This document shows, in pieces, positions 1 to 64,000 of a stretch of DNA of 64,000 bases; the first letter of the stretch is position 1; each line of letters starts with the position of its first letter. Location: positions 1,922,001 through 1,986,000 of the forward strand of contig OZ017757.1 in assembly GCA_963969365.1 (NCBI GenBank), read 5' to 3'. This DNA comes from Asterochloris sp. CNOR1. Its lineage: Eukaryota > Chlorophyta > Trebouxiophyceae > Trebouxiales > Trebouxiaceae. A program made the position numbers and the translations under genes. Below the pieces are notes generated by a model. That model was not told the DNA's origin. It did not search any database and saw nothing but the letters and a program-made list of their open reading frames with translations.

Positions 1-310
1 GTTCGCGCATTTTGCATTGATGCAGGGGCACATGCATGTCGGTCGCCCGTGTGCCTGCCCCTTCACCAAGTCAGGTGGCGCAGCAGTGCCCAAACGTCCC
101 TGCCTGCTCAGCTGCAAAGCAAGCAGGCGAGGCTCGTCGCTACATTTTTCTCCTGACCAGCCACCTACTTCTGCCTCACCGAGATTGGCACATGCTCTGC
201 TGGCTAGCCCATATGCCCAGCGCTTCATGTTGTCTGTTGGTGCAGCAGTGCCAGATGACCCTGCTCCACACGGCGGTTACCCATGCCGCTGCACAGCAAG
301 GGTGGCCTAC

Positions 311-1131
311 CTTTATGAGTTTCTCTTGGTCGGCTGCCCACTTCATCCGCGCAGCCTCACTGGGAGGGGCTGCAGACTCTAGCGCACCGACTCGCCTGGC
401 GATTTCAGTAAAGGCCTTCTTGCTAAAGCTGCTGTTCTCCTCGCTGAAGGACTGGCTGCACTTGATGAGCCGCCCAGCATTCATGACCTGAGTGGGCAGG
501 CCCGAAGCAGTGAGCCTAGGAAGTGCGCATCAGTGCTCAGGCATAACCAAAGCACTTTGCATGTCTCTCATGCGGTGCTGGGATGGCTGCACTTGATGAG
601 CTGCCCAGCATTGAGCACCTGAGAGGGCAGGCACATGGCAGCGAGTTGATGTGGAAGGTTTTGTGTGCAGTGCAAGAGCTCAGTGTCAGCCTCCCTCAGC
701 CTGGGTAGTCTGCATGAGAGCTGGGGCACAGTAAACAGAGCTTTGCAGGGTGAGGACTGCCTGCACTTGAAAAGCTGCTTCATGTAGAGCCCCTGAGCAG
801 GTAGGCATGATCAATCTCATGTTGTATTTGCACCGCAGAAGGCCATAGATTTGGCCACGGCTGTGGCTTTGCATGGAGGATTACCAAGCACAGCAATTGA
901 TCATGTCACCCCGTCTGCAACAAGCATAGTGCATGTCTCTAATTACGCTGTGAAAAATCCACTTGCCTTCTCCTCCAGCGCCCTTGCTGCCGCTGCATTG
1001 GCCTGTATGCGATCGTCAAAGGACTGCACTGTGAGGCAGGCATTGGTGAGCCTCTCCAGCTGAGACTCCAGGTAGCTGATGTATGAGGACCGGTCAGTGA
1101 GCAATTTGTCTGGCTGGATGTTTTCTGCATC
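311..1131 (-). CDS. Coiled-coil protein, two internal exons (partial)
   Basis: Two exons join in phase on the minus strand. Exon 1131-967 (55 codons) reads AENIQPDKLLTDRSSYISYL and continues into a heptad-like helix ending ARALEEK. Exon 487-311 (59 codons) starts VMNAGRLIKCSQSFSEE, contains KKAFTEIARRVGALE and ends at a good donor (GTAGGC). The donor after EEK is GC, not GT (AAG then GCAAGT), an accepted minor class. The charged, helical composition suggests a coiled-coil structural protein. I do not recognise the family. The 5' exons (beyond 1131) and the 3' exons (left of 311, probably past the window edge) were not resolved. The intron holds two decayed copies of the start of the second exon (see repeats). 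Confidence 0.5.
450..810 (-). repeat. Degenerate tandem copies of an exon start in an intron
   Basis: Three related segments on the minus strand each begin with a TCAG acceptor-like end: near 489, near 627 and near 793. They translate as VMNAGRLIKCSQS, VLNAGQLIKCSHP and LYMKQLFKCRQSS. The one at 487 is the real exon start; the other two are decayed copies lying upstream of it. Confidence 0.6.
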
Positions 1132-2123
1132 CTACAGGGATGAGCCGACCACTGAAAGGTGGCACAAAGTACTTCTGGTGCCCTTGAAAAGAGCTGAAGC
1201 GGCCATGAATAATGTGCTGAGTGTGGCTTACCCTTGAGTTAAGATAGCTGGCGTCACGAGAGTGCTGCTGTGCCTTAGCATGCCGGACACAGTACGAGTT
1301 GCCTCTGTGGGCCAGCATGAAAACAATGCTGTTATGGCGAGACTACAATTGACTCATCAGCTGCAGAGCCGAAGCAGCAGCACGTCCAGCCTCTAAGTGA
1401 TTGGATTGCATCTACACTGGTCACTGTTCTGGGCTTCATGAACTGGTGTGGTCAAAGCTTGTGGTCAACAGCGGATGCCAAACGCGCGTCTGATCAGCCA
1501 GCAACAATTCTGATGTACATGGGGGAACTGCCATGACAATTTGGACGCTGTTGCAGGTTTGTGGTCAGCTGCAGGTGCTGAGCTGCGCAGGTTGCTCGCT
1601 GATTGGCTTACTGTGTGATTCAGGCATGCCTGCTCATGGTGAATGGAGTGGCAGTCCTCAATAATGAACGCTTCCTGGAACCATGTAAGCAGGCTTTGCA
1701 GTAGCACCAGTTGACACCATCTGGCCACACAGCAACACTCTCCCTGTACAGATGGCTTGGGATACTCCAGGCTTGGAGGCAGCAACACAATGGACGATGG
1801 TGCAAAAGGCTTGAGGGCTCAGATCATTGGTGCCTTGCACGCAGTGGCATACCTTCGAGGTGTGCTTCTCTTGAGCTTGTGCAGACAAGCCCGTGGCTCG
1901 GGCCATACTTGACAAGTGTGCTGCTGTATGCAGTGCCGCTGATTGGGGTCAACATGCTGGTGATCTTCCTCAAGCTGTTGGTTGGCTGAATCTCCTGACA
2001 GCCTAGTTTTGAGCAGAGCTGCCTCTCTGTGTCTTTGTGTGTGGCGCAAGGAACAGGAATGAAATGCACTTTCAAGTGGCCAGAACTGGGCTGTGCAAGC
2101 AAAACACGAGAGGTCTGATTCAG
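1132..2123. other. No recognised gene
   Basis: I see no exon I can support here. The stretch lies between the resolved exons of the coiled-coil gene and the stop codon of the SEL1L-like gene. It probably holds 5' exons or introns of the former and the 3' UTR of the latter. Open frames present on both strands are short and have no recognisable content. Confidence 0.4.
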
Positions 2124-7637
<5,514 letters not shown>

Positions 7638-7929
7638 ACCTTCACTCTCGGCCTTGTCGGTTTTGGCAGAGTAAGAGACAGGTCTCTCATCGTGATTGTC
7701 CTCATCCCCAGACAGGTGAAGTGGTCATATTGGCCATCTCTCAGAAGTTGCGCTGCCAAATCAGCTCCTGATGCGATCTGCAATTCAGGGAGCTGTTGCC
7801 AAAGCACAACTTTTGCATGGCCAATGAGCGCTCACAAGCGAATACTAAAATTGTGTACTAGGCTGTCGACATTCCCCTTTGAGAAGACTTGCCCCGCGAA
7901 TCGCCCGTGGTCTGGCATCGGTTACAGTC
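7638..7929. promoter_or_regulatory. Divergent promoter region, SEL1L / RSP23
   Basis: These 292 bp separate the start codons of the SEL1L-like (minus) and RSP23-like (plus) genes. The region is less G-rich than the introns. No exon is seen and no clear TATA box was identified. The role as shared promoter is inferred from geometry only. Confidence 0.4.
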
Positions 7930-10900
7930 ATGGCAGAGGCAGCCGTGGAGATTCCTGGGTTGGAAAGCACTCTGGCTATGATCAAACCTGACGCTGTGAA
8001 GGCTGGGAAGGCGGAGGAGATATGTCAGCTAATTGAGCTTGCAGGCTTCACGATTGTGGCCAAGCAGAAGCTCCAGGTGGGACGCCCATGGCATGCCAAT
8101 TCAGCTGGCATGGGTGTGTGAGAGCTACAGCATAACATCTAAACAGTACAGCACAACTGATGCCTTTGGCATCCTTTAATCCATTGAAGCTCGGCCTGAC
8201 CATGCCAAACCTGCATTACACTGCGTGGGGCCATTTTGCCTTGTCTACTCTCCGTATCAGCAGCACGGTGCCGAGCAGCTCAACAGTGCATGCTTCCCCT
8301 GCTGCCTGAAGCGCCACTATCTGGATTTGCTTCACGCAGGGCCCTGCATCATGCCTGCAGCATATGATGTGCCAGGTCTCTGCCTTCTGCAGGCAGCTGC
8401 ACTGCTGCATGTTTCCTGATGCAGCTGAACACGCCAGTGTGCAGAGCAGCCAGGTAGAAGAGCACTGTGTCCTTGCAGCTGCAGCAGACAGCAGTGATAG
8501 CGGACACCGTCCCTTCCATCCCTGTTGCACTGTCTGAGCCAGGGGACAGAGGCACTAATTCAGAGAGCACTGCATGCACCTGACATGCACATCTTGCAGC
8601 TTGCAATGCTGAGTCGCCCTGCAGTTGCTGCGCCAACAAGCAGGAGCGATCTTACGGGGAGCTTTGCAGTCGCCCGCTGCATGTGAAGTGTCGCATCACT
8701 ACCTGCTGCAGCTGACGCTGTTGAGGAGCCTGCTGCTATCGACCGCAATACCAATCAAGGGCTTCACATCACTCCAAGCTGCATCTGGCGCCAGAGGGCA
8801 GAGTGCATCCTGCCTGCTGCAGCTGACTGAGCAACACTTGGACACCACACCTGTTCCCTGCTGCAGCTGTCGCGCCAGCGGGCAGAGGAGTTTTACGGAG
8901 AGCACAAGGGCAAGCCCTTCTTTGAGCGCCTGGTGGCCTTCATGACCAGCGGACCCATCTATGCCATGGTCCTGGCCCGCGAGAACGCCATCTACCAGTG
9001 GCGCACCCTCATGGGCCCCACCAACGTGTTTGTGGCGCGCGCTGAGAAGCCCAAATGGTGAGTGGTGCCAGCTCATAGCGTCCTTTGACCCCTGTGCCCG
9101 CACACAGCTGCTCATCTGGATGCATCCAGCCAGATAAGCACAGTTTGAGGTCTGCTGCAGTCCGCTGTCTTTGAGTCTGGCATGCAGCATCTCATGTCAG
9201 GCACATGCTGTGGAGCTCAAGTGAGAGCCTGTCAGGTGAACGTTGGCAGCACTGAGCCAGGCCTGGCTGGGGCTCTGGTGGCGCCATGCAGACACAGCTC
9301 ACAATCAGGGTGACAGCGTGTCAGCTGTCTGCATGCCGCCAGCGGCCTTGTCATCCCTGCACCTTCTGACCTGCCAATGCGTCTGCCCTGTCTGCAGCTT
9401 GCGCGCCCTGTATGGCACAGACGGGACCATGAACGCCACCCACGGCTCAGACTCTCGGGCGAGTGCTTCTCGCGAGATCAGGTTTCACTTCCCTAAACTT
9501 ACTCAGGTGTGTCTTGGCAAGAGCGGGCGCCTGCATACGGACGCGATGCTGCATGTCACACAGCCTGTCACACAAGTGGCCATGGTCATGCTGGTGGGAG
9601 CCATGAAGGTGGGCACCCTGAGGAGTCCTGTCATCCAGATTTGGAGGCATCTTGCAGCAGCGCTCCTGTGGGCTGCCGCTTCAGCAGTGCAGCTCAGAGC
9701 ATGTCACAGCCGCTCACAGGGTTCCTGCAGCTCAGAACAGCTGACGCTAAACCACGGTCCAGCGTGCAGCAAATCCAGGTTCCTCCCTGCTGGACTCTCA
9801 GCTGGACGTACTGGCTGCCTTGCAGTCCATCATCGAACAGCTGACGTCAGTGCTGAGCAGTTGCACCTGCAAAGGTCCTCTGCAAGGGCATTGCTGAGCT
9901 CCCTGCAAAAGACTCTACCATCCAGTGCTGATTTTTGGTCCCATGCATGCAGCCCTGGCAACGCATGGCACTCACAATTGCATCCAAAACTTTCAAGCTG
10001 CAGGACCCTCTACGGGATGCAGCAGCAGCCACAATGGCAGCAGCCACAATGTCAAGCAAGTGTCTTGGCGGACCAGGGGTCGCCACAGCCATCACTGATG
10101 GGCCTGTGACAATACAAACCTCGTCTGAGAGTGCTTCTGCCTGCAGGCTGCTTCTGCCTGCAGGCGCCTCTGCCAGACGCAGCAGCAACCCAGCAATGTC
10201 CCAGCAATGTCCCTAAAAAACATCTGGACACAGCGCAGCGCCTTCATGCCTGCAAATCCTTCTGCCAGACACGGCAGCAGCCCAAGCCAGCCCAGCTCCT
10301 GCCTGAGCCATCACGGACAGTCCTGCCCTTGTCCTTGTGGCGTCCCAACATTTGAGACTGTCTCCACCTGCAGGACCCTCTGCCAGATGCGGCTGCAGCC
10401 CAGCAGTACCTGATGGACCAGCTGGAGCCGGTGCTGCTGAAGGGGCTGACGGAGCTGGCGCGCTCCAAGGCGGCCGCCAACCAGGCGGAGGCGCTGCAAT
10501 TCCTTGGGCTGTGGCTGCGGGACAACAATCCCAACAGGGTGGGTGCCCCATCAAAGCTACGTGTGCCAACTGACCAACGCCAGTGCAGGACTGGCACACT
10601 GGCAGGTGTGTGCATCTTGGGGCTGTAGCTGCAGGTTACACCAACCTCAACAAACTGGGCAGGCTGCGCAACCCCCAAGTGTCTTGCTGGCGTCTGGGAC
10701 CAGTGCAGTGACAGGCACAGCAGCTTCCTTGTGCTCCAGTCATGTGGCAGTGGCTGCAGGACAATGACTCTGACAGGGTGCCCGGCACAGTCCTGCTCAT
10801 AGGCGCACTTGCAACATGGGCTTGCTTGCACTCTGTCTAGAGCTTGCTGCTCATGGCCAGGCACTGCCCCTTTACCACACACACTGAAGGTTGAGTACCA

Positions 10901-12142
10901 TGGGCTGCTCGACATCGACGAGCTGATTGTAGGATGGCGCTGCCCGTTGCCATACGCAGAAGCACGAGATACAGATGCAATTTTTGTAGCTGATCTCATG
11001 CTGCCAACCTGCTGCTGCAGGTCTAGGGTTGGCAGCCCAGTGCTATAACTCCTATGCCCGCAAGTCGGCAGTATAACACTGCCCAGTGCCTCAGTCATCC
11101 TGGTCAGCCCTTCTTGTAACGTTGCTGCCGGCCAGCGTGGTTCTGCTCAACACTACAGACGTGGTAGTCAGCGTCTTGCCACGCTGCTGCAATGCAGCCC
11201 AGGTGTCAGAGCATCACTCTGCTGCTGCAGGCCAGGATATTTTTGCCCGATGCCAATGACCTGGCTGGCATTGAGGAGGATGATGAGGCAGAGTTTGGAG
11301 GGAAGCTGCAGCTAGGGGAGCCAGCGGTGCCTGACGTACCTGCTGCAGCTGCAGCCTCCCCTGTCCCTGGCAAGGACTCAGTGGCAGGTATGAAGCAGAG
11401 TAACAAGACATGGGCTGGGGCCCGCTGCTGCTTGCAACTCCTGCAGCAATCCTACTTGTGCTGCCTGGCACGGCCTCAGTGGCAGGCAGGAGGCAGGGCA
11501 GAAATGCAAGGGCTGTTCCCTGTGGTTACTTGTGGTGCCTTCAGCAGCTCCAGGTGTGGTGCCTGGCAGGACAGGGATCAATGACATGGACAAGGTGGCG
11601 TGCAGCGGGTCGCTCAATGCTGCATGTGATGCATGCAGCTGGGTTGGGCAGAGGCTGCTCGGTAGTGGAAAGGTTTGCTGCACACATGTTGACACGTTCT
11701 GACAGGGATTCCATGTTGGTCTTCAATGATGAGGATGGCAGCTGCGCATTACACCTACAGCACTTCATCACCTGCAGGAGGAGCTGTGGCAGCTGGCGAA
11801 GTGTTGGAGGCAGCCCCCTCTGCAACGCAGCCCAGCAGCACAGCTCCGAATTCCCAGGTAGCAGACGCTGAGGGGCCAGGTGGAACTGCTCAGGTGATAC
11901 AAACAGAGTACTCTTGTACCCCTCCACTCCCTCACCCCTGCACGACTACCTGTTGCTGCTTGTTCTTGCTGTGACATATGGTTGGCCTGCAGGCTGAGGC
12001 TTCGGTCAAGTCTGCGCCTTCAACTGAGGATAGCACAGACCCAGATGACTCTGCAGCCATGCAGCAGCAGATGGATGCAGCGGCCACCAAAGTACAGGCA
12101 GCTTACAGGGGGCACAAGGCACGTGCAGAGCTGCATGTTTGA
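7930..12142 (+). CDS. RSP23: Radial spoke protein 23 / NME5-type nucleoside diphosphate kinase
   Basis: Axonemal radial-spoke NDK-family protein. Seven exons sum to 999 nt (332 aa) with all phases matching: 7930-8076, 8867-9057, 9398-9506, 10374-10538, 11231-11387, 11778-11857 and 11993-12142. Domains: NDK (about residues 5-150) with TLAMIKPDAVKAGKAEEI, MVLARENAIYQW and the active-site histidine in GTDGTMNATHGSDS (about His128); a DPY-30 motif (QYLMDQLEPVLLKGLTELAR, about 155-200); an acidic/Ala linker; a C-terminal IQ motif (KVQAAYRGHKARAEL). NDK plus DPY-30 plus IQ is the RSP23 architecture. Only one IQ is seen, and the protein is shorter than I recall for the Chlamydomonas one. The TTG-led extension upstream is not a start; ATG at 7930 is. 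A TGTAA signal follows the stop by 40 bp. Confidence 0.9.
8625..8690 (+). repeat. Decayed copy of RSP23 exon 2 start in intron 1
   Basis: The segment with GCGCCAACAAGCAGGAGCGA then TCTTACGGGGAGC parallels the real exon 2 start (8867 onward), which has GCGCCAGCGGGCAGAGGAGT then TTTACGGAGAGC. It sits about 230 bp upstream of the exon and also follows a CTGCAG. Confidence 0.55.
9998..10290 (+). repeat. Three copies of RSP23 exon 4 start in intron 3
   Basis: The real exon 4 starts at 10374 with GACCCTCTGCCAGATGCGGC after CTGCAG. Upstream copies lie at 9998-10038 (CTGCAGGACCCTCTACGGGA), 10158-10198 (GCGCCTCTGCCAGACGCAGC) and 10248-10288 (AATCCTTCTGCCAGACACGG). Each keeps 30-40 nt of recognisable exon sequence plus a TGCAG or TGCAA junction. 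Confidence 0.8.
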
Positions 12143-12181
12143 TAACACCTGTTGACTATCTATCTTGCAGCATGCTGTATA

Positions 12182-12186
12182 TGTAA
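12182..12186 (+). terminator. TGTAA polyadenylation-type signal of RSP23
   Basis: TGTAA 40 nt past the RSP23 stop codon, in AT-richer sequence. TGTAA is the common chlorophyte polyadenylation signal. The assignment is by position. Confidence 0.5.
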
Positions 12187-12365
12187 ACAAAGCATTTTTT
12201 GAAATGCCTTCTCAAAATGAAACAGGTCGTGCATCTTCAGGTTGAGTTCCTCTCAGAAAGGCCCACGAATGTCAACATAACAGTCAGATGGGGATATGGA
12301 GGCTTGCATAACAAGACATCAGCATGTGCTGTGCATTATGGGGGGGAACAGCAGGCCAGGTGGTT

Positions 12366-15300
12366 CTAGATCACAGTGCCACTGGCAATGATGCTGTCCT
12401 TGATGATGACAACAATGCCATCCTTGATGACGAAACCCTCATTCTCCCTATTAGATTCCATCACGCCCTCCTTGTTCAGGATCTGGACGTTGCTCCCGAT
12501 GCGTGCATTCTTGTCAATGATGCACTTGCGAACGTGGGTGTTGGACCCTGCAGGCCCAGACACACTGTGTTTGAAGGTTCCCCAGGCATGGTGCTGCCAG
12601 CAGCAGGCTTGCTGCCCCCAAGCCAGGACAAGGCCATGATGCTTGGGCTCTCTTGTACAGAGAGCAGGAATCAACTCTTGTCATGCAGGCTCACCCAGGC
12701 CCATGGGCAGGCAGCCAGGGATGAGGGCGCACTCCTCCAGCGTCTCATAGTAGTCAGAGCCCATCACCTGCAGGGAGCACACTCTGAAACTGCATCCTGC
12801 TTGCAGGCAGGAGGAAGCAGAGCAGGCAGCCCTCAGGCAGTGAGCCAGCCACTGCTGCTGCCCCAAGGACAGCACTGCAATGGACGGTCTGTGTCAACAG
12901 CATGTCTCAACAGCATGACTCACCAGGGCATCCTCCACAGTGCAGTTCTCATTGATCAGCGTGCGCAGGCCGATGACCGAATGCTTGATGTTGCACCCTG
13001 CACGGATGACTGTGCCGTCCCCCAGAATGGAGTCGCTGATCTCAGCGTCAGCCACCTTGCTGGGGGGCAGGAAGCGCGACATCGTGTAGATGGGGGCATC
13101 AAAGTCGTAGAAGCTGCAGGCAGAGTGAGCAAAATTGCTAGAAGGTGTGACTTGCCCACCTTTTTCGTGGGTTTCAAGCGTTGAGAACCCATATGTGCAG
13201 CCTTCAAGCATGGCATGCGGGAGGGGGGGGGGGGGGGGCAGAAGGTGCAACGAGGCGTGCACGGGAGCAATTAAGGTGCAGAAGCTGCAGGCACATGAGA
13301 TATGGTGTATGCTGAGCAGCACAGATTGCCCAGAGCTTTGGCAAGAGCAGAAGTGAGGGTTTGCAAAAGCGACACAGCCTTGCAGCAGGTGTAGAGGCAC
13401 CAGGGTCTGTATCACCCAGCATGCTGCAGGGCAGGCACTTAGACGAGGGCTGCAGAGTTGACTGGCTGCCCTGACCATGCAAAGGTTCAGGAGCTGTACA
13501 CGGGGCAACGCAGAGCTCAACACACAAAGTTGTGCGTCTTGGCTGGAGCCCCTGGTTGCAGTCCACACTGTAACCTGTACCCGAGCAGGCGAAGGCAGAC
13601 TGTGGGGCAGCTGGCTGGCTGCACCTGATCAATGTCATGGGGCCAGGCAACCCCAGTCGGTCCACGGCTTAAAGCAGGTAGCAGCTGAGCTGCTGCTGGG
13701 GGGCGGCATGCACCCGACGTCCACCGCAAGCAGCAAGCAGCGTCTTGGGGCGGCATGCGCCCAGGCAGGCACAGCAAAGTCCATAGACGGCAGCAGACCA
13801 CTGACCTGAAGTCCGGTTTGGGGCTGTTGGTCAGCGCCAGATTGGACTGGTAGAAGGCCTCAATCGTCCCAATGTCCTCCCAGTATCCATCGTACAGGTA
13901 GGCTTGCACGTGCATGCCCATGTCCTTTGCGCCTGGGATGACCTCGCTGCCAAAGTCGTTTGCCTGCATTGTGAGGGGCACTTGGCAATGGTGCAGACAG
14001 CTGAGGAGAAGAGCGCCTCTGATGCTGCTGATGACCTCGCTGTTGAAGTTACTTGTCCGCAGCACGAGGGCAAGGGGGCTGGCAGGGAGATGTCCTTGTT
14101 GGCAGGCAGGGTGCACACGCACGAGAGCGAGAGTTTCCCAGTGCCAGAGATCATCTCTTCACCAGACTCTGGCCGGCTGGAAGGGGGGCAAGGAGTTGGC
14201 AGGGGTCTGCAGCTGTTGGGTGAGTGCATGCAGCTGAGGTGCAGAGTTGTTCTTGGCAAGTGAAGGTGCCGGAGTCATGGCAGGTTGGGACAGCAGCAGG
14301 CAATCGGGTGGATACAGGCACTTGGGGCCAGCTGGGGATTGCGCAAGTCTCTGGCGCCCCACAGGGAGCAGGTGCTCCAGCAAATATTGTGCAGGATGCA
14401 ATTTGCAGACACAGTGTTGCACTGCTGGCTTCAAGTTTCTGATGCAGCGCACTAGCAACATCAGCACTGACAGGTAGCAGTGCAGCATGTTGGCATGGGT
14501 GGCTGCCCTGGTACGAACATACAGCAGCAGTGCTTGGCTGTGTTCCCAGGCTCACATTGGGGAAATACTCTCTGAGCAGCTTCTTGATGGCGGACGCCTT
14601 CAGCACATAGATGCCCATGCTGGCGATGTAGGGCATCTTCTTAGCCCTGCAGTCATCCAGGAAGCACTGCCTGCGAGCGGCGAGGCAGTCAAGCAGCAGG
14701 TGTACTGGCTGCCAGGCTGCATGCGCAAGCTCAGTCGCTATGGCGGTGAGGGCACAGGGGTAGTAGCCTTACAAGGGGGAGACAGCTTTCCACTTGACCA
14801 GTACAAAATATGGCATGGTAGCACCAAGCTAACCAGCCGCCCGAGATGCAGAGCAGATGCAGCATTAGGTGACTTGCTGCCCCCAGGAAGGGCAGGAAGT
14901 GGCCAGCTGTGCAGGCTGACACCGCAGGAGACAGCCAGTTGTGCAGGCCAGGACTGAATACAGCAGCCAGCTGTATTGGCCAGCACTGAGGGAGGCAGGC
15001 AGCTGTGCAGGCCAGGAAGGGCAGGACCCAGTCAGCTATTGCAGGCCAGCAGTGAGTGAGGTAGGCAGCTCTGCAGGCCAAGGCTGGCAGCACTCATACG
15101 CCCACCTCTCAGCGTCCAGGCCCAGCTTGGTGGTGTCCACCTGCATTGCCCTCAGCGCATCCCCCTGGGGCTTCTCCGCAAAGTCCTGTGAGCACATGGA
15201 TGGGCAGGGTCAGGCCTGAGGTGAACAGTGATGTTAGATGTTGCTGTGGCCATCTCATACAGTGGGCACACCCCTGCTGCATGGCCAAGTGCATGGAGGC

Positions 15301-17500
15301 GGTGTGATAGTGCACCTACAAGCCATGTCCCTGCAAGGCTCTGTCAAAATCAAAAACAAAAGATAGATTCATTGAGCAGGCTAGTAATGCCCTCCTACAC
15401 CAGTTGGACTGCAAGACCTATCCCCAGTGCAGGCCACTGCGCTCAATGTGATGGTGCTCCTTTCATTGACCTGAAGCTACCCGGGTGCACTATTGCACTG
15501 CTGAGAAGGCCAGCAGTTCTGCCAAGAGCAGCATATGGCAGCATGCGCCCTCAAGATAGCACGAAGTTGGCAGGGAGGCACAGGCATGCACGGACACAGC
15601 ATTGGAGTGAGTCAGCGCGATACACAGCGCCTGGGGCAGGCCAGAGGCCAGGGCTCACAATGATCTTGCCGCTGTCATTGATCTTCATCAGCCCAAAGGC
15701 GGCGGCCTGCTTCTCGTCCGTGGGCAGCGCTGCAACTGTGATGTCAGCCCCCGACTTCCGATGGGTGTGCACAAAGTCTTGGTAGTTCATGCGGTACAGG
15801 TGGTCGCCTGCAGGGGTAACAATTTGACTCAGCTGGAAGGGACAGGTCGGTGCAGCCATGCTTGTGATCCAGTGGTGGGGCTGCACAGTGAAGCCCTGCA
15901 GCGAGAGTCGCTCCTTGCCTGAGCCTTCTTCGCTCCCAAGGGAAGCCTTTCAATACCGATGCCCTAGCGTAGGGTGCCCAAGATAGAGAATGCCCAGCAC
16001 CTCCCCAGGCCCGCATATCAAGAGTACAGCTGCTGTCTGGTAAGGCCGGTTGAAGCTATGTCATGTAGCTCAGCCAGAGACAGAGCACTCTCCCTGATAT
16101 GCGGGCAACCCATTGGGTGAGGTGCTGTGCAGTGTAAGTCGGCACCCAGCTTCTCGCGACGCACAAATCAAGCAGATGTTCCAGCGCCCCTCTGGCTTGG
16201 CTAGTATAGGCTCATGGTCATGAATGACTTGCCCCGGCGTCCCAAGACCTGCTCAGAGGCTGGCATGACATGATGTGCTGCTCCTGTTGGACAGATGTGC
16301 CTCAGCCCAGCCCCACCTGACAGGATGAGCAGGTCCTCCACGCCGCCCCTCTCCGCATCCTCAAATAGCCACAGGTACTGTCTGACAGCGTCTGCCGTCC
16401 CCTGGAACCACTGCTTGCTCACAGTGCTCTGGCTGGCCGCCAACACCTCAACGAAGCCCTTGCTGTTGTAACCGCCTACGTTGGAGTTCTGCAGGGAGGA
16501 CAGGAACACCGAATTGAGACCTGTTGTTGTTGACTGCATGTTGAAGATCCGGGAAGGAATGAGGTGCGCCTCGCCAGACGCACCAGAATCCCATAGGGAA
16601 GGGCTGCTCAGTAACACGCAGATGGGCACCAATCTGCGGCAGGGGTGGGGCGTCCATCCCCTGGCCCACACAATGCTGGCTTGAGTGCTGGCTGGAAAGA
16701 CACGCATCCAACTCCTCCAGGAGAGGAGTGGATGGGCTGTGTTGTCTGCAGGATGCTCAAGTTGCTTGAAGAAATGCACTGCCGGAAGATGTGCGTGCTG
16801 CGCAGATGCCAACATTGAGCAGGCAGCATGAGCCTGCGCACTAGGAGCCTGCGCACGAGGAGCATGCGCACAAGCGAGAAACACACCAGGGAGCATAGGA
16901 ACACGGCGTGCAACTCTCAGGTCAGCACAGCGCCTTCCCAGCAATGCCTAGGCAGCCTGCAGGGATACAAGGTCGCCCCCACAGCGGCCGGGCGAGGCAA
17001 GGACGCCAAACTGAGCAAGCCTTTTGATGAGGTTGGATGGACAGGAGAGCAGCAAAAGGCAAGATACACAGAGCTGCAGCGCAGAGCCTGCCCTCATGCC
17101 TGGGCACTCGGTGAACTGCCGACCCTGGTTCAGGCGCACTCACATAGGCCTGGGAGAGGTGCCTGTTGAGGGAGGCTGAGTTGAACTGGGTCAGGCAGTA
17201 GATCTTGTTGACATTGCTGTTGATGCAGTTGCTGACAGGGATGTCGATGAGGCGGTAGTTGGCTCCCAGGGGCACGGCGGGCTTGGCCCTCTTCTTGGTG
17301 AGAGGGTACAGCCGAGAGCCGGCGCCGCCACCCAAGATCACGCCCAGCACCGTCTGCAGCGCAGTAGTAACATCTTGATTGTCTGGGAACCTGCAGGGTA
17401 GCAAGCTGCGCCGCTGCCCAGGATCAACCCCAGCACCGTCTGCAGGGCAACGGGCACCTGGCTGCACAGAGAGGCTCAGAGGTGATTGTGTGCCTGGCAA
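12366..17500 (-). CDS. ADP-glucose pyrophosphorylase, small (catalytic) subunit
   Basis: Makes ADP-glucose from glucose-1-phosphate and ATP in the plastid, the first committed step of starch synthesis. Exons lie at about 17367-17145, 16494-16319, 15808-15655, 15186-15105, 14648-14545, 13965-13808, 13116-12925, 12772-12693 and 12552-12366. Diagnostic blocks: [20 protein letters not shown] (nucleotide loop), [51 protein letters not shown] (sugar-phosphate binding), [37 protein letters not shown] and the end [16 protein letters not shown], keeping the C-terminal lysine linked to 3-PGA activation. The N-terminus is uncertain: an in-frame ATG at 17500 gives a 44-residue leader, but part of that leader overlaps a decayed copy of the exon start, so the real transit-peptide exon may lie further upstream. 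It is convergent with RSP23. Confidence 0.93.
13223..13238 (+). repeat. Poly-G run in AGPase intron
   Basis: Sixteen consecutive G on the plus strand (C on the transcribed AGPase mRNA strand), inside the intron between the 13965-13808 and 13116-12925 exons. Length is likely to vary and sequencing errors are possible here. Confidence 0.9.
14885..15100 (+). repeat. Minisatellite-like tandem repeat in AGPase intron
   Basis: About four imperfect units of roughly 50-60 bp, each with a core like CAGCTGTGCAGGCCAGGA or CAGCTCTGCAGGCCAAGG, at about 14900, 14945, 15000 and 15065. It ends just before the exon that encodes [10 protein letters not shown]. Confidence 0.6.
17405..17455 (-). repeat. Decayed copy of the first conserved AGPase exon edge
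   Basis: Plus-strand CCCCAGCACCGTCTGCAG here parallels GCCCAGCACCGTCTGCAG in the real exon (17325-17370). On the minus strand the copy would encode [11 protein letters not shown], against [11 protein letters not shown] in the exon, each directly after CTGCAG. The copy lies about 80 bp upstream of the exon. Confidence 0.75.
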
Positions 17501-17818
17501 TGCCAGGCTAGTACTGGTCTTGGTGTCAGTGTGCAGCCGCGAGTCAGTGTCACGTCAGCAGCGCAGGGCTACTGAAGACTTTCTGGGCTCTGCTTGCAGC
17601 ATGTCTGGTGTGAACCTCTCCTGCCTGAAAGTCCTGGTGTTTCAGACCAGAGGAAGCTGCCCTCCAGCAGGACACGCCAAGCAGAGTGCTCACCTTCAAA
17701 GTGTCAGGCAGGCCGGCGCCAAAGCTGCTGCCTGCCAGAGACGGCACCCCAACCTAGCTGTCAGGAGGGCAGATCAAGCTGCAGGCTCACATCAATCTGC
17801 TTCTCTGCAACCGCTGGC

Positions 17819-20800
17819 ACTCAATACCGGGGGTGCTGCCACCGGCAGACAAGCTGTGGGCTGACCTTGGACATGTCAGGCAGGCTGACGTCAAAGTCCA
17901 TGGCGTTGGCAGGCACTGGGACCTCGCTCTGGAACATCTCCTCCTGCTCACGCTCCAGCTGGATGGTGGCCTGGGTGGGGCCAGCCTGCAGGGCGCGCAG
18001 TGCTTAGTGACGGGTGCAACAGCCTGCTGGCGTGGCTGTGGGCTCTCTGACTCGTGACCCTACATGGGACACCCTGCCCCGCTGAAGCAGGCAAACAAGC
18101 ACGCTTGGCACTGGGGAGGCTCTTCAAGGATAAAAGGTGCACGGTCTGGTGCTGATTCGTGCTGTAGGATGGCATGGCCAAGGGACGCAGCAACCTGCAC
18201 CGTGGGCGGGGTTCCACTGCTGAGCATCACGCAGTGGCAGATGCTTCTCTCACATGGCCTTCAGCAAGGGTGGACCCAGTTTCCAGCATGGCTGAGGGCG
18301 GAGATCACCCATGTCAGCCCCATCACCCAAGGCCTCAAGGGCAGCTGTGGCAGGCACTCACCCCAGCATGGCACAGAGCTATTGCAGCATGTCAGGTGTG
18401 AATCTCTCCTGCCTGCAATGCACTGGCCATAGATGCAATGACAGAAAATCGCCGCCGCGGAGAGGCACCTGCTGTCGACAGGCGTGCTGCTCACCTGAGG
18501 GATCATGCTGGCATTGAGGCTGTAGCCTGGCAGGAAGTGTGCTGAATGGCATGGCTGTCTACAAATAACAGTGATGCAATTGCGCGCAAACTCACATGAT
18601 GATTTGGCACATGCCCCGCCCCTGCAGAGGCAGGCATGTGGCAATGCCCTTACCTTGCGTGCACTCCTGCCTGAAGCCCTCTTCTGCCATCCCAGGCTTC
18701 TTGCACCAGTAAATCTGCTTCTGGCAGACAAGTCCACTGCAAGAAGCGTTTCCAATCAGTCGCAGCCCATGGATGCGATGCAGGCACCCTGGCTAGCATG
18801 ACCAGGGCACTAGAGCAGCAGGAGCAGGGCCAGTCAGGGAGCACACCTGCAGCTGGACGCTGATGAGCAGCTGGTGCCTGCATATGCCCGTGCATGTCGG
18901 GCTCCGCCTGAATCGCTTGGTCTGCAAAAAGCACGGCAAAGTGCTTCCTGACCTCGAGGTCAAACAACTTGATGCCAGCAGAACTCCCCGGTAGCCAACT
19001 GAATCCTGGAATGCAGCGCTCACGCAGGGAGGACGGCATACGCCCGATGCAGCTTCAGTCTGACTAGCTAGTGTGAGCGAGGTGTCACTCAGTGCTGCCT
19101 TTGCCCAATGTACTATCCAGCATCTTCCTTCCCCATGCATGCTGTCGCCTGTCCAGAAGGACTAATGTCATTCTGACATTACAAGCAGGCTGATCTTGGT
19201 GGGGCCACAGGCATCAAGGAATGAGCATGGACACGTACCGTCAAATGGCTGAAAACTTTGCAGTGCTGTGGCACCACTCAAGCCTGCCCGCATACGGTCC
19301 TTTGCCTGCTTCAGACTGGACGCAAGATTCCTATGTGCTGGCCGTCAGCTGACTGTCCACCCCACAAGCCCCACAAGCCAGCCAGAGTGCTGCAGCCACA
19401 ACTGATGGCCATCAAGTCATTGGCAGCACATCTGCACAGCCGCACGACTTAGCGCAGCTGCCCACCAGCGACCGTGGCTGGCAGCACAGTGGCCGACATG
19501 AACCTGAGCCATGGGTTCTGCCCTGCTTGCCAGCCCTCACAGCAGTAAACGCCAGCAGCAAAGACTTTCATCTGGCTAGGAGCAAGGGTGCAGCTGCAGA
19601 CAACCTGCCTGTAGGTGTCCCAGGCAGGGATTGCTGAGGCAGCCAGTGCTGTAGCAGCAGGTGCCTGTAGCACTTGCATGGGGTGTGTGAGAGCCCCTGA
19701 ACCAGTAAAGCAGTACACTGCCCTCTGAGTAAAGAGCACTTATGGTAGCCGGCCAGCCGTTTTGGCATACATGGGACGACACGCACACCAGCCCCTCCAT
19801 CCTCAGCCAGGCCAGAACCTGACCCAGCATCTCAAAGCACTCAAATCAAATTCAAGCATTGCTGCCTTATGTCACGGACTTTCAGTCGTCAATGCAGCGT
19901 GGTCACAATACAAAGGGGGGTACAGATCAGCCTGCAAATGCAAGCATGCAAGAACATTATTTACCTGGAGCACTGTTCTCAGCATTGCTGACATGCCTAC
20001 TGAAAGCTTGGGCATGCTGCAAAAAGTTCAAAACACTTTGGGGTGCAAAGGCACGGAAGAGGTGCAGCATCTTGCTCTGATGTTCTACAGCTATCAAGAC
20101 CAGGTGCTGCTCCTCTTCAGGACTGATTGCTTCAAAGTCAGCAGAGAAGATCAGATCCTCTACCAGAGCGTCTATGACTTGTAAACGGTCATGCTGCTGC
20201 CGGCCAGAGAGCTTCATGTCGTTTAGCCCAAGCCTGGACCTGTCTGCTTTTTGGGTGCCAGCCTGGCTGCGCAGCTGCTCTGGGGGCTGGCTGCTCTCAG
20301 CCCCTTGCCCAGCAGTATTGCGACCGCGACCCACAGCAGCAGCCTTCATCATAGTCGAGGCCACTGCCATCTGAGCACGCTGTGGTAGCGTGGAAGTTCC
20401 GTTGCTGCCCTCAGGGGAGCTGTGCAGGGCAGCCTTGTGTCCAGCAATGTCCATGTCAGACTCACTACTGCCAGCCTCTGGACTGGGTGCTGGGGCATTG
20501 CCTGGCGGGGCATCATGCTCACTGCTACTTCTCGGGCCTGCCGACCCACTGCCATTGGTTGCTTTGCTGCCATTGGAAGCTACACTGTTGGTGGTGGCTG
20601 TAGTGCCAACGACAGCCCCACTGCCAGTGGGTGCTTGGCTCCTGCCATTGGAGCCTTCACTGTTCGTCACGGCTCCCCTGCTGCGGCTGTGCCGGCTCTT
20701 GGCTGCAACGGCCCCCAGCAGCCTCAGCATGAGCGTCACCTCCTGCATGGATACATCCCACTGAAGGCACATGCTGCTCAAAGGAGACGCATCAGCACCT

Positions 20801-23065
20801 AGGTGCAGGAACTCCCTGTGCTGTGCTCAGCCAGCGTCAGCTGCAGGTTTGCCTGGGCCCATCTGCAGAGCTGATAGCTCAGGGCAGTATGTCTTGCCTG
20901 ATCCTTGCTGAGGTCCTCCAGGACTCCCCTTCCAGCAACTGCCTTGCCCCGCTCATCACTGCGTGTGGGAATGGTGTCGAGACCCACACGAGGCCGCCTC
21001 GACCACACAACCCAGGCAGGGTTGTTCAGACTTTTGAATGCTGCTGCTGTCAGCATGGGCTGCATGACGGTGCACAACAATGTCAGCAAGGTGTGTGGCC
21101 ATGTGAGCCATGCTCCCATGTGGCAGGTGGACTCGACTCAGCAGGAGAGCCTGGCAAGCCTACCTCATAGAACTGAATGCCACTGAATCTGATCCAATGG
21201 CTGACCTGCAAGTCACAAGTTGCTGAGCTTGCTTGTATCCTTTGCATCCACACCTAGCAAACTTCATTTCGTTTCCGCCTGCAAGAGCTTATCTAGTTAA
21301 GCTAGAAAGCAGCACCACAGCAACTAGTAACCCACAGACTCCATTGAAAGGTGCAGGTGAGACTCTCAGAGAGCTGCCAACTATAGCAGCAACTTCAGTG
21401 CTGCTTCTGACCTGCTTGACATCTCCGGCGTCCTCAAGGCAGTACTGCTTGGCCAGGGCAATGCGCAGACCGTCAGGAGTGAGGGCCCGCAGCTTGAAGG
21501 AGACAGCCCGCCCGTCAGGCAGACTGGGCGAGTTGGCAGCGTCCCACTCCACTGCTCGGATGTCACGTCCCACCAGGAACCCTGCAGGTAGGGGTCAGGT
21601 AACGACCAGCTGCTGACCCAGCTGTTTGAAGCTCTTCTTTGGGGGACAGCTGCCTTGTGCCTGGGATTTGCTGGCAGCAACATACAGCCTACCAGTTCTC
21701 AAGGTGTTTGCTTGCTGCAAGCAACTCCCACATGGTGCTGTCCAGCCCTGAACTGCATGACCACTTTGTGTGTCTGGCTTCCAGGCAGCAAAGTGAAGTC
21801 AGTCCCAGGACAGGCGCTGCCAGCAGGCTGCTTCATTTGTCAAGCAATCATCAAAGAGCAGCAGGTGTCTCGTGCAAAGCTGAAGGCTTGCCTGGAGTGC
21901 GAAGAATGCTGCCAAAGAACGATGGGCCGCCAAAAGTCCTGAAGGCTACTGCTGTTGCAGTGGCAATGGCCTGCCACTTGCCAACAATGAGGCCGGCCAC
22001 CCCCAGAAAGCTCCCTGCATGCATGCAAAACACAGCTGGATGCAGGTGTTCAGGCTTGGGCAAGCAAAGATTCACCTGCAAACCCGCATTGTCTGGCATG
22101 GAGTCCTGCAGGCTGGCCAACATGACTGCGCCTGCCAGGGCTTCACATCAATGTAGTACAGGGGAGGCCCCCTGTATGAGGCAAGTCACGGCAGGCTGTC
22201 ACAACGACCAGCACTCAGGGGTTGGTTGTGCATGATGTCCTCACAGCAAGGCCCACCTTGTGTCGTGACGAAAGGTTTTTAGGCCTTTCACCAACTGGCC
22301 CTGCACAGCTCAGTTTCATGAAGGCCGGTCCTCAAGCTTGAGGACCCTTCACCCATCTGACAACCACAGCAGCCCAGCATATGTTATTGTGTGTACTTAA
22401 TGTGACGACTGACCTCCCAGCAGAGCACGCTCCCTCAGGTCCCTTCTTTTGCGTTCCTGCTCCAGCCTTGCCCTATCTCGACGCTCCTTCTCTCTCTTGG
22501 CAGCCTCTGCATTGATACAGAGGCTTTATCTGGAGCATGCTGGGCACGCTGCTCTCCCTGACAAGCCTTCCAGCAGAGGAGGCACAACAGCATGGAGATC
22601 TATAGTGTCCCCAATGACAGACCGTGGCAGGCTGTGTGAGCCTGTTCACAGCTAAGCAAGCCCCTTCAGCAAGCCTTGCCTGCATGTCATCTACAGCAAG
22701 CATACAAAGGACACACCTAGCTGCTTTTCAAATTCCTTCACTTGCAAAGCAGGCCACAGGCATAACAAAGCCTCTGCTTGCAGATCGTCAACAAGGGGCA
22801 ACTAAATAACACACCCAGCGGTCTCTGCCACTTCCTCCCTTTGCAAAGCAGGCCCAGCGCAACAGCAGAGATTCTGCTTGCTTGTTACAAGCAGACACTG
22901 TGATAAGCAGACCACAGAGGACAGACCTAGCTGCTTTCGCACTTTCCTTTCCTTGCGTGCCTCATCTTGGCCCTTTCTGAGATTGCGTCGGGACTCCTCG
23001 AAAGGGCCCTGCAAGACCCTCTTTGCTGAGCTGTCCTTTTCCTTGCCCTTTTTGTCCTGCAGTCA
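17819..23065 (-). CDS. Unrecognised multi-exon gene or genes
   Basis: Several convincing coding segments on the minus strand, possibly one large gene. 23065-22938: very basic (ESRRNLRKGQDEARKERKV). 22512-22420 joins in phase to 21580-21412 (KREKERRDRARLEQ ... ERALLGGFLVGRDIRAVEW ... LPDGRAVSFKLRALTPDGL). 21040-20830: NNPAWVVWSRRPRVGLD. 20781-19985: Ser/Gly/Asn-rich linker, then VIDALVEDLIFSADFEAISP and HLFRAFAPQSVLNFLQHA. 18990-18880: IKLFDLEVRKHFAVLFADQA. 18718-18654: KQIYWCKKPGMAEEGFRQEC. 18550-18503: HFLPGYSLNASMIPQ. 18004-17864: ALRALQAGPTQATIQLEREQ ... MDFDVSLPDMSK. I do not recognise the family and do not assign a function. Whether the 3' pieces (below 19000) belong to the same gene is unknown. 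Introns contain exon-edge copies (for example near 22700, 22800 and 22920). Confidence 0.4.
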
Positions 23066-24331
23066 ACACAGGGTAGCACTCAGTACACAAGGATGGGCTT
23101 CAGCTGCACTTGCAAATGCATGCCAAGTCGACATGCTCATTGTGCCAGACTGCAGCAGCCTGGCCGTCAAGCTTCCATTCAGCAGCTGTTCCATGCAAAC
23201 CCTTGCCAAGCAAGATGCCTGAATCAGTGGGGACTTGCACCTTCACAGTATGGCCACGCATCATGCATCTGGCAGCACAATCAAGTCATGCGTTCCCCTA
23301 CCAGCGACATGTCAGGGAGGACACATCCAGCATCAGCACCAGCTGGCCGACCTCAGCCAGCAGCCCACCTCCTTGTCACAAGCCTTGCCTTGGTAGCAGT
23401 GTGCTCATGCTGAGGAAGCGACCCCACCCAACATGCTTCATTGAAGTGCACGTTGAGCGGCCACCTCACCTGCCTGGTGGCACCTTCCCTGCTCGTGTTG
23501 TGCTTGTAAGCAGACTGAAAACCCATCCAACATTCAGCAGAGCTGCTGTCTCACCTGCTTGCTGGTGGCCCTGCCAGCTGCATGCTGTTTACTGGGCAGA
23601 TGGAGATTGAAAGAGCTCAGACTTGTTTGCATGCCGCGGGACACTGGGACGGCATGTGCTTGCCATGCAGGTGAAGGCTGAGTATGTCCAGCAACCACCT
23701 AACCCTGGGCATGGCATTGTGGGGACTACTGATGCAGGCAGCGTTGGCCAGGCAGACGAGAGTTGAGTGAATTCAGCAGGTTGCCTTGTTTGCATCTTGA
23801 GGGAAGCTGGTGCGAGGCAGCACTTGCAAGGCAGATGGGAGCCCAGTGACCCCAGTCACTACCACACCTGCTTGCCAGTGTCCTGAGGAGCGCCAAAGCG
23901 GGGCAGTGACTGCTGCATGCTGTCCAACAGCTGAGAGGCTGCAGGTGCCCGGGCACTGGCGTCTGTGAGGGCCTGCTCTGCCCTAGCCACCAGAGCCTGC
24001 TCTGCCCCGGCCACCAGAGCCTGCTCTGCTTGCAGCTCAGGCACAGGCTTCTTGCCTTGCATCATGAGGGCTACAGTACGTGGAGCCTGGGCCAGGGGCC
24101 TGCAGAAGGTGCGCTCAGTCTGAGGTTCCAGAATGGAACTTGGGCACTGGCAGACTTGGTCGTGCCATAGCCAAGCGAGCATCACTGTGAGAGGCCTGTG
24201 GTCCGCATGGTGTGATGCTCTATGAGAGGTCCAGTGGCTCAGGAAAACAATACACAGGGCATTGTGGCACCAGCAGGCAGCCAGGGCTGAGGAGGACAAG
24301 AGCATGGTTGCTTGTCTGTGTTTGCTCACAC
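23066..24331. other. Unresolved stretch between two minus-strand genes
   Basis: A minus-strand frame around 24060-23860 carries a short repeated peptide (AEQALVAGAEQALVARAEQA), coded by a tandem 27-30 bp repeat near 23980-24035. It could be the C-terminal exon of the DUF1365 gene. The rest (23066-23850) shows only degenerate intron-like repeats, such as two related segments around 23600-23690 and 23745-23840. Confidence 0.35.
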
Positions 24332-26871
24332 CTGATGACTGTGGCTGCCAGATGCTCACGGCTTTCTGGCGGGACTGTGTACTTGAACAGGCAGTTGCCC
24401 AGTATAACAACTGCTGCCCCAGCACCGATGCTCTGCAGGAGCAGGGCCCCCAGCTGAGCCATACTCTCTGCCTGCGAACGCTGCTGCTGGCCTCTGTCTC
24501 CATCTCCATCCTGGTTGCCAGCCTCATGCTGTTGAGTGTCCTCAGTCTGGTCAGGCTGAGCCTGGCACTGCCAGAGTTGGCGATGTTGCCAGAGGTGGTG
24601 CCGCTGCCGCAGCTGCACACAAGCATGTGGCAGGGGATCAGAGAATGAGCTGACTGATTCTGGACAACGCAGGAGCGAATCCCATGGAGTGCACTGACCT
24701 GCAGGACTTTGGAGGCTTGTTTGCCATGTGTACGTGTTCCAGAATTGGAATGAGGACATGTCCCAGAAGGGTTGTGCCTTGCCCAAGGCTGACGTGTGGT
24801 CTGTAGTACACCAGCTGCAGGTTGCATTCAGTGTGGCCAAGTCTCTCGGCAGCTGGGTGTCAATCTTTGGTTGGTATCTGGTGAGGAGAGAGGCTTGTGA
24901 ACGCCATTCTATACTGCACCCTCTGCCTGACGTCCTACCAGACCGTGGTCTCAAAGTCACCCAAAGTCAACAATTTGATGACAAGGCAGGCTCATGTTCA
25001 GAGGTTCAAAACCATCATTGGGCTTTCTGCCAAACAAAGTGGAGGCCTTCAGGAGTCACGGGATTGCAGGATGTCTGCTGTGCTTCCTGCTGGCTTTCAC
25101 GGCTGGGCAGCGGGTAATATGGTACACTTTTGCAGAGCAGGATCACAGCGTGCCAATAGATCCAGACCGCCACTCGCTGAGGCTGAAATCCGTACCTGCA
25201 AGGATTTAATCAGCTCAAGTCTGGGCAATTCCTTGACATAGAGACACAGCAGAGGCACAGCCCAGCAGGCCCACCTGAAGAATGTCATGAGACCTGCTGT
25301 CTCATTGCTGCACCTCTTGCATGGGCCCTGGCATGCTGTTGCATCCAGTCTTGCTTTGAAAAAAGAACCCATCTCAGGGTGTTTCGCATTTACAATCAGG
25401 CTCAGCTGCTTGCCAGGCTCAGTGGCTCGAAGAAACCTGCAGGCCAGCACAGGCAATCCTGTCAATGCTCATCAGTGGCCACAGGCCTGAACATAAGCAC
25501 ATTCACAACTTTTAAAGTTCACAGCATTATACTGGGGACAATGCGCTGTCAGGCAGGTCCTGACGACGGAAGTGGGCTTTCTGGCAGGACAGACACATAT
25601 GGCGTGCTCAGCCTCTACTGCCCTGTTGCCACTTGCCCAGGATCGCACATGAGATTGCCTTCACTTTGAGAGCTCACCAAGTGCTCTTCATGTCCATGAG
25701 AGGGGACACATGCAGAGATTTTGCCACAGTCTCCCCCTCAGGCCGAAACAGAAAGGTCACACGCTCAGCCCAGGGTGTGTTGGTCACTTCTGCAATGCAG
25801 AGTTGCAGCTGCCCTGCTGCGTCATGGCAGTAGTATACACTGATCGGGTTCTGCATGTAGCCAGCACTGATCGGATGGGTCAGCAGCTTGACAGGGCCTG
25901 CAGGGCAAGAGACAGTGTTGCTCAAGCGCAATGAGGTGCAGGGCCATTCAGCATATTCTTTGCTGGGTTGCAATCTGGCATGGCTCTGAAAGTGACACCT
26001 TGTTGCAACATGCATGCTGCTGTGACCCTGCAAGCTCTGTGTGTGTGCTGCAGCTGAGCAGGTGGACTGATGTGGGAGCAGCCAGCACCAGTGCGGTGCA
26101 ATCACTACATGGTGTCAAACCCCTTGCCAGGATCCACTGGGCCAGTGCTGCTGATGGCTTGCTCCTCAAGCAAGCACAGCAGTCAGCCACACAGCAGCTG
26201 AGGCAGCAGGGGCACATCATGCGGCCCATGAGTGTAGCTGACGACCCTGGGCATGCACTGCAGCGGCAGGCAACAGAAGCGGCAGGGCACCACCACCAGC
26301 CCATCCCTTTGCTAGGCAGACCTGCTGTGGAGCTCATGTTGCGGGCCTGTTGGGCTGTCATGTGGTGAGATGCCTGCTGGGGCCACCAGCTGGGAGGTGC
26401 ATCAAGATCAATGACAGCCATGCGAACATTGTATCTGCAGGTCAAACAGTTGGCGCGTCACTGGCGCAGCAGGGAGCCTAAAGTTGCGGCCGTGCAGAGA
26501 TGAGAATCACACTTCAGCCAATGGCGTCTGCTGCAGGATGCAGGCAGGCGACGCTCCCAACTGAAGCGCCTGCGTAGCTGCATGGACTCGCACTTTGTGC
26601 AGGCTTGGAATCACCTAAATGCATGATGTGTTGGTCGTGTGCGGCAGTGATATACAGTACCCTCATACATCTGAGCTCCTTGACAATGCTCATCAGACAG
26701 CAGGCGCAGAGACCTCAGCAGGGAGACAGATAGACACACGGGAGCTTGGAGCAGGAGTCTTGCTGTGCTGGTGCTGATGGTCCACAGCAATGCTGCCAGC
26801 TGATGCAGGGGTGAAGCTGGGCTTGGCATGAGGCCCACAAAGCCCACTTTGGCGGAATTTTCATTGACCAT
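24332..26871 (-). CDS. DUF1365 family protein
   Basis: Start ATG at 26871 opens exon 1, with a hydrophobic leader and then YEGTVYHCRTRPTHHAFR, the typical DUF1365 opening. Exon 2 (from about 26441) continues YNVRMAVIDLDAPPSWW. Exon 3 (25898-25678) carries ISAGYMQNPISVYYCHDAAG, EVTNTPWAERVTF and HVSPLMDMKSTW. Exon 4 (about 25442-25273) follows in phase with FLRATEPGKQLSLIVNAKHP. A further segment (about 24530-24332) encodes a helix-plus-membrane tail (LLLQSIGAGAAVVILGNC, then YTVPPESREHL) and probably belongs to this gene. The biochemical role of DUF1365 is not established; in bacteria it neighbours cyclopropane fatty-acid synthase and flavin amine oxidase genes, so a lipid link is possible. 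The 3' end is unresolved. It is divergent from the next gene, 121 bp away. Confidence 0.75.
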
Positions 26872-26992
26872 AAATAGCTTGAAGCTCGGACCGCTGAGTA
26901 TTGATTGGTTGGGAATAGCTCTTTGTGAGCGTGGGATACTGAGACATCCATGGCCAACTGAGATACCTCCCCCCTTTCACCTGATCTACTGT
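26872..26992. promoter_or_regulatory. 121-bp divergent promoter region
   Basis: Sits between the start codons of the DUF1365 gene (minus) and the 247-aa gene (plus). It contains CCATAAATAG just upstream of the minus start and a CCAAT-box-like ATTGATTGG near 26900. The shared-promoter role is inferred from the short distance. Confidence 0.45.
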
Positions 26993-29197
26993 ATGGCACC
27001 CAGAAAGTTGCTCAATTCTGTGGAGAACAAGATAAATTTGGCCAATGGTCTCAACAAGTCCAGCATCAGGTTCACAGTGAATGACAAGCTCAAGGTCAGC
27101 AGGCAGGAGCCCCTCTCCCCCCTGCACTGCTCCTATGCTGTTGCCAATGCCACACAAAGGGCAGATGCTGGTCTTGCAGGTCACCCTTGAACAGCGTGTT
27201 CCACAGTCAGCCACAGCGGTGAAGCTGGAGGCTGCAAACTGGGAGCTGTTCTGCGACTACCCCCGCAGAGTGAGTCCTGTTTGCAGGCGATGCAAGTCAT
27301 CGATGTGGTTACTCAGGCCATGCGGCAGCCTGTGTCACAACCTCATGGCGTTTCTGCTGCCCTCGCAGGATGTGGCTGTCATGTTCAAGCGCCAAGTGAG
27401 TCCCTGGGCTGCCATGCCTGTTTGCCAGCCTGTTGCCAGGCTGTGCCCCTGAGCAGTGTTTCCTGCAGATCCGGAATGCGATGGTCACCTTCAGTCAGGC
27501 AATCCCAGAGGGCAAGCTGTTCCTGCTGCCCACGCCAGCACTGAAGGTGGGGCTTCCGTGCATGGTCTGCTCTGATCTGCTGAGGCTTACTGTAGATCAG
27601 TCAAGCAGACTGCTGGCCTCAGCTCCAACCAGACAGCCAGATTCCTGTGAGCAAAGTGCAAGCCCACGATGCACTGGCAGTGCCATCCAGGCACCTTGTC
27701 ATCAGGCTGAGGGCAGAGCTGACCCCAGTGGCATCTGCTGCAGGTTGAGCAGGGTGTCGTGAGCGAGGACGGCTTCGGAAAGCTGAAGGCTGAGTACAGC
27801 TGTCTCTCGCGCAGAGGTGAGGCAGACTTGTCTGGGAGAAGTACAAAAGCCACTGCGCTGGGATGGTGACACCAGGATCCTTTAACACATGTTCAGCAGC
27901 TCTCACACAGAGGCATGGCAGAGCAGCCAGCGTTTGCTCAAATCATGCAGGGATGTGAAATATTCATCAGGACAATCAGCAGCATTTTGGAGTTCATATG
28001 TGCCATCGCCTGTTCATTGCGCAGAGGTGCAAACAGCAATGCTGGAGCAAGATGTCATCTCAGTGACGAATGGCAGTGGGTTACGGCATAGCAGTCAGAT
28101 GGTTGCATGCAATGCCAGGCTGGGGACACCTCTTGAACAGCAGCACTTTGTTTGTGGGCGTTTATTGGCTTAGAGGTTGTCTAGGCCACAGTCAACGTCA
28201 TTGGTGTGCTGCTTGTGGGGGCATGGGGAGAGGGGTGGCTTTAGCAGGATTAGAGGGCAGCAGTGCCACACCTATGCCCCACACTACCATTTCAGTCACC
28301 GCAGGCCCTGCAGCCAGCGCCGGCTTGTCACTGTGACAGCTTGCTGTCTGCAGGGCAGTTTTCCCACACGCTGTACATGGGGGAAGACAAGGAGCGCAAA
28401 GTCAGTCTGGTAGTCGACAGCCTGCTGGTGCGTAGGTGGATGGAACCGCAGCTGGAGGGTCCAAGCCTCCTTGACGCACTCTGTTGCGGATGCCAGTCAA
28501 GAGTGTGGCTTGCCTGGTTGTGATCTTTGCTGCAGACTGCATCGTGATTGTGCCAGCTGGTGTTTATGATCGCTGTCTGAGCTCGTAAGCTGGAGAGAGG
28601 GCCATGGCTCTGCAGCATGATTGCTCTCACTTGACTCTGGCTGGACTTCACGAATGGTGTTCAGGGGCCCACCCTCTTGGCGCGATTAAAGCTGCGGCAA
28701 GGCATGGTGCACAGCCTGAAGGGAAGCTGGAGCGAGGCAGTTGGACCTCTTGCCGAGTTGAAATCCAGGTGGGTGCTGGGAGCGTCTCACAGCGATCAGG
28801 AACTACAGAGCAATGGGAACAACCTGCCTCTAATGTGCCGACACGTCTGGTAGGCACACCCTGCGCATGGCCTCCACCTTTGCACAGCATCAAGCAACCT
28901 CTCTAGCACTTGGAGGTTTGGTTGGCAGTTCTGCTTGAGCTGAGCTGCACCAGCAGCATACGTCTGCATGAGGTGACCTGAGGCTCACTGCTGCCTTGCA
29001 GGCCCCTGGAAGGCACGAAGCTGAAGGTGCAGGCTCGTGCAGTTCCTAGGCAGATCACTGCCATTGCAACCTGGCTCTCACCAGAGCTGGGAGACGCCAA
29101 GCGCCGTGTGCAGCTCAGCGCAGAGGCCGCCAGCGGTCTGCCAGGCAGCGCCAAGAGTAGGCAACAACTTGTGTGTGGGCTGAAAGTGTTGATGTGA
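26993..29197 (+). CDS. Uncharacterised 247-aa protein, beta-strand rich
   Basis: Complete model: eight exons (26993-27094, 27180-27269, 27369-27395, 27469-27546, 27744-27816, 28354-28427, 28665-28768, 29002-29197) sum to 744 nt with every phase agreeing. The third exon is only 27 nt (DVAVMFKRQ). Segments include INLANGLNKSSIRFTVNDKL, TAVKLEAANWELFCDYPR, QFSHTLYMGEDKERKVSLVV, LARLKLRQGMVHSLKGSW and LKVQARAVPRQITAIATWL. Alternating polar/hydrophobic runs with basic turns suggest many beta strands, as in an organelle outer-membrane barrel, but I see no named family. There is no transit peptide, which would fit outer-envelope proteins. The function is unknown; the fold idea is inference. Confidence 0.7.
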
Positions 29198-30025
29198 TTT
29201 TTGAGAGAGCCATGAGTGCATTCCTTTTCCCTGCCATTCTTTACCCCTTCCACTGAGTGACCAAACATCCAGAGGATATGAATTGCCACCTTTTGACTTG
29301 CCTTGCCCCATGCTACCTCAGTTTGAGAGCTGCATCAATACTCAGCTGCCCCTTGTGTTGTGAGTGTTCCTCAGCATCAGATACTCATCTGTAAAACATC
29401 ACAGACTGCTGCAGATAACCATGCATGTGGCAGGACAAAAGGCAAACGTTGCCTCCTATGAGGAGGGCTGGCCTTTCCCTCATCCTGTTGACCATCCTGC
29501 AGCAAGATTTGTGACAGCGGGCGCTTGGCAGTCACATTGGCATCACACATGCCAAGGAGCATATTTGGTGCCACACTTACAATGCCAAGCAGGAGCCACA
29601 CTCGCAAGTGAACTGGAAGTGGCATCAGATGGTGCAAGGTATGCTGACCTGCCGTCATTGTAATGGGCTGCCACAAAGCAATGCAGGTGTCTCAAGTATT
29701 CTATTGCCGCCTCAACAGATGCTTGCTGCTGCAGGACATGGGAAGTCAGCAGGGCCCTTTGCAGGTGCACGTGCCACTCCAGATCTGTCTAGATTGCAGC
29801 GCTGCTTGCAGGCCACCCCCCAGCACACTGCTGCACAATATCCTTCATCTTGAGGAGCAGACTGACTGCAGCACCAGGAGGTTGATGTGCCAAATGGCCA
29901 GAGCACCATATGGTGTCTTCAGAGGGTATCCTTGCAGCTTTCTGACATGGCTGTAAAGGTCTTCAGCATGTCGCAGCCAGATCAGGAATTTCTGATGGGC
30001 AAAACGAGACAAGTACAGCTCTGCA
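29198..30025. other. Convergent 3' intergenic region
   Basis: Lies between the stop of the 247-aa gene (+) and that of the aldo/keto reductase (-). A TGTAA at about 29391 could serve the plus gene. A 75-codon minus-strand frame at 29845-30072 overlaps the reductase end in another frame and looks accidental. Nothing else is supported. Confidence 0.5.
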
Positions 30026-33000
30026 TCATGGACATGGACTGGGCCAGTCTTGGTGAACAGCATCGATGTCACTCAAGCCCTGCTCAGAAAGCGGTCCTTT
30101 CTGGGAAGCGTCCAGCAGCTCCTGAAGCTGGTCCAAGCTGCTTGCGCCGATGACTGCTGAAGTGATCAAGGGGTGACCCAGCACAAACCTGCATCAGCAA
30201 TGGAACCATCAGCCAGAACAGCGATCCACCTCTTTCTGAGCACCTCAAAGCAAGCTGCGGCCAGCATGCCTCAGAGCCACACAGTGCTGGGTTGGTCACC
30301 CGCCTTGAGACCAGATCCAGTTCTTGATGACTGGAATCCAACGACATTGGGCAGAACAGCCTTGCCATACACACAACATGCCACCTCAAGCAGGCAGAGG
30401 CTGGGGTACCAAACCTGAGAGCAAGCTCCAAAGGCTCAATGCCATGCTGTCTGGCGACCTTCACATAGCCCAACACAGCACGATTGCGTGCTGGTGTGGG
30501 CCCATAGCGGCCTTCCCCCTCAGCATAGCGCCCCTTGTACCTATTCAGGCGGGCTGTGGGCAGGCCCCCACCTGCCATATACTTACCCTGCAGTGCAGCA
30601 AATGCTGCTCATATGCCCAGCCCTGGCACCCAGGGCGCTGGCGATGCGGGCATAGGCCAGACATCAGCTGCGCTGCCCTGCCCACAGGCGCCCTGAGGCG
30701 CTGAAATGCTTGACAGCACTGATTGCAGTGATGCAAGCAGTGCAGTGGGCGCACACCTGAATGCCACTGCTGGCCACCATCTCTGTTACTTCAGAGGGAG
30801 GGCGGGGCGCAGGGTCATCCAGGCACCGATGTTGACAGCTGATGGCTCCTGACCTGGTCTGCAGGTGGTTTGCAGGCGCTGTGCAGGCTTCTGCTGAGTG
30901 CTGCAGGCGACAGCCTCACCGTGAGCAGCCCCATGGCCAGGGGACTGTAAGCCAGCATGCCCACTCCCTCAGCATGGCAGCACTCTGCCAGGGCAGCGTC
31001 AAAGGTCCGGCACAGCAGGCTGCAAGGGCAGAGCGCACTGTTGGCCCCGACACCGGCAGGCCTGCGCAGAGCATGCCAGGTGGCGGACGTCTGCACAGCA
31101 TCTGGTGAGGCACCAGGTTGGAGGTGCCCACCTGTAGGCATTCTGGAGGGAGACTATGGGTGCAAGCTCTGGCATGTGGCGCCCTGCACACATCAGTGGC
31201 AACTTTGTCAGCATATGAGCAGCGCTGCAGAGGCAGGAGGAGGAGAAATGTGGCAGGCGTCTGGCTGCATGACAAGCTCACTGTGCATCCTGTGCAGATG
31301 CTTGTATGAGGCCAACGACGCCACTCTGCATGTCAGCTTCGTCTCTATTGCCTTTGCTGCAACAGGGGCAGCGGTGTAGGGCAAGTCATGCACTGATCAG
31401 ATGCAACAGACATGTCGAGGGAGCAGGGGGAGGTGTCGCAATGTGCAGAGCAGGCAGGATGTGCCATATGCTGACTGTTCAGAATGCTAGGGGGCAGATC
31501 GCCACACCCAGACGCAGCAAAGCTGTCAGCTGGCAGGGGCAGCCATCGACATGTGCACAGCAGGCAGCTTCCAACACAGGCTTGTAGCTGACTCTTCGCG
31601 AAGTCCATAGAGATGGCAGGCCACCATTACAAGGATGCATCAGGACTGCAAAGCAGGTCAAGCAGCCAACATGGCCACAGTACAACAGGCGCTGCCACAG
31701 TGCGCTCGCGGTGGCTCCTGTGCAAGTCACGCACTGAGGCTGCAGAGCGTGGTCAGGCCCCAGGCTGTCTCGTTGCTGACGCCGACATGCCTCACTTTGC
31801 CTGCCTGCACAGCTGCTGTAAGGGCTGTCAGCTGCTCTTCCAGGGGCACAGCTGAGTAGGCGCGTGCTGGGTCATAGTCAGTCTCCCCAAACATGGGCAC
31901 ATACCTGCAGGAACGACAGCCAGTGAGCTGCAGCGGGTTGCTATGGGTGCTCAAGCAGCTGCCCAAGGATGGCCATGTGCAGGGCAGGGACAGGGGCACT
32001 CCGACTGCGCTGCCTGGAAGACAGCGAGCAGCATCGAGGGGAGCCAGGGCGACAGGACCTGCTGTGAGTGGTGATGCCTGCAGACCACATGCCAGGGCCC
32101 GCAGCAGCTGCTGGGTTGCTCCAGGCAGCTGCCACCTGCACCTGTGGCCGCTGGGAGCCCCTCAGGGTGGCTTGCCCCCTCTGCTGCACCCAGGCCTGCA
32201 CCTGAGGCAGTGGCATGACCTGGGCCAGTCACAGCAGCAGTCGTGGTCAGGCAGGAACCTGACCTATCAGGCCAGTGCAGCTGAATCAGGTCGATGTAAT
32301 CAGTCTGCAGGCGGTGTAGGCTGCCATCGATGGCCTCTGTGATGTTTTGGGCGTCCAGGCAGCGCGGCCCACCCCGTATCCACTGCATCTGGCCCGAGGG
32401 GCCAGCCACCTTTGTGGCAATCAGGACGTCCTCCCTGCAGCAGGTCAGGGCGTCTGTCAGTGAGTCCCCCTGCAGCAGGTCAGGGCCTGCTTTTATAAGT
32501 CTTCCTTGCCAGGTCAGGGCCTTTGTCAATGAGTCCCCATGCAGCAGGTCAGGGCCTCTTTCAATGAGTCCTCCCTGCAGCAGGCCAGGGCCAGTTGGAT
32601 CGCACAGCCAGCACTGTCAGATGCCACACAGGGCCAGGTTGCAACACATAGCCAGCACTGTGTGAAGCCACTCAAGATACCACTTATATACGGAACTGGG
32701 GCAGAACTTGCAGGCACGGTAGTCCTCCTGCAGGCACCAGAGAGTGGGCCATGCTGACAGCCACGCTCAACAGTCCCAAGCAGGGGAGGAGAGGACCATG
32801 AACAGGTAACTGCTACAGAGCAGCAGCCTGTGTCAGCAGTCCTGCTGAGGTTGCGACATGTAGGCACTATGTGACGCTTGGAATTGTGTAGGGCCACATG
32901 CGACACCCACCAACTGAAAGCATTGCCCCACACATGGGAGAGTGGTTGGTGCTGCCACCCTGCCCCACCTGCGGTGCTGCTTCAGCCAGCTGCCCACCAC

Positions 33001-33410
33001 TGCCTCTGACCTGCCTGCGTGCTCAGCTGCCTGAGGAATGGGGTACATCTCAGCAGTGTCCAGGAAATTGCAGCCAGCGTCCAAAGCAGTGCTCATCTGC
33101 TGGTGAGCCTCAGGCAAGGGGATGTCCGCCCCATAGAACATGGTGCCTGCAGGTGGGTTTGTGTAGCATGAATGCCCAGGATGCACTGAAAGCTGTTTGC
33201 AGAGTTCACCACTCGGTCCTTACCAAGACAGAGGCAAGGCACTTCTGGGCCCTGCCTTCCTAGCTGCCGACGCTCCAGAGCACATACGGGGCCAGGCAGC
33301 CAATGTACAGCTCTGATCTGACATCGGCATCGAGGGCCAAGTCTGGGCAAGCTTATTGAGGTGTGTCTCCAGTCTCCAGCACTGCTGCAAGCTAGATGCA
33401 TGTCAAGCAA
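30026..33410 (-). CDS. Aldo/keto reductase, Tas type
   Basis: NADP(H)-dependent oxidoreductase of the AKR superfamily, closest in pattern to bacterial Tas. Exons: about 33410-33224 (Arg/Ser-rich leader, then ERRQLGRQGPEVPCLCLG), 33146-32969 (TMFYGADIPLPEAHQQM, NFLDTAEMYPIPQAA), 32435-32270 (LIATKVAGPSGQMQWIRGG, DYIDLIQLHWPDR), 31904-31738 (YVPMFGETDYDPARAYSA, KVRHVGVSNETAWGL), about 31180-31143 (LAPIVSLQNAY), 31020-30921 (LLCRTFDAALAECCHAEG), 30590-30418 (GKYMAGGGLPTARLNRYKG) and 30180-30026 (FVLGHPLITSAVIGASSLDQ, ending AVHQDWPSPCP). Catalytic Asp and Tyr (DTAEMY), Lys (ATKV) and His (QLHW) are present. The long D-to-K spacing and the AVHQ end fit Tas. The leader could be a plastid or mitochondrial targeting peptide. 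The start is the first in-frame ATG and is less certain. Confidence 0.9.
32428..32610 (-). repeat. Tandem copies of an acceptor in the AKR intron
   Basis: Four to five units of about 35-60 bp on the plus strand share a core such as CCCTGCAGCAGGTCAGGGCC. They lie at about 32435, 32470, 32505, 32540 and 32575. The first is the real boundary of the exon starting EDVLIATKV; the rest are copies of the acceptor plus the first codons, including repeats of the GAGTCC and GAGGAC region. Confidence 0.75.
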
Positions 33411-33616
33411 GACTCCAGTGCCATGTCATCATTACATGCACAGCACGCCTGCTTGGCCAGTGACTATTGTGCTTGAGCCATCTTGTGTGCTTCTGCTCTC
33501 AGAGCCTTGATGAGCTGTTTTCTGAGGCCAAACGACTGGCCAACAAGATCCCAGGGAGGTCCTCGCCACCTCCCAATATTGCCAGTATCTGCTGTCTCAA
33601 GTTTGGTTGCCTCCCA

Positions 33617-33760
33617 GACGAAAGCTGCGGTCGTCCCAGGATCGTGTAATGTTCCCCTGAATTTGCACAGATGTCGGCCAAGTCGTCAACCCCAATGCCA
33701 ATGGTTGCTGCATTTCGAAGTCGGTAGTTCAATTCTACCCTTGGCCTCAAACTTTTGCAG
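33617..33760 (+). repeat. tRNA-like dispersed repeat, copy 1
   Basis: Shares an upstream module (GACGAAAGCTGCG, CGTCCCAG, ATCGTGTA) and a downstream tail (CTTGGCC then AACTTTTGC) with a second copy at 33891-34057. The core 33676-33746 (71 nt) has tRNA-like ends: a 7-bp acceptor-like stem GGCCAAG/CTTGGCC and a T-arm GGTAG-TTCAATT-CTACC. I cannot build a normal D or anticodon arm, so this is not called a functional tRNA; a tRNA-derived SINE or pseudo-tRNA fits better. Confidence 0.55.
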
Positions 33761-33890
33761 TCCCAGCAACTAAATCCTGCAGTTTTCAGTGCTTTGGCAC
33801 GGAGAAATGCCACATGTCTGCCAGACTAAAAAGGTAAACCACCCACCCTTATTTGAAAAGCCCGTGGCCATTACTTGCTGGCTTGACTCT

Positions 33891-34057
33891 CGGACGAAAG
33901 CTGCGCTCGTCCCAGCATCGTGTACTGTACATTTCTAATTGCAGAGACATCGGCCAAGTCGTCAACCTCAATTGCAAGCCCAATTGCAACGGTTGCCTAT
34001 ACGTCGACCACTTCGAAGTCGGTAGTTCAATCCTACCCTTGGCCTTCAACTTTTGCT
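33891..34057 (+). repeat. tRNA-like dispersed repeat, copy 2
   Basis: Second copy of the repeat. The core is 33952-34044 (93 nt, 22 nt longer than copy 1, with the difference in the middle). The acceptor-like stem GGCCAAG/CTTGGCC and the T-arm GGTAG-TTCAATC-CTACC pair perfectly, and the T-loop matches a pol III B-box type sequence (GTTCAATCC). Confidence 0.55.
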
Positions 34058-34929
34058 ACTGTTAGCTGCAACCCTGCCCCAGGCAGCTCAATGCTCCTTG
34101 GCTGGCACGGAACAAGGCCCCATGTCTGTGCAGACTTGGATTATTACTCCCTAGAAGAAGGGGGAGCCAGTTGCTCCACCAAAGGGCTGACACATGAGTG
34201 CACAAAGCTGACTGTGATGTTCAAAATGCACAAGCATGGTGTTTTAGACATGTGGCAAACTGATCAATTATGGCCCAATTCTCCTGTATGCATGCTAATG
34301 GTCTTTCAAAGTCAGACCTTGACTGCCTGCACTCTTTGATGCCTGAAGGGACACCAAGCTGCATTCTCGCGCCCTCCCCGAGCAGTGAGTAACCAATGTT
34401 AGCTCCTTTGGGGGTGCCTGGAAAAGCAGCTTTGCACCGTCGTGACACTGCAACCTGAAACTGGGTACAAGGCCTTCATGTGATAATAGCAAAGCATGGC
34501 CTACTTCCTTGGGTGGCCACCCAAGTCAAGCAGTGGCCACAGCCAGTACAGCACAACAAAGCAAGCGGCTGGACTGCCATGCTTTGCAGCATGGGTGCTT
34601 GATGCTTCATGAATCATGCTTGCGGCATGAGCCATGGTTTTGCCAGAGGGCCATTGCTGGAGGGGCACATGAGCTCTACCGAGGCGGGGCACAGGAAAGC
34701 CCTCGTGATCGGACCTGCAAAGTACCTTCATTGCCTAGCTGTGTCAGTTATCTTAGCTTGTGCCATGGCGATCTCCCACATGTGGTGCTTCCATGTCTTG
34801 AGCTGCGCTAGCTGCGTTTGAAGGTGCTGGGCCATTCATCTTTGAGCAGGTGAGTGGAGGCTGCCTACACAGAAACAAGCTTCAGGCTGTATGAGCTTGT
34901 ACATCCATGCAAGTACTTGTATCATGTCA
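34058..34929. other. Intergenic, no recognised gene
   Basis: Between the tRNA-like repeats and the stop codon of the zinc-knuckle gene. I see no exon with recognisable coding content on either strand. Confidence 0.4.
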
Positions 34930-37900
34930 TCAGCGCAACTTGCCAGAGGCCGCCAAGGAGCCGTTGGGCAGGGGAATGAAGGCCTGAGTGCCAAGGCCAG
35001 AGCCCGGAGGCAGGGAGTTGACCAGATGGGCATCTGACGAGCCCTGGCTGAACTGTTCAAGGCTTGACCCAGGGCCAGCAGAGTTGCTGGAGGGCGGCGA
35101 CATGATAGGCTGCCGCTGTTGCATCTCAGCATGCGCTGCAATGTGGTGCTGCTGATCCCCATGCTGCCTGGTCTGCAAAGCCCTTAGATTGGACTCAAAA
35201 GCCACCTGCAGACAAGAAGCGCTCTTTTTTTACACATGGGCTGCAATGAAGGTCTAAGGCATTGCAGTGGCTGCTAAATTCAGCTCACCCCTAGCCCCTG
35301 AGCCATGTTTGACTGCAGGGCAGTTGGCGCCGGGGACAGCTGAGCTCAACACTTGGGTCGGCCAATTTGGCCTGGGTTGCATAGTGAGCCTATGAGTGCT
35401 GCGATACACTATGGCAATGATTGCACAGCCTTTACGATTGCACACCAAAACTGGCGTGTAGGTGCCTGTGGTCAGTATGGAGCCCACCCACAGTCGGCAG
35501 CTGTGGCCAGGGGTCACGCCCTGCAATCCCGAAGCTCTCTTGCTTCAGCCATGGCGCCCCACTGCACAGCCTCCCGATAATGCTGCCTCCCAATGCAGTG
35601 CCTTCCAACCCCCAAAGGAAGAGGGCATGATGCTTAAATCTAGACCCATGTCAACCTTCAACCTGCATGGCCACCCTGTATTGCGCTGATGGAGGCAAGC
35701 TTCGCTTTGCAACGCCCTGTGGTCAGTGCATTGTACCCTGAACACTGCCACTTGGCGGCCAGGAAGGCACATGTGCTGCAGCTCTGACACACCCTGCTCA
35801 TGCCAAAGTGCCTCACCTGCACAGCCTCCCAGTACTGCTGCGTGCCAATGTGGGCCAGCCCTGATTCGTGCACGAGCGCGTCCTTGAGCCCATTCAAGAA
35901 TGCGGCATCGCCCTTGCTGACTTGCGCCTGCTGGTGGCTGTCCAGTAGCCTCCGCACATCATCCACCTGCGAGCATGAGCCAAACAGCGCTAGATTGAAT
36001 TTGCTCTGCTCAAGCAGCCTGTAGTCGGGTCACGTCAACAGAAACCTGCTGCTGCAAGCTGACAAGGTTGCTGCAGGCTGAACTGGCTTTTGTGTGCCTT
36101 TGCAGGCCAGCCAGCCCTTGAGTGAATTGAAGGCACTGCGGCAGACTGTATCATTGCAGTTGCACATACCGTGCCTATATAGTGGGCATGCGCAGTAGCA
36201 ACAGGCACATCAGCATCTGCAGCACAAGCAGAGAGCTATGCTGCAGCAGCCGCATGTGCATGAAATCGCGGCTGCACTGAGCAGGCTGCCAGGGGGTCAG
36301 GTGCTTGGCATCATCACAACACCACCACAGTCCTGCCGCACAACGCCTGGCCTTTACCTGGCTCATGTTGGGGCCGTACTGCAGCAGCATGCGCATCAGA
36401 TTTTGCAGCTGCACCGAGCAGGCCGCCAGGGTGCTGGCCACCTCGGGCGCCTCAGCACTGGATCGCTGGTGGGGAGGCGCGTATTTGGGGAGGTCTGCAT
36501 GGCCACCGCTGCTGCTGGGGGCTGCCATGTGCACCGACCCAGCCGGCTGGGAGGCTGGGACGTACCTGCAGTGTACAAGACAGTGAGAGGGCAAGCATAC
36601 GGAGCAAGCGCAATGCCTGCATGCTGCTGTGGACTGCCGACCCAGCTGGCTGCAAAGCTGGGATGTACCTGCAGTGCACATGACACTAGAAGGGTACGCA
36701 CCCTAGCAGGTGCAAACCATCACTGCTGCGGTGAAGCGTCTAGTACATCAATGTAGTGTTCTGCGGGGCTGGCACATGCCTGCAATGCCACATCCATGCC
36801 CAGCAGTTTCACAAGTCAGTCCTGGGGCACATGGGCAGTGCACTCATCAAAATGTTTTGAGGCATGCTGCAGCATAACAGCTCCTTGGCAGGTGAAGCAG
36901 CACATGCAGCGGAGGGATGGTGAGAGGCCAGCATCATGGTAGGCCGCAGCAGCGGGGACGGCCCTCCATCGCAGGTGCTGCACCACATGCAGTGCATGCT
37001 GCGTCCTTGCAGGTGTTCCCAGAGCAAGCATCAAGCCTCTGGCTGATAAGTCCGTGGCAACCTGCTGCTAGCCTCGGCCGCCGATCCCCCACGCCCCACA
37101 GGGCTCCCTGCATCTGTGGTGCCCTCAGACACCGTGAATGGTGGTGGCAGGTCTTTAGAGTGGCTTTCTGGATGCCCATTTTGGCAGTGTGCAGAGGAAG
37201 GCGCGCTGGACGCTGCTGCAATGCCGCCAGCTGAGGCTGGAGCCTTGCTGCTGGCGGGCGGCGGCCTGGGCTTCGCTGACTGGAACACGGCGGGGGCATC
37301 TGAGGGGGGTGTGGCTGGCTGAGAGGGGTCCTCCTTGACGATGCGGAGGCTGCAGGGATAGCAGCTTTGTCAGCCGCAGTGCACACCAAGCACACCAGTC
37401 ACTCGGCATGTTCCATGCCTGCTTGCCAGGCAGCTGACTGGACTGCCCTCAAGCCGGATTTTACAATGCAGCCGAGGGTGCCCACCATACTGACTGCCGC
37501 GCAATGCCACACAACTAACATGCACTGTGCCAGCGTGCTGGCCAAGCATCAACAACATTGAGCCGCGAGGCAAGCTGCCCAACAGGCGTGCAAAGAGGGT
37601 GCAGGCAATGCAATCCTGTTGATCAGCTCACTCTGGCAAGTGAGCTTTTGCAGTTCACATCAGAGAAAGGAGGCCGGCTGGTCACCCTGAGCAACAAGGG
37701 TACTCACTTGCCGCTGGCATCCCTGATGACCACAGTACTGGCCCCAGAGCTGGCAGTGGAAAGGGGCTTGGTGGAGCCTTCTTGTTGGGGGCCCTTCTTC
37801 ACTTTGGGGCAGAACTGCCGTGCATGACCCTTTCTCCCGCACTTGAAGCATTTCATCTTAGGACAGAGGAACCTGCACAGCAGCCACAAGGATCAACAGT

Positions 37901-38533
37901 GCCCAATGGATGTGACAGGCATCGCAGAATCAGCAGGATCCCGGTCAGTGCCAGGAGAGGCAGGATCCAGGAAAGACTGCCCTGGTGTCTAATGTTCAAA
38001 CAGCAGCTGCTGGACACTGACTAGGCCACTAGTGATGACGAAGCTTGCGTCACTCTCAGCAGATAACAGGGGTCGTGTGTGAAATCCTGAGACATTGAGC
38101 TCCAGGCCACCAGACGGGCAGCTGCTGCTTGCCTGATATGACCAAGCTCGCCGCACTCACGGCACTCATGGTCACGGTACTGCTTGCGGGCCTCTTTAAG
38201 CTCTGGCGGGTCGTCAGGAAACATGTCAACATTCAGGTCGCCTGCAGGGCTGTGAGCTGATGCTGACCTGCTCCTCTCAATGTGCCCATCGCCTCCTACA
38301 GTGCAGACTGCCTCTTCAGCGCAGCAACTTTGGCAGACAAAAGGTGTGGCACCAATGAGCTGGTGATCTTCTGCAATTGTGTGCTTTGAAGGCATGTGCA
38401 TCTCATGTGCTAGACAAATCAGCTGCCAGCAATGACAGGGCAAAGCCCTGTGCACTATCACCTGCTGGCAGCTGGGGAAAGCCTGGGGGTGCGTCACTGT
38501 CTGCCATCGCAAATGCTGAGCACTGATCCGCAA
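34930..38533 (-). CDS. Double CCHC zinc-knuckle protein
   Basis: Probable RNA-binding protein. The N-terminal exon (to about 38128) ends ARKQYRDHECRECGELGHIR, and the next exon (37873-37706) continues FLCPKMKCFKCGRKGHARQF then CPK. Together they make two complete C-x2-C-x4-H-x4-C knuckles, the first split by an intron between its His and last Cys. That intron has a GC donor (ATCAG then GCAAGC). Then follow a Pro/Ala/Ser-rich region (about 37349-37060), an exon 36565-36356 (RYVPASQPAGSVHMAAPSSS, NLMRMLLQYGPNMSQ), 35969-35819 (VDDVRRLLDSHQQAQVSKGD) and the last exon 35205-34930 (Gln/Ser-rich, ending LPNGSLAASGKLR). The tail has no domain I recognise. ATG at 38533 is the first in-frame start; an internal ATG (near 38394 or 38244) may be the real one. 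Confidence 0.7.
36610..36690 (-). repeat. Pseudo-exon copy in the zinc-knuckle gene
   Basis: Minus-strand RYIPALQPAGSAVHSS here parallels RYVPASQPAGSVHMAAP at the start of the real exon (36565), each right after CTGCAG. The copy is about 105 bp upstream of the exon. A GTGTACAAGACAGTGAGAG-type segment next to both supports a tandem unit. Confidence 0.75.
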
Positions 38534-38830
38534 GGTGCAAGGCCCTGGAAATGGGAGGATTTGGCAGTCCTACAGTTGATGGCGCCCTCTCACAATGGCT
38601 GTGCTATCAGGGCCTGGCCCGTGAGATCAGAGCTCTCCCTGGAATGCAACAATCAACGGCAAGGAGCAAAGGAGCAGGAAAACCTGCAGCGTTCCGGCGC
38701 CGTGAGCAAACTCTGTTTCAGTATCTTGGGTTCAGCTGCACTCCCCCCGTGTCATCTTGCAGGAATCCACTCAGTCAGTGCTTGAATCATGTGTGCTTCA
38801 TGCTTCCGTTCACTCAGGCAGGGGCTAGCG

Positions 38831-41800
38831 TTAGGTGAAGCATGGTTGCTTGCCATCAGCCTTCCTCAGCTGCTCTGCAGCTAAGATCACTGATGCAATA
38901 GTCTCAAAGGCTGCCGGTTGCACCAGTAGACGCCGTCCCATCAAGAGGGCCCGCCGCTCGCAAATCGCCCTGCATGAGGAATGAATTGACTCGTGTCGAA
39001 CTCAGAAAGACTCCCGCACATTGGCACTCGCTGCACACCTGATGTCTGGATCAGAGATCTGCTGGAAGTCCTCAATGTGGGCAATGCCCACAATTCTCCT
39101 GAGCATGACAGCGCCACCGAACTTTAGGGAGTCCTGCAAGAGCTGGGCCATGAAGGCCTGCTGTGCAGCCTGCACAAGGGAGTCAATTTCCGAGGGCATC
39201 TTCATTTCAAATGCAGGCCTGCTGCCTAGGATGCTGGGAAAGCAAGCGCCCCCTCCAGCGCAGGCAGCAAACGGCCTGAGACAGCAGCGAAGCAGAAGCT
39301 AGTACAAGTGCGGGCTGGGTAGCAGATGAATGGCCTTTACAGGCGCACCTTCTTGGCTTTAGGACCCAAGGGGGCATCTGGGCCAAACAAGCAGCCGGGG
39401 TACAGGTCACCGCCGTCCTTGTGGCCATCCCAAAGCTCCAGAAATTTGGCTTTGAAGAGATTCCAGACATCCTCAGTGCTCTGTACGGCAGCACACCATT
39501 GCACATGCAGGTGCAGCACCAACTCACAAAGCACCACCTGTCTTTTGGGCAGACGGGAGACGAGTGACTGTCACGCTTGCTTGGCCTTTGCCTTTGTGAC
39601 TATGAGTGCATGTGCTAGACCGAGTGCAGCGTAAATTTCTCGGGTGCAAAGTGGGGCAGACTGTTGAAGTACCAGTGGCTTCACCATGCCATCTCTTGCA
39701 CAGGATGCAGCAGGCAGTGGCTTGATCTTCAGCCAGGCCAGATTGTGTTCAACAATAACACTTACCTGGAGCAGCCACTGCCGCTGCTGGGACCGCTTCT
39801 CTCTCTCTGAACAGTGCCCGTCCAGAGCAAAAAAGGCCAACAGCAGGTTGGCCAGGAACTTGCCGACGTCAAAGGCTATGGGCCCATACACAGCAAACTC
39901 CGCGTCGATGGCGTAAGTGGTGTCCTGCGTGACCATTAGGCTGCCGGTGTGCATGTCGCCATGCAGCAGCGCCTGGGCTTCTGTGATGAATTTGGCCTGC
40001 AGACACACAAACATGGACAGTTGATCTGGGTATGTGACGTGAGGGCGCGCTCCTCTGTGCTGTGATGCTATTTCCGGGAGATGTCAGCTTGTGTGCATGT
40101 CACTGTGCAGCAGCGCCTCAATCTTTGTAATACTTAGCCTGCAGGCATGCCAGCGAACATCTGATCTGAGTGCGTGATGTGAGTATGTGCTGGCGGACAG
40201 CGCCCCCTGAGCCTCTTCGACGTGACTTGCCCCAGACACGCACCTGCACATAGCTGATTTGAGCATGTGATGTGGATGCATGTAGCTCAACAGCACCGTC
40301 TGGGCCTCTCATAAGTGACCCTGCCTGCCGGAGTTGCGGCTCGTGCTCCCTCATTGTGCAGCAGCGCCTCGGGACTAGTGGTGAACTCAACCTGCAGGCA
40401 TGCACAGCAGCCATCATGGCAGGGGGCCCTCCAGGTGTTTCCTTGATTGTGATGTACAGGCGGAACTGTTAGAGGCAGCTCTTATAATACAGGCCCCTAG
40501 TTGGTGGCGCCACCGCCACACACACAGCCCAAGAATTAATGCCAGGGCTGTGGCCATGAGGACTACTGGCAACTCCAATCCCTCAGGCGCTCCTCAAGCC
40601 TTACTGCCGGGGTTGTGCATCTGCAAAGCATGGCTGGTTGGCAATTCAGCAAGCACCTGCAATGGCAGCATGCAGGCCCTGCTTTTGAACAGCCCAAACC
40701 CCATAAATGCAACCTGGCAGTAGAGGGGAGCCAGCAAGAGAGACACTGAGGCCTCTCCACGCACCTTGAGCTCTGAGACAGCCACCTTGGCTTCCACATC
40801 TGTGTACAGCCCCTGTGCATCGTCGTCCAGCTGTGGGCTGGTGTGCTTGTTGACAGCTGCTGCATAGAAGGGGTCCATGAAGATCACTTGCTCCGTGAGG
40901 CGGCACATCTCCCCATTTCTGAAGTGGTCTGCCAGCTGCCTGCAGGCAACGAAAAGCGCATGAACGCCAGATGCTGAGCAGGACTGGACAAGCCAAAGGG
41001 GCTGTGCAGCGAAATGCGGACGTTCAGGCTGCTGAAGCATAGGCTGTGTGTGTCTTCAGCAGCAGAGAGCTTGACCTGCAGGCTCAAGTGCTGATGAACA
41101 TGATGGCAGTTGCCCAGGCAGATATTCAGAGCATTTGGCTCATGCTGTGCAGCAGATGCAGCTCACCTGTACATGGTGGAGTCCAGTGCAATCAGGCTGG
41201 TTTTGAAAAGAGTTTGCGCTAGGAAAGTGGAGATGTGTTCCGCCAGCTTGGGGTAAATGGCTCCTTGCACAATGGCCTGCACTGGCGGGGGAGTTGCAGA
41301 TTGTGAGACGTGTCACCTGGCCTGCAGAGCCAGTGATGGCTGGCATAGGAGCTCTGCATACTGGCCTGCACCATGATGGCTTGCAGTGTCAGGAAAGGGT
41401 GTCTGTGGGTTGCGTCACTTAGCTCTCACAGACATCCTGACGTCCTGATGGTGTTTGCATGATCTGAGATAGCCCCTTTGAGTGTCTGGAAATCCAGATA
41501 CCCAAGTCTGGCTGCTGCTTCTCTTGAGCAACAACTTAAATCAAAAACTTTGCAGGGCCCAGACTCCCAGCCCCAGGTACAGGAGCTGAGACTCGACGCC
41601 ATGCGTTTCACCTTTCGCAAAATCATGTGGGGGGGCGCCAGGTACTGCATGACTATCAGGGCGTACTGCTGGTCATAGTGGTACACTTCTGGCACGTGCT
41701 GCGGGCACAGCTCAGCCTCCTGGCGCAGGGCATCCACCTCATACTGCACTCGCTCCTGCACAGCACAGGTCACCTTGACAACAGACGCATGCAGACGCGC

Positions 41801-43102
41801 AATATCAGGCAGGGTCACTGCCGGCAGGGCATCGACGTCATGGTGCGCCCAACTTTGCACAGCAGAGGCTCAGTTTTAGTGATGAGAGGCAAAGCATTAG
41901 CACAGGCTGGAAGGTTCAGCGGAGGCAAGTGCTTAGTGCAAGCCTCAAGTAGCACAGGCATGTCTGCAAGTCTGAGGTCTGCACAAGATCCAGTCAATCT
42001 CACGCTGCACCCACTCCTGCACGGCACAGGCTGGCGTGCTTGGCAAGACATATGCAGACGTGCAGTGGCAGGGTAACTTTCTGCAGTGCATCACATAAGC
42101 TGGACGGAAGTTTGTCAAAAGAAACCCACAAAAATACGACTTTGGTGGAATCTCAACCTGCCACAGAGACAGTGCTGCATTTCACGCTGTCCAACTTGAG
42201 GCAGCCTGCCTGTGGCAGAGCTCATCAGCCAGCAGCAGTGCGCACAAGAGATCACACCCTGCTTGAGACAAGCCTGCTGCAGATGCTGGGAGGAGCACAA
42301 GCCATGCTTCCCAGAGGTTCTGCTTGTGCCAGCAGCACTTAGCAGCTGGGGGGCAGCATCCAGCCATAGCATAGCAGCCACATGCCCTGTGACAGCTGAC
42401 ACAGACCCACCTGCGTCAAGGGCCACGAGTCTCCAGCAATGCGCACAAAGGGCAGTCCCTGCTTGAGGCACACGGCGCCGGTAGGCCCCTTCACAATGTA
42501 TACAAAATTGATGTTGCCATCGCCCACTTCAGTCACCTGTACAGCACTGAATGCCGTCAAGGCTGCAGACAAAGGTCAGCCAATGCTGTGGAGAGCCATC
42601 AGGGCTCACAGCCCCGTCTGTGCAGCATAGACAACACAGAGACCACACGCTCCAAGTTGTGTGCATGAATGGGCTGCGAGAATCATTCATATCCACATTC
42701 TTCCTTACCCACTACGGCGCTGCTGTGTGTGTCTATTGCAAGCCAGGGTGCCTCATGAATGCATAGGTGCACTTCGAAACACAGGAGATGATGTTGACAC
42801 GCACAGAGCCAAGATGATGGTGAGACACACAGAGCCGATCTTGCGCCGCCTACTGAGGTCACCAGCAGGGAGCGCAGACAGTGTGCAGACGGCGCAGACA
42901 TCAGTAGAAAGGTGTACAATCCGCTCTGATTCAGGAGCCCCGACGTAGTCAAGGCAGTCGCAGCAAGAGCTGACGCTGCCAACTTGCCTCCCACTGTGCC
43001 TTGCTGTCAGCTGGCCCCAGCCGCTGAGCCAGGTGCGGCTTCTCAGCAAGGTAGTCCTTCACTGTGTGTGTGTCCAGCGCTCTGAAGCCAGGGATGCTGC
43101 TG
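38831..43102 (-). CDS. MTK: 5-methylthioribose kinase
   Basis: Phosphorylates methylthioribose in the methionine salvage (Yang) cycle; cytosolic. Exons: about 43102-42988 (FRALDTHTVKDYLAEKPHLA), 42536-42412 (VTEVGDGNINFVYIVKG), about 41790-41595 (HVPEVYHYDQQYALIVMQYL, PPHMILRK), 41280-41166 (AIYPKLAEHISTFLAQTLFK), 40945-40765 (EMCRLTEQVIFMDPFYAAAV), 39999-39770 (QALLHGDMHTGSLMVTQD, IDAEFAVYGPIAFDVGKFL), 39530-39345 (VWNLFKAKFLELWDGHKDG), 39205-39020 (FGGAVMLRRIVGIAHIEDFQ) and 38965-38831 (ICERRALLMGRRLLV, ending KQPCFT). The catalytic loop HGDMHTG and the metal-binding DAE are present. The first intron uses a GC donor (TGGGAG then GCAAGT), which joins the frame exactly. The initiator exon was not found. 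It is tandem with the isomerase upstream. Confidence 0.92.
40085..40397 (-). repeat. Copies of the MTK catalytic-loop exon edge in its intron
   Basis: The real exon start (39999) encodes KFITEAQALLHGDMHTG after CTGCAG. At 40144-40088 the minus strand reads LSITKIEALLHSDMHTS, also after CTGCAG. At 40397-40352 a weaker copy (plus strand TGTGCAGCAGCGCCTCGGGA) again ends at CTGCAG. Spacing from the exon is about 145 and 395 bp. Confidence 0.85.
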
Positions 43103-43424
43103 ACGAGCTTAGATCTGCCAGCATGCCCATTCTGATCTGCATGCCCATTTGCCTCCTCGTGCAGCAAGCCCTGCAGAACCAGGCAGCAGATCTGTTGAGG
43201 CAAGGACTGCTGCTGGTCAGCCTTGGGCTCAACAGCAGGTCCGTGCTCAAGCCAATGCCCCTGCGCCTCCTCGTGCGGAGGAGGCGCTGCAGCCAATCAG
43301 GATGTTGCAGGCCTCTCGGGGCAAGAATCCTGCTGACCAGCAGAGGATCAGCAGCAGGTTCACTTCCATCTAAAATGCCTGATGCTTTCCTATGCAGGCA
43401 AGGTAGGAAGCTGGTGTAAGCTGT

Positions 43425-46400
43425 TTAAGCAGGCAGGATGCAACTGAGCTTGGGCGCCTTCTTTCCCTGCCGAGCAGGCAGCGGGGCAGGGGGCCCTGCA
43501 GAGAGGGATGCACTTCACTTGTTACAGAAGGCTGGTTGAGGCTGAAGAGGTCCAGGAGAGTGGGAGGGAGAAGGCTCAGCTACAGCGTGGTGCAAGGAAC
43601 AGCCAGCCTGGGGGATGGCCTGAGCTTGACACCTGCTATGGTGCTGAGGGAGGAGACACCATCCAGTCTCAATCGCAGGCGCCTCGAGTGCGAAGCAGAA
43701 GATTGTACAGCAGTGGCTGTGGGTGGGCCTGACAGATTGGGCGGCACTGGCTGTGCCTGGGGTTGACACACCCTCACAAGCACCTACCACATTGCATAAC
43801 ATGCTACGCAAAGGGGGCCAGGCCGCCCTGAGGACCTGACCTGACCACGAAGGAAGCTGCGAACAGCAAACTGCCCTGCCTGCTCCTTAGGTACCAGACC
43901 ATGCTCTGTGATGATGCCCTCGATCAGCATTGCAGGCGTCACGTCAAAGCAAGGATTCCACACCTGCAGCAGATACCAGACTCAAGCTCAAGCGTGACAA
44001 CTGCAGGCGTTCACGTCAAGCAAGGGTCCACACCTGCAGGAATGGGCTGTCACTGGCCCATGTCATCAGGCACATCCCACACAGGTGACGCTCACAGCCA
44101 GTGTACGCGCAAGGTCAGCATGTCAATTGCTACGCACATTTCCCTGACACTGAAATGTAATAAGTGGCAAAGACTGGGACCAGACAATGTTAGCATGATG
44201 TCCAGACAGCTGTAAAGTAGTACGAGGCACTTGCGTTGATGCCCTCAGGTGCCACGCGCTTGCCATGGTGGTGGGTGACCTCTTCTGGTGGGCGCTGCTC
44301 GATGGTGATGCGTGAGCCGTCGGGCAGGTGGGGGTCCAGGGTGGTGGTGGGTGCGGCGATGAAAAAGGGGATTCTGCACCAGCCACCAACAAGCCCTGAT
44401 GATGGCTAACAGTTCTCCTAGGCAGGTCAGAGTTCAGGGTAAAGGGTGTAATTGACAAGGAAATACTGCACATTCTAAAAAGGGCCCAGGGCTGCCTCAA
44501 GGGCTAGCTTCAAAAATCAGCATTGCGCCGAGCCGCAGCTCACGCTGCACAGCAACTAGCTTGATGCTCCAGGCCAGAAGTGATAGTGAGCAGCCGCATA
44601 ATTTGACAGCTGCTGTGGCATCCACTGCCAACTCGTTTGTCATGCTTGGCTAAGACAACTATGACAGCCAGATGATGGGTGCCAATCTTGTTGGCTGTGC
44701 CCGCATTGGCTGCTATGGCAGCAGGCTCAGAGGTTTCTGGCCTGGAGTGCATGTGACTAGATTTAAGCTTGCTGGGGCTCTGCCAGCTCACCCATGATGC
44801 TTGGCCAGGACCGCCAGGGAGTAGGTGCCAATCTTGTTGGCTGTGTCCCCATTGGCCGCCACCCTGTCAGCCCCCACCACAATGGCGTCCACCCTGCCCT
44901 GTGCCATCAGGGCTGCTGCGGCCGAGTCACAGATCAGGGTGGCAGGCAGCTGGTCATGCACCAGCTCAAAAGCCGTCAGCCTGGCACCTGCATGTGCATC
45001 AACGGAGCCGGGTCAGGGAAGCAGGCCTGCATGGGCGCATTGATGCTGTTGCACACTGTGGGCAGCATGGTCTGCACTGGCTGAATTGCCGTCAGCCTGC
45101 ACATCCACAAAGAGAGATTGGGATTTGCCTGCATGTCAGGCTTCTTGGCCCAGATGGTGGGCAGGTCATTATGCATCAATGGCAACCTGACACTTGCATG
45201 TGCACAAGGGGACGACTCCAAGTGGGCATGTGGGCCTGCTCAGCATTTCCGTCTAAGGGTTGTCAGCCTTATATATGCACAGATGAGGGTTGGGTGGGAT
45301 GGAAGAGGGTTTGGCCTGCCGACCTCAGGTCACAGGCCTGGTGCTTGTGAGGACATGAGAATGCTGGATGCATTCTGAATATCAGGTGCTGAGGCTGCTG
45401 GCCTGCAGGCCTGTGAATAGCCAACCACTGTTATGCGCATCGGGGTGTTCCGGCAAGGGTTGCCACCACAGAAAAGCTCACCTTGGTTGTATGGTCGTGT
45501 CTCTGTGCAGAAGGCATGCTCCAGTCTCTCAGCCTCTGCCAGCGCCCTCACCACGCCAAGTGCGGTCCCATAGGCTGCGGTTGCCAGGCTACCGGTGTTG
45601 CAGTGTGTGAGCAGCCGCAGCTTGCCGCCTGAAGGCCCCCTGCCACAACTGACAGCCTGCTCAATTGCAGCCACCCCATGTTTCCCAAGTGCCTGCAGGT
45701 CGCTCTGCATTGAGTCATCTGGCCTTGAGCTGATGGGCTGCATGAGACTTGCTTTATCTGGTCGCTACTGGCTACCAAAACTGCCAAGCAGCATTGGTAG
45801 ACATATCGTAAGCCAGGACACAACATCATCAGCTGATGTGTAAACATTGGCAGCCTCACAATTCAGGGGCTGAGTCTTGGCGCTTGGGGAACTCCTTGTG
45901 CTGCAGGCTGATCTCTTGCAAACTCAGCGCCCACCTGGTTTGCAGCCACATCGTCGTGCAGCATGACCTCGCAGGCCTTTATGATAGTCTCAGCCACCTG
46001 ATACCCATCAGCGCCCTGTGCCACAGTCTTGCCCGCAAGACTTGACAGCTTCTGCGCAGCGTCAGAAAGGTTGACTGCCGTCGGCCGGCTGCAAACAGAT
46101 TGACAGGCTGTCAGTTGGTGCAGTGCTATTGTGCAGGGGGTTGTGCAACATCTGTAGGACATGCTGTGGGAACTTTGATGCCCTAGTTGCCTGTGATGAG
46201 GCTTAGAGCCATCAGCTGGTGGTCAAACTCTGCCTAAGCAGCTGCCCACGCTAAGTATGCAAAAAGATGGATGTTTTACTATCATGTTCTGGCCTGTGTC
46301 TTCTGGAACCACCTGGTGACAAGGTAGTCCAGCTTTTCCCTGATGTGCTGGACGGCAGCAGCACCAGATTCCCAGGTCCGGTGCTGACTGAGGTCCACAG

Positions 46401-46578
46401 CAAGAGAGAGAGCTGCTGCAATGGCTATGGCGGGAGCCCCCCTGACTGCCATATCTTTGATGGCAGTCCAAGCTGCTGAAACGCCATCGATCTGCAGCCA
46501 AGATTCCTCCAACGGCAATCTGCGCTGATCCAGCAGCTGCAAATCCCCTGGCCTGTACTGAATGGCGACGAGCGGCAT
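43425..46578 (-). CDS. MTNA: Methylthioribose-1-phosphate isomerase
   Basis: Converts methylthioribose-1-P to methylthioribulose-1-P, the step after MTK. Start ATG 46578 ([20 protein letters not shown]). Exons: 46578-46305 ([20 protein letters not shown]), 46088-45935 ([20 protein letters not shown]), about 45700-45487 ([20 protein letters not shown], with the catalytic Cys), 44991-44798 ([40 protein letters not shown], with the catalytic Asp), about 44375-44226 ([20 protein letters not shown]), 43968-43840 ([20 protein letters not shown]) and 43486-43425 (basic tail ending LSCILPA). The last junction is phase-consistent. It is a member of the eIF2B-related family; the catalytic motifs make the isomerase call firm. 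Tandem with MTK, same strand. Confidence 0.93.
43985..44042 (-). repeat. Copy of the last-but-one MTNA exon start
   Basis: Plus-strand TGCAGGCGTTCACGTCAAGC then AAGGGTCCACACCTGCAG repeats the real exon boundary (43935-43970: TGCAGGCGTCACGTCAAAGC then AAGGATTCCACACCTGCAG). It is nearly identical over about 40 nt and lies about 65 bp upstream of the exon in transcript direction. Confidence 0.85.
44630..44725 (-). repeat. Pseudo-exon copy of an MTNA catalytic exon end
   Basis: Minus-strand [20 protein letters not shown] then AKHDK is a decayed copy of [20 protein letters not shown] in the exon at 44880-44800. The copy lies about 160 bp downstream of the exon's donor. Nucleotide similarity is clear over about 75 nt, including GGTGCCAATCTTGTTGGCTG on the plus strand in both. 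Confidence 0.9.
44985..45300 (-). repeat. Copies of an MTNA acceptor edge
   Basis: The exon start at 44991 (plus strand AAAAGCCGTCAGCCTGGCAC then CTGCA) has weaker relatives upstream in the intron at about 45075-45110, 45170-45210 and 45245-45290. Each has a GCCGTCAGCCT-, CAACCTGACACT- or TTGTCAGCCTT-like core followed by a TGCA. Confidence 0.5.
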
Positions 46579-46827
46579 GAGCAGCAGCTGCTTTGTTGGC
46601 AACACAAAGCCTATCCACAGTGCAGTCCTATACAACACGTGCCTATCAAACCTAGAGTGGCCTGACTGACAATTGGTGCTACAGCTGATTAGCGTTACAG
46701 CATCTCCGATCTTTCAAGTAGTACAGGCACGCATGCCAGATCGTGTGCAGATCACAAGGTGGGCCAAGGCAGGCTGGTCTACAAAACTGGGAGCAAAAGC
46801 ACGTGAGCTGATGTTGTTGTAGAGTGC

Positions 46828-47966
46828 TCAATCTATCGTGATGCTCTGCACCCGCTGGGCCTCCTCGGATTTCTTGCCAATGTCCAGGTGCAGCACGCCA
46901 TCACTGTATTTGGCCTGCAGCTGGGAGCAGCTCAGGTCAGAAGCTTGCTGTGCGGGGGTTGGCTGGCTACAACAGCCAGCAACCAGGCAGCTCATCCCAG
47001 CAACCCGCAGGCAGGCAGCGCAGCCCAGTCCACCAGACGCCCACCTTGATGTCCTTCACGTCAGCGCTGTCCGGCAGGGGTATCACCCTCTGTATGAACT
47101 GGCTGGAGCGCTCCATGCAGTGCCACTTGACGCCACCAGTCTCCTCTTCTTTGTCAGATGCATTCTGCTGCTGCACCGACAGAGTCAGGGCATGGCCGTC
47201 CACATTGACCTGCAGGTGGAAAGCAGAGAGCAGGTGTGGCAGCAGAAAAGCAGCTGTGCAGGGAGGCAATGGCACCACGCAGCATGCAGGCTTGCATACC
47301 GGCATCTGGCAGCAGGAGCGCTGGCGCGGCAAACCTTTAGCAACAAGGAGCAGGCAAGGATGCAGCAGCTGAGCAAAGAGGCGGCCAGCAGCATCCTGAG
47401 CAGCATCTTTGTAACAATGGCAGCAGGGCCAGAGCAAGTGCTCCAGCCATGTTTGGGCGGGGTAGCAAGCCTGCAGCAGGGCAGCACCCACAAAGCTGCT
47501 GCATCCAGGCCAGCGGAGAAGCAAGGCCACCCACCTTGATGTCGTCCTTGTTCTTGATGCCGGGCAGGTCTGCCTTGACATGGAAGGCCTTGGTGTCCTC
47601 TGTCAGGTCCACATGCATGGAGCGACCGCTGCGCCCCACACCGCCAGAACGGCCGCTGGTGGGGATGAGCAGGGTGCTGGGGTCCAGGAAGTCTGCAAGT
47701 AGCAGCAAGCCTGTGCGTCATCGGGCGCTGTGGTGTGCTGTCAGCTTGACAGCAGACTGGCAGGCTCAGGCGGGACACAAATTGAGCAACAGCAGCACTT
47801 TAGGGCAGGGGGCAGCCCTCAGGTCACGTCGTGCTGCCTTGAGTGCTAGAAACCATAGTGATCGGCACAGGCAGGAGATGGCAGAGGCTGCAGGCAAGAT
47901 CAGCAGCTTGAAGGCAGGTGACCCACCATCGAAGATGGATGAAAATGCAAAGGGCGTCAGAGCCAT
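46828..47966 (-). CDS. Small heat-shock protein (HSP20), copy A
   Basis: Holdase chaperone with an alpha-crystallin domain. Four exons (47966-47927, 47692-47535, 47209-47045, 46914-46828) sum to 450 nt, 149 aa, phases agreeing. The short N-arm MALTPFAFSSIFDG has no transit peptide, so the protein is probably cytosolic/nuclear. The crystallin domain includes FHVKADLPGIKNKDDIK, LTLSVQQQNASDKEEETGG and MERSSQFIQRVIPLPDSADV, then YSDGVLHLDIGKK and a C-terminal VQSITID. It pairs head-to-head with copy B, sharing a promoter with heat-shock elements. All three introns have GT donors. Confidence 0.93.
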
Positions 47967-48257
47967 AGTAGGAGTGTATTGGCTTTGGGTGGTGACACAA
48001 CAAGCAGCTGGGCTCAGTAGCTTGCTACTGGTTGATCACAAGCTGAACAGAAGGCCTTTTTTGAAGTCACAGAAGTCTCCAGACTAGTTCTGGAAGGTGC
48101 TGGAAACACTCTGGAAACTTCCAATAGCATTCTGGCAGATTCCTCCCACTATAAATTGGCAAACCCAGCAGCCATTGCCACAATCTGCAAGCTTTCCACA
48201 ACCAACTGCTGCCTCAACAAGCATCCTCAAGCAACCAGCAACACAGCCCCAGCACCC
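47967..48257. promoter_or_regulatory. Shared heat-shock promoter
   Basis: These 291 bp lie between the start codons of two divergent HSP20 genes. The stretch 48087-48145 has dense GAA/TTC pentamers (AGTTCTGGAAGG, CTGGAAACACTCTGGAAACT, CATTCTGGCAGATTCC) that form heat-shock elements. A TATA box (CTATAAAT, 48149-48156) faces copy B, about 100 bp before its ATG. No obvious TATA for copy A was seen. HSF-driven induction is expected for the family; shared use of the elements is inference. Confidence 0.8.
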
Positions 48258-49561
48258 ATGGCACTGACACCCTTTGGATTCCCGTCAGTCTTCAATGGTG
48301 AGTCCTGCCGCCCTCAAGGTGCTCTCCTATCCCTGCTGCCCTCAAGCAACTGCCTTTGTCTGAAGCCTCTGCGCTTGCCTGAGGCCTCTGCCCTCCCACC
48401 TGAGCCTGCCAGTCTGCCATCCGGCACACGCCGCAGCACGCACTGACTCTGGATTCCTGCTGCTGCCTGCAGACCTCCTGGACCGTCCTCTCTTGATTCC
48501 CACCAGTGGCCGCTCTGGCAGTGTGCGGCGCAGCGGTCGCTCCATGCATGTGGACCTGACAGAGGACGCCAAGGCCTTCCACGTGAAGGCAGATCTCCCC
48601 GGGGTCAAAAAAGAAGATATCAAGGAGCGTGCCCTTGCTGCTGCTGTTGGGGAGGCCAGCTGCTGCATTCCAGCTGATGCAGCAGCAATGCTGACCCAGT
48701 CAGCCCAGCACAGCTGATAGTCCAAACACTGCCTCTGCTTGCGCTGGCTGAAGGCCACCGCAGAACTGCTAGCCTTGTTGTGCCAAGCATACCAGACATG
48801 GGACCTGCTTCTGCTGGCCGTGAGCCTGCGTGAAGCACCTTTAATTGTGCTTGCTCCCCTACTGGCTTGCTGTCTGGCTGATCATGGCTGGTACGTGTGT
48901 TGCAAATCGGCCTGGTGACTCTGCTGCTCAGAATGCTCTCCAGATTGCTACTGCTATCAGCCCTCAAGTCAGCTGCTGCACCCTTGGTTGCTATGGGCTC
49001 TCCAAAGTGCACTGCCCTCCTGCCAGCAGCTGGATGCAAGCTGACTAGTGTCATCTGCCTGCCTGCATAGCTGGCTCCCCACCTCTGCGTTATCTTGCCG
49101 CCATGCTACCTGCTCAGACCCCAATTCATTTGCTCTCACCCTGCACCATCTGCCTGCAGGTCAATCTGGATGGCAACGTCCTGACCCTGTCAGTGCAGCA
49201 GCAGAACGCATCTGACAAAGAGGAGGAGCGCAATGGCGTCAAGTGGCACTGCATGGAGCGCTCAAGCCAGTTTGTGCAGCGTGTGGTGCCCCTGCCGGAC
49301 AGCGCCGATGTGAAGGCCATCAAGGTGGGCGTCTGGTAGACGGGGTTGTGCTGCCTGCAGGGCTGTCTGAGCCTGGCTGGGATGAGCTGCCTGCTTGCTG
49401 GTGCTGTCATAGAATGGCAGTTGCTGCCTGCTTACTCCCAGCTTGTCACCAATCCTTGATGCTCCTGGCTGCAGGCCCGCTACAGTGATGGCGTGCTTCA
49501 CCTGGACATCGGCAAGAAGACTGAGGAGGCCCAGCGCGTGCAGAGCATTGCCATAGACTGA
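48258..49561 (+). CDS. Small heat-shock protein (HSP20), copy B
   Basis: Paralogue of copy A, very similar throughout: exons 48258-48297 (MALTPFGFPSVFNG), 48473-48624 (HVKADLPGVKKEDIK), 49160-49324 (LTLSVQQQNASDKEEERNG, MERSSQFVQRVVPLPDSADV) and 49475-49561 (YSDGVLHLDIGKK, ending VQSIAID). The total is 444 nt, 147 aa. Oddity: the second intron, by alignment with copy A, should begin right after GATATCAAG, but the next bases are GAGCGT rather than GT. Either a non-canonical GA-AG intron is used, or a GTTGGG donor 21 nt later in phase adds seven residues, or the copy is impaired. A TGTAA at 49689 follows the stop by about 130 bp. Confidence 0.88.
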
Positions 49562-50390
49562 GGGCTGAGTGGACACACCAGCCATGCCCTTTCTTTGTGA
49601 CTTGTAGAGCATCTTGCCCTGGCCCCTTTTTATCATGCATGCGTGCCCTCCACATTTGAGACAAGCTGCCTGCGATCAACATCAAAATTGTAACATATCT
49701 GCCTCATCAGAGCCCAAGTCATCAGGGAAGGCCTCTCCAACCGCTTCACAAACTTATGGTGGCTTCTGTAGTGCCTTGTATGTTGTAGCGATTGCCGTTG
49801 GCTTACAGCTCTCCCTGACGACAGCCATGCATTGCCAGAGCGTTGGGATGCCTGCCGTCTTGCCTGTGCTGTTACCTCCTGCTGGCTGTCAGATGGACAC
49901 ACTTGCTTCTTGTTGGCCGCTGTCATCGTTGTATATTCGACCATCAAACTTCAGGCAGTTTCAATTGGTCCAAGCAGTAACATGACTAGGGGACAACCAA
50001 TTTGTTGTGCATTCACACAGCCTCAGAGGCTGCTTGATTGAACTCATGTTATGCTGCAGCAGTATGCCATATGATGGCCCATGCAGGCGGCGCCCATAGC
50101 TTTCCTGTGCACTGCCAGGGATCCTGGCGGCAGGAGGACGCAGAGGTGCAGCCAGGCGGGGTCCAGCATGTGCTCTGCAGTGACCAGGACCGGCCCTGGG
50201 TCCTGTCAGACGATGCCTCAAACAACATAGCGGTCTTTGGCTTTTCTGTCCTGATTCTTTGCGTCATTCTGCAGAGCAGCAGCTTGCAAATCAGACTGTG
50301 CAGAGTTGCACCTCAAACATGGCAGGACCGGCTGCGATAAACAGTAAAGCGGATGATATTTGGGCTGAAGTGGTGGGCAGCGTGGATGCA
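49562..50390. other. Convergent 3' intergenic region
   Basis: Lies between the stops of HSP20 copy B (+) and eIF4E (-). The TGTAA at 49689-49693 is a likely polyadenylation signal for copy B. A plus-strand frame (MAGPAAINSKADD..., ending 50519) runs opposite the last eIF4E exon and is a shadow. No other gene is seen. Confidence 0.5.
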
Positions 50391-52423
50391 TCAGCTGCTT
50401 ACGTGCGCCAGGAAGCCCAGTCTCTGGGAGTCAGCCAGGTCAAGGATCTTCTTGAGCTGCTTGGCAATACTGACCTGCAAGCCATTATAGCGCTCACAGA
50501 TGGCAGCAGCACAGGCTAAGTAAAAAGCAGCTGCAGCTGGGTCTCCCACACAACCTTCTCAGCCAGGCAGAATGCCATGACGCTGAGTGGCATATTGTTC
50601 AAGTCAATGCAGTCACAGCCAGCTGCTGGCAGGGCCTTCCAAGCACTGCCAGCTGCAGGAGAGCCACCAAAGCTGCCAAAGGATTGCAAAACACAACAGG
50701 AGTTCTGCTGTTTAAGCCTGCAACTGGCATGCTAGCTGCAGACTCTATGTGGCCTCAGCTGTGGCGTCTCCACAGCTGACGCGTCTGGGTTCAGTCACAG
50801 CTATGCTACTGTCAATGGCGCGATTGGCCCAACAAAAGCTGTGTGATCACAGAATTGGTGCAGCTAGAGCAGGGCCCCACCTGTGCTGCCTCGTTGGCTG
50901 CTGTCTTGGTCCAGACGCAGACCTTGTCCTGCTTAGCACGCACATTCACAACGATGCCGCAGATCTCGTCACCCTCTGTGAACTGCTCGCCAATGCACGC
51001 CAGCAGCTGCAGCAGATGGCAAGGTCGTGTTAGGAGAGTGATGCTGGCCAGGGGGCCTGATTGTGCTTCGGTGCATTGCTGAACAAGACAAGAGCTTGCA
51101 GCACTGCGCATCAGCATGGCCACTACAGAGAAGTGCACAAAACTGGTCATTCATGGCGCGTACTCACACAGTTGCATCGAACACAGCCAGCAGCTTGGCG
51201 ATGATCATGTCCCATGGGCACCAGCACAACCCAAAGCAAGCGCCAATGACACCGACCGCACGTCCTCCAAGTCCATATCTCACTGTGTTAAGCCAATAGG
51301 TGTCCAGCTTGGCTTTTGAGTCGGGGCCCTTGGGCACCAGCACAGTCCACTTGCCGCCACCCTCGCACATGGGGTCCTCCCACTTGGGCTCAATGTTCTC
51401 CTTGAACAGGTGGAAGTCCACACCAGACTGCACCCAGCTGGGGGGCTTGATGTTGTTGTACAAGCTGCACAGGCAGGTAGGCGACGTCAATTACATGCAG
51501 CAATTAAGTAGGAGCTGCACTTGGTTGTAAGCATGGAAGCGATTAAGCAAGCTGCAAAACAAGGGCTGGGCATTTCTCAGTGAAACAAGCCCATGCCTGA
51601 TGCACTGAGCTGCAAGTTTTGAACATCTTATGCAGGCTGCAAAGCCAGGCCAGCATAACAGTGAAGCAGAGAAAATTTTGCGTCCAGCTGCGCACGGCTC
51701 AGGGAACTTCAACAGTTGCAACAGAGTCCGCCGGCCAGAAGATCAGCAAAGGGGCTGTGGGGCAGGCAAATATGCAGGCACCAGAGAGACGCACTCAGCA
51801 AGGCAAACCCTGTGCCGAAGGCAGGCAGCAAGAGCAGAACAGCTTTAAGGCTGATGACCCTATATTGGGCTTCTGCGAGCAATGTTGAGAGCACTCACAG
51901 GAGGAGTCTGTCAAGCACAGCTGAGCAGCAGGAATGTTCCCATGTGCTCCGTATAGCTGGAACAGATTGCACCAACAGTGAAGTGCTGTCTCAAAGAGTC
52001 TAGGCAGCCTGTGGGTCTTAAAAGAATGCCTCAAGTGTCAAAGCAGTTGCTTTGACCGTTGGACTCACCACCAGAAGTCCTCCACAGTGTCAAATGTATA
52101 GACTGCCTTCAAAGAGGAGCCCCAATTGGCCTGCTGCTTGCGGCCGTTAGGATTGTCGAACCAGAGTGTCCACCTGCATTGCACAATGCCTCCTTCAGCG
52201 AAGCATGTCAGCCTGCAGGTGGTGCTGCTCTGCTGTGCAGTCCAGCAGGCAATGCCAGGCTGCAGCCTCCATCCAGGCCAAGCCACAGGCCAGGCAGGGT
52301 GCAAGTGTTTAGCATGCCCCTGCAGACGGCAGACCTGTTCTCCAGCGGGTACTTCTTGCCAAAGTCAGGCTCTGAGTCCTTGCCATGCTGGATTTCACCA
52401 TCCTCCCTTGCAGCATCCGCCAT
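50391..52423 (-). CDS. EIF4E: Translation initiation factor eIF4E
   Basis: Binds the mRNA 5' cap and recruits eIF4G. Exons: 52423-52348 ([18 protein letters not shown] ... KYPLENR), 52170-52069 ([31 protein letters not shown]), 51464-51293 ([40 protein letters not shown]), 51013-50870 ([32 protein letters not shown]) and 50474-50391 ([20 protein letters not shown] then FLAHVSS). The cap-stacking tryptophans (QANWGSS, PKWED) and the [11 protein letters not shown] block fit plant/algal eIF4E. The model stops at TGA 50391, about 12-20 residues short of plant proteins. A GTAAGC donor just before the stop may lead to another small exon. It is head-to-head with the FNBP4-like gene, 210 bp between starts. 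Confidence 0.92.
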
Positions 52424-52633
52424 GGGGCTGCCTGCTGTAGTTGCAGATCGCCTGGATGTGCTGCTAGGTCGTAATTGCTTGCGGTGCGTGTCCTTGCCGG
52501 TCTCTCTGGATCCAAGATGGCTATATGCTGGCCTGGCAGGAGCGCACAGCTATTCGTTGAGGCGTTGTGTATGCACGATGGAGGCAGCCAAGAAGAAAAA
52601 TCATTTGAAGTTACTCAGCACATTTATAGCCAC
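52424..52633. promoter_or_regulatory. Divergent promoter region, eIF4E / FNBP4-like
   Basis: 210 bp between two start codons on opposite strands. Close to the plus start it has a CATTTATAGCC (TATA-like, 52621-52630). The shared-promoter role is inferred from geometry. Confidence 0.4.
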
Positions 52634-54688
52634 ATGAGCCGCAGGCCCAGGCTGCATGTGCAGGAGGAGGAGGCTTCAGAGGACCCTGTGCAGGCTGCCA
52701 TTGCTGCCAAGAAGGCAAAGCAAGGTGGGCAACATATGTGTTGCAGCAGTCCCATGCTGCTGTGTTCAGCAAACAATCAGCATGATCCCCTATGTTGTAC
52801 TGCAGAGGAGCGCCTCAGGAGTGCTGCCAGGGAAGCAGCAAGAGCTTTTGCTGGTGGAGCAGCCACAGTGTTCTTTGATGAGGGCATCAGCGCAGCAGAG
52901 AAGCAGTCTGCAGGTGTGGCAGATTATCACACACTCACCCGGTGCTGCAGAGGTGGCCAGCATGGCACTTATCCTTGCTTCCCTGGTGCAGGCCAGTCTT
53001 CAGAGCCTGCAAATGGCCTCGCCGCCCTCATGAACTACGGGTGAGCAACTCCAGCTGGGGTATGCCCTGTAGCTCTGCTTCAGCATGGCAATTTTGTCTC
53101 AGGTGTGCCAGGTATTGCCAGCTGCATGTCTCTCAAGTAAGCATCCTTTCAGGCTGGACGACTCTGACAACGACTCAGAGCCCCCGAGCCCTCGCAAGCC
53201 TCCGCCAGCTGCTTCAGACAGCCAACCAGATACATCGAGTGCAGCCAGGGAGGAAGCTCAGCCAGATGCTGCAGCCCCAGCTGCTGCAAATGGCATTGAC
53301 ATGGAGGACCAGGTGAGAGAGCTAGCAGCATATCAAGGATAAGCTTGACGCACAGACACACATCTGCAGTTGTGACCTCCTAGTTCCCTCTGCTTGTACG
53401 CAAACACTGCCTCATCTGGGCAGCACACCTGCATCACACGTGGCACCTGTTTCAGTGACCCCATGCGCCTTACAGTAACACCTGAACAGCCGCTTTGGGT
53501 CACACAATGCGCTGTAGTTAGCTCGTGTACTTCTCCCTGCCTGCAAGTGGCATCCTCTTCACAACTTGAAGTTTGGCACATCCAACTTTATTGCCGATGC
53601 GCTGGTCACAGACACCGGTTGACCTGAGTGTACAGCAACAGATTGATGAATGTCTACCTGCTCGCAGCTGGCATCCTTCATGAAGTCTCTGGATGAAGAT
53701 GGCCTTCTGGCTGTTGAGCAGGCAGCCGCAGGTGACGCATCTGCAGCAGCGGCAGGGGCAGGGGCAGCGGACGCCCTGGAGCAGAAGGATAGTGCCAGTA
53801 TCCCTCCAGCAGCTGCCCTGCCTGAGGCAGCAGCCCCACTTGCTGCTGAGGTGGGCCAGGGCAGTGCAGAGGCCTGCCCTGATCCTGCAGAAGAAGCTGG
53901 GCAGGATGGGGCAGGCCCTGGTGGTGTGGCAGAGGCTGGCAAGCCAGCCGGCGAGGCCGAGGCTGAGCAGCGGGTGCTTGGGGATCTTGAGGGGCTGGAG
54001 GGCTGGTTCGAGGTAGGCACAGCTAGCTGCAGGAGCCCTTCAAGCAGCGTATGATGCTTAGCATTTTAACCTGCAACAAAGCCAGAAACAAGGGCATGAT
54101 GTGAGATGGGTGCAGCTATGTGGAGGATCCTTGGCCATGATTGGCTTGGGCAAGGTAGCATCTCACCTGCAACAGAGGTCTGTGGTCTTATGGAAGGCTG
54201 CGTGATATGAGCTTATGCTTGCATCGCGCATTTCACATGCTACCAATGCAGAAGCAGCTTACTGGTGGTGTGCAGTGGCCTTCTTTTGCTGGGTGATTGC
54301 TGGCTCCAATGGTGGCATTCAGGCTGTTCAAGGATGCCTGCAGAGCAACCTGTTGCACAGTCTGCCTGCTGCTCGAGTGCGCCTTTTTGTGGTGCAGGTG
54401 ATGGACATGGGCTCAGGGCAGGTCTACTTCTGGGACAGCAACTCAGACGAGGTGGCCTGGGACCCCCCGGAGGGTGCCAAGCCTCGCAGCGAGCAGGCAA
54501 ATCAGGCCACCTTTGCAGCCTCAAAGACGGAGGCTCAGCAGGCCACTGGGGACGCTGGGGAGGGCAGCCCAGGCCCCGCCCCAGCTGCAATAGAGGCTGA
54601 GGGGCTGGCAGCCACCGGCGGCGATACCAGCAGCAGCCATGCCCAGGCAGAAGCACAGCTGGCGCCGCCCTCTGGCAGAAGTGTACAA

Positions 54689-54720
<32 letters not shown>

Positions 54721-57700
54721 CGCTGCTGGGAGCAGGTCTGCACAGGCTGGCGAGCTGCCTGACGGAGCCCAGCTTCGGGCGGAGGAGGCCCAGCACCCCG
54801 CTGCCACCCCCGAGGCCTTTGCTGAGCAGCGGCGGAAGGGGAAGGCTCAGGCAATCCCGGCTCCCATGCCGGACCTTGTGGCAGCTGTCCCTGTCATCAC
54901 GGCCCAGGCGCGGACCATGCTGCAGAGGTTTGCGGAGCAGGTGCCTCACGTGGTCCGCCTGGCAATTGAGGCAGACATTCGGCAGCAGGTGAGCACGCCC
55001 CATATGTAAAGCTGAATGCAATGGAATGGCCTTTCAAAACTCACCATCAGCTGCCCCTTGCGTAGCGTGCAGCCCACCGCACAAGTTGCCTGCCCAAGGT
55101 GGCAGCAGCTGAGACCTGAAACACCCACCAGCACGGAATCTTATTGATATTGTGTGAATGCAGGACTGGGCCCACTTTGCGGGCCTGCAGAGCGCGGCCG
55201 CAGAGCAGCAGGACCCTGGCAAGGCCCTGAGCTGGGTGCACTTCCAGACCCACCTCTGGCAGCGCTTCTTTGCCATCCAGCTGGAGCTGCCAGCTGCTGA
55301 GAGGGCAGCGCAGGCTGCACTGGCGCAGCTGCCAGCCGCTGAGCGGCCGGCTGAGGCAGCAGGGTCTGGGGCTATCAGTGAGGCAGGGACTTCTACTTCA
55401 GTGAAGCCAACTGCCATGCGCATGCCAGTGGAGGCAGTGGAGCCCTCTGTGGTGGTGAGACTGATGTCTGCTGTGGATGTACACCAGACAGGCAGTGCTC
55501 TGTGCATGCATGGATGCGGGAGTGGTCGGCCCAAACCAGTCAAGCAGGCTGCGTCTCGAAGACTGCCTCACATAGCCATCAGATGAAGCCAGCGCATGGG
55601 CCAGTCATCTGCCTTGGTGCGGCAAGCACTGCTTACGAGCTGACAAGCGCTTGGGCATCCCTGACTTGGCATCTTATGTGCTGAAGGGCATGTGTTACAC
55701 TTCATGCAGGAAGAGATGGAGGAAGGTGAGGTGCCATCTAGGACTGCTGCCGCGCCCAGCTCCCCTGGGGACAATGCTGTGCAGCCTCCTGCTGAGGGTG
55801 CTCAGCAGGCAGCTGCTGCTGCCGCCTTGCCTGAAGAGGCAGCTGGCCAGCCCGGCACACTTGCTGAGCTCCAGCAGCAGGGCTCTGAGGAGCCGCCGCC
55901 GCTGCCCTCTGAGGCAGTGCCACGTGGTGCAGACGGCATTGCAGAGCAGGCTGGTGTTCCGCCTGACAGCGCTGCTGGCAGCAGCATTTCTGTATCAGAG
56001 GCTCCTGTGCCAGAGCTAGTTTCGAAGGCAGCCTCAGGTGGGCACCCTGGGCATGTCCCTGCTGGCCGTTGCCAGGAAGCTCGGCCTGCCTGGCCAGGGC
56101 CTGTACCTGACACAGCTGCGGGTCAGCACCTTGTGTGCATGTGTCTCGGCTGATTGTGGGCACTGCGAGCCGAGCTGCACTGTGGTGCCTGACTTGCCTT
56201 ATTGTTGTTGATGGCAAGGTCAGCCACAGTGGGCACCCCATGCATGTGCATGTGTGCGCTCTGAGCATTGCAACTTCTGGTAAACTGTGCAGCCCAGGCT
56301 TTCCAGAAAAGAACCTGTAGGTTTCTGTTCGTTTCTGGTATCGCAGAGCGGCATTCAGTGTGGCCTCAGCCCAGCATGTGACCCAGGGTCCTGCCTGCAG
56401 TCGGGCCAGAGGCAGCTGCAGCAGAGGAAGGGGGTGAGGCACCCCCGCCTCTGCCAGCAGAGCCTGACGCAGTGCAGCCAGCAGAGGTAGAGGCGACGCA
56501 GCCAGCTACAGCAAGGCAGGCAGTTGATGATGATGACATGGATGTGGACATGGAGCTTGATGTAGACAGCCCCAAGCAGGCACAGGCCGCAGGGGCAGGG
56601 GTCAGCGCTGCGCATCAGCACCTGCCCGCCTCTGTTGGGCTGGGCATGCACAGCGCCTCGTGGGCTCCCTTCCTGGTGCCCCCGCAACCACTCATGCCGT
56701 ACTATGGCATGCCGCTGCCAGGCCACTTGCCGCCGCTGCCTAGCACTGTGGCGGCTGCTGTGCCTGCCCCCGCAGCGCCTCACGTTGCAGCAGCAGGTAA
56801 CAGCCTGGCTGCTGGTGTGGCGTCCTCAGCCAAGCGCAAGGCGTACGCAGCAGAGGCCCAGCCAGCAATGCCATCCCAGACCGCTGCCCCTGCTGCTGCA
56901 GCGTTGCCTGCTGTCAGTCCACCTGCGGTGGACGCTGCTCAGCCTCAGCGGGCTCCTGAGGTGAGGTCGCGGCCACTGGCATTCTTTGTGGGACCTGGTT
57001 GTTCTGCCCTGCTTTGTGCTCTGCTCTGTGCTGTCTTGAACATGCTTCCCTGGGCAGCCACTTGAGCGACTGTGTGGGGCCACATGCGGCTTCCCTGTCG
57101 TCTGTGGAGGCCTGCACAGCGCTGTAGGTCCACTGCAGGTCTACACACAGCATCATAGGCAGCCCCAAAGTTTACGTTTTGCCCGAAGCTGACCAGGCAG
57201 CGTTACAGGTTATCCTGCTTACATGATTGTAGGCTGCGAGTGCCAGCCAGGTTGAGGCAAACAAGCGCAAGCGGGAGAGGGCAGCAGTTGCTGTGGGGCC
57301 ACCCTCCAAGAAGAAGAAGGCAGCAGGCGGGGCTGCCAAAGGCATGAGCAGTCTACTTGACAAGTGGGCTGCTGTGCGCAAACAGGTGGTGAGCAAAGCA
57401 GTTGACACGGAACACAGTAACATCTTGCCAGAGGCCTTTGTTCTGTGCACAGTGCAGCAAACTGAATTTGTCTTACTAGCAGGCCAGGGCTTCAGTTTGC
57501 TCCTGACTGTTGCTTCTTTTGTTGGGAGCTGACAATTATGGGCACACCGAAGGCCTTGCTGCTCACCCCAAAGCAAACAGCAGGATCACATCACACAGCC
57601 TTTCCAGTGATGTGCAGAAGCAGCTGGCAAAGCATGACGTGGCCTGCTGACCTGGAGGCAGCAGGCACTCCATGTGTTGGTATGAGGGACACAGTGACCT

Positions 57701-58934
57701 GGAAGCCCCTTCTGATGTGCAGGAGCAGCAGGAGAAGGATGAGGCAAACGCTGCTGACCCGGAGGCCTTGCTGCGCAAACGGGAGCGCGAGGCAGAGGAG
57801 TGGCGCGTCAGCCAGCTACGGGCAGGCGTCTCGGCTGAGGACAATGCCAACCTCCAGGTGGGCACAGTCCAGCAGCCCTGTTTGCTTGGAAACAGTGTTG
57901 CAGGGCCGCATCTGGCTGTAGAATCTTGGCATCATCCGCCAAGATTTAGGTGTGCCACGTGCAGCAGCCACAACTGCTGGGCCCTTGGTGCTGGGCCTTG
58001 CAACAGGTATTCTGAGCCGTTGTCCCGCTGGCTCTCTGCAGAGGGCTGTATCGATCTCCTGTTTGCTGACTTGCTATTTTGCCTGCTGCCTCTCATGCCA
58101 TGGTGGGCAGGTGTTGTGCCCTGATCGCAGTCTGACTGTCTGAAGGGGCAGCCTGTCCGCTCATGCCCCCTCAACTTGCCCCTGCTAGCATGCTGATGCA
58201 CCTGTTGCTGCTGTTCTGCAGCCCCTTGCTGTGGACTGGCGTGCCAAGCTCAAGGCCAGCAAGTCCAAGACTGCCAGGCGGGAGGCCAAAGCAGCAGCCC
58301 GCTCTGCAGCAGCTGAGGCCAACAGCACAGCAGCTGATCAGCCAGCGTCAGCTGCTACTGGCAAGCCTGACTTGGCGGCTCTCAGCAAGGGGCTCCCAGA
58401 GGGCTGGCGTGCAATGTGGGATGCTGCCAGTGGCGACGTCTATTTTGGAAATCTGGGCACCAAGGTAAGGCCTCTTTGCGGCGTCAGCAAGGGTGAGGCA
58501 GCTATCGGTGTGAAGTAGCCGCTGTTTGCTGCCGTATGCTCCGCAGCGAGCCCTCTCGCCAACCTCATGGAAGCTGATCTCCCTTAGCATTTGTGCTGTT
58601 GCCTCTGTGCCATGAATTCAAGTGCCCAGATGAGCAACGTGGTGGGGCAGCCTCTTCAAGGCAGTGGCAGCCACTGGTCAACCATACATACAGTAAGCAT
58701 GGGCAGATGGATGCCCTGTGGTCAGAGGTGAGTATCTATGGGAAGTTCAGTACACCCTGCATCTATACTATGCATGCCATGATGGCACCTGCTGCCCGGC
58801 CATAACATCTCCAGTTGTGTCATAGGCAGGGCATCTCCCTTTGATCAAGTTTTCTGCAGTCTGCTTACATTGTTGCTCACTGCTTCCTTCTGGTTCATGC
58901 TGTGCAGGAGACCTCATGGGAGAGGCCCTCTTAG
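52634..58934 (+). CDS. FNBP4-like protein with two WW domains
   Basis: Probable scaffold linked to mRNA processing (formin-binding protein 4 family). About 13 exons: 52634-52727 (MSRRPRLHVQEEEASEDPVQ), 52805-52914, 52991-53040, 53153-53311 (acidic DDSDNDSEPPSPRKPP), 53667-54011, 54399-54988, 55164-55456, 55710-56035, 56403-56960, 57233-57387, 57722-57856, 58222-58464 and 58908-58934. The first WW-like module is GSGQVYFWDSNSDEVAWDPP. The second, split by the last intron, is LPEGWRAMWDAASGDVYFGN + LGTK joined to ETSWERPS and the stop. Between them lie Ala/Pro/Glu-rich linkers, a Pro-rich region (PPQPLMPYYGMPLPGHLPPL) and a basic, nuclear-signal-like KRKRERAAVAVGPPSKKKK. The two-WW layout with a C-terminal WW and the acidic linkers fits FNBP4. 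Some internal exon edges are approximate. Confidence 0.82.
54690..54730 (+). repeat. GCT trinucleotide run coding poly-Ala
   Basis: A near-perfect (GCT)n tract inside the long FNBP4-like exon, encoding a run of about 13 alanines. It is coding, and its length is likely to vary between strains. Confidence 0.85.
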
Positions 58935-59003
58935 CATTTAGGTCTTTGGCTGGCACCCTGTGATTCTTTTCGTGCCCAATGACACACCTCTGCCTCTACA
59001 GTG

Positions 59004-59735
59004 TCAAGTGATAAATTTTACAAACTTGTAAAATCTGAGCCAGGCATACAGTACACAGAAAATAAGCAGACAGAAGAGGGCCAGGTGCATGAAATGATTG
59101 CTCTTGCTTTGCTGCAGAGCTTTGTTTACTTTCCGTAGACCTCGTTTCATTGCGTGTTGGGCACGCTCCATGGCATCTTCCTGTTTCAGAAGCAGTCAGG
59201 CTGTCACTTCATGAAATCACTGCAGGCAGCTGCACACCCTTCGTGCCGTGGCTCAGGTTGTCTTGCCTTTGGCAGCATTGCCAGCGGTGTGGCCCACTTG
59301 ACATGACTTGATTTGACATAGTCAAGTCCAGAGCACTGCAGGCAGCCATGCCGCAGGACGGGTCTCAGGCAAGGCACTCACCAGCCCTGCAATGGCCGAG
59401 TTCTGCAGCTTGCTCTCTTCCCCAATTGCAGATGCAACCTGCATGTGAGAGGCATTTGTGATCATGCTTAGCATGTCCAGTTCCTCCAGATGGCCACTGC
59501 ACCCTCGCACCTCTTTGAGCCTGCCAAGCTGACTTCTGAGGCCCTCGACTTCGCTATCAAAATCATACTGCCCTGGCATGGCAATGCTGACTTGCTCGTG
59601 TCCCCCTCCTGGGCCATAGCTTCTGGTGGACAGGCCCTGCCTGCAGCAAGCAGCTCTGAGGCTGCCAGGTGATATCTCCAAGGCTATAAAGGGCTGGACG
59701 CACCTGCTAGGAAAACCTCCACCGCCATAGGCCAT
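59004..59735 (-). CDS. Bet1-like Qc-SNARE
   Basis: Tail-anchored SNARE for ER-Golgi or intra-Golgi vesicle fusion. Four exons: 59735-59704 (MAYGGGGFPS), 59627-59516 (GPGGGHEQVSIAMPGQYDFD, EVEGLRSQLGRLKE), about 59441-59385 (VASAIGEESKLQNSAIAGL) and 59182-59004 (EDAMERAQHAMKRGLRKVNK, then the anchor MHLALFCLLIFCVLYAWL and RFYKFVKFIT). The total is about 126 aa, the usual Bet1/Sft1 size. The helix LRSQLGRLKEVASAIGEESK with a central Gln (KLQNSAI) is the SNARE motif. Phases agree. Bet1 versus Sft1 cannot be separated by eye. It is divergent from the ZNT9-like gene and converges tightly on the FNBP4-like gene (69 bp between stops). Confidence 0.85.
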
Positions 59736-60105
59736 GCAGTGGATAGCTTCCCCTTAAGATACTGGTATCAGCCACAACTTTGACACGAGTTAAGCTGTAA
59801 CTTCTTGCTGAGATGCAGCAAGGCCAATACAATTAAAGAGGAGGTAGCTGGGCTTCTGAAGTGTCACGTCACGCCATGCTGGAGCCGAATGCTTGCCTGG
59901 ATCGGAGAAGGCAAAATGTCATCAGGGTTGCATGAGGGCTTGCTGAGAGCTTCCCCAGACGAAATAAAGCACATCGGTTCCAGTTTTTAAGCTGCTGAAG
60001 CCATGCGAAGGACCACTACAAAAATGCCCCTGACACTGAGCTCGTCACCCACAGATTTTTGATTGGTCCTCTCTTGGGCCATGAGCACATGTAGACAGCA
60101 ATCCC
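59736..60105. promoter_or_regulatory. Divergent promoter region, Bet1-like / ZNT9-like
   Basis: 370 bp between the start codons of the Bet1-like SNARE (-) and the ZNT9-like transporter (+). No exon is seen. Its role as a shared promoter is inferred from position only. Confidence 0.35.
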
Positions 60106-63100
60106 ATGATGTTGACTGCATCAGCCATTGCTGCTGCTAAGATGCTGACCAGGCAGAGGGGCGTTCAAGGAGCTGTGATGCATCAGGGTCTGCCCCTTTG
60201 TGGCCAGCTGACCCCAACAGCAGCACCTCGGTGCGCGGCTGGCTGTAATCGGCAGCTCAGCTGCCTGGCGGCAGACACCTGGAGCCAGCACATGCAATCC
60301 TGGACCCAGCATCAAGGGGCTCGCCATGGCCTGCGCACCATCTGCTCCAGCCAATGGCAGGACCAGCAGAGGAGGTCTTGGCGCGAGGGCAGGCACAAGC
60401 AGCATGCCTTCAGTGTGCTACACACGAGGCTCATCTTTGGCAACACCTCAAACGATGAGCAGGACAGGTCAGAGCTTGCTGCGCGGGGTCCATGTCATGA
60501 TGGCTGCAGTGGTACCCCTTTGCCTGTATGATGAGCAGGATGGGGCAGCACCACGCATGCTGGATGCTTGTGCTCAGCACTGCTTGTTTTCCCATCGCAC
60601 TGCATTGTACCTTCAAAAGGATGTGGTTTGCTGACCTGGGCAGGGCAGCAAGTCAATGTGCTGCTTTTAGACAGCACATGATGAAGGGGGCTGTAGCTCA
60701 CCCTAGCTTCATCTCCGTCCCGTCAACCAGGCAGACTGTACCTGCTACTCATCTGCCGGCTGAACTGAACAATGGCTGCCGCGCAGCAGGCCTTGGTTGT
60801 GGTGCCATTTTTTGCTGCATCTTGAATCAACTCTGCCATTCTGCAGGCAGGCTGTTGACCTGATGCGTGCTACCTGGAGCTGCCTGAAAGCCTTGCAGCC
60901 TGTCCTTATGCAGCTGCACTGGATGCATGCCACCTCCGGCAGGTGCTGAGATGGTAGAACGTGTGCCACCTTATATGCATGCAGGGCCAGCGCTGCTCGT
61001 TGAGCATGTAAGCCCTGGGCCTGATAGACGACATCGGTGGCAGGTCTCCAAGCCTGCACGCCACCTTTTGCTGCCTGCCCACTGGCTCTCTGCACCTCTC
61101 AAGGCAAAGGCTGACCCAGAGCTGGCGGTGTCCTGTGCTGGCAGTATGTCAGTGCTGACATGGTGAGCTAGCTCTCTGCTGCTCTGCAGGCAAGCCCTGG
61201 GCTTGACTCATGCCTCCTTTGGAGACAACGGTGTGGCCTCTCCACCTGAGCCTCTCTCAGAGCGCGAGAGCCGGGCCTTCCAGCGAGAGCTGCACACCGT
61301 CAATGTTGGTGAGGACATCTGCAGCATACCAGCCCGGGCAGAGGCCTGTGTGTGACATCAACGCCCAGTCCAGGGTCTCACTGTGGCCAGAATTTGCGGT
61401 GTCAGCCTATGCGTGATGCTGTGGCATGCTGAATGGCGATGCACTCTGCCACAGCAACATGATGCCTGCCCATGCTGCTGCAAAGCCTGCGGCAGTGATG
61501 TCATGCTTGAGTTACGCGCAGACATGTGTGTCCATGCAGCCATTGGCCAGCACCTCTGAATATGTGTCGTGCTGCAAGCTCTGACATGTTGCTGTGTCTC
61601 TGCAGCCATCTCAGCCAACATGGCCATATTTGTGGCTAAGATGGCTACCTTCTGGGTGTCTGGTAGCAGCGCCATGATGGCAGAGTCCATCCATTCTGTG
61701 GCAGACATCTTCAATCAGGTAGGCCATCGCTGCTTACTCTGCAACACTCAACAATGTCTATATACCTCAGGCTGCCTGCTGGGACAGCGGCAGTGCAGCG
61801 CCTCCCAGCCTGCACATGCACATATGAACTCAGGTGCACCAGCAAATCTGCCCCAAAGTCCTTTCAGTCGTGGGGCATATCTGTGCCTGCATTGCGGCTT
61901 GACCAAGGGTGGGGGTGCTTGTCTGGGAGGCAAGCTTGCCCTGCAACATGGAAATGTCCAGCAGCTGATGCCCTGTTGCTGTGCGCTGCAGGTTCTGCTG
62001 CGGATGGGCATTGTACGCTCCAAGCGGGCTCCAAGCGCCATGCACCCCTACGGCTACATGAAGGACAAATTTGTGTGGTCCCTCATATCAGCTGTGGGCA
62101 TCTTCTGCTTGGGAGCTGGCGTGACAGTCATGCATGGCCTTCAAAGCATGTTCCTGGAGAAGCAGATCGAGCATGTCGCAGCCACAGCCGCAGGTGAGGG
62201 AAATGGCAGTCACGGTACCCTCCTGAGCACTCTCTGACTGGCGGCAGGTTGTGCGTTGCTGGCAAGCCAACAGACCCGCCTGCGCATCAGGAGGCAGCTC
62301 CTGGCGACACAGAACAGCTTAACCGCTGCGTCATGCAGTCACCCAGCTGCTGTGCTTGGTATCTGTGCAGGTCTGAGGCATCCCAGTGTGCTTGAATGAT
62401 GCTGCCGCAATGCCATTCCAATGCTGTTTGGCAACTGCTGACCAAAAAGTGCCTGGTGTAGTCCTAGGGCTCAATATGTGCTGGAGGGCAATGCGCTGCT
62501 GGTCCAAAGTGTTGCTCTGCTTTGTGCAGTCCTGGGCTCTCCTCTGCCCATTCCCACATCAATTGTGGAAGTTGCTGCCCTCATGTCTCCACAAAGCAGC
62601 CCCACGATTCTCATGTGTGCTGGACAGCCGCTTGCTGCTGCTTAAAGTACTGCCCTGCTGTGAGCAGTCCTGTTGCTTTCCTCTGAACTGCCTCACATGA
62701 TGTGAGGGGGTCATTGACCAGATATTCTCTGATGCAGTCCTGGGGCTCTCATTTGTGCTGGAGGGCTACTCGTTGCTGGTGGCTGTGCGCACAGTGGCCG
62801 CAGGGGCAGCCTCCCATGGGCTAACCTTCATGGAGTTTGTGCGGCGCGGCATGGACCCCACCAGCATTGCTGTCATGATGGAGGACGGCGCAGCAGTGGC
62901 AGGCCTCGTCCTAGCCGGTGAGTGATGCTTCACATGTTGTGGGCAGTCCAGGCTGTCCCAAGCTGCTCAGACGGGCTGGCCCAGCACCAGTGTATCTGGT
63001 AAAGCCTGGTGTGTCAGTGCTGGGCCATATCCTGGTTGGCAAGGTATGTTCTTGAAGTTGACAGGCTGCCAATACATGCTGTTCAAAGCTGCCAATGCAG

Positions 63101-64000
63101 GTTGTTTGAGCAGCAGCAGACCTTGTGCTTCTCTGGCTGCAATGTTGTGTTGTTACCATCTGACTCATCATGAGACTAAACCCTGTCATAAGTTGAGCTT
63201 TGGCAGCTAGCGCGTGGGCCCCTCTGTGCCAGGCAAGGTCAGCAGTGGCGAGCCCAGTGCATGCCAATAGTACCTTTGCTTGCCTGTGTACCAGTGAGGG
63301 GTTTTCAGCATTGCGGTGACGCAGGCTGGCTTAGCAGCGGCAAACCCAATGCTAGCTGGTAGGTAACGCTGCTCAGTTGTGCGGCATCAGCAGGTCCAGA
63401 GCATGGTTCTGGATGCCCTTTGTGCTTGGCGCTGCAGCAATGATGGGTCTGGTGCTTGCTGGTGGGTGCACTTTGAGGATTTGGAGTTGGAGGGCTGTCA
63501 GCTGCATGCGCTGGCTGCCGCAGCAGCAGTAATATGGTTGCTGGCTTACAGCTGACATCTGGCTGTGAAAGTCTTGCTGCCTGCCACAGTGATTCATGCC
63601 GGCTGGCCAAGAGAAGGGTTTACAGCCTCACTTCGGCACAGCTGTCAGCAGCAGCCAGCTTCCTAGTCAGCACAAGTCATGGTCTGGGCTTCCAGCACAT
63701 GCATATGCAGCGTATCGCCCAGGGACACTTCCTTGGCAGCCTTCTGCACCAGCAGCCAGCCACATAACAGGAGACAAAGCGCACAAAGCCTGTGGCTGCC
63801 CTGCAGGCATTGCCACCTTCCTGACGTGGCAGACGGGCAGCGGTGTGTGGGATGCCCTTGGCTCCATAACCATCGGCATCCTGCTGGGGGTCACAGCGGT
63901 CTTCCTCATACAGAAGAACAGGCAGCTCCTCATTGGTGAGCCGGCAATGTCCTGCACCGTGAGGTGCAGGACTGTCGCGTTGGACTCAAATCATCTGCTC
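60106..64000 (+). CDS. ZNT9/SLC30A9-type cation diffusion facilitator (3' end outside window)
   Basis: Zinc/cation transporter of the CDF family; the animal ZNT9 is mitochondrial. Start ATG 60106; exon 1 to about 60470 is a long Arg/Gln/Ser-rich leader (MMLTASAIAAAKMLTRQRGV), consistent with organelle targeting. Next exons: 61190-61308 (LGLTHASFGDNGVASPPEPL), 61606-61719 (ISANMAIFVAKMATFWVSGS, ESIHSVADIFNQ with the metal-site HxxxD), 61992-62193 (MHPYGYMKDKFVWSLISAVG), 62736-62919 (LGLSFVLEGYSLLVAVRTVA, GMDPTSIAVMMEDGAAVAGL) and about 63806-63935 (LTWQTGSGVWDALGSITIGI). The MDPTS...MEDGAAV block is typical of ZNT9. It continues beyond 64000; the cytosolic C-terminal domain is not in the window. 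Confidence 0.9.
62455..62650 (+). repeat. Copies of a ZNT9 exon start in the preceding intron
   Basis: The real exon (62736 on) starts GTCCTGGGGCTCTCATTTGT then GCTGGAGGGC. Upstream copies: 62459-62505 (GTCCTAGGGCTCAATATGTG then CTGGAGGGC...GCTGCTGGTCC) and 62595-62640 (TTCTCATGTGTGCTGGACAG then CCGCTTGCTGCTG). Weaker GCAGTCCTG edges lie near 62528 and 62665. Confidence 0.85.
63330..63475 (+). repeat. Copies of a ZNT9 exon end and donor in the following intron
   Basis: The real exon ends GCAGGCCTCGTCCTAGCCG then GTGAGTG (about 62919). Downstream copies: near 63340-63370 (CAAACCCAATGCTAGCTGGT then AGGTAACGC) and 63437-63470 (ATGGGTCTGGTGCTTGCTGG then TGGGTGC). The second would encode MMGLVLAGG, against VAGLVLAG in the exon. 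Confidence 0.7.

Follow-up and report, generated by a model that had tools for sequence, protein, structure and literature searches.

Decayed copies of exon edges in Asterochloris introns suggest growth by local duplication across splice sites

Introduction

In potato RdRp, according to the available text of the report (PMC4974935, which cites Gao and Lynch 2009 and Hellsten 2011), an upstream intron-exon structure has been duplicated, and a separate 83-bp tandem duplication lies within an intron. The likeness to the introns described below is that the local duplication includes splice signals; the difference is that one new intron arose there, whereas the present case appears to be a lengthening of introns already in place, at either end and across many genes of one genome. 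Tandem duplication and intron sliding in Drosophila (PMC2891723) likewise alter gene structure through duplication near splice sites, but the cases are few and judged by new intron positions, and the accessible part of that paper describes no decaying edge copies. Exonize (PMC12343006), as presented in its available text, sorts exon duplications into partial, inter-boundary and intronic classes, and matches between an exon and an intron of its own gene, including spanning ones, already form a named class there, with counts for 20 eukaryotes; it is, however, a tblastx-based catalogue, and junction position, polarity, decay and intron length are not among the tests set out there. Inter-boundary exon duplication, a direct copy spanning exon and intron of one gene, is what is found here.

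Two other systems are related at one remove. Introners, as far as the accessible account goes (PMC9860276), also bring about a mass change in the intron content of a genome, but they copy themselves into many genes, whereas here the copies have their source in the exon beside them, and we saw no dispersed family. Pol alpha-primase fill-in (PMC8355091) is a DNA-level source of short direct duplications; those described in its available text follow induced breaks in human and mouse cells and are tandem, with no link to splice sites.

An earlier note on the DNA considered here had described introns holding decaying copies of the adjoining exon edge together with its splice site, and put this forward as its best candidate for an undescribed phenomenon. 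That last point was put too strongly, since intron-exon tandem duplication (PMC4974935) and inter-boundary matches (PMC12343006) are already in print, on the available text of both papers. In a literature consisting mostly of non-subscription sources we found no account in which introns lengthen genome-wide by way of decaying edge copies, and the new part is the excess of junction copies over that expected from exon constraint alone.

Materials and Methods

The window, the whole stretch of DNA first analysed (C12:1922001-1986000, 64 kb), belongs to a eukaryotic genome of 56.38 Mb in 21 contigs. Gene models came from a semi-Markov gene finder self-trained on the window and four 50-kb blocks, one each from C1 (C1:1000001-1050000), C3, C5 and C9, a sample of 264 kb or about 0.5% of the genome; self-similarity was not among its inputs. 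The trained splice consensus was CAG/GTGAG for donors and CTGCAG/G for acceptors (slash at the junction), and the final run gave 440 introns in the 264 kb. Its faults were fusion of adjoining genes and the taking of some decayed copies as exons. The names SEL1-repeat, RSP23-like, eIF4E, HSP20, WW-domain and cation efflux are presumed from motifs.

As an independent check, PDB relatives bear out the exon joins of AGPase, MTNA, MTK and the aldo-keto reductase. The gene finder missed one short AGPase exon and eight residues at one exon end; the predicted AGPase agrees with jgi/Astpho2/7450 at every one of the 459 residues aligned (another 23 positions are gaps), which places the window in Asterochloris, a green alga of lichens. 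"Astpho" is the JGI code for Asterochloris sp. Cgr/DA1pho, whose published genome has 56 Mb, 10,025 genes and a mean of 9 introns per gene, in a paper whose main text does not contain the word "tandem" (PMC6652019).

Exon edges were compared with their own introns, the control being up to 150 unrelated exon edges against the same intron; introns outside 60-2500 nt, or with an edge of <25 nt, were left out of the 440. Comparisons with 50-nt probes used exons of at least 150 nt. Scores alone are cited from the edge scan, whose single-letter shuffle p-values are too lenient. Copy alignments cover 66 of the 79 matches found, 13 falling below score 18 and being dropped. Flanks were tested on full 60-nt edges only (65 matches, 63 testable); in a separate flank analysis 3 of 79 lacked room for a flank. 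Sixty of the 79 aligned at a score of at least 20, and 46 of these 60, with spacers of 25-250 nt, form the spacer set. In constraint-only simulations exons changed at 7% of the intron rate under uniform tandem duplication or duplication plus filler, and 1% chance was removed; the ratios relied on come from runs with unique exons.

Results and Discussion

Introns match the edges of their own exons

At p ≤ 0.01, 79 of 867 exon edges in the 264 kb match their own intron, about 8.7 being expected from unrelated edges (33 of 435 exon starts and 46 of 432 exon ends); against order-1 Markov resamples of the same intron the counts are 37/435 and 48/432. The presence of exon-edge copies in introns is thereby confirmed. 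Matches are found in the window (24/207), C3 (17/167), C5 (22/161) and C9 (12/132), with almost no effect in one of the five stretches, C1 (4/200). Within the window they fall in six of nine gene-finder genes, some of them merged, which after splitting by hand become nine, as many as had been claimed at the least: the SEL1-repeat, RSP23-like, AGPase, MTNA-MTK, eIF4E-like, WW-domain and cation-efflux genes and those at 22.5 kb and 35-37 kb; the aldo-keto reductase array, found by TRF, adds a further gene. Two or three copies are significant at 17 of the 79 matched edges and one at 59, the remaining 3 being lost on resampling; by score, copy series stand at exon starts 3736, 39996 and 62738 (Table 1).

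Table 1. Genes and putative edge copies in the window (coordinates within the window; names marked "presumed" rest on motifs).
Feature	Position	Strand	Evidence
SEL1-repeat gene (presumed), edge copies at three introns	943..7490	-	gene model
SEL1-repeat matched edges	intron 2712-3469 end; 3737-4136 start; 4203-4616 end	-	own-edge test
Decayed copy of exon start 3736 with TGCAG, edge part -23..+60	4049..4131	-	score 32; ungapped pair d=372
Second decayed copy of exon start 3736	4252..4314	-	score 27; d=575
Perfect 30-bp tandem duplication across donor of exon 4617-4904	4599..4658	-	TRF 100% match
Copy of exon start 10374, RSP23-like gene (presumed)	10145..10195	+	score 29; d=210
Further copy of exon start 10374	10249..10284	+	score 22; d=118
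AGPase small subunit gene, joins verified	12366..17985	-	1yp2 alignment; JGI protein jgi/Astpho2/7450
Copy of AGPase exon start 17353, with CTGCAG	17408..17449	-	36/42 identical
Copy of AGPase exon start 13113	13233..13293	-	d=171; p=0.015
Copy of AGPase exon start 13963	14030..14070	-	d=93; p=0.016
Aldo-keto reductase array, about five 35-nt units	32428..32592	-	TRF; frame against 1lqa
MTNA-MTK fusion gene, 5' end not fixed, joins verified	39039..46491	-	2pyw, 4ldq, fusion homologues
Copy of MTK exon start 39996, edge part -9..+50	40091..40147	-	score 28
Further copy of MTK exon start 39996	40357..40400	-	score 21
Copy of MTNA exon start near 44987	45061..45107	-	score 26
Copy of end of MTNA exon 44792-44987 (real stretch 44809-44859)	44663..44713	-	d=146
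Copy of end of eIF4E-like exon 51284-51464 (real 51327-51349; presumed)	51211..51233	-	d=116
Copy of WW-domain exon start 57723 (real 57713-57742; presumed)	57608..57637	+	d=105
Copy of cation-efflux exon start 62738 (presumed), spacing 276 = 2 x 138	62439..62503	+	score 35
Nearer copy of cation-efflux exon start 62738, spacing 138	62596..62640	+	score 19

Short direct repeats at local spacings far exceed chance in the window. Ungapped direct pairs with a score of at least 18 number, per 1000 diagonals, 330 at spacings of 12-100, 220 at 100-200, 90 at 200-400, 12.5 at 400-800, 3.8 at 800-1600 and 5.6 at 1600-3200, and there are none at 6000-7600 or 20000-21600. Detectable local repeats make up 10.6% of intron bases (0.55% at a control distance), and TGCAGG occurs in introns 226 times in sense and 313 times in antisense orientation. 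Lacking sense-strand enrichment of this motif, the introns are not mostly acceptor copies, and the strongest form of the original proposal, that introns are built mainly from edge copies, is not supported.

Several other features of the window are recorded here for their own sake. MTNA and MTK form one fused gene, and among the 120 homologues listed many proteins from green algae and land plants carry the two domains together. An intergenic direct duplication (33607-33758 and 33883-34056, spacing 276-298) has, by eye, a tRNA T-arm-like stem-loop, GTAGTTCAATTCTAC; ARAGORN found no tRNA in the window. A GCT repeat at 54689-54728 lies inside a predicted exon and gives an alanine run.

Position and polarity of the copies

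A sliding 40-nt probe, whose overlapping positions make the counts non-independent, peaks at the junction (p ≤ 0.01): at acceptors it gives 8/265 at -40, 36/264 (13.6%) at -20, 24/256 at 0, 9/245 at +20, 6/218 at +40, 2/199 at +60 and 0/175 at +80, and at donors 10/265 at +40, 34/262 (13.0%) at +20, 32/256 at 0, 20/241 at -20, 9/215 at -40, 4/192 at -60 and 1/170 at -80. Off the junction the rates are 1.9-6.8% for intron-only probes and 0-2.1% at least 60 nt inside the exon. With 50-nt probes, edges match on their own side in 20/191 and 25/179 cases, exon sequence 50-100 nt from the edge in 5/191 and 3/179, the first and last 50 nt of the intron in 13/338 each, the intron middle in 5/220 and 6/220, and intergenic DNA in 4/134; reverse-complement edges give 3/191 and 1/179, and the far side of the exon 0/171 and 0/171. 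At matched distance the own (intron) side has 19/452 matches, as against 5/452 on the far side, which is the chance level: the copies lie on the intron side of the junction, with the polarity first reported for them. This geometry (intron side, near the junction, direct) fits a duplication that needs the junction in order to be tolerated.

Are junctions special, or only more visible? Short duplications could be uniform along the DNA, edge copies being easier to see because selection has frozen the exon copy. The intron-internal and intergenic matches just given show that such repeats exist elsewhere, and junction and intron-only rates drop together in C1. Constraint-only simulations also produce some peak: three runs gave junction to intron-only ratios of 1.4-1.5 for the crossing probe and 1.1-1.4 for the exon probe, and earlier acceptor-only runs reached about 2.1-2.2, although there exons were reused, so that exon matches were under-counted. 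The ratios in the real data, after subtraction of 1% chance, are about 3.3 and about 2.8, and the intron-only probe beside the acceptor is at background (8/265), both of which speak against uniform duplication. When a two- to threefold junction preference was simulated, three runs gave 1.9-2.7 (crossing) and 1.9-2.2 (exon). It is thus likely, although not proven, the margin being moderate and dependent on the model and the simulation rates chosen, that junctions carry about double the number of copies that exon constraint by itself would give in simulation. Junction-straddling events appear, on the same simulations, to be two to three times as frequent as intron-internal ones, or as often kept, perhaps because the junction is a mutational hotspot, or because a duplication that brings a complete splice site along survives better. 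We consider uniform duplication, as the full account, rather unlikely.

Another possibility is that random segments from nearby are copied into introns when the polymerase switches template, and the copies are indeed often spaced and sharp-ended. Their sources, however, are exon edges; exon interiors at comparable distances hardly contribute, matches on the far side stay at the chance level, and inverted copies do not exceed it, which leaves this explanation highly unlikely.

Regional variation and intron length

C1 is the block poorest in local repeats, whatever their kind, and its introns are the shortest (median 222 as against 292-376.5, among five blocks only), with a GC content about equal to that of the others. 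That it is low in intron-internal repeats, junction copies and intron length alike suggests a single mutational process that varies by region. Where a copy is detectable, the intron is longer (median 432, n=74, vs 280.5, n=366), an argument weakened by the greater room for copies in a long intron.

The presumed HSP20 paralogues at 46.9-49.6 kb have three introns that align (scores 35, 62 and 48), with no exon-2 edge copy explaining their length difference. One of this head-to-head pair (48583-48640) reads AAG/GAGCGT at the donor position where the other has AAG/GTGGGT, and lacking the GT its second exon may end early. CpG observed/expected over the window and four blocks is 0.31-0.34 in introns and 0.44-0.54 in exons; the depletion, stronger in introns than in exons, may reflect methylation.

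Extent of the copies and the DNA between them

Copies are not confined to exon sequence: at least 5 nt of the intron beside the junction is included in 54 of the 66 well-aligned copies, and their positions along the intron, in five equal bins, number 9, 16, 22, 12 and 7. Aligned lengths run from 40 to 103 nt (10th-90th percentile) and spacings are mostly 70-400 nt, the lack of short spacings among the 66 being partly an artefact, those below about 65 nt having been excluded from that set by design. Below about 70 nt many best pairs abut; above it unrelated DNA separates many similar pairs, such as the 60 nt at C5:32008-32067 (92% identity, spacing 123). A duplicated intron flank, the sign of strict tandem duplication, accompanies 18 of 63 testable matches and 6 of the 22 most similar, as against 29/41 and 42/63 in simulated tandem duplication and 16/39 in simulated duplication plus filler. 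Strict tandem growth appears to account for a minority of cases (about two thirds carry the flank in the tandem simulations), clear examples being 4599-4658, the array at 32428-32592, whose outermost unit is the real exon start 32434 and in which two inner units keep TGCAG, and two near-tandem matches.

Filler drawn from elsewhere in the genome was considered and set aside: the four spacers searched, from 20, matched their own place only, in a search that skips very common words. Nearby similarity is direct in 16 of 46 spacers and inverted in none, and part of the "spacer" may for this reason be older copies. Plant-type end joining with filler could also add spacers.

Junction repeats around unrelated DNA resemble an insertion with a long target-site duplication, and direct repeats are associated with introns, so the copies might be thought to record intron birth, either by duplication of an AGGT coding segment (the Rogers model) or through introners. 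Rogers-type gain, however, duplicates an exonic unit, giving a new intron one unit long with the copy at its opposite end; here most copies cross into the intron and are spread throughout it. Introners leave many similar dispersed introns, and here the four searched spacers are single-place and the window has no pairs of score 18 or more at the two far spacings. Intron birth in either form seems more improbable still.

Decay of the copies

Mismatches between copy and exon are spread nearly evenly over codon positions 1-3 (20.6, 17.5 and 23.5%), 54 of 79 copies contain frame-breaking gaps, and synonymous changes are 32% of the total (27% if unconstrained), a small excess. To judge from these alignments, the copies behave as neutral relics decaying like non-coding DNA, and their decay had been read correctly from the start. 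By simple mixing, only about 7% of changes are on the exon side. C>T plus G>A changes number 215 from exon to copy and 144 in reverse, as if the copy were the derived side, an argument weakened by the higher G+C content of exons. Among aligned acceptor copies 20 of 25 retain AG and 14 of 25 TGCAG; GT is retained in 15 of 28 donor copies.

It is scarcely credible that the copies are exons spliced alternatively or to the exclusion of one another, some still in use: tandem exon duplication leaves an open frame and coding constraint in the copy, whereas the even mismatches and broken frames argue against coding exons, splice dinucleotides are kept only in part, and, although the gene finder called in-frame 72-nt exons over an MTK copy (40320-40391) and an MTNA copy (45057-45128), the PDB relatives (2pyw and 4ldq, respectively) have no such segments.

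Proposed course of events

The reading we favor, and regard as probable, is that short stretches of DNA are often duplicated in this genome, locally and in direct orientation, and that events astride an exon-intron junction are tolerated, the inner copy decaying and introns lengthening at both ends. Such a duplication would create two splice sites; if the outer one stayed in use, the protein would not alter, and the inner copy, together with whatever lay between the two, would turn into intron. Junction-straddling duplications would be tolerated because splicing keeps the outer site, presumably from the outset, and at a few genes homologous proteins support use of the outer site. The inner copy would then decay neutrally while selection held the exon, and repeated rounds would make introns longer from both ends. 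The DNA event itself would most likely be repair of a break or nick, in which ends are filled in and joined and additional sequence often comes to separate the copies. The excess, the polarity, the neutral decay and the derivation of copy from exon are shown by the counts above; immediate use of the outer site and the nature of the DNA event are inferred. The perfect 30-bp duplication across the SEL1-repeat donor, with its two in-frame GTGAGT donors, looks like the first step of such a process. Each of the rivals, namely template switching from random sources, intron birth, introners and alternative exons, fares worse on one of the tests above.

Of the earlier note's interpretation, local duplication across junctions, decay of the inner copy and, for a few genes with homologous proteins, use of the outer site are retained, and edge copies as the main source of introns, strict tandem growth and undescribed status are not; its statement that the real exon is always the outermost copy follows from the definition of an intron. 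A stronger version, in which splice junctions are hotspots of local duplication, growth is tied to transcription or splicing (for instance where structures formed during transcription lead to breaks) and intron length is for the most part set by steady edge duplication offset by deletion and decay, we hold to be decidedly doubtful.

Conclusions

When introns change in length, transposons and random insertions and deletions are the usual explanation. The introns of Asterochloris suggest growth from their ends, through local duplication across splice sites: a different length-changing process, whose traces can still be read in ordinary genes, at either end of the intron. Since the exon serves as an almost constant standard for comparison, it becomes possible to measure directly how fast introns grow, what becomes of duplicated splice sites and whether junctions are a hotspot.
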